Below, one piece after another: positions 1-64,000 of a stretch of DNA of 64,000 bases (the first letter of the stretch is position 1; each line of letters opens with the position of its first letter). The notes below the pieces were generated by a model that saw only the letters and a program-made list of their open reading frames with translations, searched no databases and was not told the DNA's origin. The DNA is from Heterotrichella gracilis (Eukaryota > Sar > Xanthophyceae > Tribonematales > Xanthonemataceae): the NCBI GenBank assembly GCA_032358255.1, contig JAULBX010030264.1, positions 1 to 64,000 of the forward strand, written 5' to 3'. The position numbers and the translations under genes are program-made.

Positions 1-3000
1 CGCCCCGCCGGCCCCCGGCGCGCTGCGCGGCGGCGGCGGCGCCACCTTGCCACCGCGCCCGCCCTTGCCCACCGTCTCCCACCCGTCGTCGGCGCGGAAG
101 CCAGCCTCCCCCCTGAATGCGGGGAAGAGCTCCACCTCCTCTGGGCGCCGCATGGCGGGCCCGCGCATGTCCGGAAGAGAGTTGAGCTTGAGGCCGCCCA
201 GCTGCGGCACCTGCAAAATGCCCAGCTCCGCCTGCGCCTCTGTCCGCACCTCGCTGATCTTCTTGGCCTGTGGCGAGGTGGGGGAGGGTGGGTTCGGTTA
301 CCTTTGAAGGGGAGCAGAGGAATGGCCACGCAGCCTGTTCTTAAAACTGGCGCGTTGGTGGAGGAGGCGCCAGCAAAGAGACAGGCATTGCCACAAATAT
401 CCCGATACGAGTGAGTGTGGGTTCAAGGATGCTGAAGCGCACGGCAGCAGAAAATAAGATGTCAGCAGGTGCACAAACGCCGAGCTGTGGTGTGCTCTAC
501 TGTCAGATAGATGGTTATGAATTCTACCAGTCGACTGCATGTTGCGGAAATTGCCAAAACAGATGCCAGGGGCAACATCTAAAGTATAAATATAGTAAAA
601 GAAACGATAAGGTAAAAATGGGAGTAATGGTCTATCATACTAGTCTAGCTCATTTGGTAACTGGTTCCTTCCCTGTCAAAACGTAGTTCCCTGTCAAAAC
701 GTAGTTCCCTGTCAAAACGTAGTAAGTAATACATCAACCCGCCCTCAACATAAGGGTGGCACTAAGTGATACATAAAATACTGTTTCGACAGGTAGGGAA
801 TGCAGTACTACATGCGCATCCAAATGAGTATGATACCATTACCCCTCCTACTATTGTACTATCTATTTACCACTGACCCATCCCGACGCGCATTCCTCAC
901 AGATTGCACTCTGCAGTTTTGAGGTTTGACCTTAGAGTTTGCCTTGAGATCGAGGGTTTTAGGGTTCCCACGTACCGTCGCCTTCTCGCGGCGCGGCACC
1001 CAATGGTTCTTGCGCAGCTCGATGCAGTCCCGTAGCATGAACTTGATGCGCGACGCCAGCACCTTGCTCTTGGTCAGCTTCTCCATGTACAAGAAGTAGC
1101 CCTCAAGCTTCTCCTTGTTCTTGGGCACGCCAGACTTCTCAAGTGAGGACCCAGCCACGCTGATCAGCTCGCACATGGCCTGCAGGGGGGTGTAGGGTTT
1201 TAATTTGGGGTTTGGGATGGCTGTGGCTGTTTCCTAGTGTGAAATGGACTTCTTTTGAAGAAGCTTCTCCTGGTTTCACCAGTGATGAAACCCAGCCACG
1301 CTCATCAGCTGGTTTGGGGGCGCAGCAATCCTATCCAGCCTCGGCCGCCACTCATTATGGTATATGTGAGACAATATAAAGCTTATATCATCATGAGCCA
1401 CCATAACGTACCATGCTGCTGCTGATCACATGGGACCCGCCACCCACCGCCACCACAGAGATATACAACAACCGGCCACCACAATGGAGATAGTCACCGA
1501 TCCCCAGTAGCTAATGCTCCCACACCCAGCGACCAAACGCCATCCCACCCGCAACCCCACCGCCATCCCACCCAATGCCACGCACCATCCCCCCTGCCCC
1601 ACAGCTCAGCGCCCTCTGGCAAGCGCATCCCCCGCCAGCTCCTCTTTAGGGTTTAGGTTTAGGGTTTATGGCCCCTTACCTCGATGTTGTCCTCTGGCGG
1701 CTCTTGGCGCCCATCCCCCGTCAGCTCCTGCATGACAAACTGGATGATCTTCTCTTGCACCACGCTCTTCTTGTACAGCTCAGCAACCAGCCGGATGTTG
1801 CCCAGGGTGCGCATCTTCACAACGCGCTCCGCGTAGGCCCGCTCGTTCTCCGGGGTATCTTGCAGCTTCTGCAGAGTGCATAGGAGGGGGCAAGTGAGTT
1901 CACCGTTTGCCTTTGTTGGTGTGCATCCCCTTTAGGCGCCGCATGCAGGCAGACTACCAAGCATGCCATAGGTTGGGGGGGAAGGGGTGATGGTGTCGCA
2001 GAGGGCGCATAGTGTATCTGCATATGCAATCAACACAGCACGACCATGGAGCGGGCTTCACGCGAGCATGAGCAGCAATTGTAAAAATTCCATGCAAATC
2101 CCAAGCAGATCCATATCCACATGGCGAACACCGCAGGATGCACCGCACAGAGACGCTTCATGCATTTGTGCAACGGCCATGCGAATCCACATGAAAACAC
2201 CGCCAATGCCGCCAAAGCCCCTCCAGACCCTAAATCCTACACGCTATACGCAGGACGCACCGCTCTTGCCACCGCGGCCCCCTCAAACTCCTCTTGGCAT
2301 GTGTTGAGCAGCACCCTCCTGAAGGTGATGGGCTTCAGCTCGCCCTCAGGTGGGGGGAACTCAGGCAGCTCCTGCAGGGGATGTAGGATTAAGGACATGC
2401 AGGGGATTTAGGGTTTAAGGGTTAGGGCATGCAGGCGCTCACATATCATGTCATGCAAACCCTTGGACATGGGATATAGTCCGTACAATATTATGTAAAC
2501 ATCTCGTCCAACCCAAAAGGAACACTACATAACATTCCGTGTGGCACGAGCCATATGCCATGCATGCACCCACACCCATGCTGATGTGGACAGCCAAACA
2601 CCCATCGCCATGCGGCCGTTCAGAGCATGCAGGCGGGCATGTAGGTAATGTGCGCTTTTGCCCCACGGACCATGTGTGTAAAGGGTGGGTTCCTCTGTCG
2701 CAATGCGCTGAACACACGTGGTGCCATGCACAGCCCCTAATTCCAAAGCACCCATGTGTTTCCTTCCCCTTCTCCTAGAGGAGGGATGACTAACCAGCTG
2801 CCCAGCAGCAGCCAGAATGCGTGCGTACCTTGGATAGCTTGAGGCACAGGTCTGCGTACATCGGGCAGTAGGTGGGCTGCGCCACAGCATTCTCAAACAC
2901 CAGCCTGATTGTGCCTTGCAGGATCTCGTCGCTCTCAATTGCCCCAACTAGTTGGGACTCCAGGCGCTCAAAGTTATCGGGAGTCAGCTTGTTCAGAATA

Positions 3001-4638
3001 CCCTTGATGGTCTTGATAGCCTACAACCAAACACACAAGTGTCATGCACGTTTGTCTCTGTGTGCAGGAGCAGAGGAGGCGGCGACACAAACCATAGGGA
3101 TGTGGTGAGTCTTCTGTGACAGCAGTTACGGCCACAAATCAAAGAAGCTGTGCTACCAGCATCCCATGATGGCAAACCCATCGCCAGCAACTAGCTTTGC
3201 CTTGGCCAGAACCAGCACTAGGCCAGTACCAGCCCCCACTGGTACATGTAAGGGTCAGTAGTTCCTATAGTCAAGTACCCGGTGGCCCTGCCAGCTGCCC
3301 TGCTGCCTGAAGGCCGCGATGCTACACCTGTGTTAGGGTTTAGGGGTTTAGTGCTGCCATACCTTTGCGGTTCCCTCCCCAGTTGTGACAGGCGCCCAGG
3401 CTGTGCGGCCAATATCTGCTGCGCGCTGGATCTTGGGACCCTCCAGCCCCTGCCATGTTGCACAGGCGCTTGTTAATGTGTGTGGGATGGAAGTGGAAAG
3501 TTGTACAACTGGGCCATGCAGAACATAGAAGTATGATCCAGCCAGATGGAAGTCTGATGTCTAAACATGGAATGCCCCTCGAGCAGCGCATGTGCTAGGC
3601 AAGGTGCCGAGCTATGAGCTGCACATCCATGCCACAATGGTCTCGGCTGGAGGTGCACTCCCTTGCAGTGCAGCGCGCTCGACGAGGCGCCAAGTCATGA
3701 GCCGAGCAGCCAAGAACCTCAAAGAGCTCATGCATGCGCGTGCAGCGCATACCTCGGGAGGGGGTGGGCGGTGGTCTGGGTAGCGCTGGTTGCCGCCGCG
3801 TTGGTCCCTCCCCCCCCTGCCACCGCCACCGCCCCTGTCTCCGCCCCGGTCGCCGCCGCCCCGGCCACCGCCACCGCCACCGCCGGGTGGCCCGCGGTTG
3901 TCATAGGGCCCTGGCGGGGGGGGTCCCCTTGCGTTCCTCCAGCTGCCCCCACCCGTGTTGGCCTCAGCAGCAGCCTGTGTGCGCTGCAGGGCCGGGCAAC
4001 CCATGGTGTGTTTGTATCATGGAGATTGTCATGGTGATGGCCATTGGTGTCGCAGCAAAGTTAGATAATGGTGTGCCTGGGAAAATTCTGGTGAAGAAGC
4101 TACAATGGAGCAAAACCTGTTTGCAACGTTGAGTTACCTGTAGGAGAGCACGCTGGTTCTCGCGCTGTGGGTCATCTGGGGCCATGCAGATGTCCAGTTT
4201 TGGGTCCAAGCCATTGGGTGGTGCTTGGCAGTGTAGAGCCTGTGTTGAAGAGCCTTGTATCAGTCACGTTGAATCCGCGCAAACCCATGGGCCCCGGTTC
4301 CGCAACACAGGTTACTGGCCATGGCATTAATCAGTAATAGCGCACGCCACCTACCTGGCTGAACTTCACAAGGAAACCCTTTGTGTATCGCACGATCTCT
4401 CCTGGCTTCTTCTTCTCCTCTACAACAACCTCAGCCTGAAAGGAACGACGCGCACGGCATCAGAGGGCTGTGCACAACCTCTCAGAACCGAAAACAGGAG
4501 GGGGCGTCCAGAACAGGGGCATACCTTGCGGGCTGCCGGTGCCACACCAGCACCTGCAGCAAAGTTGGAGTATGGGTTGGCCTTGCCACCGCCACCGGGG
4601 CGCAGGCTCTTGGGCCTGAGTGAAAGCTCCTCGTCCAT
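1..4638 (-). CDS. EIFISO4G: eukaryotic translation initiation factor eIFiso4G-like (3' end off window)
   Basis: Scaffold of the cap-binding complex that joins eIF4E, eIF4A and the ribosome. Ten exons are visible: 4638-4525, 4435-4355, 4239-4138, 3983-3753, 3449-3363, 3020-2829, 2371-2261, 1868-1680, 1179-976 and 267-<1; all phases agree. The start ATG has a good context (ACCATGG) and gives MDEELSLRPKSLRPGGGG, like the SLRPGGG start of plant eIFiso4G. Exon 2 holds the eIF4E-binding motif Y-x4-L-hydrophobic (YTKGFLV). Exon 4 is a Gly/Arg-rich RGG tract. Exons 5-9 form the MIF4G domain: KGILNKLTPDNFERL, AQPTYCPMYADLCLKLSK, LLNTCQEEFEGA, MRTLGNIRLVAELYKK and RIKFMLRDCIELRKNHWVP are all family hallmarks. 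The last visible exon is the linker after MIF4G; any MA3 domain lies beyond position 1. Seen directly: motifs and splicing. Known: family role. An eIF4G rather than iso form is possible but the short N-terminus argues for iso4G. Confidence 0.9.
669..722. repeat. three perfect 18-bp tandem repeats in an intron
   Basis: The unit ttccctgtcaaaacgtag is present three times head to tail, inside the long intron (975-268) of the eIFiso4G gene. No ORF or splice signal depends on it. Confidence 0.9.
1261..1310 (-). repeat. intronic copy of the start of eIFiso4G exon 9
   Basis: Matches 1108-1170 of exon 9 with small gaps: aagcttctcct at one edge and cccagccacgct-atcagct at the other are shared. It lies about 110 bp upstream (sense) of the exon 9 acceptor at 1180. 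A loose telomere-like stretch (tgtagggttttaatttgggg, from 1191) lies between copy and exon. Confidence 0.65.
1612..1644 (-). repeat. intronic copy of the end of eIFiso4G exon 8
   Basis: This stretch resembles 1690-1731, the last part of exon 8 (shared core catcccccg-cagctcct on the plus strand). Between the copy and the real exon edge at 1680 lies a telomere-like tract (1645-1668). See the findings for the general pattern. Confidence 0.7.
1645..1668. repeat. telomere-like TTTAGGG tract in intron
   Basis: Reads tttagggtttaggttt then agggttta: three to four plant-type telomere units, one degenerate. It sits directly downstream (in the gene's sense) of the exon 8 splice donor of eIFiso4G, between the exon end and its intronic copy. 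Confidence 0.9.
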
Positions 4639-5768
4639 GGTCTCGGGTTCTGCTGTCACGCAACCTGTGTTCCTTGTTTACTGATATATACGCAGCTGAT
4701 GGCAGTGGTGGAAGTGCACCACCCGCGACAGTGATTTCACGCTTTTTTAAAAAGCCATTGTGGGCAACAGTCGTGACTTGACGCAATGTCCAGGTTGTTG
4801 CTGGTGGCAAAGGGAGCCTGGCTCTGCTATGTAGCAGCTGTGCGCCGCTATTCGGCAGTGCGCACTGCCCTTTGCCCGAAAAGTTTTCGGCCGCCAGTGA
4901 AAAAAAGATTTTGAGCCCTCAGGTGGATCAATCCCCAGAAGCGCCCACCGATGGTCAGGCGGCGATGCGGCGGTGATTTCGGCGGCTATTTTTAGACAAA
5001 GAAATACAAAAAAAGAAGAAGTATTACTCAAGTGACAGTGGTCAGCATGGTTACCCAGGTCCTGGTCAACTCATCAATGACGGATTACAACATGGCAATA
5101 ATTTCCATTATAAACCTGGCAAGTTCTCACGTTGTGCACACATGGGTCAACAATGAAATGCGACGCATGCGCCTCATCATAATCACCATTGCACTGACAG
5201 TGCGCCAACAGACAGGTGTTGTGGTCCTCAGGTTACAGAGTGTGGAATTTCCCGGAATGGTTGCAAGGCAATTGCACAGCGCCCGCCTTGCATGGTGTTC
5301 TGTGCATCACAGTGTCTTCATAACTTTGAAAATTGCGGCAAGGTAACCTGTGACACTGGACTTGCATGCTGTTGACGCGCCAGAACCAGGACCTTCCTGG
5401 AATTAGTGGGCCGGTCAGTTTCAAAATTGGGAAGTGCAGCAAGTGGGCTATACCTGGTTGCCAACTGGAAAGTACAATAAAGCATATGGATATCCGGCAT
5501 AGAAAGCTAAGCTGCATGAAAGCGTTTGCCCCAACCCATCAAGGTGAATTGCAATGGGTGCGCCTGGTCGGAGAGCTGAATTGAAAACCCAGTTTGGCCC
5601 GACAGTAACCGGTACTCAGGGTGGTATGCGCTGGGAGCTGCTGCCGTGGATGCAGCAGTGGTAGTGGGATACGAAGAAGCTGAACAGATGTTGCAGGACC
5701 CTGCCTGCAGTGCACTTTCTGTCTGAAGCCAATGCCAACTTTAAGCACGCGAGTCATATTTCCGTCCC
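4639..5768. other. intergenic region between two minus-strand genes
   Basis: Holds the promoter side of eIFiso4G and the 3' flank of the AIR synthase gene. AT-richer than the exons. Translated frames are short and show no family resemblance. I see no RNA gene or repeat here. Confidence 0.5.
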
Positions 5769-8054
5769 TCAAACAAGCTGCACACCCTCGCCCTGCACAA
5801 TCTCCCCAATCACAAAGCACCCCAGCCCAGCATTGAGCGCTGCATCCACGCTGGCCTTGTCCACCACTGCCACCATCCCCACCCCCATGTTGAACGTCCT
5901 GTACATTTCGGACTCGGGGATGTTGCCCGCCTGCACCACAGGACATGGAAACATCATGCATGCCGGTGAGGCATCGCGCAGAATGGGCGAAGGCCCTCCA
6001 ATGCAGCAAAGGCCACGTGCAACATCAACAAATTGTCACTCGTGATTGGATGAACCTCTACATTCCTAGTCACCACACAGCCCACCACAGCCCGCCTTGT
6101 ACTCCACTAATTCCCCACACACCTTTTGCAGCCATTGGAACAATTGCGGCACCTCCCACGATTGCTTGTCCACCTTGCATGCCAAGCCCTTGGGGATGAC
6201 CCGGGGCAAGTTCTCTGGTAACCCTCCACCAGTGATGTGGACCAAGCCCTGTGAAGGGTGCAGCATATGAGTTAATGATTTTGGTGCATGACCATGAATG
6301 TGGCGCAGTCAAAGGAGGCTTTAAGCACATCGTACCTTGACCTCCACTGTGTCAATCAGCTTCATAACTGTTGGCACGTAGATGACTGTTGGCTCTAGCA
6401 ACACCTCGCCCAGCTTCCTGCTCGCGTCCCATGGAGCTGGGTCTTGCAGCGATGTGTTGCTCACCTAAGGCACGGCACCAGCATACCGTGCTCAAAATCA
6501 GCAGTATTGATTTGCTGCACTGAGTGTGCTGAGTCACATTGAGCAACGTAGGCAGTGGCTAGGGGGTATGTGATTGGATTCCACGTACCTTCAACACCTT
6601 GCGAACCAGCGAGAATCCGTTTGAATGCACTCCACTGGACTTGATGCCCAGGATGACATCCCCCTCCTTGACTTTGCTGCCGTCAATCACCCTGTCCTGC
6701 TTCACTGAGCCAACAGCAAAGCCAGCCAGGTCGTACTCACCAGCCTGATAAAAATCTGGCATTTCCGCCGTCTGCACAGAAAAAAATGGGTACTTGTTGA
6801 CGAAAGGCACACAGACAACTGCCCACAACTCGCAATAAAAGGTATCATCGTTTGAATTAAAAGAAATCGTGCGCACCTCTCCGCCCAGCAATATGCATGA
6901 CGATTGCCGGCAGCCATCAACAATGCCTTTGATGACCTGCACCATGCACACCAACTTAATTAATCCATCGCCACCAACCAGCCCGTATAACTGCATTATG
7001 TGCAAGATATCTGCTGCATCAAGGCACGTTGGGCACTTCCGGGCAGGACAATGGGCCCTAAGGGTCTGTAGGATATGGAGGTTGGTCACTCAACGATTCA
7101 TGGACGGGGTACAAGCGCCAGGGTTCACGATGCACTGGGCACTTGCCTGCTCCGCTGCATCCACATCCAGCTTCCCAGTTGCATAGTAGTCTAAGAAGAA
7201 CATGGGCTGTGCACCAGAGGTGATGATGTCGTTGACGCTCATGGCCACCAGGTCAATGCCCACTGTGTCATGCTTGTTCATGTCAAAGGCCAGGCGGAGC
7301 TTTGTGCCCACGCCATCCGTGCCCGCCACCAGAAACGAGTCACCTAAGCGGGAAATAGAGTGCCACAGAGGGGGACGGTCAAGGCAGGTGCAGGTGCACA
7401 AAGGCTCCCCTGCAGGCTGGCGACAATGCATGCGCATGTGTGGGGTGCGAGTTCTGTTGCAGCCATATTCTGAGGGGTTTAGCGAAGTGATGTGCAATTT
7501 GATATGCTGGTTGCACGCGAAGAATATATAGGGAGCAGGGCAGGGAAGACATTTCAACTGCAAAAATAGCAGTACTGCTACAGACTGCCCAACCAACTAG
7601 TGCATGCAACGTGAGTGTGGTTCCACCAGCCACATAAGAACTGCCAGATATACAGTGCCCCCTTAAATGCGTAACAATCAACGCCCACAACGGAAAACCC
7701 AATTCAAACCTCAGCCCGCATCTAGGCGCATTTGAATTGGCGCAGCCCCAACCATGCATGCATACATGAATTGCTTGAACTACAGCAGGGGCGCTTACCA
7801 AATGGCACCATCCCACTGAACCCTCCAATAGAAGGGTTCATCTTCTTGATTCTGTTGACGAGCTCGTTCCCGGCATCTATGTCCACCCCCGCATCTTTGT
7901 AAGTCAAGCCTTCTTGCCGTGCGCTTTGCAAGCTGGTTGGCAAGCAACACCGGCGTGCCCCGCCTGAAACCAGACGTACAAGGGGACGAGAAGGCAAAGA
8001 CACTGTCGTGCCTCGTGTAGAAGGTAAGCTTCGTAGTTGCATGGCTGCCACCAT
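5769..8054 (-). CDS. PUR5: phosphoribosylformylglycinamidine cyclo-ligase (AIR synthase), plastid-targeted
   Basis: Makes 5-aminoimidazole ribonucleotide from FGAM with ATP, the fifth step of purine synthesis. Seven exons: 8054-7799, 7343-7147, 6936-6877, 6771-6589, 6464-6336, 6248-6123, 5930-5769; the sum is 1113 nt, 370 residues plus TGA. Residues 1 to about 47 ([20 protein letters not shown] and on) are rich in Ser, Arg and Ala and lack acids, as in plastid transit peptides. The mature part follows PurM throughout: [73 protein letters not shown] (split by an intron), [17 protein letters not shown] and [16 protein letters not shown]. Intron 2 (7146-6937) starts with GCAAGT, a GC-AG intron; the protein join [11 protein letters not shown] is the one expected. 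The upstream 828 bp are shared with the divergent gene at 8883. Confidence 0.97.
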
Positions 8055-8882
8055 CTTGGTGTTTGGCTGGCGGGTGCCGCACGCCTGTGTTTGGTGCCCA
8101 GCAAGACCTCCGACACAGCCCAAAGGTAGGACGTGGTGCAGTGCAAAGCCCGCTCTATTCCGTTGCTCAAGGCGCAGCCAGTACACGCGGAAAGAGGGGT
8201 GTTATCGAGCATTCTTGTCAGCTTAAACGTGCTGCAGCACGGTTCAAGCTGCAACCGGAGTGAAATTATATCATACCCCCCTTATCAGCCAGATTTAATT
8301 AAAAACCAAAAATCCTTTCTTTTCCTCCTCGGCTGCCCGATAGCTTCACAGAAGTTTCCATTGCTCGGTGTACACAAAGGGGTACACACAGTCAACCGAC
8401 CTTGTCCAAAAGAGCCAGTTTCCTTGCGTCTATATCATAGCATGTTCTTGGAGCCCTGTGGGCATTCACAGCACGGTACGCCCACCCACCACCCGCTATC
8501 TCTGTTGTGCATGCATATAGAGGGGTTCACGTAAAGGAGCGTAGGATACACCCACGTTGCCAAGACACTGTCTTCTTACAAGCCACCGCCTGCAAACATA
8601 CTATCGACCATCTTGCGTGGCAGAAAAGGTCGACCAACTTACAAAAAAACTGAGGCTCAATCAGGCTACCAGCTTGGTGACCTAATAGGTAAGACAAACA
8701 GTCGACAAGCAGGGCACCCTAACCGCGCCTCTCAAGCTCTTTGTCCATGCCATGAAATGCAGCAAAAGGGTGTGTCAGCATGTTGTCCCATTGTGGTGCC
8801 TACCGCGAAGGGATCACCTCTGAGCCCCACAATGAGTCATCGTAGTCACCGTGTCAATTACCTCGTTTGCAGGACAGGCAAC
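8055..8882. promoter_or_regulatory. divergent intergenic region (shared promoter area)
   Basis: This interval separates the start codons of two divergently read genes (AIR synthase, minus; AIG1-like, plus), so both promoters and 5' UTRs must lie in it or in upstream exons. A cag acceptor-like site sits at 8870-8872, 10 bp before the ATG at 8883, so a 5' UTR intron is possible. No TATA box or named motif could be assigned with confidence. Confidence 0.5.
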
Positions 8883-10504
8883 ATGAGCAACAAGCAGGCG
8901 GCGAGCGGGGCTGCACCCGGAGTACAGCTGGAGGCCAACAGTGTGTCAGCCTCAAAGCGCAAGTACAGGTGCGACCAGGCCGAGCCAACCATGTGTGCCA
9001 GCACATTCGAAAACTCTAGACGGGGGACGCCTTGCAATGACTATCATACCCCGCTTTTGACTCTGGTGCGCTCCATTGTACTCGCGTTAAGTCAACCTCC
9101 TACTGAACCCGTTCCAATACAAAATACAGCACTGCCAGCTAAGCTTGCACTGGTCACCACCCGGTGTTGCCACACTGGGTGATGGTGGTGTCACTCTTTG
9201 CTGGTATTGCCACTCTGCACCTCCTTGAGCCCCTTGTGCACCCGCAGGCCTGGGGTGGCAGTCAGCCTGGTATGGGTGTTCCACCTAGCGGCCCTCTTGT
9301 GGCACGTGCGCGTGTGGTGCTGGCACCTGTCCCCAGCCGCAAGGCGCCTCCCAGGGGCCATGGGCTTTGGCTGGTTCATGCGCTACCTGACCTTCTACTC
9401 CTACACCCTGCAAACCGTCCAACTCTTTATCTGCTGCTTGGCGCATCTGGCCAAGGTACGCTGCCAACTAGTGGCCTGGTCTGGCACCGTGTTGATTCCC
9501 AATGTGTATGTGCACTGCATGAGCTGCCATGAGCAGGCCATGGGTTCGCCGGAACGGTAAGTTGTATGCCATTCTGCGCCTCACTCGTTCATCTTTCTGG
9601 CTGGATTGTTGCACTCTGTGGCGGCAAGAGCGTTATCAATTTGGCCCTGTGTAACTGCAGGTGCCCAGTACCAAGCGGCGCCTGGGGCGGCTCGCGGACG
9701 ACTGGTCTTGTGCGCTGTTTGGCATGGCCAACGTGGTGACCATCATGTACTACCTCATCCAGGTCAGTTGCAGGAAAATGCTCCGCACCACCTTCTGAGC
9801 TCAAACCTGCTGTTGCCGTGTGGGTTGCAAGTTTATTCATAGTTTTTATGTCGCAACGCTGAGGGCCGCTGGTGCGCATGCAGGCCTCCACCAACGGAGC
9901 AGTGGAAGGGGGCCACATTGAGCGGCCACCATGGCTGGGCGGTGCTGTGCATGTGCTCAACAGCATGGTGGCATGGGGGGACTTTGTGTTTGCAGAGCCA
10001 CGCACTTTCAGGTAACCATTGTCCTGGCTTTGCACTGCAGTTGTTGGGCAGTGGGATGGGGTATTGGATCTGTGCGGCAGTCGCTTCTAGTGCAACAATA
10101 TTATTGTTACAATGTGTTGTGTTGTGTTGGATAAATAGTTCTTGCTGTTTGATGTCATATACGGTCAGGTGTGGTGCAACGCAGCCTGTCATGCAACTAA
10201 TAGCTGCTGTGTGTGTCTGTGCAGCGTCCGCTCAGGAGTGATGTCCCTGTCCCTGACTGCCATCTATTTGTGCTGGATCGTGTTGTGCCACCACATGAAC
10301 AGCGCATGGCCCTATCCTTTCCTCAACGATGCGCCCCAGCCCATTGGGTTCATAGCGACTGCCAGCGCGTCAGTGACTATCTTTGCTATTTTCTTCCTCG
10401 CCGGGCGGCGCCTGAAGCGCGCCATCACAACGCCAAAATATTTCAATGGGGGAGCAGTCTCCAACCATATCTATGTGGACACCACAACTGCAAAGGCCGA
10501 GTAA
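8883..10504 (+). CDS. AIG1/ADTRP (FAR-17a)-like membrane hydrolase
   Basis: Five exons: 8883-8968, 9248-9455, 9661-9762, 9884-10011, 10225-10504; 804 nt, 267 residues plus TAA, all phases consistent. About six hydrophobic helices are visible. The order of motifs follows human AIG1 and ADTRP: YLTFYSYTLQ (AIG1 FLTFIDLVIQ), WLGGAVHVLN (WLNHGMHT), VRSGVMSLSLTAIYLCWIV and HHMNSAWPYPFLNDAPQP (HHVTGMWVYPFLEHIGP). In the animal enzymes, which hyd­rolyse fatty acid esters of hydroxy fatty acids, a Thr and a His in the first two motifs are catalytic; the equivalents here are Thr77 and His155. That this algal protein has the same activity is inference. The nearest upstream gene is divergent and unrelated in function. 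A seven-helix receptor or another small membrane family fits less well because the WPYPFL motif is specific. Confidence 0.8.
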
Positions 10505-11728
10505 AGAAGCAACTGATCAATTTTGGCATGGGATTTCTGGTAGCATGTCAGTGGGTTGGTATAGCTAGCAACTGCTCAAGGACTTGGCTGCTGTCCAAAC
10601 ATTCATGGCTGGCAAGATGGGCTAACCATGCAGCAACGAGCCTGGAGTATGTGCAGAGGAGGATATGGCCACGCCAGTGCTTTGGCGCGATGTCACGTTG
10701 GTATTTTCTAGCTATAGCTTTACAAACAGCCCATTGATGCCTCCATAGGTAGCGAGCAGGATTGTGGCGAGTGCATGGACTCATTTTTTACACCCAGGTT
10801 GGGTGTGTGCACAGTTTGCGCGATTCTTTATGTTTTGTGTCGATGTCTTTCAAGTGGATTATCTGGAGGGATGGTTTCCCGCTTTTGTGCGATACAGGGA
10901 CTCAGTGGTTTCCCGCTTTTGTGCCAGGTTGGTGCTCTAGAGCTTAAAATATTGTTAATATTTGCCCTCCCATTAGCCAAGCACATTAAAGGCATATGGC
11001 AGGGGATTTTGCAGGGTTGGAAGTAGGGTTACCATCGTAGTACAGCTGCCGAGGTCTTGCGAGACTTGCTGCGTGCCTTGAAATTCCTGAACAACCCTGA
11101 CGGGATTGCACTTCGTTTGCGTTACACCTAATGTGCTTCTGATAGCTGCCAAGTGTTATTTTCTTGAATAGGGATTTTTGCCGGAAAGGAAATGGGTATT
11201 GGAGGTGCCTACGGCCTGCCATAGCAGCTAGCTTTCAAATAACAGATTGACCATTCAACGGGGGCCAACCTGTTACACGTAGTGCAAATTGCAAAGCCCT
11301 TGTCGGTGTAAACTAAGTCTGTGTTGATACTCGAGCCATTCTGGAGTGGTTCCTTGTAAAAGAAAGCGAGCGGGCTGAGGACTTGGATAATTCTTTCTTC
11401 TCGAGGCACTGCATCCGAGACAAAAAGAACAAAAAGATAATCAATTTCGACCTTGGGATTGCCTCCGGGGTTTGCCAGGAAATTTCATCCCTGTGCCCAG
11501 TGGCCCCAATTTCTGAGAGGGTTCGAAAGGCACAAGTGAAAGGGCCACTGCTCAACAATACACGAGTGTGTGAACGTCTTGATGCCTGTGCAGCTGTTGT
11601 GAATATGTGGTTTTGATAGTGCAGCCACGCAAATCCGTTCCCCACCCACTGAAAAGACGCTGCACCCTTTTTTGGACGCTGCATCGCGTCATCTCACCCA
11701 GGTTGTTGCAAAAGGCAAACCTGTTACG
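10505..11728. other. intergenic region
   Basis: 3' flank of the AIG1-like gene and 5' flank of the auxilin-like gene, both on the plus strand. Only short frames are open and none resembles a known family. A 5' UTR intron ending at the cag at 11699-11701 is possible because the auxilin ATG follows 27 bp later. Confidence 0.5.
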
Positions 11729-14700
11729 ATGGGTTCCAACAAGCCCGATCCTATGTCTAGTTTGCTGTTTGACGTTGGGGGCATCAACACTGGGGCTTTC
11801 AGCAAACAGGTTTCGCTCAAGGACCTGAAGTCCAAGCCTGTAGCTCAGCCTGCACAACCAGTGGCACCACAACCCCAAGGCTACCAAGGGCCAAGCGTCT
11901 TGCAACAAACGGGATACTACAACCAGCCACCTGCGTACACACCCAGTGTACCCTCGTACGCTCCAGCTCGTCCTCCAACAGCTCAGACCAGCCCGGCAGT
12001 GGACCCTTTTGCGTCAGTTGCGAGTCAGATCATCACACCCAACTCGTCGTTTTCTTCGCGATCGACGTAAGCATGCTTAATTACATATTTCCATACTTGG
12101 CATCCAGCCCTGCACAGATACGTCTAGTGCTGAATAGTACACACCCCTGGTTTCAGTCCTCTGACCTCACAGACACCTTGCAGGGGTATGAGGAACTCTC
12201 CCTCTTTCACCAGTGGCCAGCAGGAGTTTACTCAAGGTACAGGGCTGGCAACAGCTTTTCAGCACCCGCTTGCCTGCACTGGTTGAACCCCGTATGCAAC
12301 TGTTTCCCCTGTGACTCTGCAGGACCTGTACAGCATGCGCAGCCTAGTCAGCCACTGTACTCTGCTCCACCACCAGCAAGCATGGCCATGCCCTCTTCCA
12401 CCCTAGACTTTGCACCTATGCAAGCTCCAGCTGCTTCAGCTGTCAGTGACGACCCATTTGACCTGTTTGGATCAACATCCACCTCCGCAGCCCCAGTGGT
12501 TCACCATCACACACCCGCCCAGTCTCAGCCTGCAGACTCGTTTGACCTACTTGGTGGCTTTGAAGGGTCGCTAGGTATGATTTGGGGTGTGGTGTGCGCT
12601 CCGTGTCTTTGTGAACCCCGCATCGCTGGTTAATTCATGGTGACTAACGCATTGTGTTGCTGCACCCAGTCATTGAGCACCGCCCAGCGCCACAACAGCC
12701 ACCTGTACCACAACAGCCACCTGCGCCCCCTGCTCCTGTGCAGCAGCCAGCACAGATGTATGCTGTACCTCAGGTAAACTGTTGCCTTTTTCTTGACGAT
12801 TTTGTTTGCTGAGGGACATCAACTGGCCAACTCTTCTTTGCAGTACCAACATGCCTCACCAAACCTGTGCAACCTTGCAGGCCGTAGCGCCGCAGCCGGT
12901 ACCGCAACGCCAACAACCCGTACAGCATGCTGCGCCTGCACCTGCCCCAGCAGCTGTTCAGGCTGAACCCCAGGTGCAGCGGTCAGGCAGTTCACGGAGT
13001 GATGTGTCAAGCAATGGCACACAGCGCAGAGCGGAAGTGGCTCATGACACTGCGGGCACGAGAGACGACGTGTTTGCAGGCGCTATGACAAATGTGGGTG
13101 ATGCTTGTTGGTCTTGCTTTGTAGGATATGGCCCGGCGGGTTGGGATGTCACTGACAGCCCTTGACTTGTTGTTGCAGAAGGGCCGGAATCTGGATGTTG
13201 TCAGTGCGGAAGCTGCGCAAAACATCAGCAAACAAGCCAAATCGATGTTTTCTGGTGGCACAAAGTGGTTGGTCAACCAAAGCAAGAAGATTGCCAAGGC
13301 TACCAAAGAGAGTGTGTCCCACATGTCGAACGTGGTTGAGGAGCGCATGGGTGGAAAAGGTGGGTCAACTTGGCATCGGCCTGTGCTGGCTATGCAACAT
13401 GCTAGGCTTGCCACAAGGCATAGCATGGCATCTGTGATCTCTTTCTTCCATGGTCATCCTGGCCATACATCCATGGTTATGCATCAATATGCACCCATGG
13501 TCATGCAGGCACTGGCAAGGGTAGCAGCGGGTTCAGTACCGACATCGACGGAAGCCAGGTGTCAGAGTACCACCTCCAGTGGGCCACGCAGCTGGGCACC
13601 ATGTCAGATGACTCGCGCATGGCAGCCATGGAGGCCATGAGTGAGGAGGACCGCATCATCGTGCAGCGCATCCTGGATGACCACACAATTGCATCATCCA
13701 CGCTCCCCAAGAAGCAGCAAACAAAGGGCAAGACGCGGTTTGATGACGGGTTCTTCAAGGAGGTGGACAATAGCTTGGCAGAGCGGCCAGCTGCAGCGCA
13801 GGTGTGCACTGTGAAGCTGCATTGGCTAGCTGCCTGCAATTGGTTGCGCTTCTTCAGATTTGCACTGCATCCCACCGCAGCCAAAGCATGGCTTCTGCAC
13901 CTCCTTAAAATTGCTACTGATAGGGATATTGCACTTGCATAGGTGCAGCCAAGGAGACCAGTGGAGCAGGCCGCCATTGCCCCAGTACCTGCTGTGCATC
14001 ACCCGCCACCACCGGCGTATGCAGACCTCATGGGCGATGTTGGGGCCACCACCTCCCACAGCGTGCAGCAGCCAGCGCAACAGCAACCTGCGCCAGCGCC
14101 TGCGCCTCCCCCAGCACCAGCACCAGTGCCAGTGCCAGCACCTGCTGCTCCAGAGGTACTCACTGCACGTGTGCTATGACGGCGTTGAAAAGCTGTGGAT
14201 CTTGCGCAACTGCAAGCAATGTTTCGTATCTGCATGTTGCTTCTTAATGGACGTCTGCCGGCGCACCAGGGCGTGTTGCGATACGCGTCCCATTGCGCAG
14301 CTGATCATGCACCTCTGGCGGATTGCAGGTGGACTTGCTTGGCATGTCTTCTGGATCATCCTATCATCAGCCGGCGGCACCTGTAGCTCGGGCGTCGGCT
14401 GATATAGACCTCTTTGGGTCTGCACCAGCAGCAGCAGCAGGAGCTGAGCCCGACTTCTCAGCCATGTTCGAGACATCCGCCCCATCTGCGAGCGCGGGTG
14501 CATCCCTCATGGCTGGGTTTGACGGGCCGGAGGTGTCAGAGGAGCACAAATCCCTCTACGTGGAGAAGGCGAAGGTGTGTGCCCCTCCAGTGCGTTGCTG
14601 CCCGTGACTATCCTCATCCATCAATCTGCTTGTATCAACGCAATGGGTTAAAGGGCATGTGATTGCTCCACCACAATGGTCTGACATGAGCCGGGGCTTG

Positions 14701-15555
14701 GCGTTTGTGTGATTGTATCCAGCCTATGTAAGGAGCTTATCTGTGTGCCTGTTCAGGCTGTTGATGCCAATGAGCCCGAGTACCGCAAGCAGCTGCGGCT
14801 GCAGCGGGTGCAGCAGAAGCACGAGCGCATGAAGCAGCAGCTGGCTGAGAAGGTGGCACGCGAGGAGGCTGAGGACCAGGAGAAGGCCACCCGCGTGGAG
14901 CTGCGCGACTCCTACAAGCCCAAGGTGGATGCGTGGAGCTCTGGCAAGAAGGTGCGAACGAGGGCAATGCAAGGGACTTGCATGGGGCATGTGCTCATGC
15001 AGGCTTCATTGTCAGGTCTGTTCTGGATGGGAATTTAACAGCAGGATCAAGCGCCTTGGAGGAGTTAGTATGCCACATTGTAGAGCAAAGGTGGCATGCA
15101 TGAAATTACAATGCGCCCCAGACAGGGGGCCACATTTCCAGTTACAGTGCTCTGGAACCAACCACCCGGCAGATATCTGCAATGCAATGCACTCTGATCT
15201 TGCCAGGTTACTTTGGCCCAGGGACTGAAGTGCCCATGTGATCATGAGGCATCAGCAACCATTAACAGCAATGAAGTTTGACCATGGAAATGCTCATTTG
15301 CAGGACAACATCCGGGCTCTGCTGAGCACTGTGCACACCGTGCTGTGGGAGGGCAGTGGCTGGACCGCACCCAGCATCTCAGACATGGTGGAGCCTGCTC
15401 GGGTGAAGCGCGTGTACATGAAGGTCAACCTCATTGTGCACCCGGACAAGGTGAAGCAAAAGGGGGGGACTGTGGAGCAGGTGGCCATTGCTGACATGGT
15501 GTTTGATATACTCAAGACAGCCTGGTCAAAGTTTGAAGAGAAGGAGCTGCGCTGA
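11729..15555 (+). CDS. auxilin-like J-domain protein (clathrin uncoating)
   Basis: Recruits Hsc70 to clathrin coats. Eleven exons: 11729-12066, 12184-12236, 12323-12574, 12670-12773, 12881-13093, 13125-13359, 13509-13801, 13943-14155, 14329-14574, 14757-14951, 15304-15555; 2394 nt, 797 residues plus TGA. The C-terminal 83 residues are an auxilin J domain: IRALLSTVHTVLWEGSGW, VKRVYMKVNLIVHPDKVKQK (HPD motif) and VFDILKTAWSKFEEKELR. Before it is a basic/acidic coiled coil (exon 10). The long disordered N-terminal part carries repeated clathrin and adaptor motifs: VDPFASV, DDPFDLFGS, DSFDLLGGF, VDLLGMSSG and DIDLFGSA. Exons 6-7 encode a conserved-looking helical block (SKQAKSMFSGGTKWLVNQSK) with no name I can give. 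The ATG at 11729 was preferred to upstream non-ATG frames. The J domain makes the family call firm; the exact partner set is inferred. Confidence 0.9.
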
Positions 15556-16718
15556 GCACAGCTTGTTGCCAGGGATTGGTGACCACGTCAGGGTAGCCAA
15601 GGTCTGTGTCCAATATTGTTGTTGTTTCTGCTGGTACTGTCTAGTTAGGTGTACAGGATCATCTTGTGTCTGCTGGGGGTTCATTTTGGGGTTTTCTGGA
15701 TCAGCATCCAGAAAGTGGCTAGTTTCCAGCAGGAAACATGGAGCCTACCGTGCTTCAATGTTTCAACTTGTTGGTTTCTTTGAGGGCCAGCATTAGTGAT
15801 TAGTTTGAAAATGTCTGCCAGCTCAGTTGCGATTTGCGCTGACCGTGTTCTGCATTCTGAGGGCAGCGCGTGTCTCAGTATTGTCTTTTCCATTGACAAA
15901 AGAGTGAAAGACACCACACGTTGCCATGTCCGATGCTTTTTGTACCTTGTGGTATGCAGTGATGGTGCTGGTTCAATTGAATCCCCGTTGTGCTACCTTG
16001 TTCTGCGATTCATAAGAGGACCAACCTCTGCAGACTGTGATTCCCTATCTTAACAGTATTCACTGCAACCCTGTTCCGCTCCGGAGGGATGCTTGGTCTT
16101 CAATTTCTTGAGGGGTTGGTGGTTTCACCACCGTGTGCTCCAGCTATATAATAACTACAAACTTCCATTAATTGGGAACCTCCGGCAGTGCCAAGTCCCG
16201 ACGCCAAAGCACAGGCTCGAGTTGAACTTGCCCACATTGGCTCATACTATGCAACACGCTATCAGCGTCCTTGCTGTATCCACTTCAAGTAAACATTCCA
16301 CTGCTGTTTGCTTCCTTGAACAAAATAATCATTAATGATTGTTATTTCCTGACTCCCTCGTGAACATAGATAGATAGGCCTCCCTGTCCCACCAAGCATT
16401 GGAAGTTCCATAAAGCAGGATGAGTCTGTTCAGACCAAGCCCTGCTTTCTTTACTGCGTCGAAAACATAGTTATCTGGCGAACAAGCGAACGTGCGTCAA
16501 CAGCTGCAAGTTGCTTGTGGGTTCACCTCTCGGGTCCTGCTTGGCCTATTAGGCACAGTTGCTAACACACATCTGTAGCCTGTAGCGCTCTTATCGATAT
16601 ATTTGCCTGCAGTACCGACAAGCTTCAGTGCTGCCTTTGGAACACGAAAGCTATTCACCTGTGTTCTGTTGCATGTGATGGTTTTCAGTATTGCGCCGCA
16701 CCTGTCTAGTTGTTAACC
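15556..16718. other. intergenic region
   Basis: 3' flank of the auxilin-like gene and promoter side of the RGG/WD40 gene. No open frame with family resemblance, no repeat and no RNA gene recognised. Confidence 0.5.
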
Positions 16719-19098
16719 ATGTCCTCGATGGACACGGGAGATGGGCCGGGGTACAGGGGCAGAGGGAGGTCATACGGTGGTAGAGGATACGGCCAGCAAA
16801 GGAACGACGGTGGTGGTGGCAGAGGGTTTCAAAATAGCGGTGGCAGGGGCTTTCAAAACAGTGGGGGCAGAGGCTTTCAAAACACAGGAGGCAGGGCGTT
16901 CCAAAACAACTGGAACTCGGGTGACTACCGTGGAGGCGGTTCACCACAACGAGGAGGTGGCCAACAAGGCGGTAGCTGGCGTGGTAGAAGTGGTGGGAGC
17001 TGGGGCTCGGCAGGTTGGTCACCACATCTCATCACCCAATGCATGCATATGTGCGCAACTGCTAAACTGGCAGCAGCTGGTGGCAGCATGGCTCGCACGA
17101 GGCAGCATCCACACTCACTGAAAGAAAATTGCAGTTCGTTTTGGTGTATTTGACAAAGCGCATGGTATTGCAGCACAACGAGGGCGGGGAAGAGGGTACA
17201 GGGGGGGCAGCAGAGGCAGCAGAGACAACCAGGCCAAGGATGTCACTTTTGTTGGCATGCTAAAAGGCCACAAGGGGACTGTCACCGCCATGCTGGTATC
17301 GCCAACCCAAGAGGTACTTCACAGTAATATGCACTTATAGTAATGCTGGTAAACAGCCGCCTTGGCTAGGCCGCGACAACTGACAACAACTCCTGTGCAG
17401 CTCTACACAGGCTCAAAAGACAACAGTGTGCGAGTATGGGATCTGACCACTCGAACGGTGAGTTGAAGTTGCATAGTGGCATGCAGCACATTGTGGATGT
17501 TCTGTCATATGTCTTTTCCACCATTGTGTGCTCTGCAGTGCAAAAGTGACGTCAACGTGGGTGGAGCAGTCGACAGCTTGCTGTTGGAGGGAGGGTTCCT
17601 GTTTGTTGGCATGCACCTGAACAACCAAGGTTCCATCAAAGTGTACAACACCGCCACGGGTGCAATGCAAGAGCTGCCAGCGCACCAGGTACAGAGGCTT
17701 TGTTGGTGCTGACTGACTGAAATTCGGAGCCATTTGGCAAGATACTGGGGCGATGGGGCGATGAGGGGTGCTGACTATTGCCATGTTTACAGGGCCAGGT
17801 GCTTGTCATGAAGCTCATCCAGGTCGCGGACGCCCCTTACTTGGTCAGTGGCGGGACCGACAAAACCATCAAAGTGTTCAGATACGATGCAGCGACAACC
17901 CAGTTCTTCCCTCAGGTAAGGGCAGCAAGCAGTGCCTTGCACTCAATAAATTGAAACGGAATAAAGATATTCGGCTTGTGTTTATACTAGCAGAGGAACT
18001 GCTATGAACTGCTATCTAAACCATTCCATTTCATCTCAGGCCTGCTTGGAGGGCCACCAAGGGCCAGTGCAGGCTCTGTGCTACAGCGCACCATTTTTGT
18101 TTTCAGCGGACTGGACGGGCGCCATCAAGGTAAGGTGACGCACATTCTTAAATTATTACTAGTAAGTAATACCATAATTATTCATCATGATTACTAATAC
18201 TATCATTACGAGCGTTCCGGCACAAAAGCCAGACGCACATACTTAATCAAATTGAGTCAATACTGCATGTTGGCCTATGTGGCTCGCTTAGACACCCCTC
18301 GCTGCAGGTGTATGAGACCCAAAGCAACCAGTTCGTGCAGACCATCCCTTCTGCGCACAGTGGAGCAATCATGGGGCTGGTGTTCTACCAGGCAAGTACA
18401 CCAACATCTGGCACGCAGTGCACCTTTTGGTTGGTGCTGTGAGTTGTAGTTGGATTAATAATCACCGATTGTACTTGCACTTGTTTGCGCTTAATGGCCA
18501 TTTAAAAATATGATCACGATTATCATCCACCCAATGGCAGACTAAGGTGTTCCGTGGTTCCTTGGTGACAGACGGAGGGCATGCCGCCGTGCATACTGAG
18601 CTGCTCCTTGGATGGCAGAGTGAAGGCGTGGGCATACCAGGAGCAGCCCGCCATGGATGCAGTGCTGTTTCCTGAGCCGGCATTTGTACACCCAGCTGGA
18701 ACTGTGAGTCCCATCCCCCACCCCCCATATCTATTGCAGTACTGCAAACACCGACATTATATGCTTCTAGACAGCTTCCCCATGTTGTTGAAAAACAAGT
18801 TGGCCCATGGAAACAGCAGTGCATATTAAGGTAGTCACTTGCTTATTTTTTTTGTCCCTTGCAGGAGAAGAGCTCGGGCTTGCTTTGCATGGACGGCTGC
18901 AAGGACGCTGCTGGTGGCGACATCCTGTTGGTGAGCTGCAATGAGGACAACATGATCCAACTGTTTGAGCTGCCCGCGTTCACCGACAGGGGCATTTTGC
19001 CTGAGATCAAGGATGCCCGCTCGGTGACGACAGCCAACCAGTACCTGATCGGAGGCGATGACTACGGAACTGTCAAAGTGTGGCAATGGGCCCACTGA
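16719..19098 (+). CDS. RGG-rich WD40 protein of the ZFWD type
   Basis: Nine exons: 16719-17013, 17174-17313, 17401-17457, 17539-17688, 17793-17915, 18040-18129, 18308-18391, 18572-18703, 18865-19098; 1305 nt, 434 residues plus TGA. Residues 1 to about 120 are Gly/Arg-rich with four copies of a GGRGFQN-type unit, as in RNA-binding RGG tracts. Residues from about 125 to the end form a WD40 propeller whose order matches plant ZFWD (CCCH/WD40) proteins: LKGHKGTVTAM, LYTGSKDNSVRVWDL, VNVGGAVDSLLLEGGFLFVG, LEGHQGPVQAL, ILSCSLDGRVKAW, LVSCNEDNMIQLFELPAF and GGDDYGTVKVWQW. The CCCH finger that normally precedes the propeller is not seen; the RGG tract stands in its place. Intron 7 (18392-18571) starts with GCAAGT, a GC-AG intron. 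RNA binding is inference from the RGG tract. Confidence 0.87.
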
Positions 19099-20502
19099 TG
19101 CTCAGCACAGATCGCAGATTAGTGGAGATCTTATGCTTGGCATCTCCACACACATTGAGGCCCATTCTTTCAGTAGCAGCTAGGTTGCATTTTTCTCATG
19201 GACAACAGAGAGAAGAATGGTTGTGAGACATCAGCGCATACGCATGCGCATTTGGCATACTTCCTACCAGTATAGCTGGCCAGCACGTTGATTTCCTGGA
19301 CCCTTGCGGCAGCAACAGTTATACCAGTAATGACGAATCATGAGTGCATTAGGAAAAAATAACGATAATTTGGTTGTGACTGCTATGCATATCGTGGCGC
19401 TGCAAGATGTAGGATCGTCGCGTCTTTACACCCACGTTAGCCTACTGTGGGTAGTAGTCAGTGGAATACATCAGCGTGGGTGTTCCACTGTCATCACCCC
19501 CATGCAACTGCATGCAAGGCTTGGCCATGTGAGCCATGGAGCTTTTTCTTGTAACAACCATTTGCAAGTCATACGAAGCGGTTGGGCCATGTTGAACATT
19601 TTTAAAGCTAGCAGGCATTGTGCTTGGATAATGTAATCACCGAGAGTGAGTCTAGTATTTGGGAAACTGCCAGGAATTGCTGCAGCTCACTGTGCGCAGT
19701 GCCGCCAGCTCGACTGCTGGTAATATTAGCTAGGTATTTACTGGGGCGACCAGGTCCTGTTATGACAAAGGGAGAAGGGAGCGCACTGTGTGACACATGT
19801 ATTATGCACCCATGAGTACTGGTCCCTGCAGCTGCAGCAACTTGCAGTGCCTGGCCCATTTACCACAATGAATCCCCGTGGCAGTCAATGATCTGCATAA
19901 TTGGCAGCCACACTGCCATGGTGAACAAAATTATCATTACACTGGCAAGCTGGGGACAACTAACTGGCTGTACAGATTGCATTGGATGCCATTGCTGAGC
20001 AGAAACAGCTGCCAGCGCCACAATCATGACGGCAGTACACTGGCAACGCTCGAGGCAGCACACTTCCCCTGCCACACTGTCAACAGGGCCCCCTGGCAAC
20101 CCATCATGTGGACAAAGTCCATGCGCGTAAAAACTGAAGGTAATGCAACCAACGAGGATGACAGACACGGCGGGATATCAAGCGTCACCCAATAAACGAT
20201 TATCCCATGGAATATATAATGATTAAAACCTCGCAAACTCAATGTGACACACTGTGTCAAAGGCGCGGCGAACCTCGTGCTGCGCGTGCAACAATTGGTT
20301 CACCCTACATGCCACCAATCCTCCAGCTAGAAGGCTCTACTAGCATTACACTGGTGGCCGCGCACAAATCTCATGCATTTACAATAAACACCCCACGCAA
20401 TCGGCATACCCCCCCAAAACCCTGACTCCCTGTCAGTGACAGTGCAGGCAATTGGCCGCGTGCAATGGCCCCTGGGTGTTTTGCTGGGTACCCGATCCGC
20501 TG
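19099..20502. other. intergenic region between convergent genes
   Basis: Lies between the stop codons of the WD40 gene (plus) and the myosin gene (minus), so it holds both 3' UTRs. A TGTAA, the usual green-algal polyadenylation signal, is present in myosin sense about 120 bp after its stop (ttaca near 20378-20382). No other gene seen. Confidence 0.5.
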
Positions 20503-23500
20503 TTATCCAGCGAGTGCTATCTTCATCTCTCTGTGCAGGAAGTCAAAGCTCTTTGCCTCCTTGAGCATGGGCGGCACAGGGACCTCCCCGTACAGGTCCT
20601 GCAAGCCAGTGAAAGGGTTAGGGTTTAGGGTTTCTAGCATGGGAAGCCTCCCGGTACATGTCCTGCGAGCAGTGCACCCCAGGGTACACAGCGATAAAAG
20701 CAGGACTCATGGCGCCTAGCTCCATCACACAAGCCAGGCAGCAAGAGGTTGCCCACATGGGACCGCCATGCACCATACTGTTGCAATATAATACGCAATT
20801 GAGCCGCATTCCAGTCGGCATGGAATGGCTGGAAGGGGCGATTAGGACAACATTTGGAAGGCATCCCAAGCCATTCAGCTAGAAGATATGGCCAAATTAT
20901 AACAAATCTACCACCATTCAGGTCGCACCTTGTCATCCATGAGCGTTGATATGTCGTCCAGTGAGAATGGTATGCTGGAGTCGTCATCCAGCAGGAAGGA
21001 GTGGCTGGCAGCAGAGTTGTTGTCAACCATCAGCTGCTTCATGCGGCTCAGCACCTGGGGCGACAAAGCAAGCATATTGAAAACTAAATTCCACCCGCTT
21101 TTTGCAACCTGGTTACAAGTTGTACACATACACCGGGTGGTCACTCATATACAAATAAAAGAAAGGCTCAAAAGTCAAGGGATCCGCTTATGCTGCATTC
21201 TACCTCGTGCCACACCATTTAGGTTTTGGATCCTAGGTTCATTTTCATGCCAGACCATTTAGGGTTTGGGTTTTAGGGTTTACCTCGTGCGACACCGTCT
21301 CCGTGCCGTATCTGTCATCCCAGTACATGGTGCTGATGCGGTACAGCTGCTGCACGCTCAGCACCGGGCACAGGTCGTTGGTGATCTCCTCGAGGCTCTT
21401 GCGGTGCTTCTGGTGGATGACCAGGAATGTGACAGCCTGCGCAGGGGAAGGGTTTAGGGCGCTGAGGTTGGGGTTCCGATGGGTTTTGGGTTTAAGGTTA
21501 TGGTGGAGGACCAGGAAGGTTACGGCCTACACCAGGGGCAGGGTTTAGGGTTCATGACGTAGGGTTTTAGGGTCCAGGGATTGATGAATATAGGGGCAGG
21601 CCGCATCACAGCCCCCGCTGGTGTAGTGGCGAGCAGGGTATCAGCATGCAGTGACAGGCATGACGACTCTACCTGACGGCACCGTGCAGACACCATTTAA
21701 AACGTTTCTTGATATTATAATATACAGGACTTCATGTTTAAAGGGGGTGGGGGGTGGGGGGGGCAGTTTGCCACTCCACCACCGTCACTCAGCTGTTCGC
21801 CCCTCACCTGGCGGATGTACTTGAGCTCCTCCCACGACTCGCCCACCCACTCCTTGCCGGCCCCATGGATCCAGTTCTCCACCTCCGCCAGGCCCGTCTT
21901 GACGTACTCGCCGTTGCTGAAGCTGCAGCACTCGCGGCGCAGCAGCAGCTGGTTGAACAGCTGCACGTTGACGAAGGAGAAGAGCTGCTGGAACAGCTTC
22001 TTGACCAAGAAGGAGGGCACAAAGTTGGCCTTGAGCGTGGCCAGCAGTTGGTCAAACACCGACAGGATGTTGCCCCAGTGGGGGCTCAGCGTGTGCTGCT
22101 GCGAGCCGCCTGCAAGCGGGCCAAAAGGGTTTAGGGTTTATTGCTTAGGATTTAGGATTGAGCGTGTGCTGGTGCGACCTGCCAGGCGGCGAGGTGCAAA
22201 TGAGCGATGGGCAGATGAGCGCACTGCAGGTTCAGCGTGTCAAGAATCGTGCTCGGTTGCCATGCAAGCCCCGTTGGGTAGCAGAGCAACCCCCATTCGC
22301 TGGGCGGTTGGGTAAGCATGACCAGGCGAATACGCACTGGCAGCGCCAGTGTGGCATGTGTGGGCCTCCAGAAGTTTCAACCCAGCCATTGAAACCCTAC
22401 ACCTCAAACCCCAAGCTAATTGATTTTGTAACGTGCACTTACCAGGTTGCTGCGAGGGTGGCGTGGAGGTTGGCCGCCGCGTGCGCGTGCTTGCGGTCCT
22501 TGGCGCGTGTATGCATGCCGCCAGCTGCGGCGTGATCTCCTTCTTCACGTTGTCGCGCAGCATGGGGAAGATCTTCTGCACAAAGGCGTCCAGCTGCTGC
22601 TTGAACAGGAGAGCAGGGTACTTGGCCTCAACCTGGCACATAGGGAGGGGGGGAAATAAATTACATGAAGAATAAGGACACGGTCAGCATCTTGAAACAC
22701 AGCGGCGCTGGCTACTTGGCCTCCCCCTGGCGTATATATGACAATAATAAACATTGATTTATTAGGGAAAAGATGTGCAGCCTGCATGGAGTTTTAGCAG
22801 CCGCATACAGAACTTGGCCTCCACCTGGCGGAAATAATGAAATCGCTATTGGATACTCATCATCCCAGCAGGACTTAGGCTCGCGCAGATCAAGTGATGA
22901 CAGAGACGCTGCCAGGACCTAACTGCTTGGCGCCGCAGCAGCACCTTAAGCATGTGCAATGGCTAGGATGCCTGCAACCAACCACCGCACGCACCTGCCG
23001 GAAACCGCCTGCGCCGCCGCCGTGGATGGATGCCTCCCCCCCTGGCGGTGGCGAGGACATGAGCCCTCCCCGCGAGAAGAAGCTTGTGAAGCTGCCCTGC
23101 TTGCCAAAGAAGCTGCGCCTGCAGGGTGGCGGTTAAGGGTTCAGCGCGGGGACACAATTGCAGGCATGTTCTTCACCAGTCTTGTGCTGTGATGCGTGGC
23201 CAACACACAATCACTGCTCAACCCATCTCGCTGTGTGAGCTCATGGCAGCATGTGGGTGGCAACTGTGAACATTGGGGGTCTTTCAACCCCTACCCTTCA
23301 GCTATCGCTTGGGGCACTGGCTGCACCTGGATGTAGCCCCCAGCCGTGGCAGCCTTGACATTCCTGGAGCATATACGCCCAAACCCATAGACCCTCCCTT
23401 CTGGATGTGCCCTAACTTCAACAACCCCTACCCCACAACCTACCCGCCAGCCGCCGCCTGCGGCGTGGGCCGCAGCCGCTGCGTGTAGTTCCCCCCCGAG

Positions 23501-26500
23501 GCCGGCTTGATGTTCTTCTGCAGCAGGTACAGCAGCGTGACGGTGTTGGACAGCCAGTAGGACAGGCAGTCGTTGTTGTCCTGCTGCTTCTCAAGCTGGC
23601 TGCCCATGGTGTTGATGATCTTGTCAAACAGCGTGGTGCGGTCGGCCTGGAAGGCCTTCCATTGCAAGCAGCTGCGGAACACCACCACGGCAGCCACGGG
23701 CCGGCCTCGGTGGAAGCCAAGGTTGTCTGCGGGAGCAGCCAGGGCAGTCAGTCGGATTGCCAGCTTGCCAATGGTGTGGGTGAGCTGTGCATCTGACCAC
23801 AGCCATGGTGGCATGCACATGACTGAACGACTGTGCGAATCTATCTACTGTGCGTAGCTTTCTACTGTAATACGCAATCAAATGGAATGCAACATTGCAT
23901 TGGGACATGTATCACCAGAACAGCCTAAATTTCCCCTTTACACCAACCAATCTCTTTTTTTATTACTTCAAAACAATTTCCTTTTCTTCTTTAACGAAAC
24001 AATTTCCACAAATAAAGCTGCTGGATGGAGCCGCACCCTTGATCGTGTTGAGCAGCTTCTCCTGGTCCTGCGAGCGCTGCTCCCGCAGGATCTGCTGCTG
24101 GCGCATCTGCAGCTCCTTCTGCTTGCGGTCAGCATCCGTCATGCCGTCCACAGGCGTGGAGGGCTCCCCGCCATTCTCCATCGGCCGCGGCCGGCCCGAG
24201 GGGATGTTGGGCGTGGGCGCGTGGCGCGGCGCGGTCATGGGCGTGGCGGGCGTGCCCGGCGTGGCTGCGTCGTAGGGCGTGCGCATGTGCATGGGCGTGA
24301 CCCCCGTGGGCGACAGCTGCTGGAGCGTGGGCTGCAGCTGGTGCTGCAGGTTGGTGGCCACCTTGCGCATGCTGGCCAGCATGCCTGCGCCAGTGGTAGG
24401 GTCACAGGGGGTCAAAAGCCACATGCCGCAAGCTCCTGGGTGCAGGGGCATTCAACACAACAGCGGATTGCAATCCGCAGCTCAAGTGCATACTCCCCCA
24501 TGCTTCAGCACAACCCTTTGCTACCTCGCCCTTAACCAGCGTGCCTCATCAAGAAGTACACACAGCACAGAACTCTGTTATCTGTATACAACCCCTTGAA
24601 CATATCTGAAGGATAGGCAGCGCGATTTCAATCCAATTCCCGTTTCCCTGCCGTACCTGTGTCGGGCCCGTTGGCCATGGCCATAGCCGCAGTTGCACCC
24701 GCAGCCGGCCCCACCCCTGCCGGCATGAGCCTGCCGCTCTCCAGGTCCTCCTCCATCTTTTTTATCTTCTCAGTGGCGAGCACCACCTCCTCGCGAGCCG
24801 CGTTGCGCTGGTTCACGGCGTTGTTCAGGCGGTTCATCAGGTCCTTCACCTGGATCTGGGCCTTGGTCTGCAGCAGAGGGGGCAGCGGGAGTCAGAAGAG
24901 GTAAGAGAGGGGAGGAGGAGGGGAGGGGAGGTCAGTGTGTATGGTACTAGTGCCATTACAATCAAGGGTTGTCAAGCCAAACAGCAGGCTGTGCCATGTA
25001 TGCCAGTGCAGAACCAGCTGCCATCCACCGCTATTACTTCAACAGTGCATGGCACACCCTCCCCCCTGCTCAGTCTCCTGGCACCAAGAAACACCCATGC
25101 TGCCACGCAGCCTTAACAACCACTGCCCCTTGTGACTTCACCGCCCAGTAGTTACACCCACACCCAGTAATTTCAACCGCACCCACCTTCCTGGGAGCCT
25201 AAACCCTATCACCCACCTCCATCTCGCTCTTTGCCCGCTCGCTGGCCGCCTGCTTGTCCTTTGCGCTCTTCACCTCCACCATCAGGGTGGCGCGCTCAAC
25301 TGCAGCCTTGTCCGACGACAGCTCAAGCGCCGCCTGCAGGAACAAGCAATGATGAAATGGTTGATGATCATAAATAGGTAAGGATACAAACGATGTGAAC
25401 TGGGCATACGCCGGTGCTCGCCCTTTGTATGTAATTCTTTTGTTTGATGAGTACTTATTGTGCATGTGGGAGGGTTTTGACCCGCATTAATAACACAGTA
25501 TGGCTAACCGTAAACAGATATTCATTTGATTGCAATAAATATCTGCAATGAAACAGGTATTTACTCATGCAATGTAATCCACTGTACCTGCAGGCTTTGG
25601 CCTGCACTATTGAGGATTTCTGGCAAACCCTAAAAGACAATTAATTGATTTTCATAATACCACTGTACCTGCAGGCGCTTGACCTCCGCCTGCGCCGCCT
25701 CGCGCGCCGCCCGCTCCTCCTCAAGCTGCGCTGTCACCTCTGAGGTGAGCCGCTCCAGGTCAGCTGCGTGGTCGGTGAGCAGCGCCTGCACCTTGAACTC
25801 AAGCAACTCCCGAGCAGACCGCTCCTCCTGCAGGCATGCAAAAACATGTCACGCACATGACACTGAGAACGGCTCCAAGTGAATCCACGCGTAGAGCCAC
25901 AACCATCACAGCCACCACCCTCAATTCTCCTCCAGAGTGCCACTGCTGTGCCACCCAAGCACTCGAGCGCTCTGCGCCCATGGCTCCAAGCGACATTATG
26001 CGGACAGGTTGGGTACCACCCGTGCGCACCTTGTACTGCTGCTTGAGGTCGTTGCGCTGGTTCTGCACCGTCTCCAGCACAGACTGCAGCTCCTTGCACT
26101 TGATGTCCAGGGCCTGCTTGTCCTGCAGCAGCTTGCCAGCCTCGCGCGCCTCGGTCCGCCGGGCGCGCAGCTCGCGCCGAGCCAGCTTGCTGCGCCACGC
26201 GCACTGCATGCGCACCACCGACCGCCGGTAGTGCACAAAGTGCGACCGCGCCTTTTGGCGCCGCCAGGCGGTCTGGATGACCAGCGCCGCCTTTTCCCGC
26301 CTGGATGCGCGCGCGGCAGGATGTGAGCGAGGGTGAGGGGCCTCATTTTGCTTGCAAGCCATGCAACAGCCATGCCTACATGTTGCCTCACTAATAAAGT
26401 AACTAATGGGTAAATAATAATTCATAGAAGAAGTGGTGACGACCCATGAATATGCAGGCCAAGCATCATTAATGGAAACAACAAAAATGCGCTTATTTAC

Positions 26501-29500
26501 CTACAGATTAATCACTTCAACAATGCATACTGCGCGGCCCAAACAGCCCTGCTTACCTCATCTCCTCTGCCAGCTGGCGCGCCTTGAAGCCGCGGTACGC
26601 CGACTGGATGCGCACTGCTGCCCGCTTGTTGTGCAGGTACACCTGGCGCACCCTGAACCCGCGGTACCTGCTCTGCACCCGGGTGGCGGCCCTGTTCTGG
26701 CGGATGATGCGCGCGCGCTTGCGGGCAAGCATGCCCCGGGCGCCAGCCTGGCACAAGCACGAGTATAAACTTAGCGCATGTCTTACAGCAACACCTTGCA
26801 ACTTGCCACCTGATCCACATGCGCAACGTATATAATCAGCATGCAAACAGTTACACGCAAGTCAGCAGTGCAGCCGGATTAGTAGCCCCCCTTGCACCAT
26901 TGGCGCCACCCAGCCCTGCCTGTGCAAGCCTTGAGCCATGTATGCAGAGTGACCCAAAGCTAGTGACACCAAGAGTCATTAACCCATGCCCGCTGTCCAT
27001 GCTGACATGGCGCACCTGAACAGGTTTTAGGGTTTTAGGGTTTCAAGGTACCTGGAGGGCAAGCACCGCGTCGCGCCGCTGGTGGTACCGCTTGCGTGTG
27101 AGGTAGCCCTTGACGTAGCGCTGGATGGTGACGGCGGACTTCTGCAGCGTCTCCGTGCGCTGCTTGTCGAGCTGCGCCATCTGGCCCGCCCGCAAGAAGA
27201 TCTGCACACCAAGGGGTGGTTCAGTCACCATGACAGTTACATGCATGCCGCAGGTAAAATGCATCCACCAATAAAGGCCACCCGCCACACACTCTTGTCC
27301 TTCACATGCATCGTGCGTACCTTGGTCTTGCCCAGCTGGTACCCCTCCAGTCCCGACTTCTTCACCACCCCCGTGCTCAGCGCCCTGTCGTCATACTCAG
27401 CGATACTCAGCATCTCAGGCACCAGGTTCCAGAAGTGGTCGATGAAGTCCTCGTAGGGGATCTTGGTAGGGTAGCCAGCGCAGCTGATCCGAACTGCCTC
27501 CAGCACACCTCCGCACCTAGGGATTCAAAATAACCGCATTAAAAAGCAAATAAAAGAGATTCTGTGTCTTGAAATCAAAATGCTCGCATGGATTCAGTCC
27601 TTTTTTTGTGCATTCTTGTGTCAATTCAATTTCCTAGGAGTCAACCATGCCATCGCGTATCTTTGATGTATTCACGAATAGCATACTATCCACATCAGAA
27701 TCCCTGTCCGCACCTCAGCTGCTGCAGCGCATTCTGGTTCTCAAACAGCATGGGCTTGTTGAGGCCGTTGGGCTTGATGCAGCGGATGTAGTGCGGCTCC
27801 ATCCTGTGCAGCGTCTCCATGAGGTCCGCCAGCTGGCGCTTGAACAGGCTGCACACGGACTGGAACCGGTAGCCAGACCCAGCGGCCTTGCCCTGCAGAA
27901 GGCAGTAGGCTGTTATACTACCTGTCGTGAGGCTGTTGCAGGCTGTTGTGCTAGCTGCTGGGGAAGCTCGCATGCATAAAAGTAGCAAGGGCAAGGTTGC
28001 TGCTTAGGCCCAGTAAACACCAGGCCTAGTATAATGCATGCATATGGATTCGCGGCATATCAGGGCCGCATGCACTGCTTCTATAATTGCCCTGCCTGCG
28101 CGGTTGTGGAACCACTGCATTGCGCAGCAAGCATGGCTTTCATAAACCATTTGTGACTCGTGAGACTCCACCAGTGCAGCGACGTCGCCTCGCGCCAGTT
28201 TTTCAGCTGAAACCCTCAACCCTAAACCTTGATGAGGCGCACCTTGGCCCCGGGCGTCAGGTTGTCGGCAGTAGGCGCGTCCCCCGGGAACAGCTGCATG
28301 GTGAATTCAAAGCTGGATGCAGTGAGCAGCTCCTGGTGCTCCGCCACCACAAAGTCGCGGTTCTTGTGCAGGAAGTTGTCGGTCTTGTAGGTCACCGGGC
28401 CCGCATAGTGCTGGATGGTGAAGTCGGTTTGCGACAGCTTGGGCTTGGTGAAGCGGCTGGACTTGGCCACCGTGGGCGCCTGGTACAGCCGCGTGGCGAA
28501 GTCTGCGTTGGTGGCCTGCAGGGAGCCACACATGCGCATGCCGGTGAGGATGAGCCATGGGCCGGTGAGGTGGTGGAGTGCATATTACAGTTGCGCCATG
28601 GGTGCCCCAAGTTGGATGCGTACGTGATAGTGGGTGGGTACCTGCACATTACCCAATTGCATGTGAGCCCCAATGATATCCATCCACCACCAGTGGCCAC
28701 ACGCCATGCACCCCAGTCCACAAATCGCTGCCAGGGCCAAGCGCCAGCTTGATAAGGGTAATACTATTGCATATGATGGAAAATGCAGATGATACTTGCC
28801 TCTCGCATGCGGCAGGTTCCCTTATGCACACTTTCACACACTAACCGTGCACGCCCAGCTATTTCACCCATTTACACTTTCCTTAATTACATTTCCACCG
28901 TGCATTATAATTTTTTCAATTTTCTTGTAACCAGCAGCATGAAACCAGCCAGCCCATTGCCTACCCTCGGGAACTTGCACGTCTCGTCCAGCATGTCCAT
29001 GATCCCCAGCTTCTGCTCCACCAGGTCCAGCACATCCTGGTTGTCCACAAACTCGATGTAGCTCCAGTTGATCTCCTCGCGCTCATACTCCGACTGCTCC
29101 ATCTTGAACACGTGCTGGTTGAAGTGCTGCTGCAGCTTCTCGTTGGCAAAGTTGATGCAGAACTGCTCCAGGTCATTCTCCTTGAAGCACTCAAAGCCTG
29201 TGGCACGCGGCAAGATCAGAGGTGCCACAAACCCCATGCAGGCAAGTATAATTGGTAGTTGCATCCCTCCACGGCCTCGCATGCAGCTGTTACAAACCTC
29301 ATGCAGGCAAATGGATTTGCACACGTGCAGCAAGATCAGAGGTGCCCTCAACCCCATGCAGGCAATGGAGATGTGCACGATTTGCCTGATGATGGGGAGG
29401 CAGCTGGTTGTGACCGGCAACCTTGCCCCATGGGAATGCCTCGAAATAAAACATGGTAAAGTAAGAAATGCACACTGCCACACCAGCCATTCTGGTTGGA

Positions 29501-32197
29501 TGAAGATGCGCTGTGTGAGCCGTTCTGTTCTCCTTTCACGTTTTACTTGAATTTATTCTATTTTTTTGTCATACCTGCTATGTCCAGCACGCCAATCAGG
29601 CTGGTTGCCGTGGCATCCTGGCCGATGGAGATGTTGATCTTCTCCACCAGCCAGTCAAACAGCTTGGAGTAGATGGTCTTCGCCAGGGCATCCCTGTTGT
29701 CCGCCGCTGCTTTCACATCAATGGGGCTCACGATGGGACCTGGGAGCAATACCAAAGCCTTCAAGACTATGCATGCATTCAACAAAAACATTCCTTTTTA
29801 CAACTAAAGCCCACGATTGATGCGCCCTGCTGATTGAGGAGCCCTGTACGCAGCAGGAAATTCATAAGATTATTCATTTGCGGCAACCCCAGCGGCAGGG
29901 GTTTGCTAGGGTTTTGTGCTGAGCACACCCTGAGCATCACCTGCTGCATTCCCACGGTGTTTCCTGCCCCTCACCACCCAATGCCCATGCAGCCTATCAA
30001 CACCACATTTGCCAGTCGCAGGGGTCCTACCATCATGGGTGTGCCGCGTCCTGGTGGTCAGCGACTTGAGCAGACCCGCAGCGGCCACCCCCAGCAGGTC
30101 CGCAGCGTGCTGCAGGTGCGCGTTGCCAGACTCCACAGCGGAAGACTCCGGCTCATCCCCCTCTGTGAACTGGATGTTGCCCAGGTGCAGCACAGCGGCC
30201 ACTGTGCGGCACACCGCCTCCTGCTCCACCTCTGGGATCCCCACCAGGGTCATCGCCCTCCGCGTCCTCTGCACGCAGCCCAAAGCAGGGTTACTGAGTA
30301 CTCCCTGTTACTTCCTTTCACTCCCCGCCAATAGCATGACTAGCATACAGCGCTGTGCGCGCAACGACATGCCTGTCCTGGCAAAGCTGTATTATTTCTG
30401 ACCCACGCGCTCGTGAAAGTCCCTTACGTGCTGACTCCCATTGGGAATGAAATGCAATGTTTATATAATCACATCCACAATGCAGAGCACCTCTGCTAGC
30501 CAGTTGCGCTGTCCTGGTCCTGTATGCCTGCATTGTGCAATGCAGCCATCCACAAAATAGGGCAACTGCAGACTGCCAAGGAAGTGTTCACTCCCTGTAC
30601 TCCTCGGCGTCACCAACGCCGAGCCATACTATGCACCGTGCGATGCAAGCAACCTCTTGCTATGGAGAGGATATGCGGTGGCCAGTGGCGCCGTCCACAG
30701 TGCTGAACATGCGCAGTGCTGTGTCATGCCCTATGCGGATGCGCTCCCTCTGTACGGTGGCAGCACCCACAATGAAGGGCACGCCGCTTGGGGTTGTGAT
30801 GTTACCTTGTACTCCTCTGCGTTGTTGACGCCAGGCAGCTCAAAGCACTTGCTTTGGTTGAGGAAGCGGAAGGTGTTGGAGGGCGCCAGCTTCCACTCCT
30901 GGCGCTCCACCTCAGGCGCCCCCTCGCACAGCTGGTAGAAGATGTGGTAGTTCCTCTCCGGGTCGGTGATCTGGGTCACGCGGGACCGCTCCAGCAGGTA
31001 GGTCCTGACCGCAGCCCCGGAGATGCGCCCCTGCTTGTTGAACTGGATCTCCACAAACTTGCCAAAGCGCGAGGAGTTGTTGTTGCGCACCGTTTTGGCG
31101 TTGCCAAAGGCCTCCAGCAGGGGGTTGGACTCCAGTACCTGTGCCCCACAACACACCCATTCAGATGGGCATCCACATACCTGATACTGCATGGTGTGCG
31201 GCCATTGTCGGTGGATGCACCCCACCCGGGCCACGCATGTTACTGCAACAGTCTACCTGATACTGGCAAGAATATCTGCTATTGCCAACCCTGGCCAGAT
31301 AAGATGCGCCAGCATACAAGTATGCAAGATTGTAGTAGTCACCTGCTGCTCAATGCTGCGCCCGCCTGAAGCAGTGTCCACCCCCTCCCCGGTGTACCCT
31401 CCCATCCACGCCAGGTACTGCATGAGCAGCTTGGCTGTTTCTGTCTTGCCAGCACCGCTCTCACCGCTCACCTACATACCACAGACGCGAACCATTATGG
31501 CTGACTGATCTGAGCACCATTGAGTTGCGCCAAGCACAGAAGATTACCCTCTCACACACCAGGATGGACTGTGACTTTTTCTCCTTGACCATCTGGCGGT
31601 AGGCAGCGTCCGCAATGGCGTACACGTGAGGTGACAGCTCTCCCAGGTTGACACCCTTGTACTGTTCCATCATATGGGCCCCATAGAGGTGTGGGAGGGG
31701 CGCAAAGGGGTTGACTGCTATCAAGATGGAGCCCGTGTAGGTGTAGATGTCATCCAGCTGATACCGTGTTTTCAAATTGTACAGCACCCCTGGCTCGTTG
31801 AGGTAGTTCAGTGTGGTCATATCCTGAGGCAAGGCACCAGTTCGCTGCATTCAGTACCGAGCTCCCAGGGTGACGAGGCGTGAAACGCTCGGATGCACAA
31901 CACACGACCAAGCAGGTGCAACATTGGCTGCTTCCTAGTGACAATTTGACGGCGTTCCAGAGGTGGATGCACCCTGAACATGCACAGTTTTTGAAATGTG
32001 CACACCTCCACTGCTCGGGTGGATGGGTTCTGCAGGGGGCACTCCTCGGGCTTGTACGTCTTCTCCTGCCCACTGTCCTCCATCTTGACCACCAGCTGGC
32101 CCTGGGCGACCTTTGTGACGATTGCCTTGAGCCATCCCTCGTTGGGATCGGCCACCCAGACGCGCGACCCAACCGCGTGCACCACACTGGTGCCCAT
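20503..32197 (-). CDS. class XI myosin heavy chain
   Basis: Actin motor that drives organelle transport. Twenty-four exons with consistent phases: 32197-32006, 31823-31560, 31471-31343, 31138-30806, 30268-30031, 29739-29575, 29197-28965, 28515-28228, 27892-27714, 27516-27321, 27201-27052, 26747-26557, 26300-26030, 25827-25669, 25333-25217, 24867-24657, 24384-24037, 23726-23444, 23118-22995, 22632-22443, 22109-21808, 21436-21284, 21054-20929, 20598-20503; 4938 nt, 1645 residues plus TAA. SH3-like N-terminus ([18 protein letters not shown]); P-loop GESGAGKTE near residue 155; switch [11 protein letters not shown]; switch II DIAGFE (usually DIYGFE); [11 protein letters not shown]. Six IQ motifs follow at about 745-880 (for example [15 protein letters not shown]), then a coiled coil, a Pro/Thr-rich linker (about 1110-1180) and a DIL cargo domain to about 1610 ([16 protein letters not shown]-like [29 protein letters not shown]). 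Six IQs plus DIL is the class V/XI plan; the [13 protein letters not shown] end is typical of class XI. Confidence 0.97.
20615..20633. repeat. telomere-like tract at the last myosin acceptor
   Basis: gggttagggtttagggttt on the plus strand, 16 bp from the exon 24 acceptor; in the myosin sense strand it is C-rich and includes CTAAC, which also fits a branch-point consensus. Confidence 0.9.
20633..20674 (-). repeat. intronic copy of the start of myosin exon 24
   Basis: Resembles 20559-20611. In sense the copy reads CTCGCAG then GACATGTACCGGGAGG; the real edge is CTTGCAG then GACCTGTACGGGGAGG. The AG acceptor is kept. The two acceptors are 64 bp apart with the telomere-like tract between them. 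Confidence 0.8.
21500..21538 (-). repeat. intronic copy of the start of myosin exon 22, open in frame
   Basis: Resembles 21410-21447. In sense: GTGTAG then GCCGTAACCTTCCTGGTC; real: GCGCAG then GCTGTCACATTCCTGGTC, encoding AVTFLV in both. The copied acceptor is 90 bp upstream of the real one, and the 90 bp contain no stop in the myosin frame. Telomere-like tracts lie on both sides (21449-21498 and 21539-21552). Confidence 0.8.
22126..22157. repeat. telomere-like tract at the myosin exon 21 acceptor
   Basis: agggtttagggttta followed by degenerate units (ttaggatttagg). Lies between exon 21 and its intronic copy. Confidence 0.85.
22160..22193 (-). repeat. intronic copy of the start of myosin exon 21
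   Basis: Resembles 22088-22120 (shared agcgtgtgctg-tgcga on the plus strand). The copied acceptor (CTGGCAG) is 69 bp upstream of the real one; the intervening frame meets a stop. Confidence 0.8.
22712..22831 (-). repeat. two intronic copies of the start of myosin exon 20
   Basis: The exon 20 edge (22619-22637, acttggcctcaacctggc) recurs at 22712-22732 and 22810-22831 as acttggcctc-c-cctggcg, spaced about 95 bp. Both copies keep the CCAG acceptor in sense. Unlike most other cases there is no telomere-like tract between them. Confidence 0.8.
25578..25605 (-). repeat. intronic copy of the end of myosin exon 14 with its donor
   Basis: ccactgtacctgcaggc is shared with 25659-25675, the exon 14 donor. 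In sense both read CCTGCAG then GTACAGTGG. A short telomere-like stretch (aaaccctaaaa, about 25626-25636) lies between the two donors. Confidence 0.75.
27023..27043. repeat. telomere-like tract near the myosin exon 11 donor
   Basis: ggttttagggttttagggtt, nine bases from the exon 11 splice donor at 27051; C-rich in the myosin sense. Confidence 0.85.
28675..28720 (-). repeat. interspersed repeat, copy 1
   Basis: Minus-strand core GCATGGCGTGTGGCCACTGG then TGGTGGATGG. One of five clear copies of the same short dispersed repeat; lies in myosin intron 7. Confidence 0.7.
31188..31242 (+). repeat. interspersed repeat, copy 2
   Basis: Plus-strand core gcatggtgtgcggccattgt then cggtggatgca and cacgcatgttac; lies in myosin intron 3 in antisense to the gene. 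Confidence 0.7.
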
Positions 32198-33482
32198 AGT
32201 AGTCAGGCTGTTGACTGCTGGCTGTCCGCTGCTGCCACAACTACTCAACCATGCTCAACAGCTAGATCAATGTGCACGCTTATTGCTGAGGAGGCAACAA
32301 CTGTGCCTCCTCGAGCGGTGGTGTCAGGCACCTTAGTTTATTCAATCTTGCTGCACAAGTTCCCACACAGGGGCTGCGGTGGCCCAGCCAGCAATGATCC
32401 AGCCGTGCAACTTGCGAGTTTTGGCGTGCTGGTGCATACACGATTGAAAGCCGTTGCATACGAGAGGTTTCTGCTTTGCTTAGGCTATCCAAGTGCACCT
32501 GAAGGTATCGTTTGTGAGCTGCGTCCGAGGGTCTGACTGGCAGAAAGGTTTTTTGAACAAGGGGTAAAAGTGTGGTAAAAGTGAAACTTATAAGACAAGT
32601 TGATAAACCCTACTAAGGGTTTGCAAATGGCTCATCCGATGGCTGATCATCAGTGTTTCAACATCACATTGGATGTTTTGCTGCGTTTATACTGCCAACT
32701 TTGCTGCGTTGTATGGTTCTTGCACTGACTGGGAGCGAGAGGTGATAGCATAGACTGTGGCAAAGCTGCCTAGAGAAAAGAAGTCCAGGTGAGGATGCAC
32801 AAAGACCAGCAGCCCTGGTAGCCCTCTCTCCAGCTCCAACGGTTGGCAACCCTCGGTTTCGAAAATAATGCATTAGGTTTGGGTTGTTTCTTGGCAGTGT
32901 AGTAGCTTGGATTCGTGAGCGTAACAACGTAGGTACGGGCACCTGTTTCTACAGGGAGGCTTGCATGCATGCATATCGGAGTAACTTGCAAAGTGCCCAA
33001 CTTGCAAAGTGCGAACCTTTCACACCGAGCTCTCGTTGTTCCCACTTTAAATACCCATTGGAGTTTGGCGTGGTTGCCGCTGACTATCTCTTGCACGGCG
33101 CCAACTGGGCCCTTTTGGTTCATCATTCAGTTCAATTTGGGGTTTCAAACACCTGGTGTAACTTATTCTCACAGCCCAACAGATAAAATGTATAACAACC
33201 TGCAACCCATAATATTTTGTATCATTATCATGCGCTGAAGGTCCCTCCTTGGCGCTGCTGTGACGAACTTGTAATTTCTGCCAGCGCAGGTGACCTGTCT
33301 CCAAACCTAACTCTGGTTCCAAACGTGGCTGGTGCTCCTGATTCCTGGTGAAACAACACAACCCTGCACCGAGACACTGTGCCCTACTTACTCTCTCGTC
33401 GGAGACCACTCCCTGTATCTCAGTATACTTACTGTGTTGAATTTCACCGGTGGCAGCAACGCCATCTTGTTCTATTCATGCA
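32198..33482. other. intergenic region upstream of myosin
   Basis: Contains the myosin promoter side and the 5' flank of the decayed copy at 33483. No recognisable gene. The stretch ggcagcaacgccatctt at about 33450 is shared with the flank of the full-length MYND gene near 43800, so the duplication starts upstream of the first exon. Confidence 0.5.
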
Positions 33483-35419
33483 ATGTTGGTACCAGCACCT
33501 ACCGACTGGTCCCAGCACTCCATCAGTGCCCTCAAGGCCTTTCTGCGAAATTCCGGTGCTGATGCAAGCGGGTGCCTGGAGAAGGGGGACCTGGTGGCAC
33601 TGTGCACCAGGGTGCAGCAGGAGCAATTCAGCAAGGCAAGCGCTGATACAAGACCATTTGTAATGCGCATGGATAGCTATAGGAGCCAATTCTGTAGTGA
33701 AAGCTGTGTACAGGGCAGAGTTTGTGCCTGCTATCAGACTTCACGCAACGTATTCAGCTGTGTCAGTTGCCATGACCTCTGTGGAACGCCCATGTGGCAG
33801 CCGATGTGGTCCATCCAAACTGTGTTCATTAGGAACGTTCCATGTTCCAGTTACTGCATGATCTGTGGCAACAATCATAGGCTAGGGGTTCATGAGCACC
33901 TATCCATACCAACATTTCCTTTGCACTACAGTTTGCTGCCACCAGCAGCAACACCAGCGCCAGCAACACCTCGAAAGCAAGCAATGGCAATGGAGCCAGG
34001 GGGAGTAACATGGCCACCAATAGCAGCGCCGCCGGGGCATCACCCACCCGCCGCTTCACGGCGGTGGTGCCTGCACCCCCCCCTGGATTGGCTCTCATAC
34101 TGACACGTGTCAAGTTCCCCCAAACTTGGGCGCAGCCCTAGCGCATATGGAGGAGGTTATTGGCGCTGCCATCAAATTACCAAAGGTGCGGGCTGCTGTT
34201 ATGAGAAGGCAGGGTGATCTCTATCCCTTGTGATTCTACAAAGATTTTACGTCCCTGGCCCCATGCGAAGCCAGGGGAAGGCCTAGTGGGCTGCTCATGT
34301 GCATAACAATTAAATTCAAGGAAGTTGATAGACTCTGAGCAAGCGAAAGGCCACCAAATCCTGTGTGTGCGCAGGCAGTCATGAGGTGCGGTGCGTACTG
34401 AACATCCTACAGTGGCTGGACCAACTTTCCAAGCTACTTGACGACGACGTGTATTCAGAGCTGCAAGGCAGCTCTGCCATCATCGATTTCCTGCTCAAGC
34501 GAGAAGAGGAGCCAACTTCAAACCAGCAGGTATGATTGCATGCCATAACACATTCACCCATTGCGCTGAGACACCCGCACAGGTGTCAGACCCACAGACT
34601 GGAGACGCTCTTAAATTGAATTGCTGTGAGGATGAATACAAAGACTGTTGAACTCTTAATCATATCCCAATGGCCGTGGCCCATACCTGTCATGTGTACA
34701 CAAGCTGAGCGGTTCAGGTGATTCAAGGTCAAAGTTCCGCCTTTGTGCTGTCATTGATGATGTCTCCAAATTGAAGCCATTGTGTTATTATGTGAAGCTG
34801 CTGTGTTATACTTTGCTGCGCAGGGTGCGGCCATGTGCGGCATTGCATTGGATGCAATGGAGAGGTTCACCAGGTTCAACATAGCCAGGGGGGCCTTCTA
34901 CGCTGCCATCCCTATCGCCACCAAGCTGTATTGCCAAGGTACCACACCCATGTTCACACCCATGGTCACACCCATGTGATCAGAAATATCTGATTAGTCC
35001 CATGTCCTACACCCCTGATCACACCCATGATATCGACCTGATCACACACTAGATACCCCAAGTCACACCAAGGTCCACCTATGATGATGCTGCAAGTCAT
35101 GGTTGTTAGGTAAAAACTCTTTTGATTACCAAGTTTTGGGATTGGACCGTTTCCAATGCTGTTCACTATAATCTATGTGTACCATTCTTTGGCTCAGTAG
35201 AACGAGGAAAAACACGCAGGGATTGAGTTCAGTCAAATCCAATCTGAGTTCGTTATTGCTCCTGCAGATTTGAACAGTGGCTACACGTCGCCAGAACCCC
35301 TTCTGGCAGTGTTGCAGACTGACATACGCCAGCAGGTCGTCACACTGCTGAAAAAGCTGCTGGATTCCAACACCAACAGGGACCTGGCCATCTGCAGTGT
35401 GCCTGGGTTTCTGGATAAG
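33483..35419 (+). pseudogene. partial, decayed copy of the MYND-finger gene at 37265-43773
   Basis: Five exon-like blocks match exons 1-5 of the minus-strand gene in order: 33483-33635 (DWSQHSISALKAFLRNSGAD), 33932-34185 (VVPAPPPGLA), 34375-34529 (ELQGSSAIIDFLLKR), 34824-34938 (FYAAIPIATKLYCQ) and 35268-35419 (TLLKKLLDSNTNRDLAI). Donors and acceptors are mostly kept; the first donor is GC (GCAAGC). Relative to the full gene, block 2 is shifted by two bases after KFP and block 3 by one base, so no single frame runs through. Exons 6-12, including the MYND finger, are absent. I read it as a truncated inverted duplicate that is no longer translated; a diverged gene with altered splicing is the alternative. 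Confidence 0.65.
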
Positions 35420-35665
35420 GTGCGACGTTGAGAAGGTTGTTAGATAAGGCTTCTGAATAATGCAAAAAGGTGGCTGGTGATGAATGTCCGTCATCCATTG
35501 CAATAGTGCAAACATTGTCATTTGCAGCTCTGCATACCCCGCAGCTAGGCCTTGGGTAACCCGTTGCATTGCATCATGATGTTGCTTCAGGCTGAGCATT
35601 GGTTTAAATTCTTGTGTATTGCGTGTAGACAAAATTATTTCATTAGCTGAGGCTCGCTTCCACAG

Positions 35666-36121
35666 GTGTTGGTAGATTGTCTTGGCTGTCAAGTTGTTGA
35701 CATGGGAGTGCAAATCGTCAACTTCACGCAACTTCCCATGGGCATCACTCCCGCTAATACTTTGATCTCTCTAACTGAGCTGGGTTTGCCCATCTCTGCA
35801 GCCACTTCCCTCATCCGCCGCATGCAGCTTGGAGCTGCCAATTGCTCGCTCGCCGCCTATCGTACCCGCCGCTACCTCATGGCCACTGGTGCCGTCTGCC
35901 CCCCTCCACCCCAGCCTCGCCACCCTACCAGCAGTCACGATGCCCGCCCTAGTGTCCCCCAGCCTCTGCAATCCCCTGGTCCGTCCGCTCAGCCTGCCCA
36001 ACCCCCACCGCCACCCCTCGCCACGTCAGCCCAGCCTAATACTTCACACCGCACCCGTCCCCTTTTTACCACCGCCAGCTCGTACTTTGCTCCACGTGAC
36101 TCTTACACTGATAGACATTAA
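35666..36121 (+). other. unassigned open frame after the decayed copy
   Basis: Starts after an acceptor-like ccacag and stays open for about 150 codons, ending in a Pro/Ser/Thr-rich tail. It resembles neither the MYND gene nor any family I know, and has no ATG early on. It may be a real exon, part of the adjacent mobile-element fragment, or chance. Confidence 0.3.
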
Positions 36122-36133
36122 TCGGGGCTATGC

Positions 36134-36860
36134 TTAGGTGCTATGCCCATGTTCCACTGGTTGCTGCCCGGCTTGTCTGTGTGTTTCAACATTGCTGGTT
36201 GTGGTTTGCCGCCGTGTGTGGGGGCGTTTTGTTTCTTTCTTTCTTTCTTCCCAGAGTTCTCCATCAGCCTTGTCGTATGACAGCCACGAGGAGCCTCGAC
36301 CCGCGTTCGGAAAAGCGGTAAACTCAGCATCGGTTTCGGCAGTGTCGGGCGGCATGCAAACATGCGGGCTCGTACTGATGTCAGTGTGGGTAGCTTGCTT
36401 GGCTACCATGTCTGCTATATCGTTTCCCCAGACGTTTATGTGAGCACGGACTTTACCACAGATGACGCGGCTTTCGCGTAGCAAGATGTGTGCCATTATA
36501 GCGTGGAGCATGTGCTTGTGTTTGTGGAAGCGGAGTCGTTCAGGGTTGTACAACACGGTGTTTATCAACTGGAGTGGCGTCAGGCTGTCAGTGAGAATAT
36601 GGAGCTGGTTGCGCGGGGGTGTTTTGGACAAGGCGCAGAAGATAGCTGCTAGTTCTGCTTTGAGGTTGGTGTTGATTCTGCCATCATGGTCCTTGAATGA
36701 AATCCTCCAGACAGCTTTAGGCGCTGGATCAAACACAGAGGCACCTATGGCTGTGCCAACTTTGCTACCGTCGGTTTAAACAAAGTGGGACTTGTCATAA
36801 CGCAGTTGTGGTGGTTGTGTAAAGGCTGCTGAAAGTGATGAAAGTTACAATGCTACAATA
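36134..36860 (-). mobile_element. non-LTR retroelement fragment: RNase H domain
   Basis: The minus-strand frame carries the RNase H order TDGSK, ELAAIFCALSK, LHILTDSLTPL and KVRAHINVWGNDIADMVAKQ, which matches the RNase H found at the end of some LINE ORF2 proteins (for instance algal Dualen/RandI-like elements). No reverse transcriptase or endonuclease is in the window. The piece is truncated and broken. It lies exactly where the two inverted MYND copies face each other. An RNase H from another element class is possible. Confidence 0.6.
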
Positions 36861-37264
36861 ATTGGATGTTGCCACATACAATTTGTCAACACCTCCAAGA
36901 GTACCGGGCGCACCCGGTTTCACACAGCCACACCACACTGGCACACATGCTTGTCCATCAACTAGAGGTGTTATACTTTCTTGCAACCGATTGGTGCAGG
37001 GCGTGCGCCTGCACGTACCAGCACAGGTTCCTTGAGCGCAGCAAAGCAAAGATGCTTCTCAATCAGGAGGATATATTAAATGTGGCCTCCAGCTCAAGTG
37101 GGTACAAAACAACAAATCAATGTAATATGCATAAAATCAAGAAAAAAATATGTGCTGCATTTTGCTGTTTTTCCTAAGGAGCCTGCCTAGACCGTCCTCA
37201 AATGGACAACCTCGACGAGATGCCTGCCAAGCTGCACAAGGTGCATGCAATTATTATTCGGGGG

Positions 37265-40200
37265 CTAGCTTGCCTCCATTCCTGGTTGCACCAAGGGCGC
37301 TTTGCCGCACAAACCCTTGTGGGACTTCCAGTGCTTCACCTGGCACTCGCGGCTGCAGTAGCGGCGCTGGTGGCACCCTGCAGACCATGGTCGGCAACTC
37401 GCTTCTGCTCACAAAGGGTGGCAAATCCAACACCCACAAAGGCAGAAGGCAAGAACCTCTCCACAGCGCTGCCTGGTTGTGCGTCAGGCCTTGCCAAGTT
37501 TCAAATTGCAGAATCAGAGCTTTCAGAGATTGCAACAATTGCAATGTAAGCATTTGCAATGTGCACAATGTCAAGGGTAATAAGATAATATTAGTCCAAT
37601 TATTATCTTATTACCCTTGAAGATGTTCTCCTGTCAAAGGGACGCTGGCCACGCTGGGATTGCTCCTGCTCAAAACTGCGTCAAACTTGATAGAAATACA
37701 CCTTTTCTTGCAATGGGCGGCTACAATGCAAACGGCCCCTAACCTGGCAACATGCACCAAGCTGCCAGGCAATCCAAGCCTAAGGCTCACCCACCGTCAC
37801 CCCAAACCCACGTAGCCCCACCCCTCACCTGAGCACTGCTTGATTTTCTGAGCCTTGGTTAGCCTCAAGAAGTGGTTGTGGTGCCCGCAGTTGTCCCACA
37901 TCTTCAGCTCACTCATGTCCGTGTAAAGCTCATATTGCACGTCAAAAGGAGGCTTATTAGGTATCTGGGCGACGAGGTCAGCATTGATTTTGAACTGCCC
38001 TGAAGGCTGCACCATACGGGCCACAAAGCATGCCTGCATGGGGATGCATGTCAGAGGGCGGGGACTGGAAATTTCCTGTGTTGGGGCGATGCATACCAAT
38101 GGCCCCAAAGGATGACAAGGCAGGTAATGTGGTGCTCTTGGACCCCACCAAAAACACATGCATCTCTAATTGGACCCCAGCCAGAAAGTAAAATTTTGAA
38201 TAGGCTATAGAATGACCGGGTCAGAAAAATGACCAGGCGAGCAGGGATGCGCCTAAACCCTAAACCCTAAATGGGCGGAAGCTCAAAGCAGCCTCGTTTC
38301 CAGTGGCTGCCAGTACCATTCATACTCTTCCCACGCTTCTATACATCTACACAGTGCACACTCCCTCAACTTAACTGGATTGGCCATGCAGAGATCCGCC
38401 AGGCTGCTGAGTGACTTTGCTTCGATGCATCCCAGGACCACAAGCACGGACAGTGACAGCATAAACACTTGCTTGCTGGGGTGCAGTATGTACTTGCGCA
38501 TGCGGGGCACCAGCAGGGGCCGCAGGGAGGCAAACGGCTCGGTCTGCGAAGTGGGGCCAGGTCATGTGTTCTGAATGGAACTGTGCCTTGGCGGAACATT
38601 GTCTCCATGATTGGTGCATACCGCCCCCACCAGTATGCATCATTGAGAGGCAAATGGCTCGCACTGTGACCTGCAGCCAAGTGAGGAGTTCAGGGTTCAG
38701 GGTCAGGGATTGATGAGCTGTATGAGGAGTTCAGTTGTTGAGTTCAGACACCATTAAATTTGCGCGGCAAATGGCTTGGTCTGCGGTATGGAGCCAGGCG
38801 ATGAGGTTTTGTTGAGGTACAAGGCTGGTCTGGAGTGCAATACTGCGTGGTGTGTCCTAAGGACGCCCCTCCGCCACTTGAGCGCTCATCAGATAGGGCT
38901 GTATGGCAGTTGGTATAAAATGCGTTGGGTACCCACGTTGGCCACCTACACCACTAGACTAAGTGAGCATTTGCAGCAATCAGCCACCCAATCCAAAGTT
39001 AGGAGCTTCATGCGAGGAAAGCGCACCTGCCATGTGACCTGTCGACGTGGATCAGACATGGATCCGGATGTCAAAAGAGTCTCCAGTGTCTTGCTAATGG
39101 TGCCCAATGCCGACGTAACAAAGTCGTTTGAAAGCTGTTGGTTGTGGATGTAGTTGGCAATCTCGTCATCCTCCCCCTGCTTGTCAGCAGCCCTTAGTAT
39201 GATGGGCAGGGCACCCGCTTCAAGCATGGCTGCAACAGGAAAGGGACAACCCTAGGTAGATGTGGATGTGGATGCATTTGGCTGGCAAGCACAGGCTGTC
39301 TAGCAGCATATTTTTAGACGAGGTTAAGTTCTGGTCATGAATGACATCCATTGTCATAGGCCGACAACCATCATCTTTAGTTGTCCGAGCGGCACGCAGT
39401 ACGTCATGGGCATACATTGTAGGCGTGTGTATGATAGTAGTGTTGTCCGACCCTAGATGTTCAGCGGCACGCATGTATAACGTTATACAACGTGCAATAT
39501 ATATATTTTGCTGGCACCTAGCAGCAATTTGTGTTGGACAGGAGTGCATGGCGTGTGGCGACAATCTTTGGATGCATCCGTCTGGGGGCACGCATGACAC
39601 TGTGATTGTACATATACTTCGCCACAACCAACCATTTGCACTGAACCAAAGCACCTGGCAGTGCTTCCACAGCTCGCCGTAGCGGAAGGATTACCTTGTG
39701 CGCACTCTGGCAGCATATGAGAGACGGTATGGAGGCCAGTCAGCGCAAGAACAGCATCAGCAGGCGAGAAATCTGCCCTGCCTGTGTCCAGTCGGGTGAG
39801 CGCACGAGCAATGGTGGCCACCCAGCCTTCATTGGCACCTGTGGGGATGGAGGAATGGGATGGCAACCTCAAGGAAGGGATAAAAAAATTGAAGAGAAGG
39901 ACGGGACCGACCATTATTACGCTCTTCCGCAAAATTCCGTACTTCACAGAGTATTGACCTCGGGTCTAATAATTATTTGATAATTGGTACATAAAGTATC
40001 ACGTACAGGGCGTATTGAAACCGGGATTCCTTAAATTTCCATTGAGCTAGATTGCTTGCCTAGTCAAGTGTGGCAGGAGTGCATAAGGCCCCTCCAATTG
40101 CAATTCATCCCCATCTTAAACCCCACCTGCATCTCCACCCACATTCAGACCCGCCATCTCTGCCTCCACCCCTGCCAGTAACCCCTGGTTGTGTTGCAGA

Positions 40201-43200
40201 AATGCGCGGGGGTCTGCGCCCGACAGGTTGGCCACGCAGCCTGCCGCAGTTTTTGCCGTGTGTGGCTAACTGCGGCGCATGAGTTCCCTCAAGCGAGGAG
40301 CAATGCCTGCACAGATGACGATTTGTGATGATGAATTGTGACGATGACAGAATGGCGGTTTCAGCTGTGCAGGCATGTGAACATGCTCGGCCTTATAAAT
40401 GCTGTGTATAATTCACATTGGCACATGCTGGTATATAAGCGGGCAGCGTTGCATTAATAGGGGCCAGTGTATCTGCTCCCTCACATGGGCCCTTCACTGC
40501 ATACAGGGCAATAAACAATGATCAACTGGTAATCCCTCTGTTACAGTAGTGTCACTGTAACTACGAGTGAATGCACTCCCATAAAACAGCATGAATAAGC
40601 TGTAAATGCACTAACCTTCTCAATGCAGCATGAAGCAAGGTTGCTGCACACCCACCTGCTGCAATGAGCTTCTTGCGGGCAGCTTCACATTTGTGCTGGG
40701 GTGCCAACAGGTTCTGCACCGCCTTGAGGGACTGGTAGCAGCGGTAATCTTCCTCAGAACGTACCTTGGCATTGCGCCCCAGGGGATCAAGGTACAGGCA
40801 AGTCAGCTTGTCATCCACAATCACATCGGCCACCTGCAGAGAAATCAGTGTAAATCCATGTGTGACCGGACACCAATCAAGGTGTCACCATGGGCACATC
40901 AGTGTGTGTACATCAGCCAAGAGATTGTGACCAGGGAGGACACTCAGATTTGCAGCACTGATAAAATAAAACGACATCAACGTAATACACTGACTGCTGG
41001 TGTGCCACACTAAGATTGGTTGGCCCGCCACATATGCAGCTAGTATCACGTGGTCCCCATCATATGACCCACCCCTGCACTGTTGTTGCGTGCTGCACAT
41101 ACATGCATCGTGGGGGACCTAGGTGGGAAGAGGGTGCCACGGGGTTCAAACTTGAGCGGCTTGTGAAGGACATGTTTGCATCGCGGCTGTCATTTATTAT
41201 CCAATGCTGATGGATGCATCATAAGATGCATCATACATGGGCCACGCATGCTGTTGTGTCCACTGCCATGTGATTCCCAACCCATGTACCTACCTCTGCA
41301 CTGTATGTTGGGTGCGCCACAAACAGCGCCAGGACGCCGTACACTAGCAGCCACTCATCCCCATGGGTGTCATGCTTTGACAGGGCATAGTCTCTATTCA
41401 TCTGCAATTGGAACAACCCATAAGTTGCATAGTATGATGCTAGCTAATCCAATAGTCAGCTAACAATTGCCAAAGTGCAATGTAATCTCCTTCAACTAGC
41501 AATTGAAACATAACATTAGTGACAGTACGATGTCTCGCTGGTCCATTAGTCACACATCATGACGCCCAATACCGTAGTCCATCAGTCCATGAGGGATACT
41601 TTGTTGCCGCAGATCCCGTTAACAATGCAAATTGTGACCATTGCGGATGAAAGCAGCGCTGAGCCACCATCAGAAAAGAATGGGAAAACCCTACATATCA
41701 ATCTCAGTGCACGCAGCGCTCCACCCCTCCACTGTCACTCATTTCTTGCATATGGACATCTATCCCTGCCACCTTTTTGCATACAGGTACAAAACTCATC
41801 CAGCCACTAAACCCGTCTCTCCCACTTTGCTCAGGGGACAACATCTAAAACCCTATTATAACTTCCTTCCTCGCACCTTACCCACAAACCCAGGCACAGT
41901 ACTGATGGCCAGGGCCCTGTTGGGGTTTGAATCCAGCAGATGTTTCAGCAGTGTGATGCCCTGAATGCTCGCTACAGACTGCACCTCTGCCAGCAAACGT
42001 ACTGAAGACGGGGAGGCACTGTGTGGATCTGCAGGAGCATGTAGGTTGGAACTGATCATGTTTCACATTATCGCTGCATCGCAAGGTGGCGGTTGACATG
42101 TCTGCAGCAGGGCAGGCAAGTTGATCACACTCTTCACATTTTTGTATCTGTTTGTGTGCACAATAAGTTGAAAACGGTGACATGCAGCGTCAGGATATAA
42201 TAGATATATCATGGGTATGATTTCGAGTACCTTCACATTGGCAGTACAGTTTGGTGGCAATAGGGATGGCAGTGTAGAAGGGGCCCCTGTATATCTTGGT
42301 CCGGGTGAACTTCTCAATCGCACTCAATGCATAGCAGCACCTGACACCACTCTGCGCAGCATACCAGAAGATCGGTGGCTTCAAATGACAAAACAATGGC
42401 TAGAATGAGAGCACAAGCGCCTACATTGCATGGAATACCTGAACGATATATGAAGATCAGCTTGTTGAACACACAAAATTCCCAACACAAATTGTCTACC
42501 AGTCATTGCTTGCAATCATACCTGCTCCGCTGCACGCTTGAGCAGAAAGTCAATGGTCGTAGAGCTGCCTTGCAATTCTGAATTCACGCCATTGTCAAGT
42601 GACATGGAGATTTGCTCCAGCCACTCTAGGATGAATGTGTACCCACTGCACCTCATGGTTACCTGCATACACATCAGAGTTTGGTTGTCCTATACTTGCT
42701 CCTGTATCTGCCTTGCATTCTCGTGCACTTCACCAGCCCACCAAGCCTTTGGGTAGGCACGGCCAGGGAGGTATTACAGTAAGTTCATGAGGGAGGATGA
42801 AAACCCAGCCTTCCGGTTGTGATTGTTCACGGTAGGACAGCTCTTATTGGGATGAAACAGTGCATGGTGGCATCAACCCATTGTCAACGGTGCATTTTTA
42901 ACAATGCGACTTTGGAAGAACAGGACCCTCGCATGATGCATGGCGTGTGGCCACTGTTAGTGGATGCATCTCTCAGAGGGCAAGCCATGTACCTTCAATT
43001 AATTATACCTGTAATTGTAAGTGTCAGTCCCATGCTCCAACAGGGCCTCCACATGCTAGATTTCCAGATCAAACCATGGCCTCTTCAGGGCAATTGCCAT
43101 TTACATGCATGCAGCAGCCCGCACCTTTGGCAATCCGTTGACAGCTTCAATAGCCTCCTCCACATGAGCTAGGGTTATACCATTTCGGGGCAACCTGACA

Positions 43201-43773
43201 CCCGTCACCAGGTGCGCCAATCCAGGGGGAGGTGCAGGCACAACCTTCGAGAATCGGCGGACAGGTGATGCAATTGATCTGTTGGTTGCGCTGTTATTGT
43301 TGGCGCTGTTGCTTGCCCTGGCACCATTGGTAGTGCTGGATTTGGAGGTGGTGGTTGCGCTACTGGTGCTGCCGCGGGCACCACTCTGCTGTGCAAAGGA
43401 TACGGTGGGATGCAGGTGCGTTCGGAAGGCCCTAACCTAGATGCTTTCCCACAGCTCAGGCTGGTCATTGTGGTTGTTAGCACCAGGTGCATTTGGATGC
43501 TTTGCCCAATGCAAGGGACCTGTGCAGTCGATCAGTTGGAAGTCTACCGCCACACCAAACAGTCACAAACTGACTCTCACCCATGCACAGATACGCAATC
43601 GTGCTGGTCTTGGGACTTACCTTGCTGGTTTGCTCCTGCTCCGTCCTGGTGCATAGCGCCACCAGGTCCCTCTTCTCAAGGCACTCACTTGCATCAGCAC
43701 CGGCACCGCGCAGGTAGGCCTTGAGGGCGCTGATGGGTTGCTAGGACCAGTCGGTGGGTGTCTGTGCGGACAT
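37265..43773 (-). CDS. helical-repeat protein with C-terminal MYND zinc finger
   Basis: Twelve exons: 43773-43621, 43388-43125, 42662-42522, 42351-42231, 42028-41877, 41401-41294, 40833-40656, 39838-39695, 39229-39039, 38543-38376, 38033-37829, 37377-37265; 646 codons ending in TAG. Exon 1 has a SAP-like helix pair (ALKAYLRGAGADASECLEK). Exon 2 starts with a Ser/Thr/Asn-rich linker, then VVPAPPPGLAHLVTGVRLP. Exons 3-10 are helical, of armadillo-like character. Exons 11-12 join at a split Gly codon to give QCSGCHQRRYCSRECQVKHW and KSHKGLC, a MYND finger (protein-protein binding). The family name is unknown to me. Codon 11 of the first exon as drawn is TAG, where the sister copy has CAG; because both end in AG before CA, this may be a splice acceptor and the true first exon would lie upstream of 43740. 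Confidence 0.82.
37571..37620. repeat. perfect 20-bp inverted repeat with 10-nt loop
   Basis: tcaagggtaataagataata at 37571-37590 and its exact reverse complement at 37601-37620, loop ttagtccaat. It lies in the last intron of the MYND gene. It could be a miniature inverted-repeat element or an RNA hairpin. Confidence 0.95.
38252..38271. repeat. telomere-like tract in MYND gene intron
   Basis: cctaaaccctaaaccctaaa: nearly three perfect units, in the intron between exons 10 and 11 of the minus-strand MYND gene, G-rich in that gene's sense. Confidence 0.95.
38646..38803 (-). repeat. two intronic copies of the start of exon 10 of the MYND gene
   Basis: The exon 10 edge (38522-38566) recurs at 38646-38690 and 38762-38803. 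In sense the three read CGCAG-ACCGAGCCGTTTGCC (real), CACAG-TGCGAGCCATTTGCC and CGCAG-ACCAAGCCATTTGCC. All keep the AG acceptor; spacing is about 120 bp. Either copy would bring an early stop if used. Confidence 0.85.
39531..39600 (+). repeat. interspersed repeat, copy 3
   Basis: gtgttggacaggagtgcatg then gcgtgtggcgac and ttggatgcatccgt; in an intron of the MYND gene, antisense to it. Confidence 0.75.
42921..42993 (+). repeat. interspersed repeat, copy 4
   Basis: gcatggcgtgtggccactgt then tagtggatgcat and caagccatgtac; in an intron of the MYND gene, antisense to it. Confidence 0.75.
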
Positions 43774-45197
43774 TGCGGCTAGCTAGAATAGAAAAAGATG
43801 GCGTTGCTGCCTCTGATGTGCTTCCCCAAGGGAGTGGCCTTGGGCCAGAGACTGAGTAGCCCAGAGTGTCTACGTGAAAGCTCCTGGGAGCTGTTGGTTC
43901 ACCAGACAGTAGGAGCAACTGCGTGGCCTGGAGAGCGTCGCCTATACATGCAGAACAGTGGTGGGACATGGAGGGACTTTTGGCGCAGGTTCTAGTTGAA
44001 AGTGCAGCGGGTTGCAGGAATGGCTGCCAAATCTTCTGTTGATGGGCAGTGGGCACGCTTGCTGGGTTGCAGGCATGGATGTCACAAGTGCAAGAACTTT
44101 CCTACTGATAATCCACGTTGGCAACAACCGCCCAGAGGTCATCAGCAGCCCACACACACCACCCAACTGACCATTTTCGTGGCAACATGAGTGCTTTGGC
44201 CTGGGAGCTTTGCTACGAAGGAGGAATGCATGCATGCAGAAATGCATGCATAATGATGCATGCGTCGTGCGTACCTAGGGTGCTGCCTGATCTGGTAGCG
44301 GCGTTGCTGCGCTGACAGTCTTCAAGCTCTTATTAATAAAAAAGCAACAGCCACTACCTCCTAAATCGGGGTTTGTGCACGTTTGGATGGCAGGAATGGG
44401 CTCCTTGGGCGCTCACTGACGGCAGCAAAGCCCCGAAACACAGAGGCTCAGTGGTGAAGTGGCTGCGGGAGTCTAACGCCAGTTAGGAAGTTGAACTAGA
44501 ACGTGAAAGGCGCTGTCAAAGACCTCTTGTACGGAACACTACTTCCTCGAACGCCATGCCCGTGCTAGGCAGGCTGTGGAGGACAATGGCAACACGCTGT
44601 CAACGCGCGCCAGCGAGCGGTATTATCAGGAGGTCTGACACGGTGCCAGCTTCGAGTTTCCGATTGAAATGATATATATTTTCCAATTCTAAAGAAGTTA
44701 CAATGACATGGTCACATGGCAAAAGTTCATGGTACTGGGCTGTGTTTACTCCTCGCACCCAGTGGCTGCAGATGCTGGAGTGTAGAGCAGTTACACTAGA
44801 ACACCACTAGTTAAAACCAAATCGTACACACTCTTCAATAGTGTGTTGAGTATGCACCTGCAGCCTGTTTATCCAGTAGGTTGGCATTCACAGTACACAG
44901 GGAACCCTACCGTTGCCTAGGGTTCCATCACCCGGCTGTTATTCATATTGTCAGGTGCCAGCTCAGCACAGCTGCCACACAGGGCAGATAAGCAGTCACA
45001 ATGCTATTGAAACACTTAAGAGTCAAAGCAGTGGGAGAAAAGGGGCTGGGAAGTTTATCAAAATACAGTACCAATTGCATTGGAACTTCAAACGTTATGG
45101 GAACCATTTAAAACACACTGTAGCCTCGCACAGTAGCCTCGCACAGCACAGGGCTGTGTACAGCATTGCAAGACTGCGCAGGGCACCACTGCAGCCC
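43774..45197. other. intergenic region
   Basis: Upstream of the MYND gene and downstream of the WDR44-like gene, both on the minus strand. A missing first exon of the MYND gene may lie here, but I could not pick one. At 44226-44265 there is a cluster of gcatgcat palindromes. No other gene supported. Confidence 0.45.
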
Positions 45198-47629
45198 TCA
45201 CAGCCACTGTGGCATGCCGGTGTTCTCAAACACCCTGACCTGGCCGCTGTACCCCGCGGTGATGATCACCTGGCCATACGCCTTGGCAGCCGCCACAGCC
45301 TGCGCAGCTGGGCTGGCAGTGCTGCTGGAGGCAGTGGTTTCCTCGCTTGCCCTCCCCTGGAGACCCACACCGGTCAGGCCCTGCTGCAGGAGCGCAGCCG
45401 CCGCCTTGGTAGGCGCGGCCACGTCCCGCTGCGACTTGAGCCGCTGTGCTGACTCGGGCGCAAACACCGCCACCGTGACGATGTCCTGGTGCGCCTGGAA
45501 GCACTCGTAGGAGGAGTTCTTGTCTCGCCGGTACCCTGTGTAGGCTGGGTTGACCGCCGGCACAAAGGTGTTGAAGGTGGGCCACACGTACACGCAGCCG
45601 TCGTCGGAGCCGCACACCAAAAAGTCGCCGTTGGGGCAGAAGGTGGCGTGGATCTGCGTGCTGCGGTTGTGGTAGCCCTTGTACTTGCAGCGCAGGCTGT
45701 AGCCGTCGTACAGCCGGATCCTGGAGTCGTTGGAGGTGATAAGCAGCTTGCGCTCGTCGCCAGGCAGGAAGTGGATGCCGGTCACCTTCTTGGCCTTGGC
45801 CTGTTTGCCGCGCTTGTTCTTCACATCCACCTGTGGTGCGTTACAAAGGCTTTGAGAACAAAATAGTTTAAAAAATGGTACAAGCAATGCCAGGACACAA
45901 GTTAACATGAAGGGAAGGCAATTTTGCATTTAAATTTAGATTTTATACAATTGAAAGTGTATATAAATGAAGTGTATGTAGGTGGCGCAAGCCTGTGCAA
46001 GGCTGACTACTAACATGGCTGTACTGCTTGAATGCAAGTAACTCACCTGGGTTTCGTACTCCAGCTTGAAGCCGATGCGCCCCGTGACGTCCCCCTTGGC
46101 CTCGCAGCGGTAGAACCAGCACTTGCCCTTCATAGTGCCCACCACAGCGGTCTTGCCATCACCCGAGAAGGCGGTGGCGGTCACCATCTCGCGCACGTCG
46201 GCCCAGTCCACCACCTTCTGCTCTGGGATGTTCCACAGGCGCAGCTTGCCGTCGATGCACCCGCTGAGGAAGTACTTGTCATCCGCGGGGTGGAAATCTA
46301 CTGTGGTCACAAAGTCAGGGTGTCTGAAGGTGCGCAGGCAGGCGGCCATGCTGATGTGCCACAGCCGCACTGTCTTGTCCATAGACGCTGACAGCAGGAA
46401 CTGGGACTTGGACCAGGACAGGTCCAGCACGTCCGAATGGTGGCCCTCGTAAACCCTATAGGGTTCCGACAGGAAGATGCCCGCGGGGCTGGCGTCTTGG
46501 CTGGGTGCTGCGCTGGGCCGAGCCGGGGAACCGGATTCTGTGAGTGGCGTGCTGCTGCCTGCCTTGCTGGATGAGGCGCTGACCTCCCACAGCTTGATGA
46601 CCGCGTCCTGGCCCCCGCTGGCCAGGAACTTGCCGTTGGGGCTGAACTTCATCACCCACACCACCCCCTCGTGCCCTGACCACTCCTGGACTTGTTGCAG
46701 GCCAGTGAGCTCCTTGTACTGCTTGCGGTGCACAGACACCTTGACTGCAGAGGCCTGGCCGGGGCTGGCGGCCTCCTGGGTGTCCGCAGCCGTGCTCGGA
46801 GGGGCAGAGCTGGTGGCGTCCAGCTTTGGGAAGGCGGGGACCTCCTTGCGGGGAGCACCGCTGTCTGACTCACTGGCTGTGCTGGGTGAGGCTGGCGCAG
46901 TGTGTTTGCTCTGGTGAGGGTGCTTGTAGTGGGCCAGAGACTTCCAGAGCTTGGAGGTCCACTTGTCCCCAGGGCCAACCGCTGGCCGCTCCGTAGCAAC
47001 CTGCAAACAAAGATGCGGTGGCCTGGTTGAGGGCAACAGTGGCAGGGGCTTGGATGGGCACAAGGGTTGTATAGCAACCAGAGAAGCAAAGTAGTGCTGG
47101 GTTGGTTTACTGGGTTGCTGGCTCCACTCACCTGCTTTGCTTCAGCATGTGGTGACACTCCCAGCACTTGTTCCAGCTCCCCCAACGTGAAGGAGCGCCC
47201 AGATTTTAGGTCAGTGACCCTGCGCTGCTGCTCGTCTGCTGTGGAGCTGGAACCATCCACGAGGAACACCTGGCCACTGTCGATGTTCTTGATGGCAAAG
47301 CGAGGGTCCAGCTCATAGGCTGCACCAGAGTCCAAGTCTGTGATTTTGAACTGCTCCTCATCGGGCTCGTGGCAGTCTGTGGCAGAGGTGCTGGCCTCCC
47401 CGTGTTCTCTGTCAGAGCCACTGGTTCCCTCCCCACGGAAGCTCACGCGCGGGTCCAAGCCCAACAGTTTCTGGCGGGATGAGGTGCGTCTCTGGAGTTG
47501 GGCGGAGTTGGGAGGGTTGGATGGTGACTCGGGCAGCTCGATGTCCTCGTCAGCGGACTCATACCCACTGGAGGAGACATCGCTTTCGTACTGCACGTCC
47601 GGGTTCTGGCTCGGCTCTGTGCTTTGCAT
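45198..47629 (-). CDS. WDR44-like WD40 protein
   Basis: Three long exons: 47629-47132, 47000-46047, 45830-45198; 2085 nt, 694 residues plus TGA. The first 170 residues are acidic and Ser-rich (YESDVSSSGYESADEDIELP). The WD40 propeller runs from about residue 240 to the end and follows animal WDR44/rabphilin-11 and its plant relatives: HEGVVWVMKFSPNGKFLASG, LDLSWSKSQFLLSASMDKTV, RLWHISMAACL, FVTTVDFHPADDKYFLSG, GKLRLWNIPEQKVVDW, KKVTGIHFLPGD, LLITSNDSRIRLYDG and VCGSDDGCVYVW. WDR44 is a Rab11 effector at endosomes; the same partner here is inference. Between propeller blades are low-complexity Ser/Ala inserts. The start ATG at 47629 is the first in the open frame. The gene is intron-poor compared with its neighbours. 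Confidence 0.9.
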
Positions 47630-47997
47630 GGCTGCCCCAAAATTCGTTACATTGCTAGTGGACTCAACCAGTCACACCCAGGACCAGGGGCCAAATGGCC
47701 CACGACGATACAGGCACAATTTATGGTACTGGAAGACTTGTGTACAGAGCTCCAAGCTTTATCCAAGGAACACAGCAACAGTTAATATACAGGACCCAAA
47801 ATGCTCCGGAACAAATATCTTGCAGAATTAGAAGGTCATACGCGAGAGCATGCACCAGTGCACGAGCAGGTTTTACCCAACAGCAGAGGGTCACTAAAGA
47901 GTGAGAATGGACTTGAATAGCAAGACGAGGGTGTTATGAAGGGCGTCGAAGCATTTCGTGGATGTGCAATCCCTGTCAAGGGGGAAAACAGAGCAAA

Positions 47998-48046
47998 GGG
48001 GACTAGGGTAGGGTTTTAAACCTAGTGCCTAGGGTTATAAACCCTA
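47998..48046. repeat. palindromic telobox-like element, copy 1
   Basis: ggggactagggt, then ttaaacctagtgcctagggt, then aaaccct. Nearly the same arrangement recurs at 48990-49040. Confidence 0.65.
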
Positions 48047-48389
48047 CAGATTTTCTGAAAACCTGGCAGTACATGTGTCAGGCCACTGAACTGCTGGTAT
48101 GGCGCTGTGCCGTTGACCCATACTGGGATGTGACACAGGAGGAGCCCAAACCAGTATCAGGCTAATCAGTAGGGTCCTAGGGCTGCCGCCAACTGCCTCC
48201 CAGTTCCCCAAAAACTCCAGCGAATGGCATGCATAGGTGTACTCAGGTGGGCAGCAGTCAACTCCAGCAGGGAGTTGGGAGGGGCCAGGGTGTTAGCAGG
48301 GCCGGGGTGCCAGGGGGGTACCAGCATGGGAGGAGGCGCCACAAGGGGTCGGGGTGCAGCAGCGCCACCCAGGAGTACCCCACAAGCAG

Positions 48390-48700
48390 GTTATCCAGCA
48401 GCGGGCGCATGAGCTACCCTCAAATCTTAAATCCTAAACTCTGAACAGAGCTACATGCGCATGGGGGATTGGCAGCTGGCGCATGAGCTACATGCGCATC
48501 GGCACCGCTAGTAACACACAGGCAGGGAAGCCAGCATGGGCGGAGGGGGTGGCAGCTGGCACTCGAGCTACATGCGCATCAGCACCGCTAGTCCATACCA
48601 CACAAGCAGGGAGCCAGCAGTGGGCAGATGGGGTGGCAGCTGGGGCATGTGAATGGGCACCACTGGACTGCACTGGAGGAAAGCCAGCAGCGGGCAGAGG
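48390..48700. repeat. imperfect minisatellite, units of about 80 bp
   Basis: The modules ggcagctggc, gagctacatgcgcatc, caccgctagt and gccagcagtgggcag recur in the same order about three times (ggcagctggc or close at 48471, 48551 and 48635). Not coding. Confidence 0.75.
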
Positions 48701-48989
48701 AGCTGTCCAGCTGGGACAGGTATAGGTTGTTCCTAAGCTAGGGTTTTGGGTTACCCTACTGCGGGTTTGCCAGACCGATCCCACAAACCCTGGCTCTGCA
48801 TGTCATGAGGCCAGCAAGCTACCTAGGGTCTGTACATTGCTGCGTGTGTAGGGCAAGTTGTGGTCACAGAGTATCATACAGCAGAGGATAACTGTAGAAT
48901 AAGACTTGACACCAGCAAGAGGGTGTGTATCCAAGGGTTAGAAAAATGGGTTATTCTTGCTGAGCTGGACTCGTGAGTGGAGGCCCGGG

Positions 48990-49040
48990 GACTAGGGTTT
49001 ATATTAAACCTAGGTGCCTAGGGTTTCCAAACCCTAAAAA
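48990..49040. repeat. palindromic telobox-like element, copy 2
   Basis: ggggactagggttt, then ttaaacctaggtgcctaggg, then aaaccctaaa. The centre is an inverted repeat (aaacctagg / cctagggttt). It sits just upstream of the telobox Myb gene. Confidence 0.65.
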
Positions 49041-49117
49041 TCCGGTACAGTTTTCCTACAATTTGAGCGTGCTGCGGTCAACCAGAGATACAAAGCAAAG
49101 AGCTAGCCACACTTCAG

Positions 49118-51628
49118 CGTTGCAAGCACCACTTTGGCCACTGGAAAACTACCTCGACTTGGGTTTGTCCTACACTCGGTTGTTGGTGGACAAATCCCTG
49201 CTCTTGGGCGACGTCGCATGGCCTCGTGACAGGCCATCCATTCGGGCTGAGGTTTTTACGAGGTTCACGATGTCCAACCTGTGCACCACCTGGGTGTTCG
49301 AGTGAGTGGACCTGCTACTTGCCTTTGATGTTTTGCCACGAGCTGCTGCGCTGACGTGCCCCTTTTTGTTGCAGGTACGTCCTTGACCGGGATGAGGTCC
49401 CAGAAGAGCTCATCGCCTACTTTTACAACGAGCTTGGCAACAGCACCAACCTGCCCTACCCCGTGCAAGTCCGCCTTATGCTGCGGATCTTGCGGGAGAA
49501 GAGTGCGTGCGCAACTATCGGAGGGCTCAGTGCCCTTTCCATCCTGATGGAGCTCACAGAGAGACGGCACCAGCCCAAGTATCCACCCTATACAAGGTTT
49601 GAAGGGCTGGCACCACCTCCTCACATGCGCACAGAGGTATGTACTGCAGGTTGTGCAGGCTGTTCCGGGACGTCTTGCCCTGTTTGTTCTTACCAAGCAA
49701 CCCTTCCTGCAGATTAAGACACAGGTAGTGCTGCAAGTTCTACGAGACGCTGGCTCGCTCAGCCCCCAAGCCCTTGCAGCTGCTTCTGTCATGGCAGACG
49801 ATGTGTTCCCTGAACTGCCGCAGACGCCCTCTGGAGACATGGTCAGGTGAGTAACTGCCCATATCAGCAGTGTTCAGTGCCCTGGACACCATTTTGAAGC
49901 TCACCAGCTGGTGTGTTTTCCCCTGGGCAGGAAGCAGCAGATACTCGAGAACCTGAGGAACCCAACCAACGCTGACTTGCTCCTGCGCCAGCACACGCTC
50001 CAGCGGACCCATGAACTGGTGGTGGACTACTGCAGTCGGGCCACGGCTGCCCTGGGGCCAGGCTTCATCCAGGTCTGTTTGAGCCCTGCCTCACTGCCTC
50101 TTGCAACTGCCCAGCAATAGTCTCGTTTATAAACCCACCAGTGTCAATTAAATGCAGGCTGTAGAAATGGACTTTATACGGGGACAGTATATTCCTCAAG
50201 GACCCAGCGGCTCCGCTACAGCCCCACCCCCAACAGAACGCTTCCCAGTCCCCCAGTCTCGGCCTTTTCATCACTACGCGCCGGCAGCACCTGCAGCACC
50301 CATGTACCAGGAGCACAACCCATACAGGCGGGCACCGCCAGAGGTGGAATTGCACGGCGCTTATGGCACCCCACCAGTGCCTTCACCACAGCCTGACAGG
50401 TATGTGTGGTATGCTGTTTATCATGGTTAAGAACCTAATCACATGGCCGCTGCAACAGCTTAGGTGCTTGGTCATCAAGCAGGACCTGCTGGCGTCCTCT
50501 ATGTGTAACTTATTACTAGTAGCAGGCTGCGTTCCCTTGCCCGTGCGCTTCGGCAGCCACCGACAGCGCTGGAAGTGCCCTTGTATGGCATCCCACCAGT
50601 GGCTTCACCACAGCCTGAGAGGTACAGCTACTGCTCTCAAGCCTTCTTTGCCTTCCCTGACCGGGGTGAAGGTCTGTGTGTACTTCCAAGTCTCCAAACA
50701 CGTGATGTTTTACCCTGTGGCTTGCCAGGCATGGCCACGCAGCGGCGCCCATCTTCAACCTACCAGTGCCCTACGTGCCAGAGCCTGGGCAGCACCAGTA
50801 CGTGCCAGACCACTCACCCGTGCAGCAGCTTCAAGGGCGCAGTGAGCAGCTGCGCAGGGCGGGGGGTGAGGACCCGCTGCCTGAAGCCATTGAGAAGGCA
50901 GCCGAGGTAGGCGGCGCAGCCATGTCATCACCCATCTCAAATGCACCATGTCACCCTTGTGGTATGCTAACTATGTATTCTTATATTTTTTTTTCATCTG
51001 AAGACATTCTCACAGGGCTCTGTTGGGTGCATGCCATTTGAGCATGCAACCCCAGCCTGCGGGTGGTGAAAAAAGGCAACTGCACCACTGCTGCAGGTTG
51101 CTCAAGCCAGGCACCAGCAGGACCCCACCCGTGGCAAGACAGTGCAGTGGAACAGCCATGACATGAGCCCAATGGTGAGGCTGGAAACGGGCCTGCCTGG
51201 GGGCATAAAGACCCGAGCAGTAGAATACGACATGACCGCATTGGGGGGCCTGCCTGGGGAACCAGTGGTGTATTTTACATGAATTGCCAAGCCAGCCAGG
51301 GTGGATACAATGAAACGATCTTTCAATCGGATCATTTGGCTTGTACCACACAGTGTGGATGGTGAATGCTTTTGTAGTGGTGGCTGTGGCCCCTGTTGCA
51401 TTATAAAAAAGCCAGACATTTTGTATCGATTGACAAGCACCATCCTGTGGTGCAGCACCAACCAGCAGCTAGCATGCCCCCCACCCGGCGTGAGCCCTCC
51501 CCGCTGCGGATATCGTCCCCAGTTCTGTCTGATGATGACGAGCCAGTCCCCAAGAGGGCCCGCGGTGACAGCTATCGACACAAATCAGTGGCACCTGCAC
51601 CCACGACCAGGTAAGCGGCTCCCTCTCT

Positions 51629-51711
<83 letters not shown>

Positions 51712-52792
51712 TTTTGCAGCCATTCGTCAGGTGGAGACCTGTCTACACGCGGCTGCATGTTTTGGTTGTTTAGTACTTTTGGATTTGATCCTGTTATGCA
51801 CTACGCCACCCAACTCATGCGGCTGCATGTGGTGACCAATCTGTACTGCCAGTGGCAGCATGCATGCATGTCGGTGCACCACTACAGGGATGTCGTGGTT
51901 GACGGCATGGGTAATGGCGCAGGCGGCGCGTTGGCAGGTGGACAGAGGAGCAGACCAACATGCTCATCAGGCTGGCTCGGCAGGTGCGAGTGCATTGAGG
52001 CCTCTGTGTGCATGGCGGGGCAGTGATGCATTTGTGTATAGGTTGATGCACCCAACCTGTATTGCAGCCAAACCCTAAAACCCCTAAACCCTAAACCCCA
52101 AACTGGTTGTGACATGTGCCTAGTTTCCTTCATAGCAGCTGCCTGTTGACGGTATGTGCGCCTGCGGGGGACACAAAGGGCCTGGCAGCGGCCTTGGTGT
52201 GGTGCTGAGCTGCACCTGTTTTGTGTGCAAAGCTTGTCACGCACCGGTCATGCCGGGAATTTCTTCGACCTGGCGACAGGGTACACCATTTGCATGTGCA
52301 TCGGTCACAGCCAGTGTGCGACACGAGTTGTCGCCACCACATTGCCCTGTATTCACTGTGTGCTCGCCTCCACAGGTTGGGATTGGCGACTGGAAGAAGA
52401 TCAAGGAGATGGAACCCGAAATCTTCAGCAACCGCAGCACAGTTGACCTGAAGGACAAGTGGCGCAACCTGATGCGGGTGGGTATCATTGGGGTGCACCA
52501 CGGGGGCGAGGGTGGGGAGGGGGCTGGGGAGGAGATGATCGAGAACGCCAATGAGGAGGGGGAGAAGGGTGAGGAGGCGGAGGCGGTTCAAGGGGAGGGC
52601 GCGGGTGGGGTGCAGGAAGAAGGTGGCGATGGTCAAGCAGCGGAGGCAGGTGGTGGGGGTGAAGGGGCGGAGGCAGGTGGTGGGGGTGAAGCGGCTGAGG
52701 CAGGTGGTGGTGGTCAAGTGGCAGAAGAGGTACAGGAGGGGGAAGGGGGTGGTGGGGAGAGGGAGGGAGGAAGTGGCGAGGATGGGGAGTGA
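49118..52792 (+). CDS. telobox Myb (TRF-like) protein, first exon not located
   Basis: Exons with matching phases: 49118-49301, 49375-49636, 49713-49846, 49931-50072, 50158-50399, 50526-50621, 50729-50906, 51097-51174, 51456-51610, 51938-51983 and 52376-52792; about 644 residues visible. Exons 10-11 make one Myb repeat: RWTEEQTNMLIRLARQ, VGIGDWKKIKEME and STVDLKDKWRNLMR. VDLKDKWR is the telobox signature of proteins that bind double-stranded telomeric DNA (plant TRFL/TBP, animal TRF). After it comes an acidic Gly/Glu-rich tail with repeated AEAGGGGE units. The N-terminal 240 residues are helical (LDRDEVPEELIAYFYNELGN) and could be a dimerisation domain; I cannot tell whether it is a TRFH fold. 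The middle is Pro-rich. Left edge: an acceptor-like ttcag at 49113-49117 is the best support, but the frame is open further up and no in-frame ATG precedes 49269. Confidence 0.8.
51634..51710. repeat. (CA)n microsatellite, about 38 units
   Basis: Uninterrupted alternating CA in the intron between the ninth and tenth exons of the telobox Myb gene, ending 10 bp before a tttttgcag that could serve as an acceptor. Confidence 0.98.
52070..52100. repeat. telomere-like tract in telobox Myb gene intron
   Basis: aaaccctaaaacccctaaac then cctaaacccc: about four units, two with one extra base. It lies in the intron that splits the Myb domain itself. Confidence 0.95.
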
Positions 52793-53992
52793 AGAGAGGG
52801 TTTACCAGCCTGTGGCAGACCCAGCATGTAGGGAAGATTTTCTGACATAGCCACCTGGGATGGTCTTGCCTGCCAATGGTAATGGCTAGGGTTATCGTAA
52901 GTTGTGCGGACCAAATACTGGGGTTGTTCCCCAGCAGCAGCGGGCAATTGTGGTTTTCACTCGGTGTCAATGCCAAAAATTTGCTTGTGTGTGAACAAGT
53001 TGTTCAGTCAGTGGGTGGTGCAATAAGTGGGTGGTCAACCATGGGTTTTTGGGCTTCCATTGTGCTACCTATCAAGACACTCAATGTGACTGTGTGTGGA
53101 TGCCTTTAATGTCTGGGTAAATTGTGTTTGGCGACGTGGAACACGCCCTTTGTGTGTGTTGTGCCTGGCTGCCAGTGGCACTGTGGGCGTTTCCTTTCTT
53201 TCTTTCTTTCTCCTTCCTCCTTTAATCATGGGAATAAGTGACTAATTAAAATTCGGGTCAGGGCCCTAGAAGTACTACCCCGTACTGCGGCAGATCACGG
53301 GAGTATGTGCATGGCATTTCATGCTGCCTGGCAGCACCGCCACTGCATTCACATGAATGCCATGTGCACATGGCATGTTGCTGTTACCATCCAATAGTAA
53401 CAGCAGTTTGCCAAAACCAGATTCCTGGCTCTTGCCAGCGTAACGAACGGTTCATATGCATAAATTGATTTTTAATTTTCTCAAGTTCTTGCTTGAGACT
53501 AGCACCTCCAGAAGGACCTTTGTGTCTGTTCCTTCGCAGCATTGATCGTTTTGGAACAACGCCAGGCCAATAAGCCGTTGTTGGCTCGGAGCGCCTACTG
53601 TAAGATATTGATATTATTTTTGTAACTAATACAATGCCGGTCTGAATTAGATTTGGATCCACCGTACACCAAAGCCCTCCTCTGGGCCAGTGCGTGGCAC
53701 CTGTGGGTTCGATATTCGAACCAGATCGCCAAATATCGCCTAGGCTGATTGACAGCCTGTGGCACATGCATATATGCAGGACACCTAAAAAGATAAAAAA
53801 CCAAACTTTAAGCTTAAAGCGTATCACTGATCAAAACGCAGGAGCAGCAGTTGCGCTTGCATTAGACCAGCAAGTGCCTAGCAGGCCTGCATCTCCACCC
53901 TCAATGCCCCATCCCCTTGCATTTCTTGCGAATGGTACTACACTAAAAAATGAAAAGAAACCAGCAGTTCACCCATTGCCCACTCCCGCTGC
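52793..53992. other. intergenic region between convergent genes
   Basis: 3' flanks of the telobox Myb gene and of the KDM5-like gene. Contains tttctttctttctttctcc at about 53200 and an unassigned stretch near 53560-53760 with the palindrome ggttcgatattcgaacc. No gene recognised. Confidence 0.5.
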
Positions 53993-56900
53993 TCACATCT
54001 GTGACAGCAGGTTGCTGAGGCTCTCCTCCCCTTCACCCCCCACCGCCACCCCCTCTGGCACCACCGAGCCACCCTCAGCACCTTCCACCATCCCCAGCCC
54101 CCCATCATCCCCCAACAGCTGCTCCAGAAATCCCATGCCAGGGTCCACAGCGGCCTCAGCCTGCACGGTGGCGTCACCCGGCACCGAGGGGCTAATCTCC
54201 GAGGGCAGCTCAAATGACCCCTGGCCCTTGAGGATGTCCTGCAGCGTCAGCACAGGCTGCGGCGGAGGGTCTTGAGGCTTTGCCTGCGCAGAAACAAAAA
54301 TGATAAATATGCATGAATTGAAGGGGCTCCCTACAGAGAACAAACATATACAACATCAATGGCAACTACAGATAAACGGCAATTACAATATGGCTCGTGA
54401 GCCAGACCAGCAATTTTAAGCCTAGAGCAACGTGAATCGAGCAAATAATACCAAATGCAAGCTACAAAGCCTGTTGAACAGGACAAAGCTGTTGAACAGG
54501 CTTTTTGAGTAATTACGAGGATGCACAACGAGGGTTCTTTGCTCTCCTGTCCCACAAGCTCCGTACCATGGCGGGATGCGCAAACTGCTGCTGTGGCGCT
54601 GCCGTCGCTGCCGCCTGCGCGTGGCTGTTCCACTGCTGATGCGCCTGCTGCAGGTTGGCCATGAGGGTCACGTCAAGCTGGCCGGGGCCTGACGCGCCAA
54701 ACATGGGCAGGGAGGCCAGCTGGTTACCCTGGATGCCGCCTAGGTAGGCCTACAGAGGGGGGCAAGGAGTCTTACAGACTGAGGATTAAATAGCAACGTG
54801 TTGCGTTAGTGAGATTAGGGCTGAACCTTCACTCTCAGCATCCTTGGTCAATCAGTCATGAGTGGAATGCAATACACTGGGGTGTGCAGCGGGGCAATGG
54901 CAACAGGTGTTGGCCAGCAGGCGCAGGGCTTGGCAGCAGGTATTACATAAGCCTTTCTCATCAAGTGCCTCATCACCCCCACCATCCTCTCCCCTACCTG
55001 CAGCGAGGGCGACGCCTGCTTCTTCGCATGCCCGCCCCCGGTCCCCACCCCGTTGCCCACATCCCCAGCCACCTGCGTGGGCAGCCCCGAGGCCTGGACC
55101 CCAAGCGGGCGAGGTGTGGGGTACGACCCTGTTCCGGCAACCGCAGCAGTGGCGGGATCGCCGGGCCAGCCCTGCTGCGCGCGCTGGTTGTTCTGCTGGG
55201 CCAGGGCCTGGAGCAGCAGCTTGTTGAGGTCGCTGACTTGGCCTGGGGCCGTGTCGCTGGAGGGCGCATGCGCAGGGGGCGGGTTGGGCGCCATGGCGGG
55301 CATGGCGGGCATGGTGTGCATGGCCTGTGGATGGTGGAAGGGGTGCAGTGCGTGAGGGGGACGTGGGGGGGATGTGGAATGCAGGTGGTGTAAATGTGAC
55401 TGTTGAGTACCCTTGCCATGTGTGGAGATGACGGAGCGGGACATGGCGCCACCCATCTACAGCTGCTTTGGTCGTTCATTATGGACCTAAATATGAACCA
55501 TCTAGCCAGGTACAGAGACCGCGTCAACAGGCCCCCGCCCCACACACCTGCATGGTCATCGCCGCCTGTGCGTTGCGCTGCATCATCATTTGCTGCTGCT
55601 GCTGCTGCTGCTGCAACTGCTGCTGCTGCAATTGCTGCTGCTGCTGCTGTTGGGCCACCTGATGGGCGGCTGCGGGAGGTGCCGCCGGCTGGTGTGGGAG
55701 TGGGTGCTGGTGTGGCTGTGCGGCCTGGCGGGGTGGGGGCCCGGGCCCGGGCCGCGCCCCTGGGTGGCCATGGGGTGGTGGCCGGTGGGCCTTTGGCGGT
55801 CCCGGCTTTGCCGCTGACTTTGACAAGTGCTGCTCGCGCTGCTCCTTTGAGATGTGCTGCAGGCGCTGCACCGAGGTCTGGGGCAGCTTATGGTACTTGG
55901 GGTACAGCATGCCGACCTGCGCAAGGGGTTAGGGTTTCGGGTTCGGGGCGGTAATGCTCCAGCTTGGGATAAACCACCAACTGCAGTAATGCATGTCTGG
56001 CAACGCATCAATCAGGCAACACATTAGGCTCCTGGAGTCCTTGGCTGCATCCACTGAGCCCGTTTCAGTACCCAGTAATAGTACCCCCATTACCTTCAAC
56101 TCCCCATACATGAGTGACCAACACCCGCTCAATCCTCCCCGCTCTCACCCCCACACCCACCTTGAGGCAGCACTCGGGGCACCTGTAGTCCTTGGGCGCC
56201 ACCACCGAGTCGTCCTCGTGGTCAGCGGGTGACCTCAGCCCCACGCACTCGTAGTGGAACCACTCCTCGCAGTAGTCGCAGCACAGCATGGGCCGTGCGT
56301 CGTCGTAGGGCAGCTGGCACAGGCAGTACAGCTTGGCGTTCTCGCGCAGCGCCTCAAGGTCGCGCTCAACGCGCACCTGGGAAAGGTGAACTTTGTCAAG
56401 ACACAAAAAATACTGCAATACATACAGGATTTAATTCCCAGTGGTATCTACAAAACAAAAGGGAAAAGAACCATCATTTTTGATGCACAGACGATGGCCT
56501 GTAACAGAAAATGAGCAGCTTGTTACTCACATATTTTGTACTCCTTCACCCTGGGAACAGGCAATCATAGGCACCGACCTTCCAGCCCCTTCCTACACAC
56601 ACGCATCCCCACCACCTTCTCTGCACTGTTCCACCTACCTCCAGTGAGTCTGCTATGCGCACCAGCTTCTCAGCCTCCCGCAGCAGCTTGGCGGTAGACT
56701 CCGGGGATGTAGCAGACTGGAGCGAGATGGGGGAGGTGGTTGAGCCATTGTGTGGGCAAAACAGGAAACAAGAATTGCACGGTGCCCATTCAAATCTGGA
56801 GATGCAGTTGACAGCAGCGGGAAAAAGATGGAGGGCCATTTTGTGCCCGCATTGCATACGATGCGGCGGTTTGCTCACTTGCACGATGCATGTGAGGGTT

Positions 56901-59900
56901 GCGCTGTGATGATCACATTTATCCCAAGTGCCCACTGCCCAACATGTTGGGCATCCGAGCAACATTGCCCGCTGTGTAAACCCAGCCGGAACTCCTCTGC
57001 ACAACACCCTTATTACAGCCGGAACTCTGCACAACACCCTTATTGCACCATGTGCACCCCTTCCCGCACCTTGATGCTTGCGATGACCTTCCTGCTTCTG
57101 TCCTGCCACGTGCGCGCCTTGGTCAGGCGGTGGTTCAGCGAGGCAGCAGTCTTGTCAGCAGTCATGTCAACGCCAAGCGTCTCGCCCTCCTGCAGAGGGG
57201 AAAGGACAACGATGTACAGATAATTGATTGTTTTTTGCAGCTTTAAATGATGAAAATAAAAGCAAACAGTATAATCAAGCAGCCACTTAAACAGCCACAT
57301 GATATCCCAGAATGAAGGCCACAGACCAGATCACCAACCTGCTCACCAGGCTGTATTGCTGGCATGCATGTGAGCACAACACCAACTACAGGTACGGGGA
57401 CACACTTACCTTGAGCAGCTTGGTCAGACCCTCCACCGTGTGCTTGTTGTTGGCCGCAGCAGAGGCCGCCTTGGCGTGCCAGCGTGCCACTCGCAGCACC
57501 ACCAGCAGCCGCTCCACGCAGGGGGAGCAGTCGATTTCAAGCGACAGGGCGGACTTGAGCATCTGGTGGAGCCGCTGGTGGGTGAGCTCGCGCGCGAGGG
57601 GTGGTGGGGTGTCGGCCGTGGCCGCGGGTGGGGGGGCGAGGCTGGTGGCGGCGATGTGCGCGTCCACTGCGGCGTTGGTGGCCGCCTGGCAGGTGGGGGG
57701 GGGCGGCGGTGGGCGGTGGGGGGATAGTGGGGTGCAAGCACACATTGCGTTCCAAACGCCAGGGAGAAACCCATTTGAGATGTACACAAAAAAAGAAACC
57801 GCAAGAGTCCGCATTCATGTGGCAAGCGCATCCAGCATGCCGCATGCTGCATGCGCCATGTGCCATGTAATTGACAGATAGAAACGCAGCATGCACAAAG
57901 GGCCCCAGCGACGCACCACAAAGGTGTCGAAGTCGTCCAGCACCCTGCCCAGCGTGGCCTCCTCCTCTACCTCGCAGGGCAGGCCCCTTGCCTGCGCCAC
58001 CAGCTCAGCAACAGTGTCACGCTCAGGTCGCCGGGTGCGCCGCGTGCGCTGGAGGGAGGCGTCCAGCGGTTCGGAGGTGCCCTGCAGGGGTGAGGGATGG
58101 AGAGTCAGCCTGAGTTGGCTACATCGACAGATACCGTACATGCTTGACCGCGGACGAATGCATCCACCGGCAGTAGCCACACGCCATGCACTCCTGTCCA
58201 GCACAAGTGTGGGTTGGTACAGCGGTGCACTTTTGGTGAGCAGCAGTAGTAGGGCATGCATCATGCAAAACCAGGCTCCCACCCTTTTCGTTGCCACCCA
58301 CCTTGATGGCCAGACACACGGGGCACACATACTTCTTCACCGCCTTGGCCTGCGTCTGCGTCATGCCTACGCACTTGAGGTGGTACCACTCGCTGCATGC
58401 GTCGCAGTGGATCATGGCGGTGTCCGCGTGGTAGGGCTGCTGGCACACGCAGAACAGGCTGTGCTCGTCATCCGCGTCGCTGCTGCTGCCACCCTCCTCC
58501 TCGTACCTGCCCTCAACCTGGGGGGTGGGTAAGGGAAGAGTTTAGGGTTTTGGTTCAGGGTTTGGTTTAAGGGTTTTAGGTTCCACCCTCCTCATTGTAC
58601 TGCCCTCAACCTAGGGTGGGGGTGGGCATTTGTTGAGAGTTAGGGTCAAAATATTCTTTATACAGCTATGGGCCATGAGTGTACTCCCCGCTGAAGTCAT
58701 GAGCTGCCTTTGACCTGGTTTGCAAGTTTGAGGCGCAAATCTTGTGCCACGCAAGCACAATTTTCACTCCATAGCAAATTACCCCCCATCTCTCCCCCAT
58801 TACACGCACCGCCTGTCGGATGGCTGGCTGGTGCATTGCCTTGTCCAGCGGCGCAGCCAGCGCATCCACGCCCCACTCGTATGTGTGGCCCGAGTTGCGC
58901 TTGACCACTGCCTTGCGGCACCGCTCCTGCCAGTCCTTCAACTGGGTCATCAGCACCTCAACCTCCTCCTGCAAGGGGGAAGGGCTTGAGCTTCAGGGTG
59001 GAGGATTTGAGTGTGAGCGATTGGGGTTTCCCTTACAGAACGTTGAACATAAGCACTATTTGGCTGATCATGTGGAGTGTGCAGTGGGTGGCATGTGAAG
59101 GGCCCAGGGTTTTGGGAGCGTCAGGACCTGCCTCTACCTTCTACTTTTAGCTAGAACAACCGATTGGGGCAGAATTCAAACTATGGCGGCGCCCCCATCA
59201 AAACACGACATGACCTCACCCTCCACCCGCTGTCACCATGCGCCTCCGTCACTGTCTGGTGCCGCCCACTCAGCCCACCCACCCACCTGCATGTCGCTGA
59301 CCAGCGGCATGGCCCTGCCCGCCTCGATGAGCGACTTGAGCGCGGTCGCGGGGGTGCGCTTGGGCCCCGGCTGGAGGCACGCCCGCGCCTTGAGCTCCCA
59401 CCCGTTGAGTGCCTTGAGCGCGTCTGTGAGGCGCTGCAGCCCGGTGAGGCGCAGACCAATGGCCTCGCCCTGCTGGATGTACTGCTGCACCTGCGCGGTG
59501 GTGGGGGTTCGGGATTCGCGGTGCTGGTGGTGGTGGTGGGTTGTGGAAATTGCTGGCAGTGGGGATGCAGCAGGCAAATGGATGGCTATTGGAATGACCA
59601 AGTGACCATACTTCGAAGCATACATATGTATTCCCATTTTTACTGCAATCAACTAAAAATACATATATCTCCAAATCGCCCTACCCTAAACTCCCTCCCA
59701 CTTATTCTCACCTGTGAAATGGTGAGCGTGCGCTGCTCCACCGGCTGGCCCGCCTTGCGGCTGGTGAACACGCCATTGATCACATCCTCAAAGGCAGCAG
59801 CCTCCTCAAGCAGCTCAGTCAGCAGCTCGTGCAGGTGGTGGTCCACAGGGAGGCCCTCGCAGTCGGAAAACAGCTTCTGGGCCTCAGCCAGGGTGGGCCG

Positions 59901-62900
59901 CTGGTCGTACTGCGGCAGGAAGGACTGCGGGCGGGGCGCGTTGGGCGCGCGCAGCAGCGGCTGCGGCGGCGGGCTGACGGCGAGCGGCGGCGCATGCGCC
60001 TGCGTTTCGCCCTGGTTGGAGGCTTCGGCGGCCTCCCCTTCCGCGTCATGCGCCTCCTCCAGATCGGGTGCGGTGGCGGGCGCGTCTGCCTCTGCCTCCG
60101 CGGCGGGTGCCACATCAGCATCGGCGGTGCCAGGTGGCGCAGCCCCGTCGACCTCCATCGGCTGCGCGGCAGCGTCGGCGGCCGGTGCCGCGACATCCAC
60201 ATGGCAGGGTGGCGTGACGGGCGCAGGCGCGGGTGCGGGTGGGTTCTCCTCGTTGAACTTGGCCACCGCTGCCGCGTACGCCTCCCTTGCCTCGCACACC
60301 GGGAGGAGGACCGTGCGCATCTTTGCGTTCCAGTCCGACGCACGGATGCGCCTCTCCAGGGCCAGGCACTCGGGGATCTGCACGCCGATGGCCAGGCCCT
60401 CCTGCACAGACAGCGCGTGGGTCAGCCTTTAAATGTTAGGTTCAAGGCAAGGGAGCTTAGGTTTTAAGGCATAGTGGTAAGGTTTTGGATGATACTGTTG
60501 CTATCACAGCCGTTTGGGAGTGGGTGCACGAACGCAGCTCCAGCTAGATGATGCGCAAGGTATGGTGAGCAAACACTAGGCAGCAAGTGCCCCACATCAT
60601 GCCCTTCTGATGGGTGCTAATCCAAACCATGCTGCCCATTTTCCCAACCACCATCCTGCCAATTGCAACCCCCCCACCCTCACAGCCCCCACCTTGAGCA
60701 AGGCGTGCAGCGCCAGCGGGTCCGCGCCCCCTTCCTCCCCCTCCCCAGTCAGCCGCTCGCAGCGCGCCACCCAGTCTGTGCACTGCTGCCGCTTGCGCCC
60801 CAGGTCAGCGGCCTCAGGAATGGCCACCGGCAGCTCCAGGCACGTGTCCAGGAGCGCCTCCAGCGCGTGCAGGTGCGGCTGGGTGGTGTAGTGGACGGGG
60901 CCCTTCAGCTGCGGGGGCAAAGGAAAGGGTGAGGGCTTGGAAGGAAACAGGGTGTTTGTTTCAGATAGTACACCCATAGCTCTGATCAGGCGCGCCCTTC
61001 AGGATCAGAATATGGCAACCAGGAGCTCGAGGGCACAGCAATGCACATATACCAGGGAAGCAATTGGTGCCATATGCAGTCCAATAATAGCCTGATCTAC
61101 CCCCACCCAGTCGCACCTGCTGCCGCCCAATCCCCACAGGCGTACAGGCCCCCACCATGGCCGCCGCCTGCTTGCTGGCCGCCTGTGCACCTGTCAGCGC
61201 CTTGGTGAGCGCAGCGAGGCGGTCCAGCTTGATGCCCAGGCCCGAGCCCTCGCGCACTAGTTCAGACAGGTGGTCCATGGGGGGCTTGGAGGGCGCGTCG
61301 GGGCCAGAGGCGGCCGCCAGGAATGAGGTGGCCTTGGCGTCCCAGGCCTCGGCGGCGTCCACGCGCTGCCTGCGGGTGTGCGAGTGGGTGTGCATGTGTG
61401 AGGATGAGTGGGTGGTGGGTGGGCGTGTGTGTGTGAGGCTGTTGCTTTGCTGTATATATTATATACATCTGACATGCCCAGCGTATCCCCAGGTCCCTGT
61501 CACCATCCCCACAATGCCTGGCCTGCCAATGCGCTGGTCTCGGCTCGTCGCGGCGCACCCTGCACCCCCTCCCCCACCAGACGCACCCCCCCGATCACCC
61601 ACTCCCCCCCTCTCACACCCACCTCAGCCTGTCCACCAGCCCCGACCCGCTTGCCCCCATTGCGGGCGCCTCCGCCAGCAGCTCCTGCAGCGAGGACAGG
61701 GACAGCTTGGCGTTGGAGGCGCGGTTGGCCGACTCCTCCCACTCGCGGCGCCGGATGTTCAGGCGGAGCTCCTCAACCTGGGGATTTGGGGGGATTTGTG
61801 AAAAAACTATTCCCTAAGCCTATGATTCAATCCTTTGCAGATTCAATCATAGGCACTCGGGCAATACACATGTTTGGCGAGACATCCGTGATACAAACAA
61901 AATGCACGCCTTTAGTCAAGTATCTCAAGAAGGCTTTCGCATCTGCGAGTGCTTCAGATGGTCACAGCGGCTGCTGTGCAGGTTGCAATGCCACCACGTT
62001 GCTCCTGTGCAGGACATGAGCCACTTGCCCCTTCCAGGTGCACAGACACCACCTCAGAACGTCTGAAACCGCACCCACCTCCGGCATGGTCACCGCCAGC
62101 CTCAGCCCCGCGTGCAGCACCTCCCGCATGCGCTTCAGGGCGGTGCCGGGTGCGGCCACCTGCGCAGCCACCTCCAGCCACTCCTCGCCCTTCAGCATCA
62201 GGGCCTGCAACAGGGGGAAGGGGGGGCTCAGCACATGGCGGAGGGCCTTTGGGCTACGCGTGCACTGATGCACCAAGCCCCAAGCGAGGCAATTATAATG
62301 ATAATAGGTCCTATCATTATCTTATTGCTCTAACGAGCCGTTTCATTTCCTTTTTTTCAACATTAAATGTGACTGAGAATCGCAGGATTTCAAGGAGACA
62401 ACCAAGCACCCCACCACAACCCTGACCCCCCCTCCCCGCCACACACCATGACCGTCTCCACCCCCGGCACCAACCCCGGCAGCCCCGCCCCCGCCTCAAC
62501 CTGACCTCCCCCCCCCCCCCCCCTTACTTCACCTCTACAGATAGTCGACTTATTTTCGTAGCGCTCATTTTCTAACCAGCCCTAAATCCCCACCTTGACC
62601 GCCTCCACCTCCGGCACCAGGGCTGGCAGCCCGTCCCCCTCCTCCACCAGCGCCCGCAGCTCCACCAGCTCGGGCTTAAGCAGCAGCGCCTCCTTGCAGG
62701 CAGCCTGCCACGACTCAACTCGCTCCAGTGCCGAGGTGAGCGCTGCCAGCTCAGGCACATCCACCTTGAGCTGGGTGGCCTGGGTGCGCAGGCCCTTGAG
62801 GTACTCGATCTCAACCTGGGGGTGGATGGGGACGTGGGGGTTTGTGAGTGGGCATATGGGAGTTTGCAAGAAGGGAGGCTTGGTGGTTGTGCAGGGGTTG

Positions 62901-64000
62901 GTGGCAATGCAGTACGAGCGGGAATCGTCACCACCACCATTGTCAAGCCACCATGCCGGCAGCAGCACCAGCAGCAACGCAGTTTGATCCACCCCCCTGC
63001 CGTACGAAGTAAGGTGTAGCATGTACTTCCAGCCACAGCCCTAAAGAGTACAAGGAAATTCCAATGCGCTAACTAATACACATTTTGCATAGAAAATACA
63101 CATTCTAATATTGCACCCCCCCCCTCACCTGCTCCACCTCCTCAGTCTTCTGCCGCTTCCTTGAGCTCTCCCGCATGGAGGGCACCACCGCACGAATGGC
63201 CTCAGCCACCTTGCGCACCCCAGCCAGCTTCTCGCGCAGCGCCTTGGCCTCGGGCAGTGTGAGGGCCACCTTGCTGGACTCGTTCACCAGGCTCTCAAGG
63301 GCCTTGAAGTCGACGATGCCCTTCTCGGAGAGCAGCTGCGGGTGGGGGTGGGTGGTGAGGTGATGAGGGTGGTGCAGGGGGGGGTGTTTGAGATACCACG
63401 GTTTGAGATCCACGGGGGGTGACAGCAGCACGTGGTGGGTGGTGGGTGTTGTTCTGGTGGGTGGTGTGGCGCAGAAGTGTAATGCTCTTCCCATTCCACA
63501 CACACCCTCGCCATGTGCAGCAGCGTGAAGTGGTGGTGATCGTGCTGCATGCAGGCCTCGCCCCTCCAAGCAAATCCCTACACCACCCCTGCGCCTTGCT
63601 CCTTCGCACTGCTTCCAAACCCTAAACCCAAGACCCAAGATCCACCACCCACCTGCTGCGCCCTGCCCCTCCACGCCAGCCCCGCCTCGTGCAGCAGCCG
63701 CAGCTTAGCCAGGCCCTGCGCGTTGGCGGGTGGCGGCTGCCAGCTCAGCACCGGCGTGACCTCCTCAATGGTGGGCTTGGACTTGAGCAGCACCTGGACC
63801 TGTGAAAGGGGGGGGGGGGTTGGAGGGTGAGAGGGGCGGTAATGGTTGCGTGAGCGTGTGTGGGCAGGTGGCGGGGTGTGGTGCACGCTGATGAAGTTTT
63901 GACCACCCCTAAGTACACATCTATGTATTATCCCACGGCTCCCCCATGTCATGCACCTCCACCTGCTTCACCATCTCCTTTTGAGCTGCGCCACAGCTCA
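53993..64000 (-). CDS. KDM5/JARID1-like chromatin protein, C-terminal part (5' end off window)
   Basis: Twenty-one exons, phases consistent: >64000-63963, 63799-63653, 63335-63129, 62815-62594, 62204-62079, 61777-61623, 61369-61156, 60908-60693, 60401-59712, 59490-59287, 58968-58810, 58517-58302, 58081-57917, 57685-57410, 57189-57070, 56716-56639, 56376-56161, 55916-55548, 55324-54998, 54749-54567, 54283-53993; about 1540 residues, ending in TGA. The first 900 residues are a long run of helices with regular W and L positions (LERVESWQAACKEALLLKPE), as in the PLU-1 region of KDM5 histone H3K4 demethylases. Two PHD fingers follow: FCVCQQPYHADTAMIHCDAC with EWYHLKCVGM (exon 58517) and YCLCQLPYDDARPMLCCDYC with EWFHYECVGL (exon 56376). 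The C-terminus is Gln-rich with a poly-Q/poly-M run, then acidic. JmjN, ARID and JmjC would lie beyond 64000, so catalytic activity cannot be judged. A PHD protein of another class is the alternative. Confidence 0.75.
55572..55660 (-). repeat. poly-glutamine coding repeat
   Basis: Runs of CAG and CAA codons (tgctgctgct on the plus strand) in the KDM5-like gene encode about 22 Gln interrupted by two Leu, followed by three Met. Likely length-variable. Confidence 0.9.
58136..58206 (-). repeat. interspersed repeat, copy 5
   Basis: Minus strand: TGCTGGACAGGAGTGCATGG then CGTGTGGCTACTGCC, GGTGGATGCATTCGT and TCAAGCATGTAC. Shares its left half with copy 3 and its right half with copy 4; lies in an intron of the KDM5-like gene. 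Confidence 0.8.
58580..58622 (-). repeat. intronic copy of the start of a KDM5-like exon
   Basis: Resembles 58488-58530 (ccaccctcctc and tgccctcaacct shared). In sense: CACCCTAG then GTTGAGGGCAG; real: CCCCCCAG then GTTGAGGGCAGG. The acceptors are 93 bp apart, with a degenerate telomere-like tract (58540-58579) between them. The intervening frame meets a stop. Confidence 0.8.
62283..62325. repeat. imperfect AT-rich inverted repeat
   Basis: aatgataatagg followed by tcctatcattatcttatt. It shares the word attatcttatt with the perfect hairpin at 37571-37620, so the two may be relics of one small palindromic element. Confidence 0.5.
62508..62523. repeat. 16-base C homopolymer
   Basis: Unbroken C run in an intron of the KDM5-like gene; its length may be uncertain in the assembly. 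Confidence 0.9.

What the first reader, a model, noticed from the sequence alone, without database searches (positions are those of the whole stretch)
1108..63678. Exon-edge copies inside introns, separated from the real edge by telomere-like DNA
In at least nine introns of four unrelated genes (eIFiso4G, myosin XI, MYND gene, KDM5-like) a 20-60 bp copy of an exon edge lies 60-240 bp inside the adjoining intron. Six to seven of them have a TTTAGGG/CCCTAAA-like tract between exon and copy: 1645-1668, about 1191-1215, 20615-20633, 21449-21498, 22126-22157, 25626-25636, 58540-58579. Seven copy acceptor sides (mostly keeping the AG) and two or three copy donor sides. The structure exon edge / telomere-like insert / exon-edge copy is what insertion of telomeric DNA at a staggered break with long overhangs, then fill-in, would leave. 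I know of interstitial telomere repeats and of break-linked duplications, but not of this as a recurrent feature of intron ends. Copies seen directly; mechanism inferred.
Basis: partly seen in the sequence, partly recalled or inferred. Interest (0 to 1): 0.88.

Follow-up and report, generated by a model that had tools for sequence, protein, structure and literature searches.

The report
Telomere scraps beside duplicated exon edges
In this green alga, short stretches of chromosome-end (telomere) DNA sit just inside introns next to a second copy of the exon's edge, apparently scars of broken DNA mended with telomere sequence, and the pattern recurs well beyond the stretch first read.

Summary
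In 314 kb (window plus 250 kb of the same 68.5 Mb genome) a self-trained gene finder gave 350 usable introns. 64 of 700 exon edges (55 introns) have a copy in the adjoining intron; controls give 0 of 700 (reverse complement), 4 of 3484 (random introns) and 5 of 512 (exon interiors). 31 of the 64 have a telomere-like tract between edge and copy; 5.6 are expected. Conversely, 39 of 108 intronic tracts have flanks that copy each other (4 of 536 for swapped flanks). In the cleanest cases 25-80 bp arms enclose little but the tract. Tracts are about 3-4.5 times denser within 60 bp of splice sites than mid-intron, and near acceptors 26 of 28 read CCCTAAA in sense.

Best explanation: staggered breaks with long overhangs, filled in, with telomeric repeats added before joining; exon-internal events are purged, junction-spanning ones leave edge copies. 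Single events of this kind are known in mammals, rarely and not tied to introns. The scale, long arms and splice-site concentration look new. Enzymes are inferred; a 'tract first' origin remains open.

The parts
1136..1310 (-). Acceptor-side edge of an eIFiso4G exon (arm 1136-1169) and its intronic copy (1275-1310); the 105 bp insert holds a degenerate tract (about 1191-1215)
1611..1729 (-). Donor-side edge (arm 1700-1729), intronic copy 1611-1643, tract 1645-1668 beside the copy
20574..20674 (-). Acceptor-side edge of last predicted myosin exon with splice site (arm 20574-20611), 25 bp insert that is almost all telomeric tract (20614-20633), copy 20637-20674 keeping AG
21205..21296 (-). Tandem-like 40 bp repeat at a myosin donor edge with telomere-like sequence (21258-21282) inside the unit
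21408..21537 (-). Acceptor-side edge (21408-21447) and copy (21498-21537), telomere-like sequence after both arms (21449-21459, 21481-21494, 21540-21552): a tandem-like case
22088..22200 (-). Acceptor-side edge (22088-22125), 35 bp insert made of tract (about 22126-22157), copy 22161-22200
22605..22829 (-). Acceptor-side edge with two intronic copies (22699-22736, 22812-22829), no clear tract: serial duplication
25579..25676 (-). Donor-side edge with GT (25660-25676), exact 17 bp copy 25579-25595, weak tract 25626-25636
38508..38803 (-). MYND gene acceptor-side edge with two diverged copies (38628-38691, 38766-38803); only degenerate CCCTGAA-like sequence between
56014..56209 (-). KDM5-like gene donor-side edge (56165-56209) and copy (56014-56058), no tract
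58489..58646 (-). Acceptor-side edge (58489-58554) and copy (58583-58646), 28 bp telomere-like insert; tract 58540-58580 overall

Best explanation
These are scars of a recurrent break-repair reaction. Two nicks on opposite strands, or another staggered break, leave complementary overhangs of about 20-80 nt. Both overhangs are filled in, which copies the overhang sequence on each side. Before or during this step telomeric repeats are added to an end, most simply by telomerase on a 3' end, with a CST/Pol-alpha-like complex filling in the other strand as it does at telomeres; end joining then closes the gap. The result is arm - telomere tract - arm. Without the telomeric step the same reaction leaves plain partial tandem duplications, which are also present. 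Events inside exons are removed by selection. Events that span an exon-intron junction are nearly neutral, because the copy next to the exon keeps its splice site, and they leave the other copy as an exon-edge relic inside the intron. Near acceptors the CCCTAAA sense orientation survives, because it fits the pyrimidine-rich stretch (and offers CTAAA, branch-site-like as I recall the pattern), whereas G-rich sequence there would spoil splicing. Shown: the arm/tract/arm anatomy, its excess over controls, the concentration at intron ends and the orientation bias. Inferred: staggered breaks, fill-in, telomerase, CST and the selection story.
For: Edge copies far above the controls, none inverted at score >=16, reaching within 5 bp of the junction in 55 of 64. 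Tract (>=12 telomeric bases) between edge and copy in 31 of 64 vs 5.6 expected; in gaps of junction pairs 25 of 60 vs 5.4 expected at matched positions in introns outside that list. Conversely 39 of 108 intronic tracts have matching flanks vs 4 of 536 swapped and 38 of 474 position-matched. Inserts of 11-120 bp: 20 of 65 align to the telomere repeat at z>=4 vs 4.3% of 325 random intron stretches and 7 of 65 with the reversed motif. Clean cases with 0-5 bp margins: window 20574, 22088, 58489; L023:2622; L029:1370; L031:3691. Median intron length over edge hits 381 bp vs 291 bp in introns without. Whole genome: 5629 TTTAGGGTTTAGGG vs 5 for the reversed string; donor-adjacent 410 and 260 vs 98-124 expected; acceptor-adjacent 659 C-sense vs 420-433 expected. 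Telomerase RNA-binding domain matches at C626. In mouse cells 43-nt 3' overhangs give small tandem duplications through CST and Pol alpha-primase (PMC8355091, abstract and passages). In mammals telomeric repeats were inserted at breaks, sometimes with flank duplication (PMC2246262, PMC7215372, passages).
Against: No orthologous empty site was available, so direction of change is inferred. 33 of 64 edge copies have fewer than 12 telomeric bases between, and 36 of 132 pairs are tandem-like without insert. In 20 of 132 pairs the left arm itself holds telomeric sequence, as 'tract first' predicts; the 26-of-29 result leaves that class out by construction. Some clean inserts depend on gapped extension of the arms, which lowers their identity (L031:3691, 95% over 38 bp ungapped, 76% over the long arms). 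Polarity of the tract was not seen (15 of 29). Purity of the tract does not clearly fall with arm divergence (rho 0.23, p 0.33, n 20). At z>=3 the reversed-motif control is not small (14 of 65 against 25 of 65). Near acceptors the G-sense tract pattern is at chance genome-wide (450 vs 420-433). Tracts also cluster near splice sites in introns without detected copies (17 and 16 of 56 within 50 bp of donor and acceptor vs 8.7 expected each), which the repair model explains only if older copies have decayed.
Confidence: 0.55

Rival explanations
1. Tract first: telomere-like tracts already lie at intron ends (perhaps as splicing elements) and, by stalling replication or forming G-quadruplexes, provoke local slippage or template-switch duplications of the neighbouring exon edge.
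For: Tracts are 2.8, 4.5 and 3.5 times denser at intron ends than mid-intron in three length classes and are in excess at the ends of copy-free introns (17 and 16 of 56, 8.7 expected each). Telomeric sequence lies inside the left arm in 20 of 132 pairs. Examples: window 21408, L032:8859, and donor+tract units 112 bp apart in C23.
Against: Where the tract is in the insert, a second tract on the outer side is found in only 3 of 29 pairs (this set leaves out pairs whose tract fell inside the arms). Several inserts are nothing but the tract between long arms.
Confidence: 0.25
2. Capture instead of synthesis: a loose piece of telomeric DNA is ligated into a staggered break; telomerase is not involved.
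For: Tract sits between the arms without polarity. Both routes were proposed for mammals (PMC2246262, passages).
Against: Tracts are short (median 18 bp, maximum 52 bp), which fits a few telomerase steps more naturally than captured fragments; other captured sources were not searched for. Not excluded.
Confidence: 0.15
3. Functional splicing elements: selection keeps CCCTAAA at acceptors as branch site plus polypyrimidine tract, and the copies are alternative splice sites.
For: Within 50 bp of acceptors 26 C-sense vs 2 G-sense tracts; C-sense peak 10-50 bp before the acceptor; copies keep AG in 19 of 24 and GT in 23 of 29 arms, against a 67% dinucleotide match rate.
Against: Does not explain exon-sequence copies, nor donor-side tracts in both orientations (17 G, 17 C). 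AG/GT retention is only moderately above the arm average. Likely a filter on survival rather than the origin.
Confidence: 0.15
4. Intron birth: the copies are the target-site duplications of newly inserted introns (introner or Daphnia type).
For: Direct repeats at intron/exon borders are the known footprint (PMC4202315 passages; PMC11782384 abstract). A faint end-to-end signal exists: 4 and 7 of 350 at score >=12 vs 0.8 and 1.0 expected; 1 and 2 at >=14 vs 0.2 and 0.4.
Against: [quoted passage not shown] 0 of 64 copies lie within 10 bp of the far splice site (5th percentile 100 bp).
Confidence: 0.03
5. Chance or artefact (composition, gene-finder bias, assembly error).
For: Gene models are predicted, not transcript-based; merged genes occur.
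Against: Controls are near zero; local duplications are seen without gene models (119 vs 7, 1, 3 in 200 kb); edge and copy differ by about 4-27% (5th to 95th percentile), unlike assembly duplicates; the myosin model gives an unbroken motor domain, 679 of 679 profile positions.
Confidence: 0.01

Closest known systems
Short interstitial telomeric sequences inserted at double-strand breaks in mammals (PMC2246262; PMC7215372; passages seen)
   Same: Short telomeric tract in unique DNA; flank duplication at staggered breaks is one recorded outcome.
   Different: There duplication accompanies 6 of 130 rodent, 4 of 25 primate and 3 of 66 horse loci (2 more horse loci as part of complex changes), and the intronic share in human (31%) fits random insertion; here 39 of 108 intronic tracts have matching flanks, arms are tens of bp, and tracts cluster at splice sites. 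The two ways of counting differ: theirs compare empty orthologues, mine does not.
CST/Pol alpha-primase small tandem duplications at 3'-overhang breaks (PMC8355091; abstract and passages seen)
   Same: Direct duplications at breaks with overhangs of tens of nt (43 bp in one design there), closed by end joining; uses telomere fill-in machinery.
   Different: No telomeric repeats between the copies are mentioned in the passages seen; enzymes not tested here.
Tandem duplications from paired nicks and patch-mediated breaks in plants (Schiml et al. 2016, seen only in a reference list; Vaughn and Bennetzen 2014, recalled)
   Same: Local partially tandem duplications of tens of bp in plant genomes.
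   Different: Not linked to telomeric filler or to exon edges, as far as recalled.
Direct repeats in new Daphnia introns (PMC4202315; passages seen)
   Same: Repeats read as staggered-break footprints that lengthen introns, some copying an exon end.
   Different: The exon-end repeats there are 4-12 bp and lie at the opposite intron end; no word beginning with telomer occurs in that text.
Plant telo boxes (PMC3022908; passages seen)
   Same: Short telomere motifs dispersed in plant genomes; telomerase acting on free 3' ends is proposed as source.
   Different: Over-represented in 5'UTRs and slightly under expectation in introns there; here denser in introns, at both ends. UTRs were not modelled here.

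Membership tests
Short ITS inserted during break repair | Short telomeric tract flanked by non-telomeric sequence | tested here: met
   119 tracts in 314 kb, median 18 bp, maximum 52 bp, 108 in introns
Short ITS inserted during break repair | Empty orthologous locus proving one-step insertion | not testable with these tools
   No related genome is held for this one
Short ITS inserted during break repair | Break-site bases in register with the repeat (telomerase signature) | tested here: inconclusive
   17 cases listed without a formal count; one clear five-base case by eye (L029:1370)
CST/Pol alpha small tandem duplication | Direct local duplication of overhang-like length | tested here: met
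   Ungapped arms 16-71 bp; inverted edge copies 0 of 700
CST/Pol alpha small tandem duplication | Dependence on CST, Pol alpha-primase, Ku | not testable with these tools
   Needs mutants; the CST genes were not searched for
[quoted passage not shown]
   0 of 64 within 10 bp of the far splice site
Transposon insertion | Target-site duplication of fixed length | tested here: not met
   Arm lengths vary widely
Transposon insertion | Shared element between the duplications | not tested
   Apart from the tract no shared insert was seen by eye; no genome-wide search of inserts was made
Plant telo box | Enrichment in 5'UTR/promoter rather than introns | tested here: not met
   0.59 tracts per kb in introns vs 0.17 in the unassigned (intergenic/UTR) class and 0.05 in exons

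The most novel reading that the evidence does not exclude
In this algal lineage telomere-type end processing (telomerase plus fill-in) is a standing, genome-wide way of mending staggered breaks in transcribed genes. It continually rebuilds intron ends: each event lengthens an intron, mostly by about 40-240 bp, leaves a spare splice site and, at acceptors, supplies a ready-made branch-site/pyrimidine tract (CCCTAAACCC), so telomeric DNA has become a recurring raw material of splice sites.
Probability: 0.3. Interest if true: 0.88.

Novelty: new variant of a known kind. Interest (0 to 1): 0.72.

Why it matters
It gives a large natural archive, by extrapolation of order ten thousand copies in this genome (64 in 314 kb, not a random sample), of local duplications, about half of them with telomeric repeats in the join. 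That makes testable whether telomerase and its fill-in partners act at internal breaks in nature, why exon-intron borders collect such scars, and how introns lengthen and acquire new splice signals. In the mammalian studies seen, duplication-type insertions number a handful and insertion looks random in location.

Tried and rejected
Simple tandem duplication as the whole story: not enough for the pairs with a tract-only insert, accepted for part of the rest. Intron gain: rejected for the bulk. Telomerase polarity test: no signal, reported as against. In-register listing: too few usable cases. Age trend of tract purity: weak, not significant. First gene-finder settings gave many tiny exons (1571 introns) and were discarded for a version with stronger intron penalties (432 introns); counts on introns use. 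The first gap test (6 of 23 vs 1.4 in the window, 19 of 114 vs 9.2 in C2) lacked intron-matched controls and was replaced. In one search the mean telomere fractions came out undefined (an empty gap), so its means and permutation value are not used; only its counts are. Species: only 'trebouxiophyte-like green alga' (four of the best named relatives 50-53% identical in one WD40 protein: two Coccomyxa, Apatococcus, Trebouxia). Nine paper searches listed no report of intronic telomeric repeats with splice-site duplication; listings were capped and the library is open-access only. Passages of PMC12636532 and PMC8226300 gave background only. On re-checking, I lowered the best explanation from 0.60 to 0.55 and raised 'tract first' from 0.20 to 0.25, because 20 of 132 pairs hold telomeric sequence inside an arm.
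Full report
WHAT WAS CHECKED. The window is contig C772, positions 1-64000, of an unnamed 68.5 Mb genome in 903 contigs. Among the best named relatives of one window protein are two Coccomyxa species, Apatococcus and Trebouxia at 50-53% identity, so the host is a trebouxiophyte-like green alga. The 14-mer TTTAGGGTTTAGGG occurs 2845 + 2784 times; the same string read backwards occurs 2 + 3 times. I fetched C2:1-200000 and C3:1-50000. A gene finder trained on these 314 kb gave 35 genes and 432 introns, median 314 bp, with clean splice consensus and no internal stops.

THE COPIES ARE REAL AND EDGE-SPECIFIC. Without any gene model, direct repeats of score >=16 at 40-599 bp spacing number 25 in the window against 1, 1 and 2 at far spacings, and 119 in C2 against 7, 1 and 3. 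With gene models, 28 of 350 acceptor-side and 36 of 350 donor-side exon edges (50 bp) have a copy in the adjoining intron. The controls are 0 of 350 and 0 of 350 (reverse complement), 1 of 1742 and 3 of 1742 (length-matched introns), 2 of 255 and 3 of 257 (exon interior) and 2 of 349 (next intron) (82 of 432 introns dropped for short flanking exons or length over 1200 bp). The 64 copies lie in 55 introns, nine of them with copies at both ends; the match reaches within 5 bp of the junction in 55 of 64; the median distance of copy to its splice site is 72 bp. Coverage by duplicated arms peaks over the last 40 bp or so of exon plus about 10 bp of intron and falls off beyond.

THE TELOMERE LINK. 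Between edge and copy, 31 of 64 have at least 12 telomeric bases, against 5.6 expected from the same stretch of copy-free introns. In the separate list of 60 junction-touching pairs it is 25 against 5.4: donors 11 of 33 vs 3.1, acceptors 14 of 27 vs 2.2. In the other direction, 39 of 108 intronic tracts have flanks within 130 bp that match each other with telomeric bases masked, against 4 of 536 swapped flanks and 38 of 474 position-matched tract-free places; by place it is 16 of 34 near donors, 14 of 30 near acceptors and 9 of 44 elsewhere. Gapped realignment (155 of 228 pairs kept; exon-exon pairs and duplicates dropped) leaves 132 involving introns. Residual inserts are <=5 bp in 36, 6-20 in 11, 21-60 in 37, 61-150 in 31 and more in 17. 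Telomeric inserts (>=12 bases) are 0 of 36, 1 of 11, 12 of 37, then 7 of 14 (60-100 bp), 7 of 27 (100-200) and 3 of 7 (longer). Telomeric sequence inside the left arm is seen in 9, 3, 6, 2, 0 and 0 of these same classes, 20 of 132 in all. In the clearest cases the insert is the tract and little else: window 20574-20674 (25 bp insert), 22088-22200 (35), 58489-58646 (28), L023:2622-2700 (27 bp arms 93% alike, 25 bp insert), L029:1370-1511 (49 bp arms, 86%, 44 bp), L031:3691-3877 (gapped arms 75-82 bp, 76%, 30 bp insert; 95% over its 38 bp ungapped core). By a second measure 20 of 65 inserts of 11-120 bp align to the repeat at z>=4, against 4.3% of 325 random intron stretches; the reversed motif gives 7 of 65 (at z>=3: 25, 4.9% and 14).

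WHERE THE TRACTS LIE. Intronic tracts are denser within 60 bp of a splice site than mid-intron: 0.84 vs 0.30, 2.40 vs 0.53 and 1.29 vs 0.37 per kb for introns of 150-300, 300-450 and 450-1200 bp. Exons hold 5 of 119 tracts. Within 50 bp of acceptors 26 are CCCTAAA and 2 TTTAGGG on the sense strand; near donors 17 and 17. Introns without detected copies also show an excess (17 and 16 of 56, 8.7 expected each). Over the whole genome, the 14-mer lies 3-30 bp after AGGTGNG 410 times (G-sense) and 260 times (C-sense) against 98-124 expected; 5-30 bp before GCAGG it lies 659 times C-sense and 450 times G-sense against 420-433 expected, so only the C-sense is in excess at acceptor-like sites (overlapping repeats are counted more than once; expectations rest on word frequencies in my 314 kb).

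MECHANISM. Tandem duplication of a unit that includes the tract predicts a second tract outside the arms; 3 of 29 telomeric-insert pairs show one, but this set leaves out pairs whose tract fell inside the arms (the 20 of 132 above), so that route exists too. New-intron formation predicts the copy at the far splice site; 0 of 64. For the tract-only inserts what remains is a break with complementary overhangs of tens of nucleotides, filled in on both ends, with telomeric repeats in the join. Published work supplies each half: 43-nt 3' overhangs give tandem duplications through CST and Pol alpha-primase (PMC8355091, abstract and passages), and telomeric repeats were inserted at breaks in mammals, with flank duplication in 6 of 130, 4 of 25 and 3 of 66 loci (PMC2246262, PMC7215372, passages). 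A telomerase RNA-binding domain is matched here by two adjoining pieces at C626. I infer telomerase on a 3' end followed by fill-in; capture of telomeric fragments is not excluded, and the simple polarity test gave no support (15 of 29).

WHY EXON EDGES. Partly survival: exon-internal events destroy the gene, junction-spanning ones keep one intact splice site, and exon constraint preserves one arm, so that pair stays recognisable longer than an intron-intron pair. That alone does not explain the roughly three- to fourfold excess of tracts at intron ends, because tracts are detected without arms. Either breaks are commoner in or next to exons, or intron ends are sheltered from deletion, or the tract is kept because it serves the acceptor. 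The orientation bias at acceptors, absent at donors, suggests that splicing acts at least as a filter. CTAAA in the tract fits the loose plant branch-site pattern as I recall it; this is not a test.

LIMITS. Predicted, not transcript-supported, introns; a sample that is not random (window and two contig starts); one genome; no allele comparison; no splicing data. The extrapolation to about ten thousand copies is arithmetic from 64 in 314 kb.

NOVELTY. The single event type is known. Its abundance, the long arms, the coupling of duplication and tract in over a third of intronic tracts, and the concentration at splice sites were not reported in what the nine paper searches listed (calls given under Tried and rejected). 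Hence new variant of a known kind.

Noticed in passing
L021:1813-2091 (C2:121813-122091): Ladder of about four acceptor-plus-exon-edge copies in one intron with telomere-like sequence in the gaps, as if the same junction had been hit repeatedly.
   Followed up: partly
L009:4678-4836 (C2): Three head-to-tail 53 bp copies of an exon end with its donor site, outer two 96% alike, no insert: a pure recent tandem case.
   Followed up: partly
G000:C23:72995-73249: Donor-like AGGTGCG plus telomere tract repeated three times at 112 bp spacing; similar pairs at C59:45585/45726, C13:318009/318106, C32:110440/110543.
   Followed up: no
window 669-723: Short head-to-tail repeat TTCCCTGTCAAAACGTAG near the end of the eIFiso4G model.
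   Followed up: no
window 48390-48610: Cluster of GAGCTACATGCGCAT-containing repeats in a region mostly without a gene model, with telomere-like sequence beside the first.
   Followed up: no
L029:1370-1511: The duplicated arm ends in AGGGT, which continues in register into the telomeric insert, as telomerase priming would leave; a single case seen by eye.
   Followed up: partly
window 694-7811: The gene finder merges a PurM-type AIR synthase gene with eIFiso4G; they are probably two neighbouring genes.
   Followed up: no
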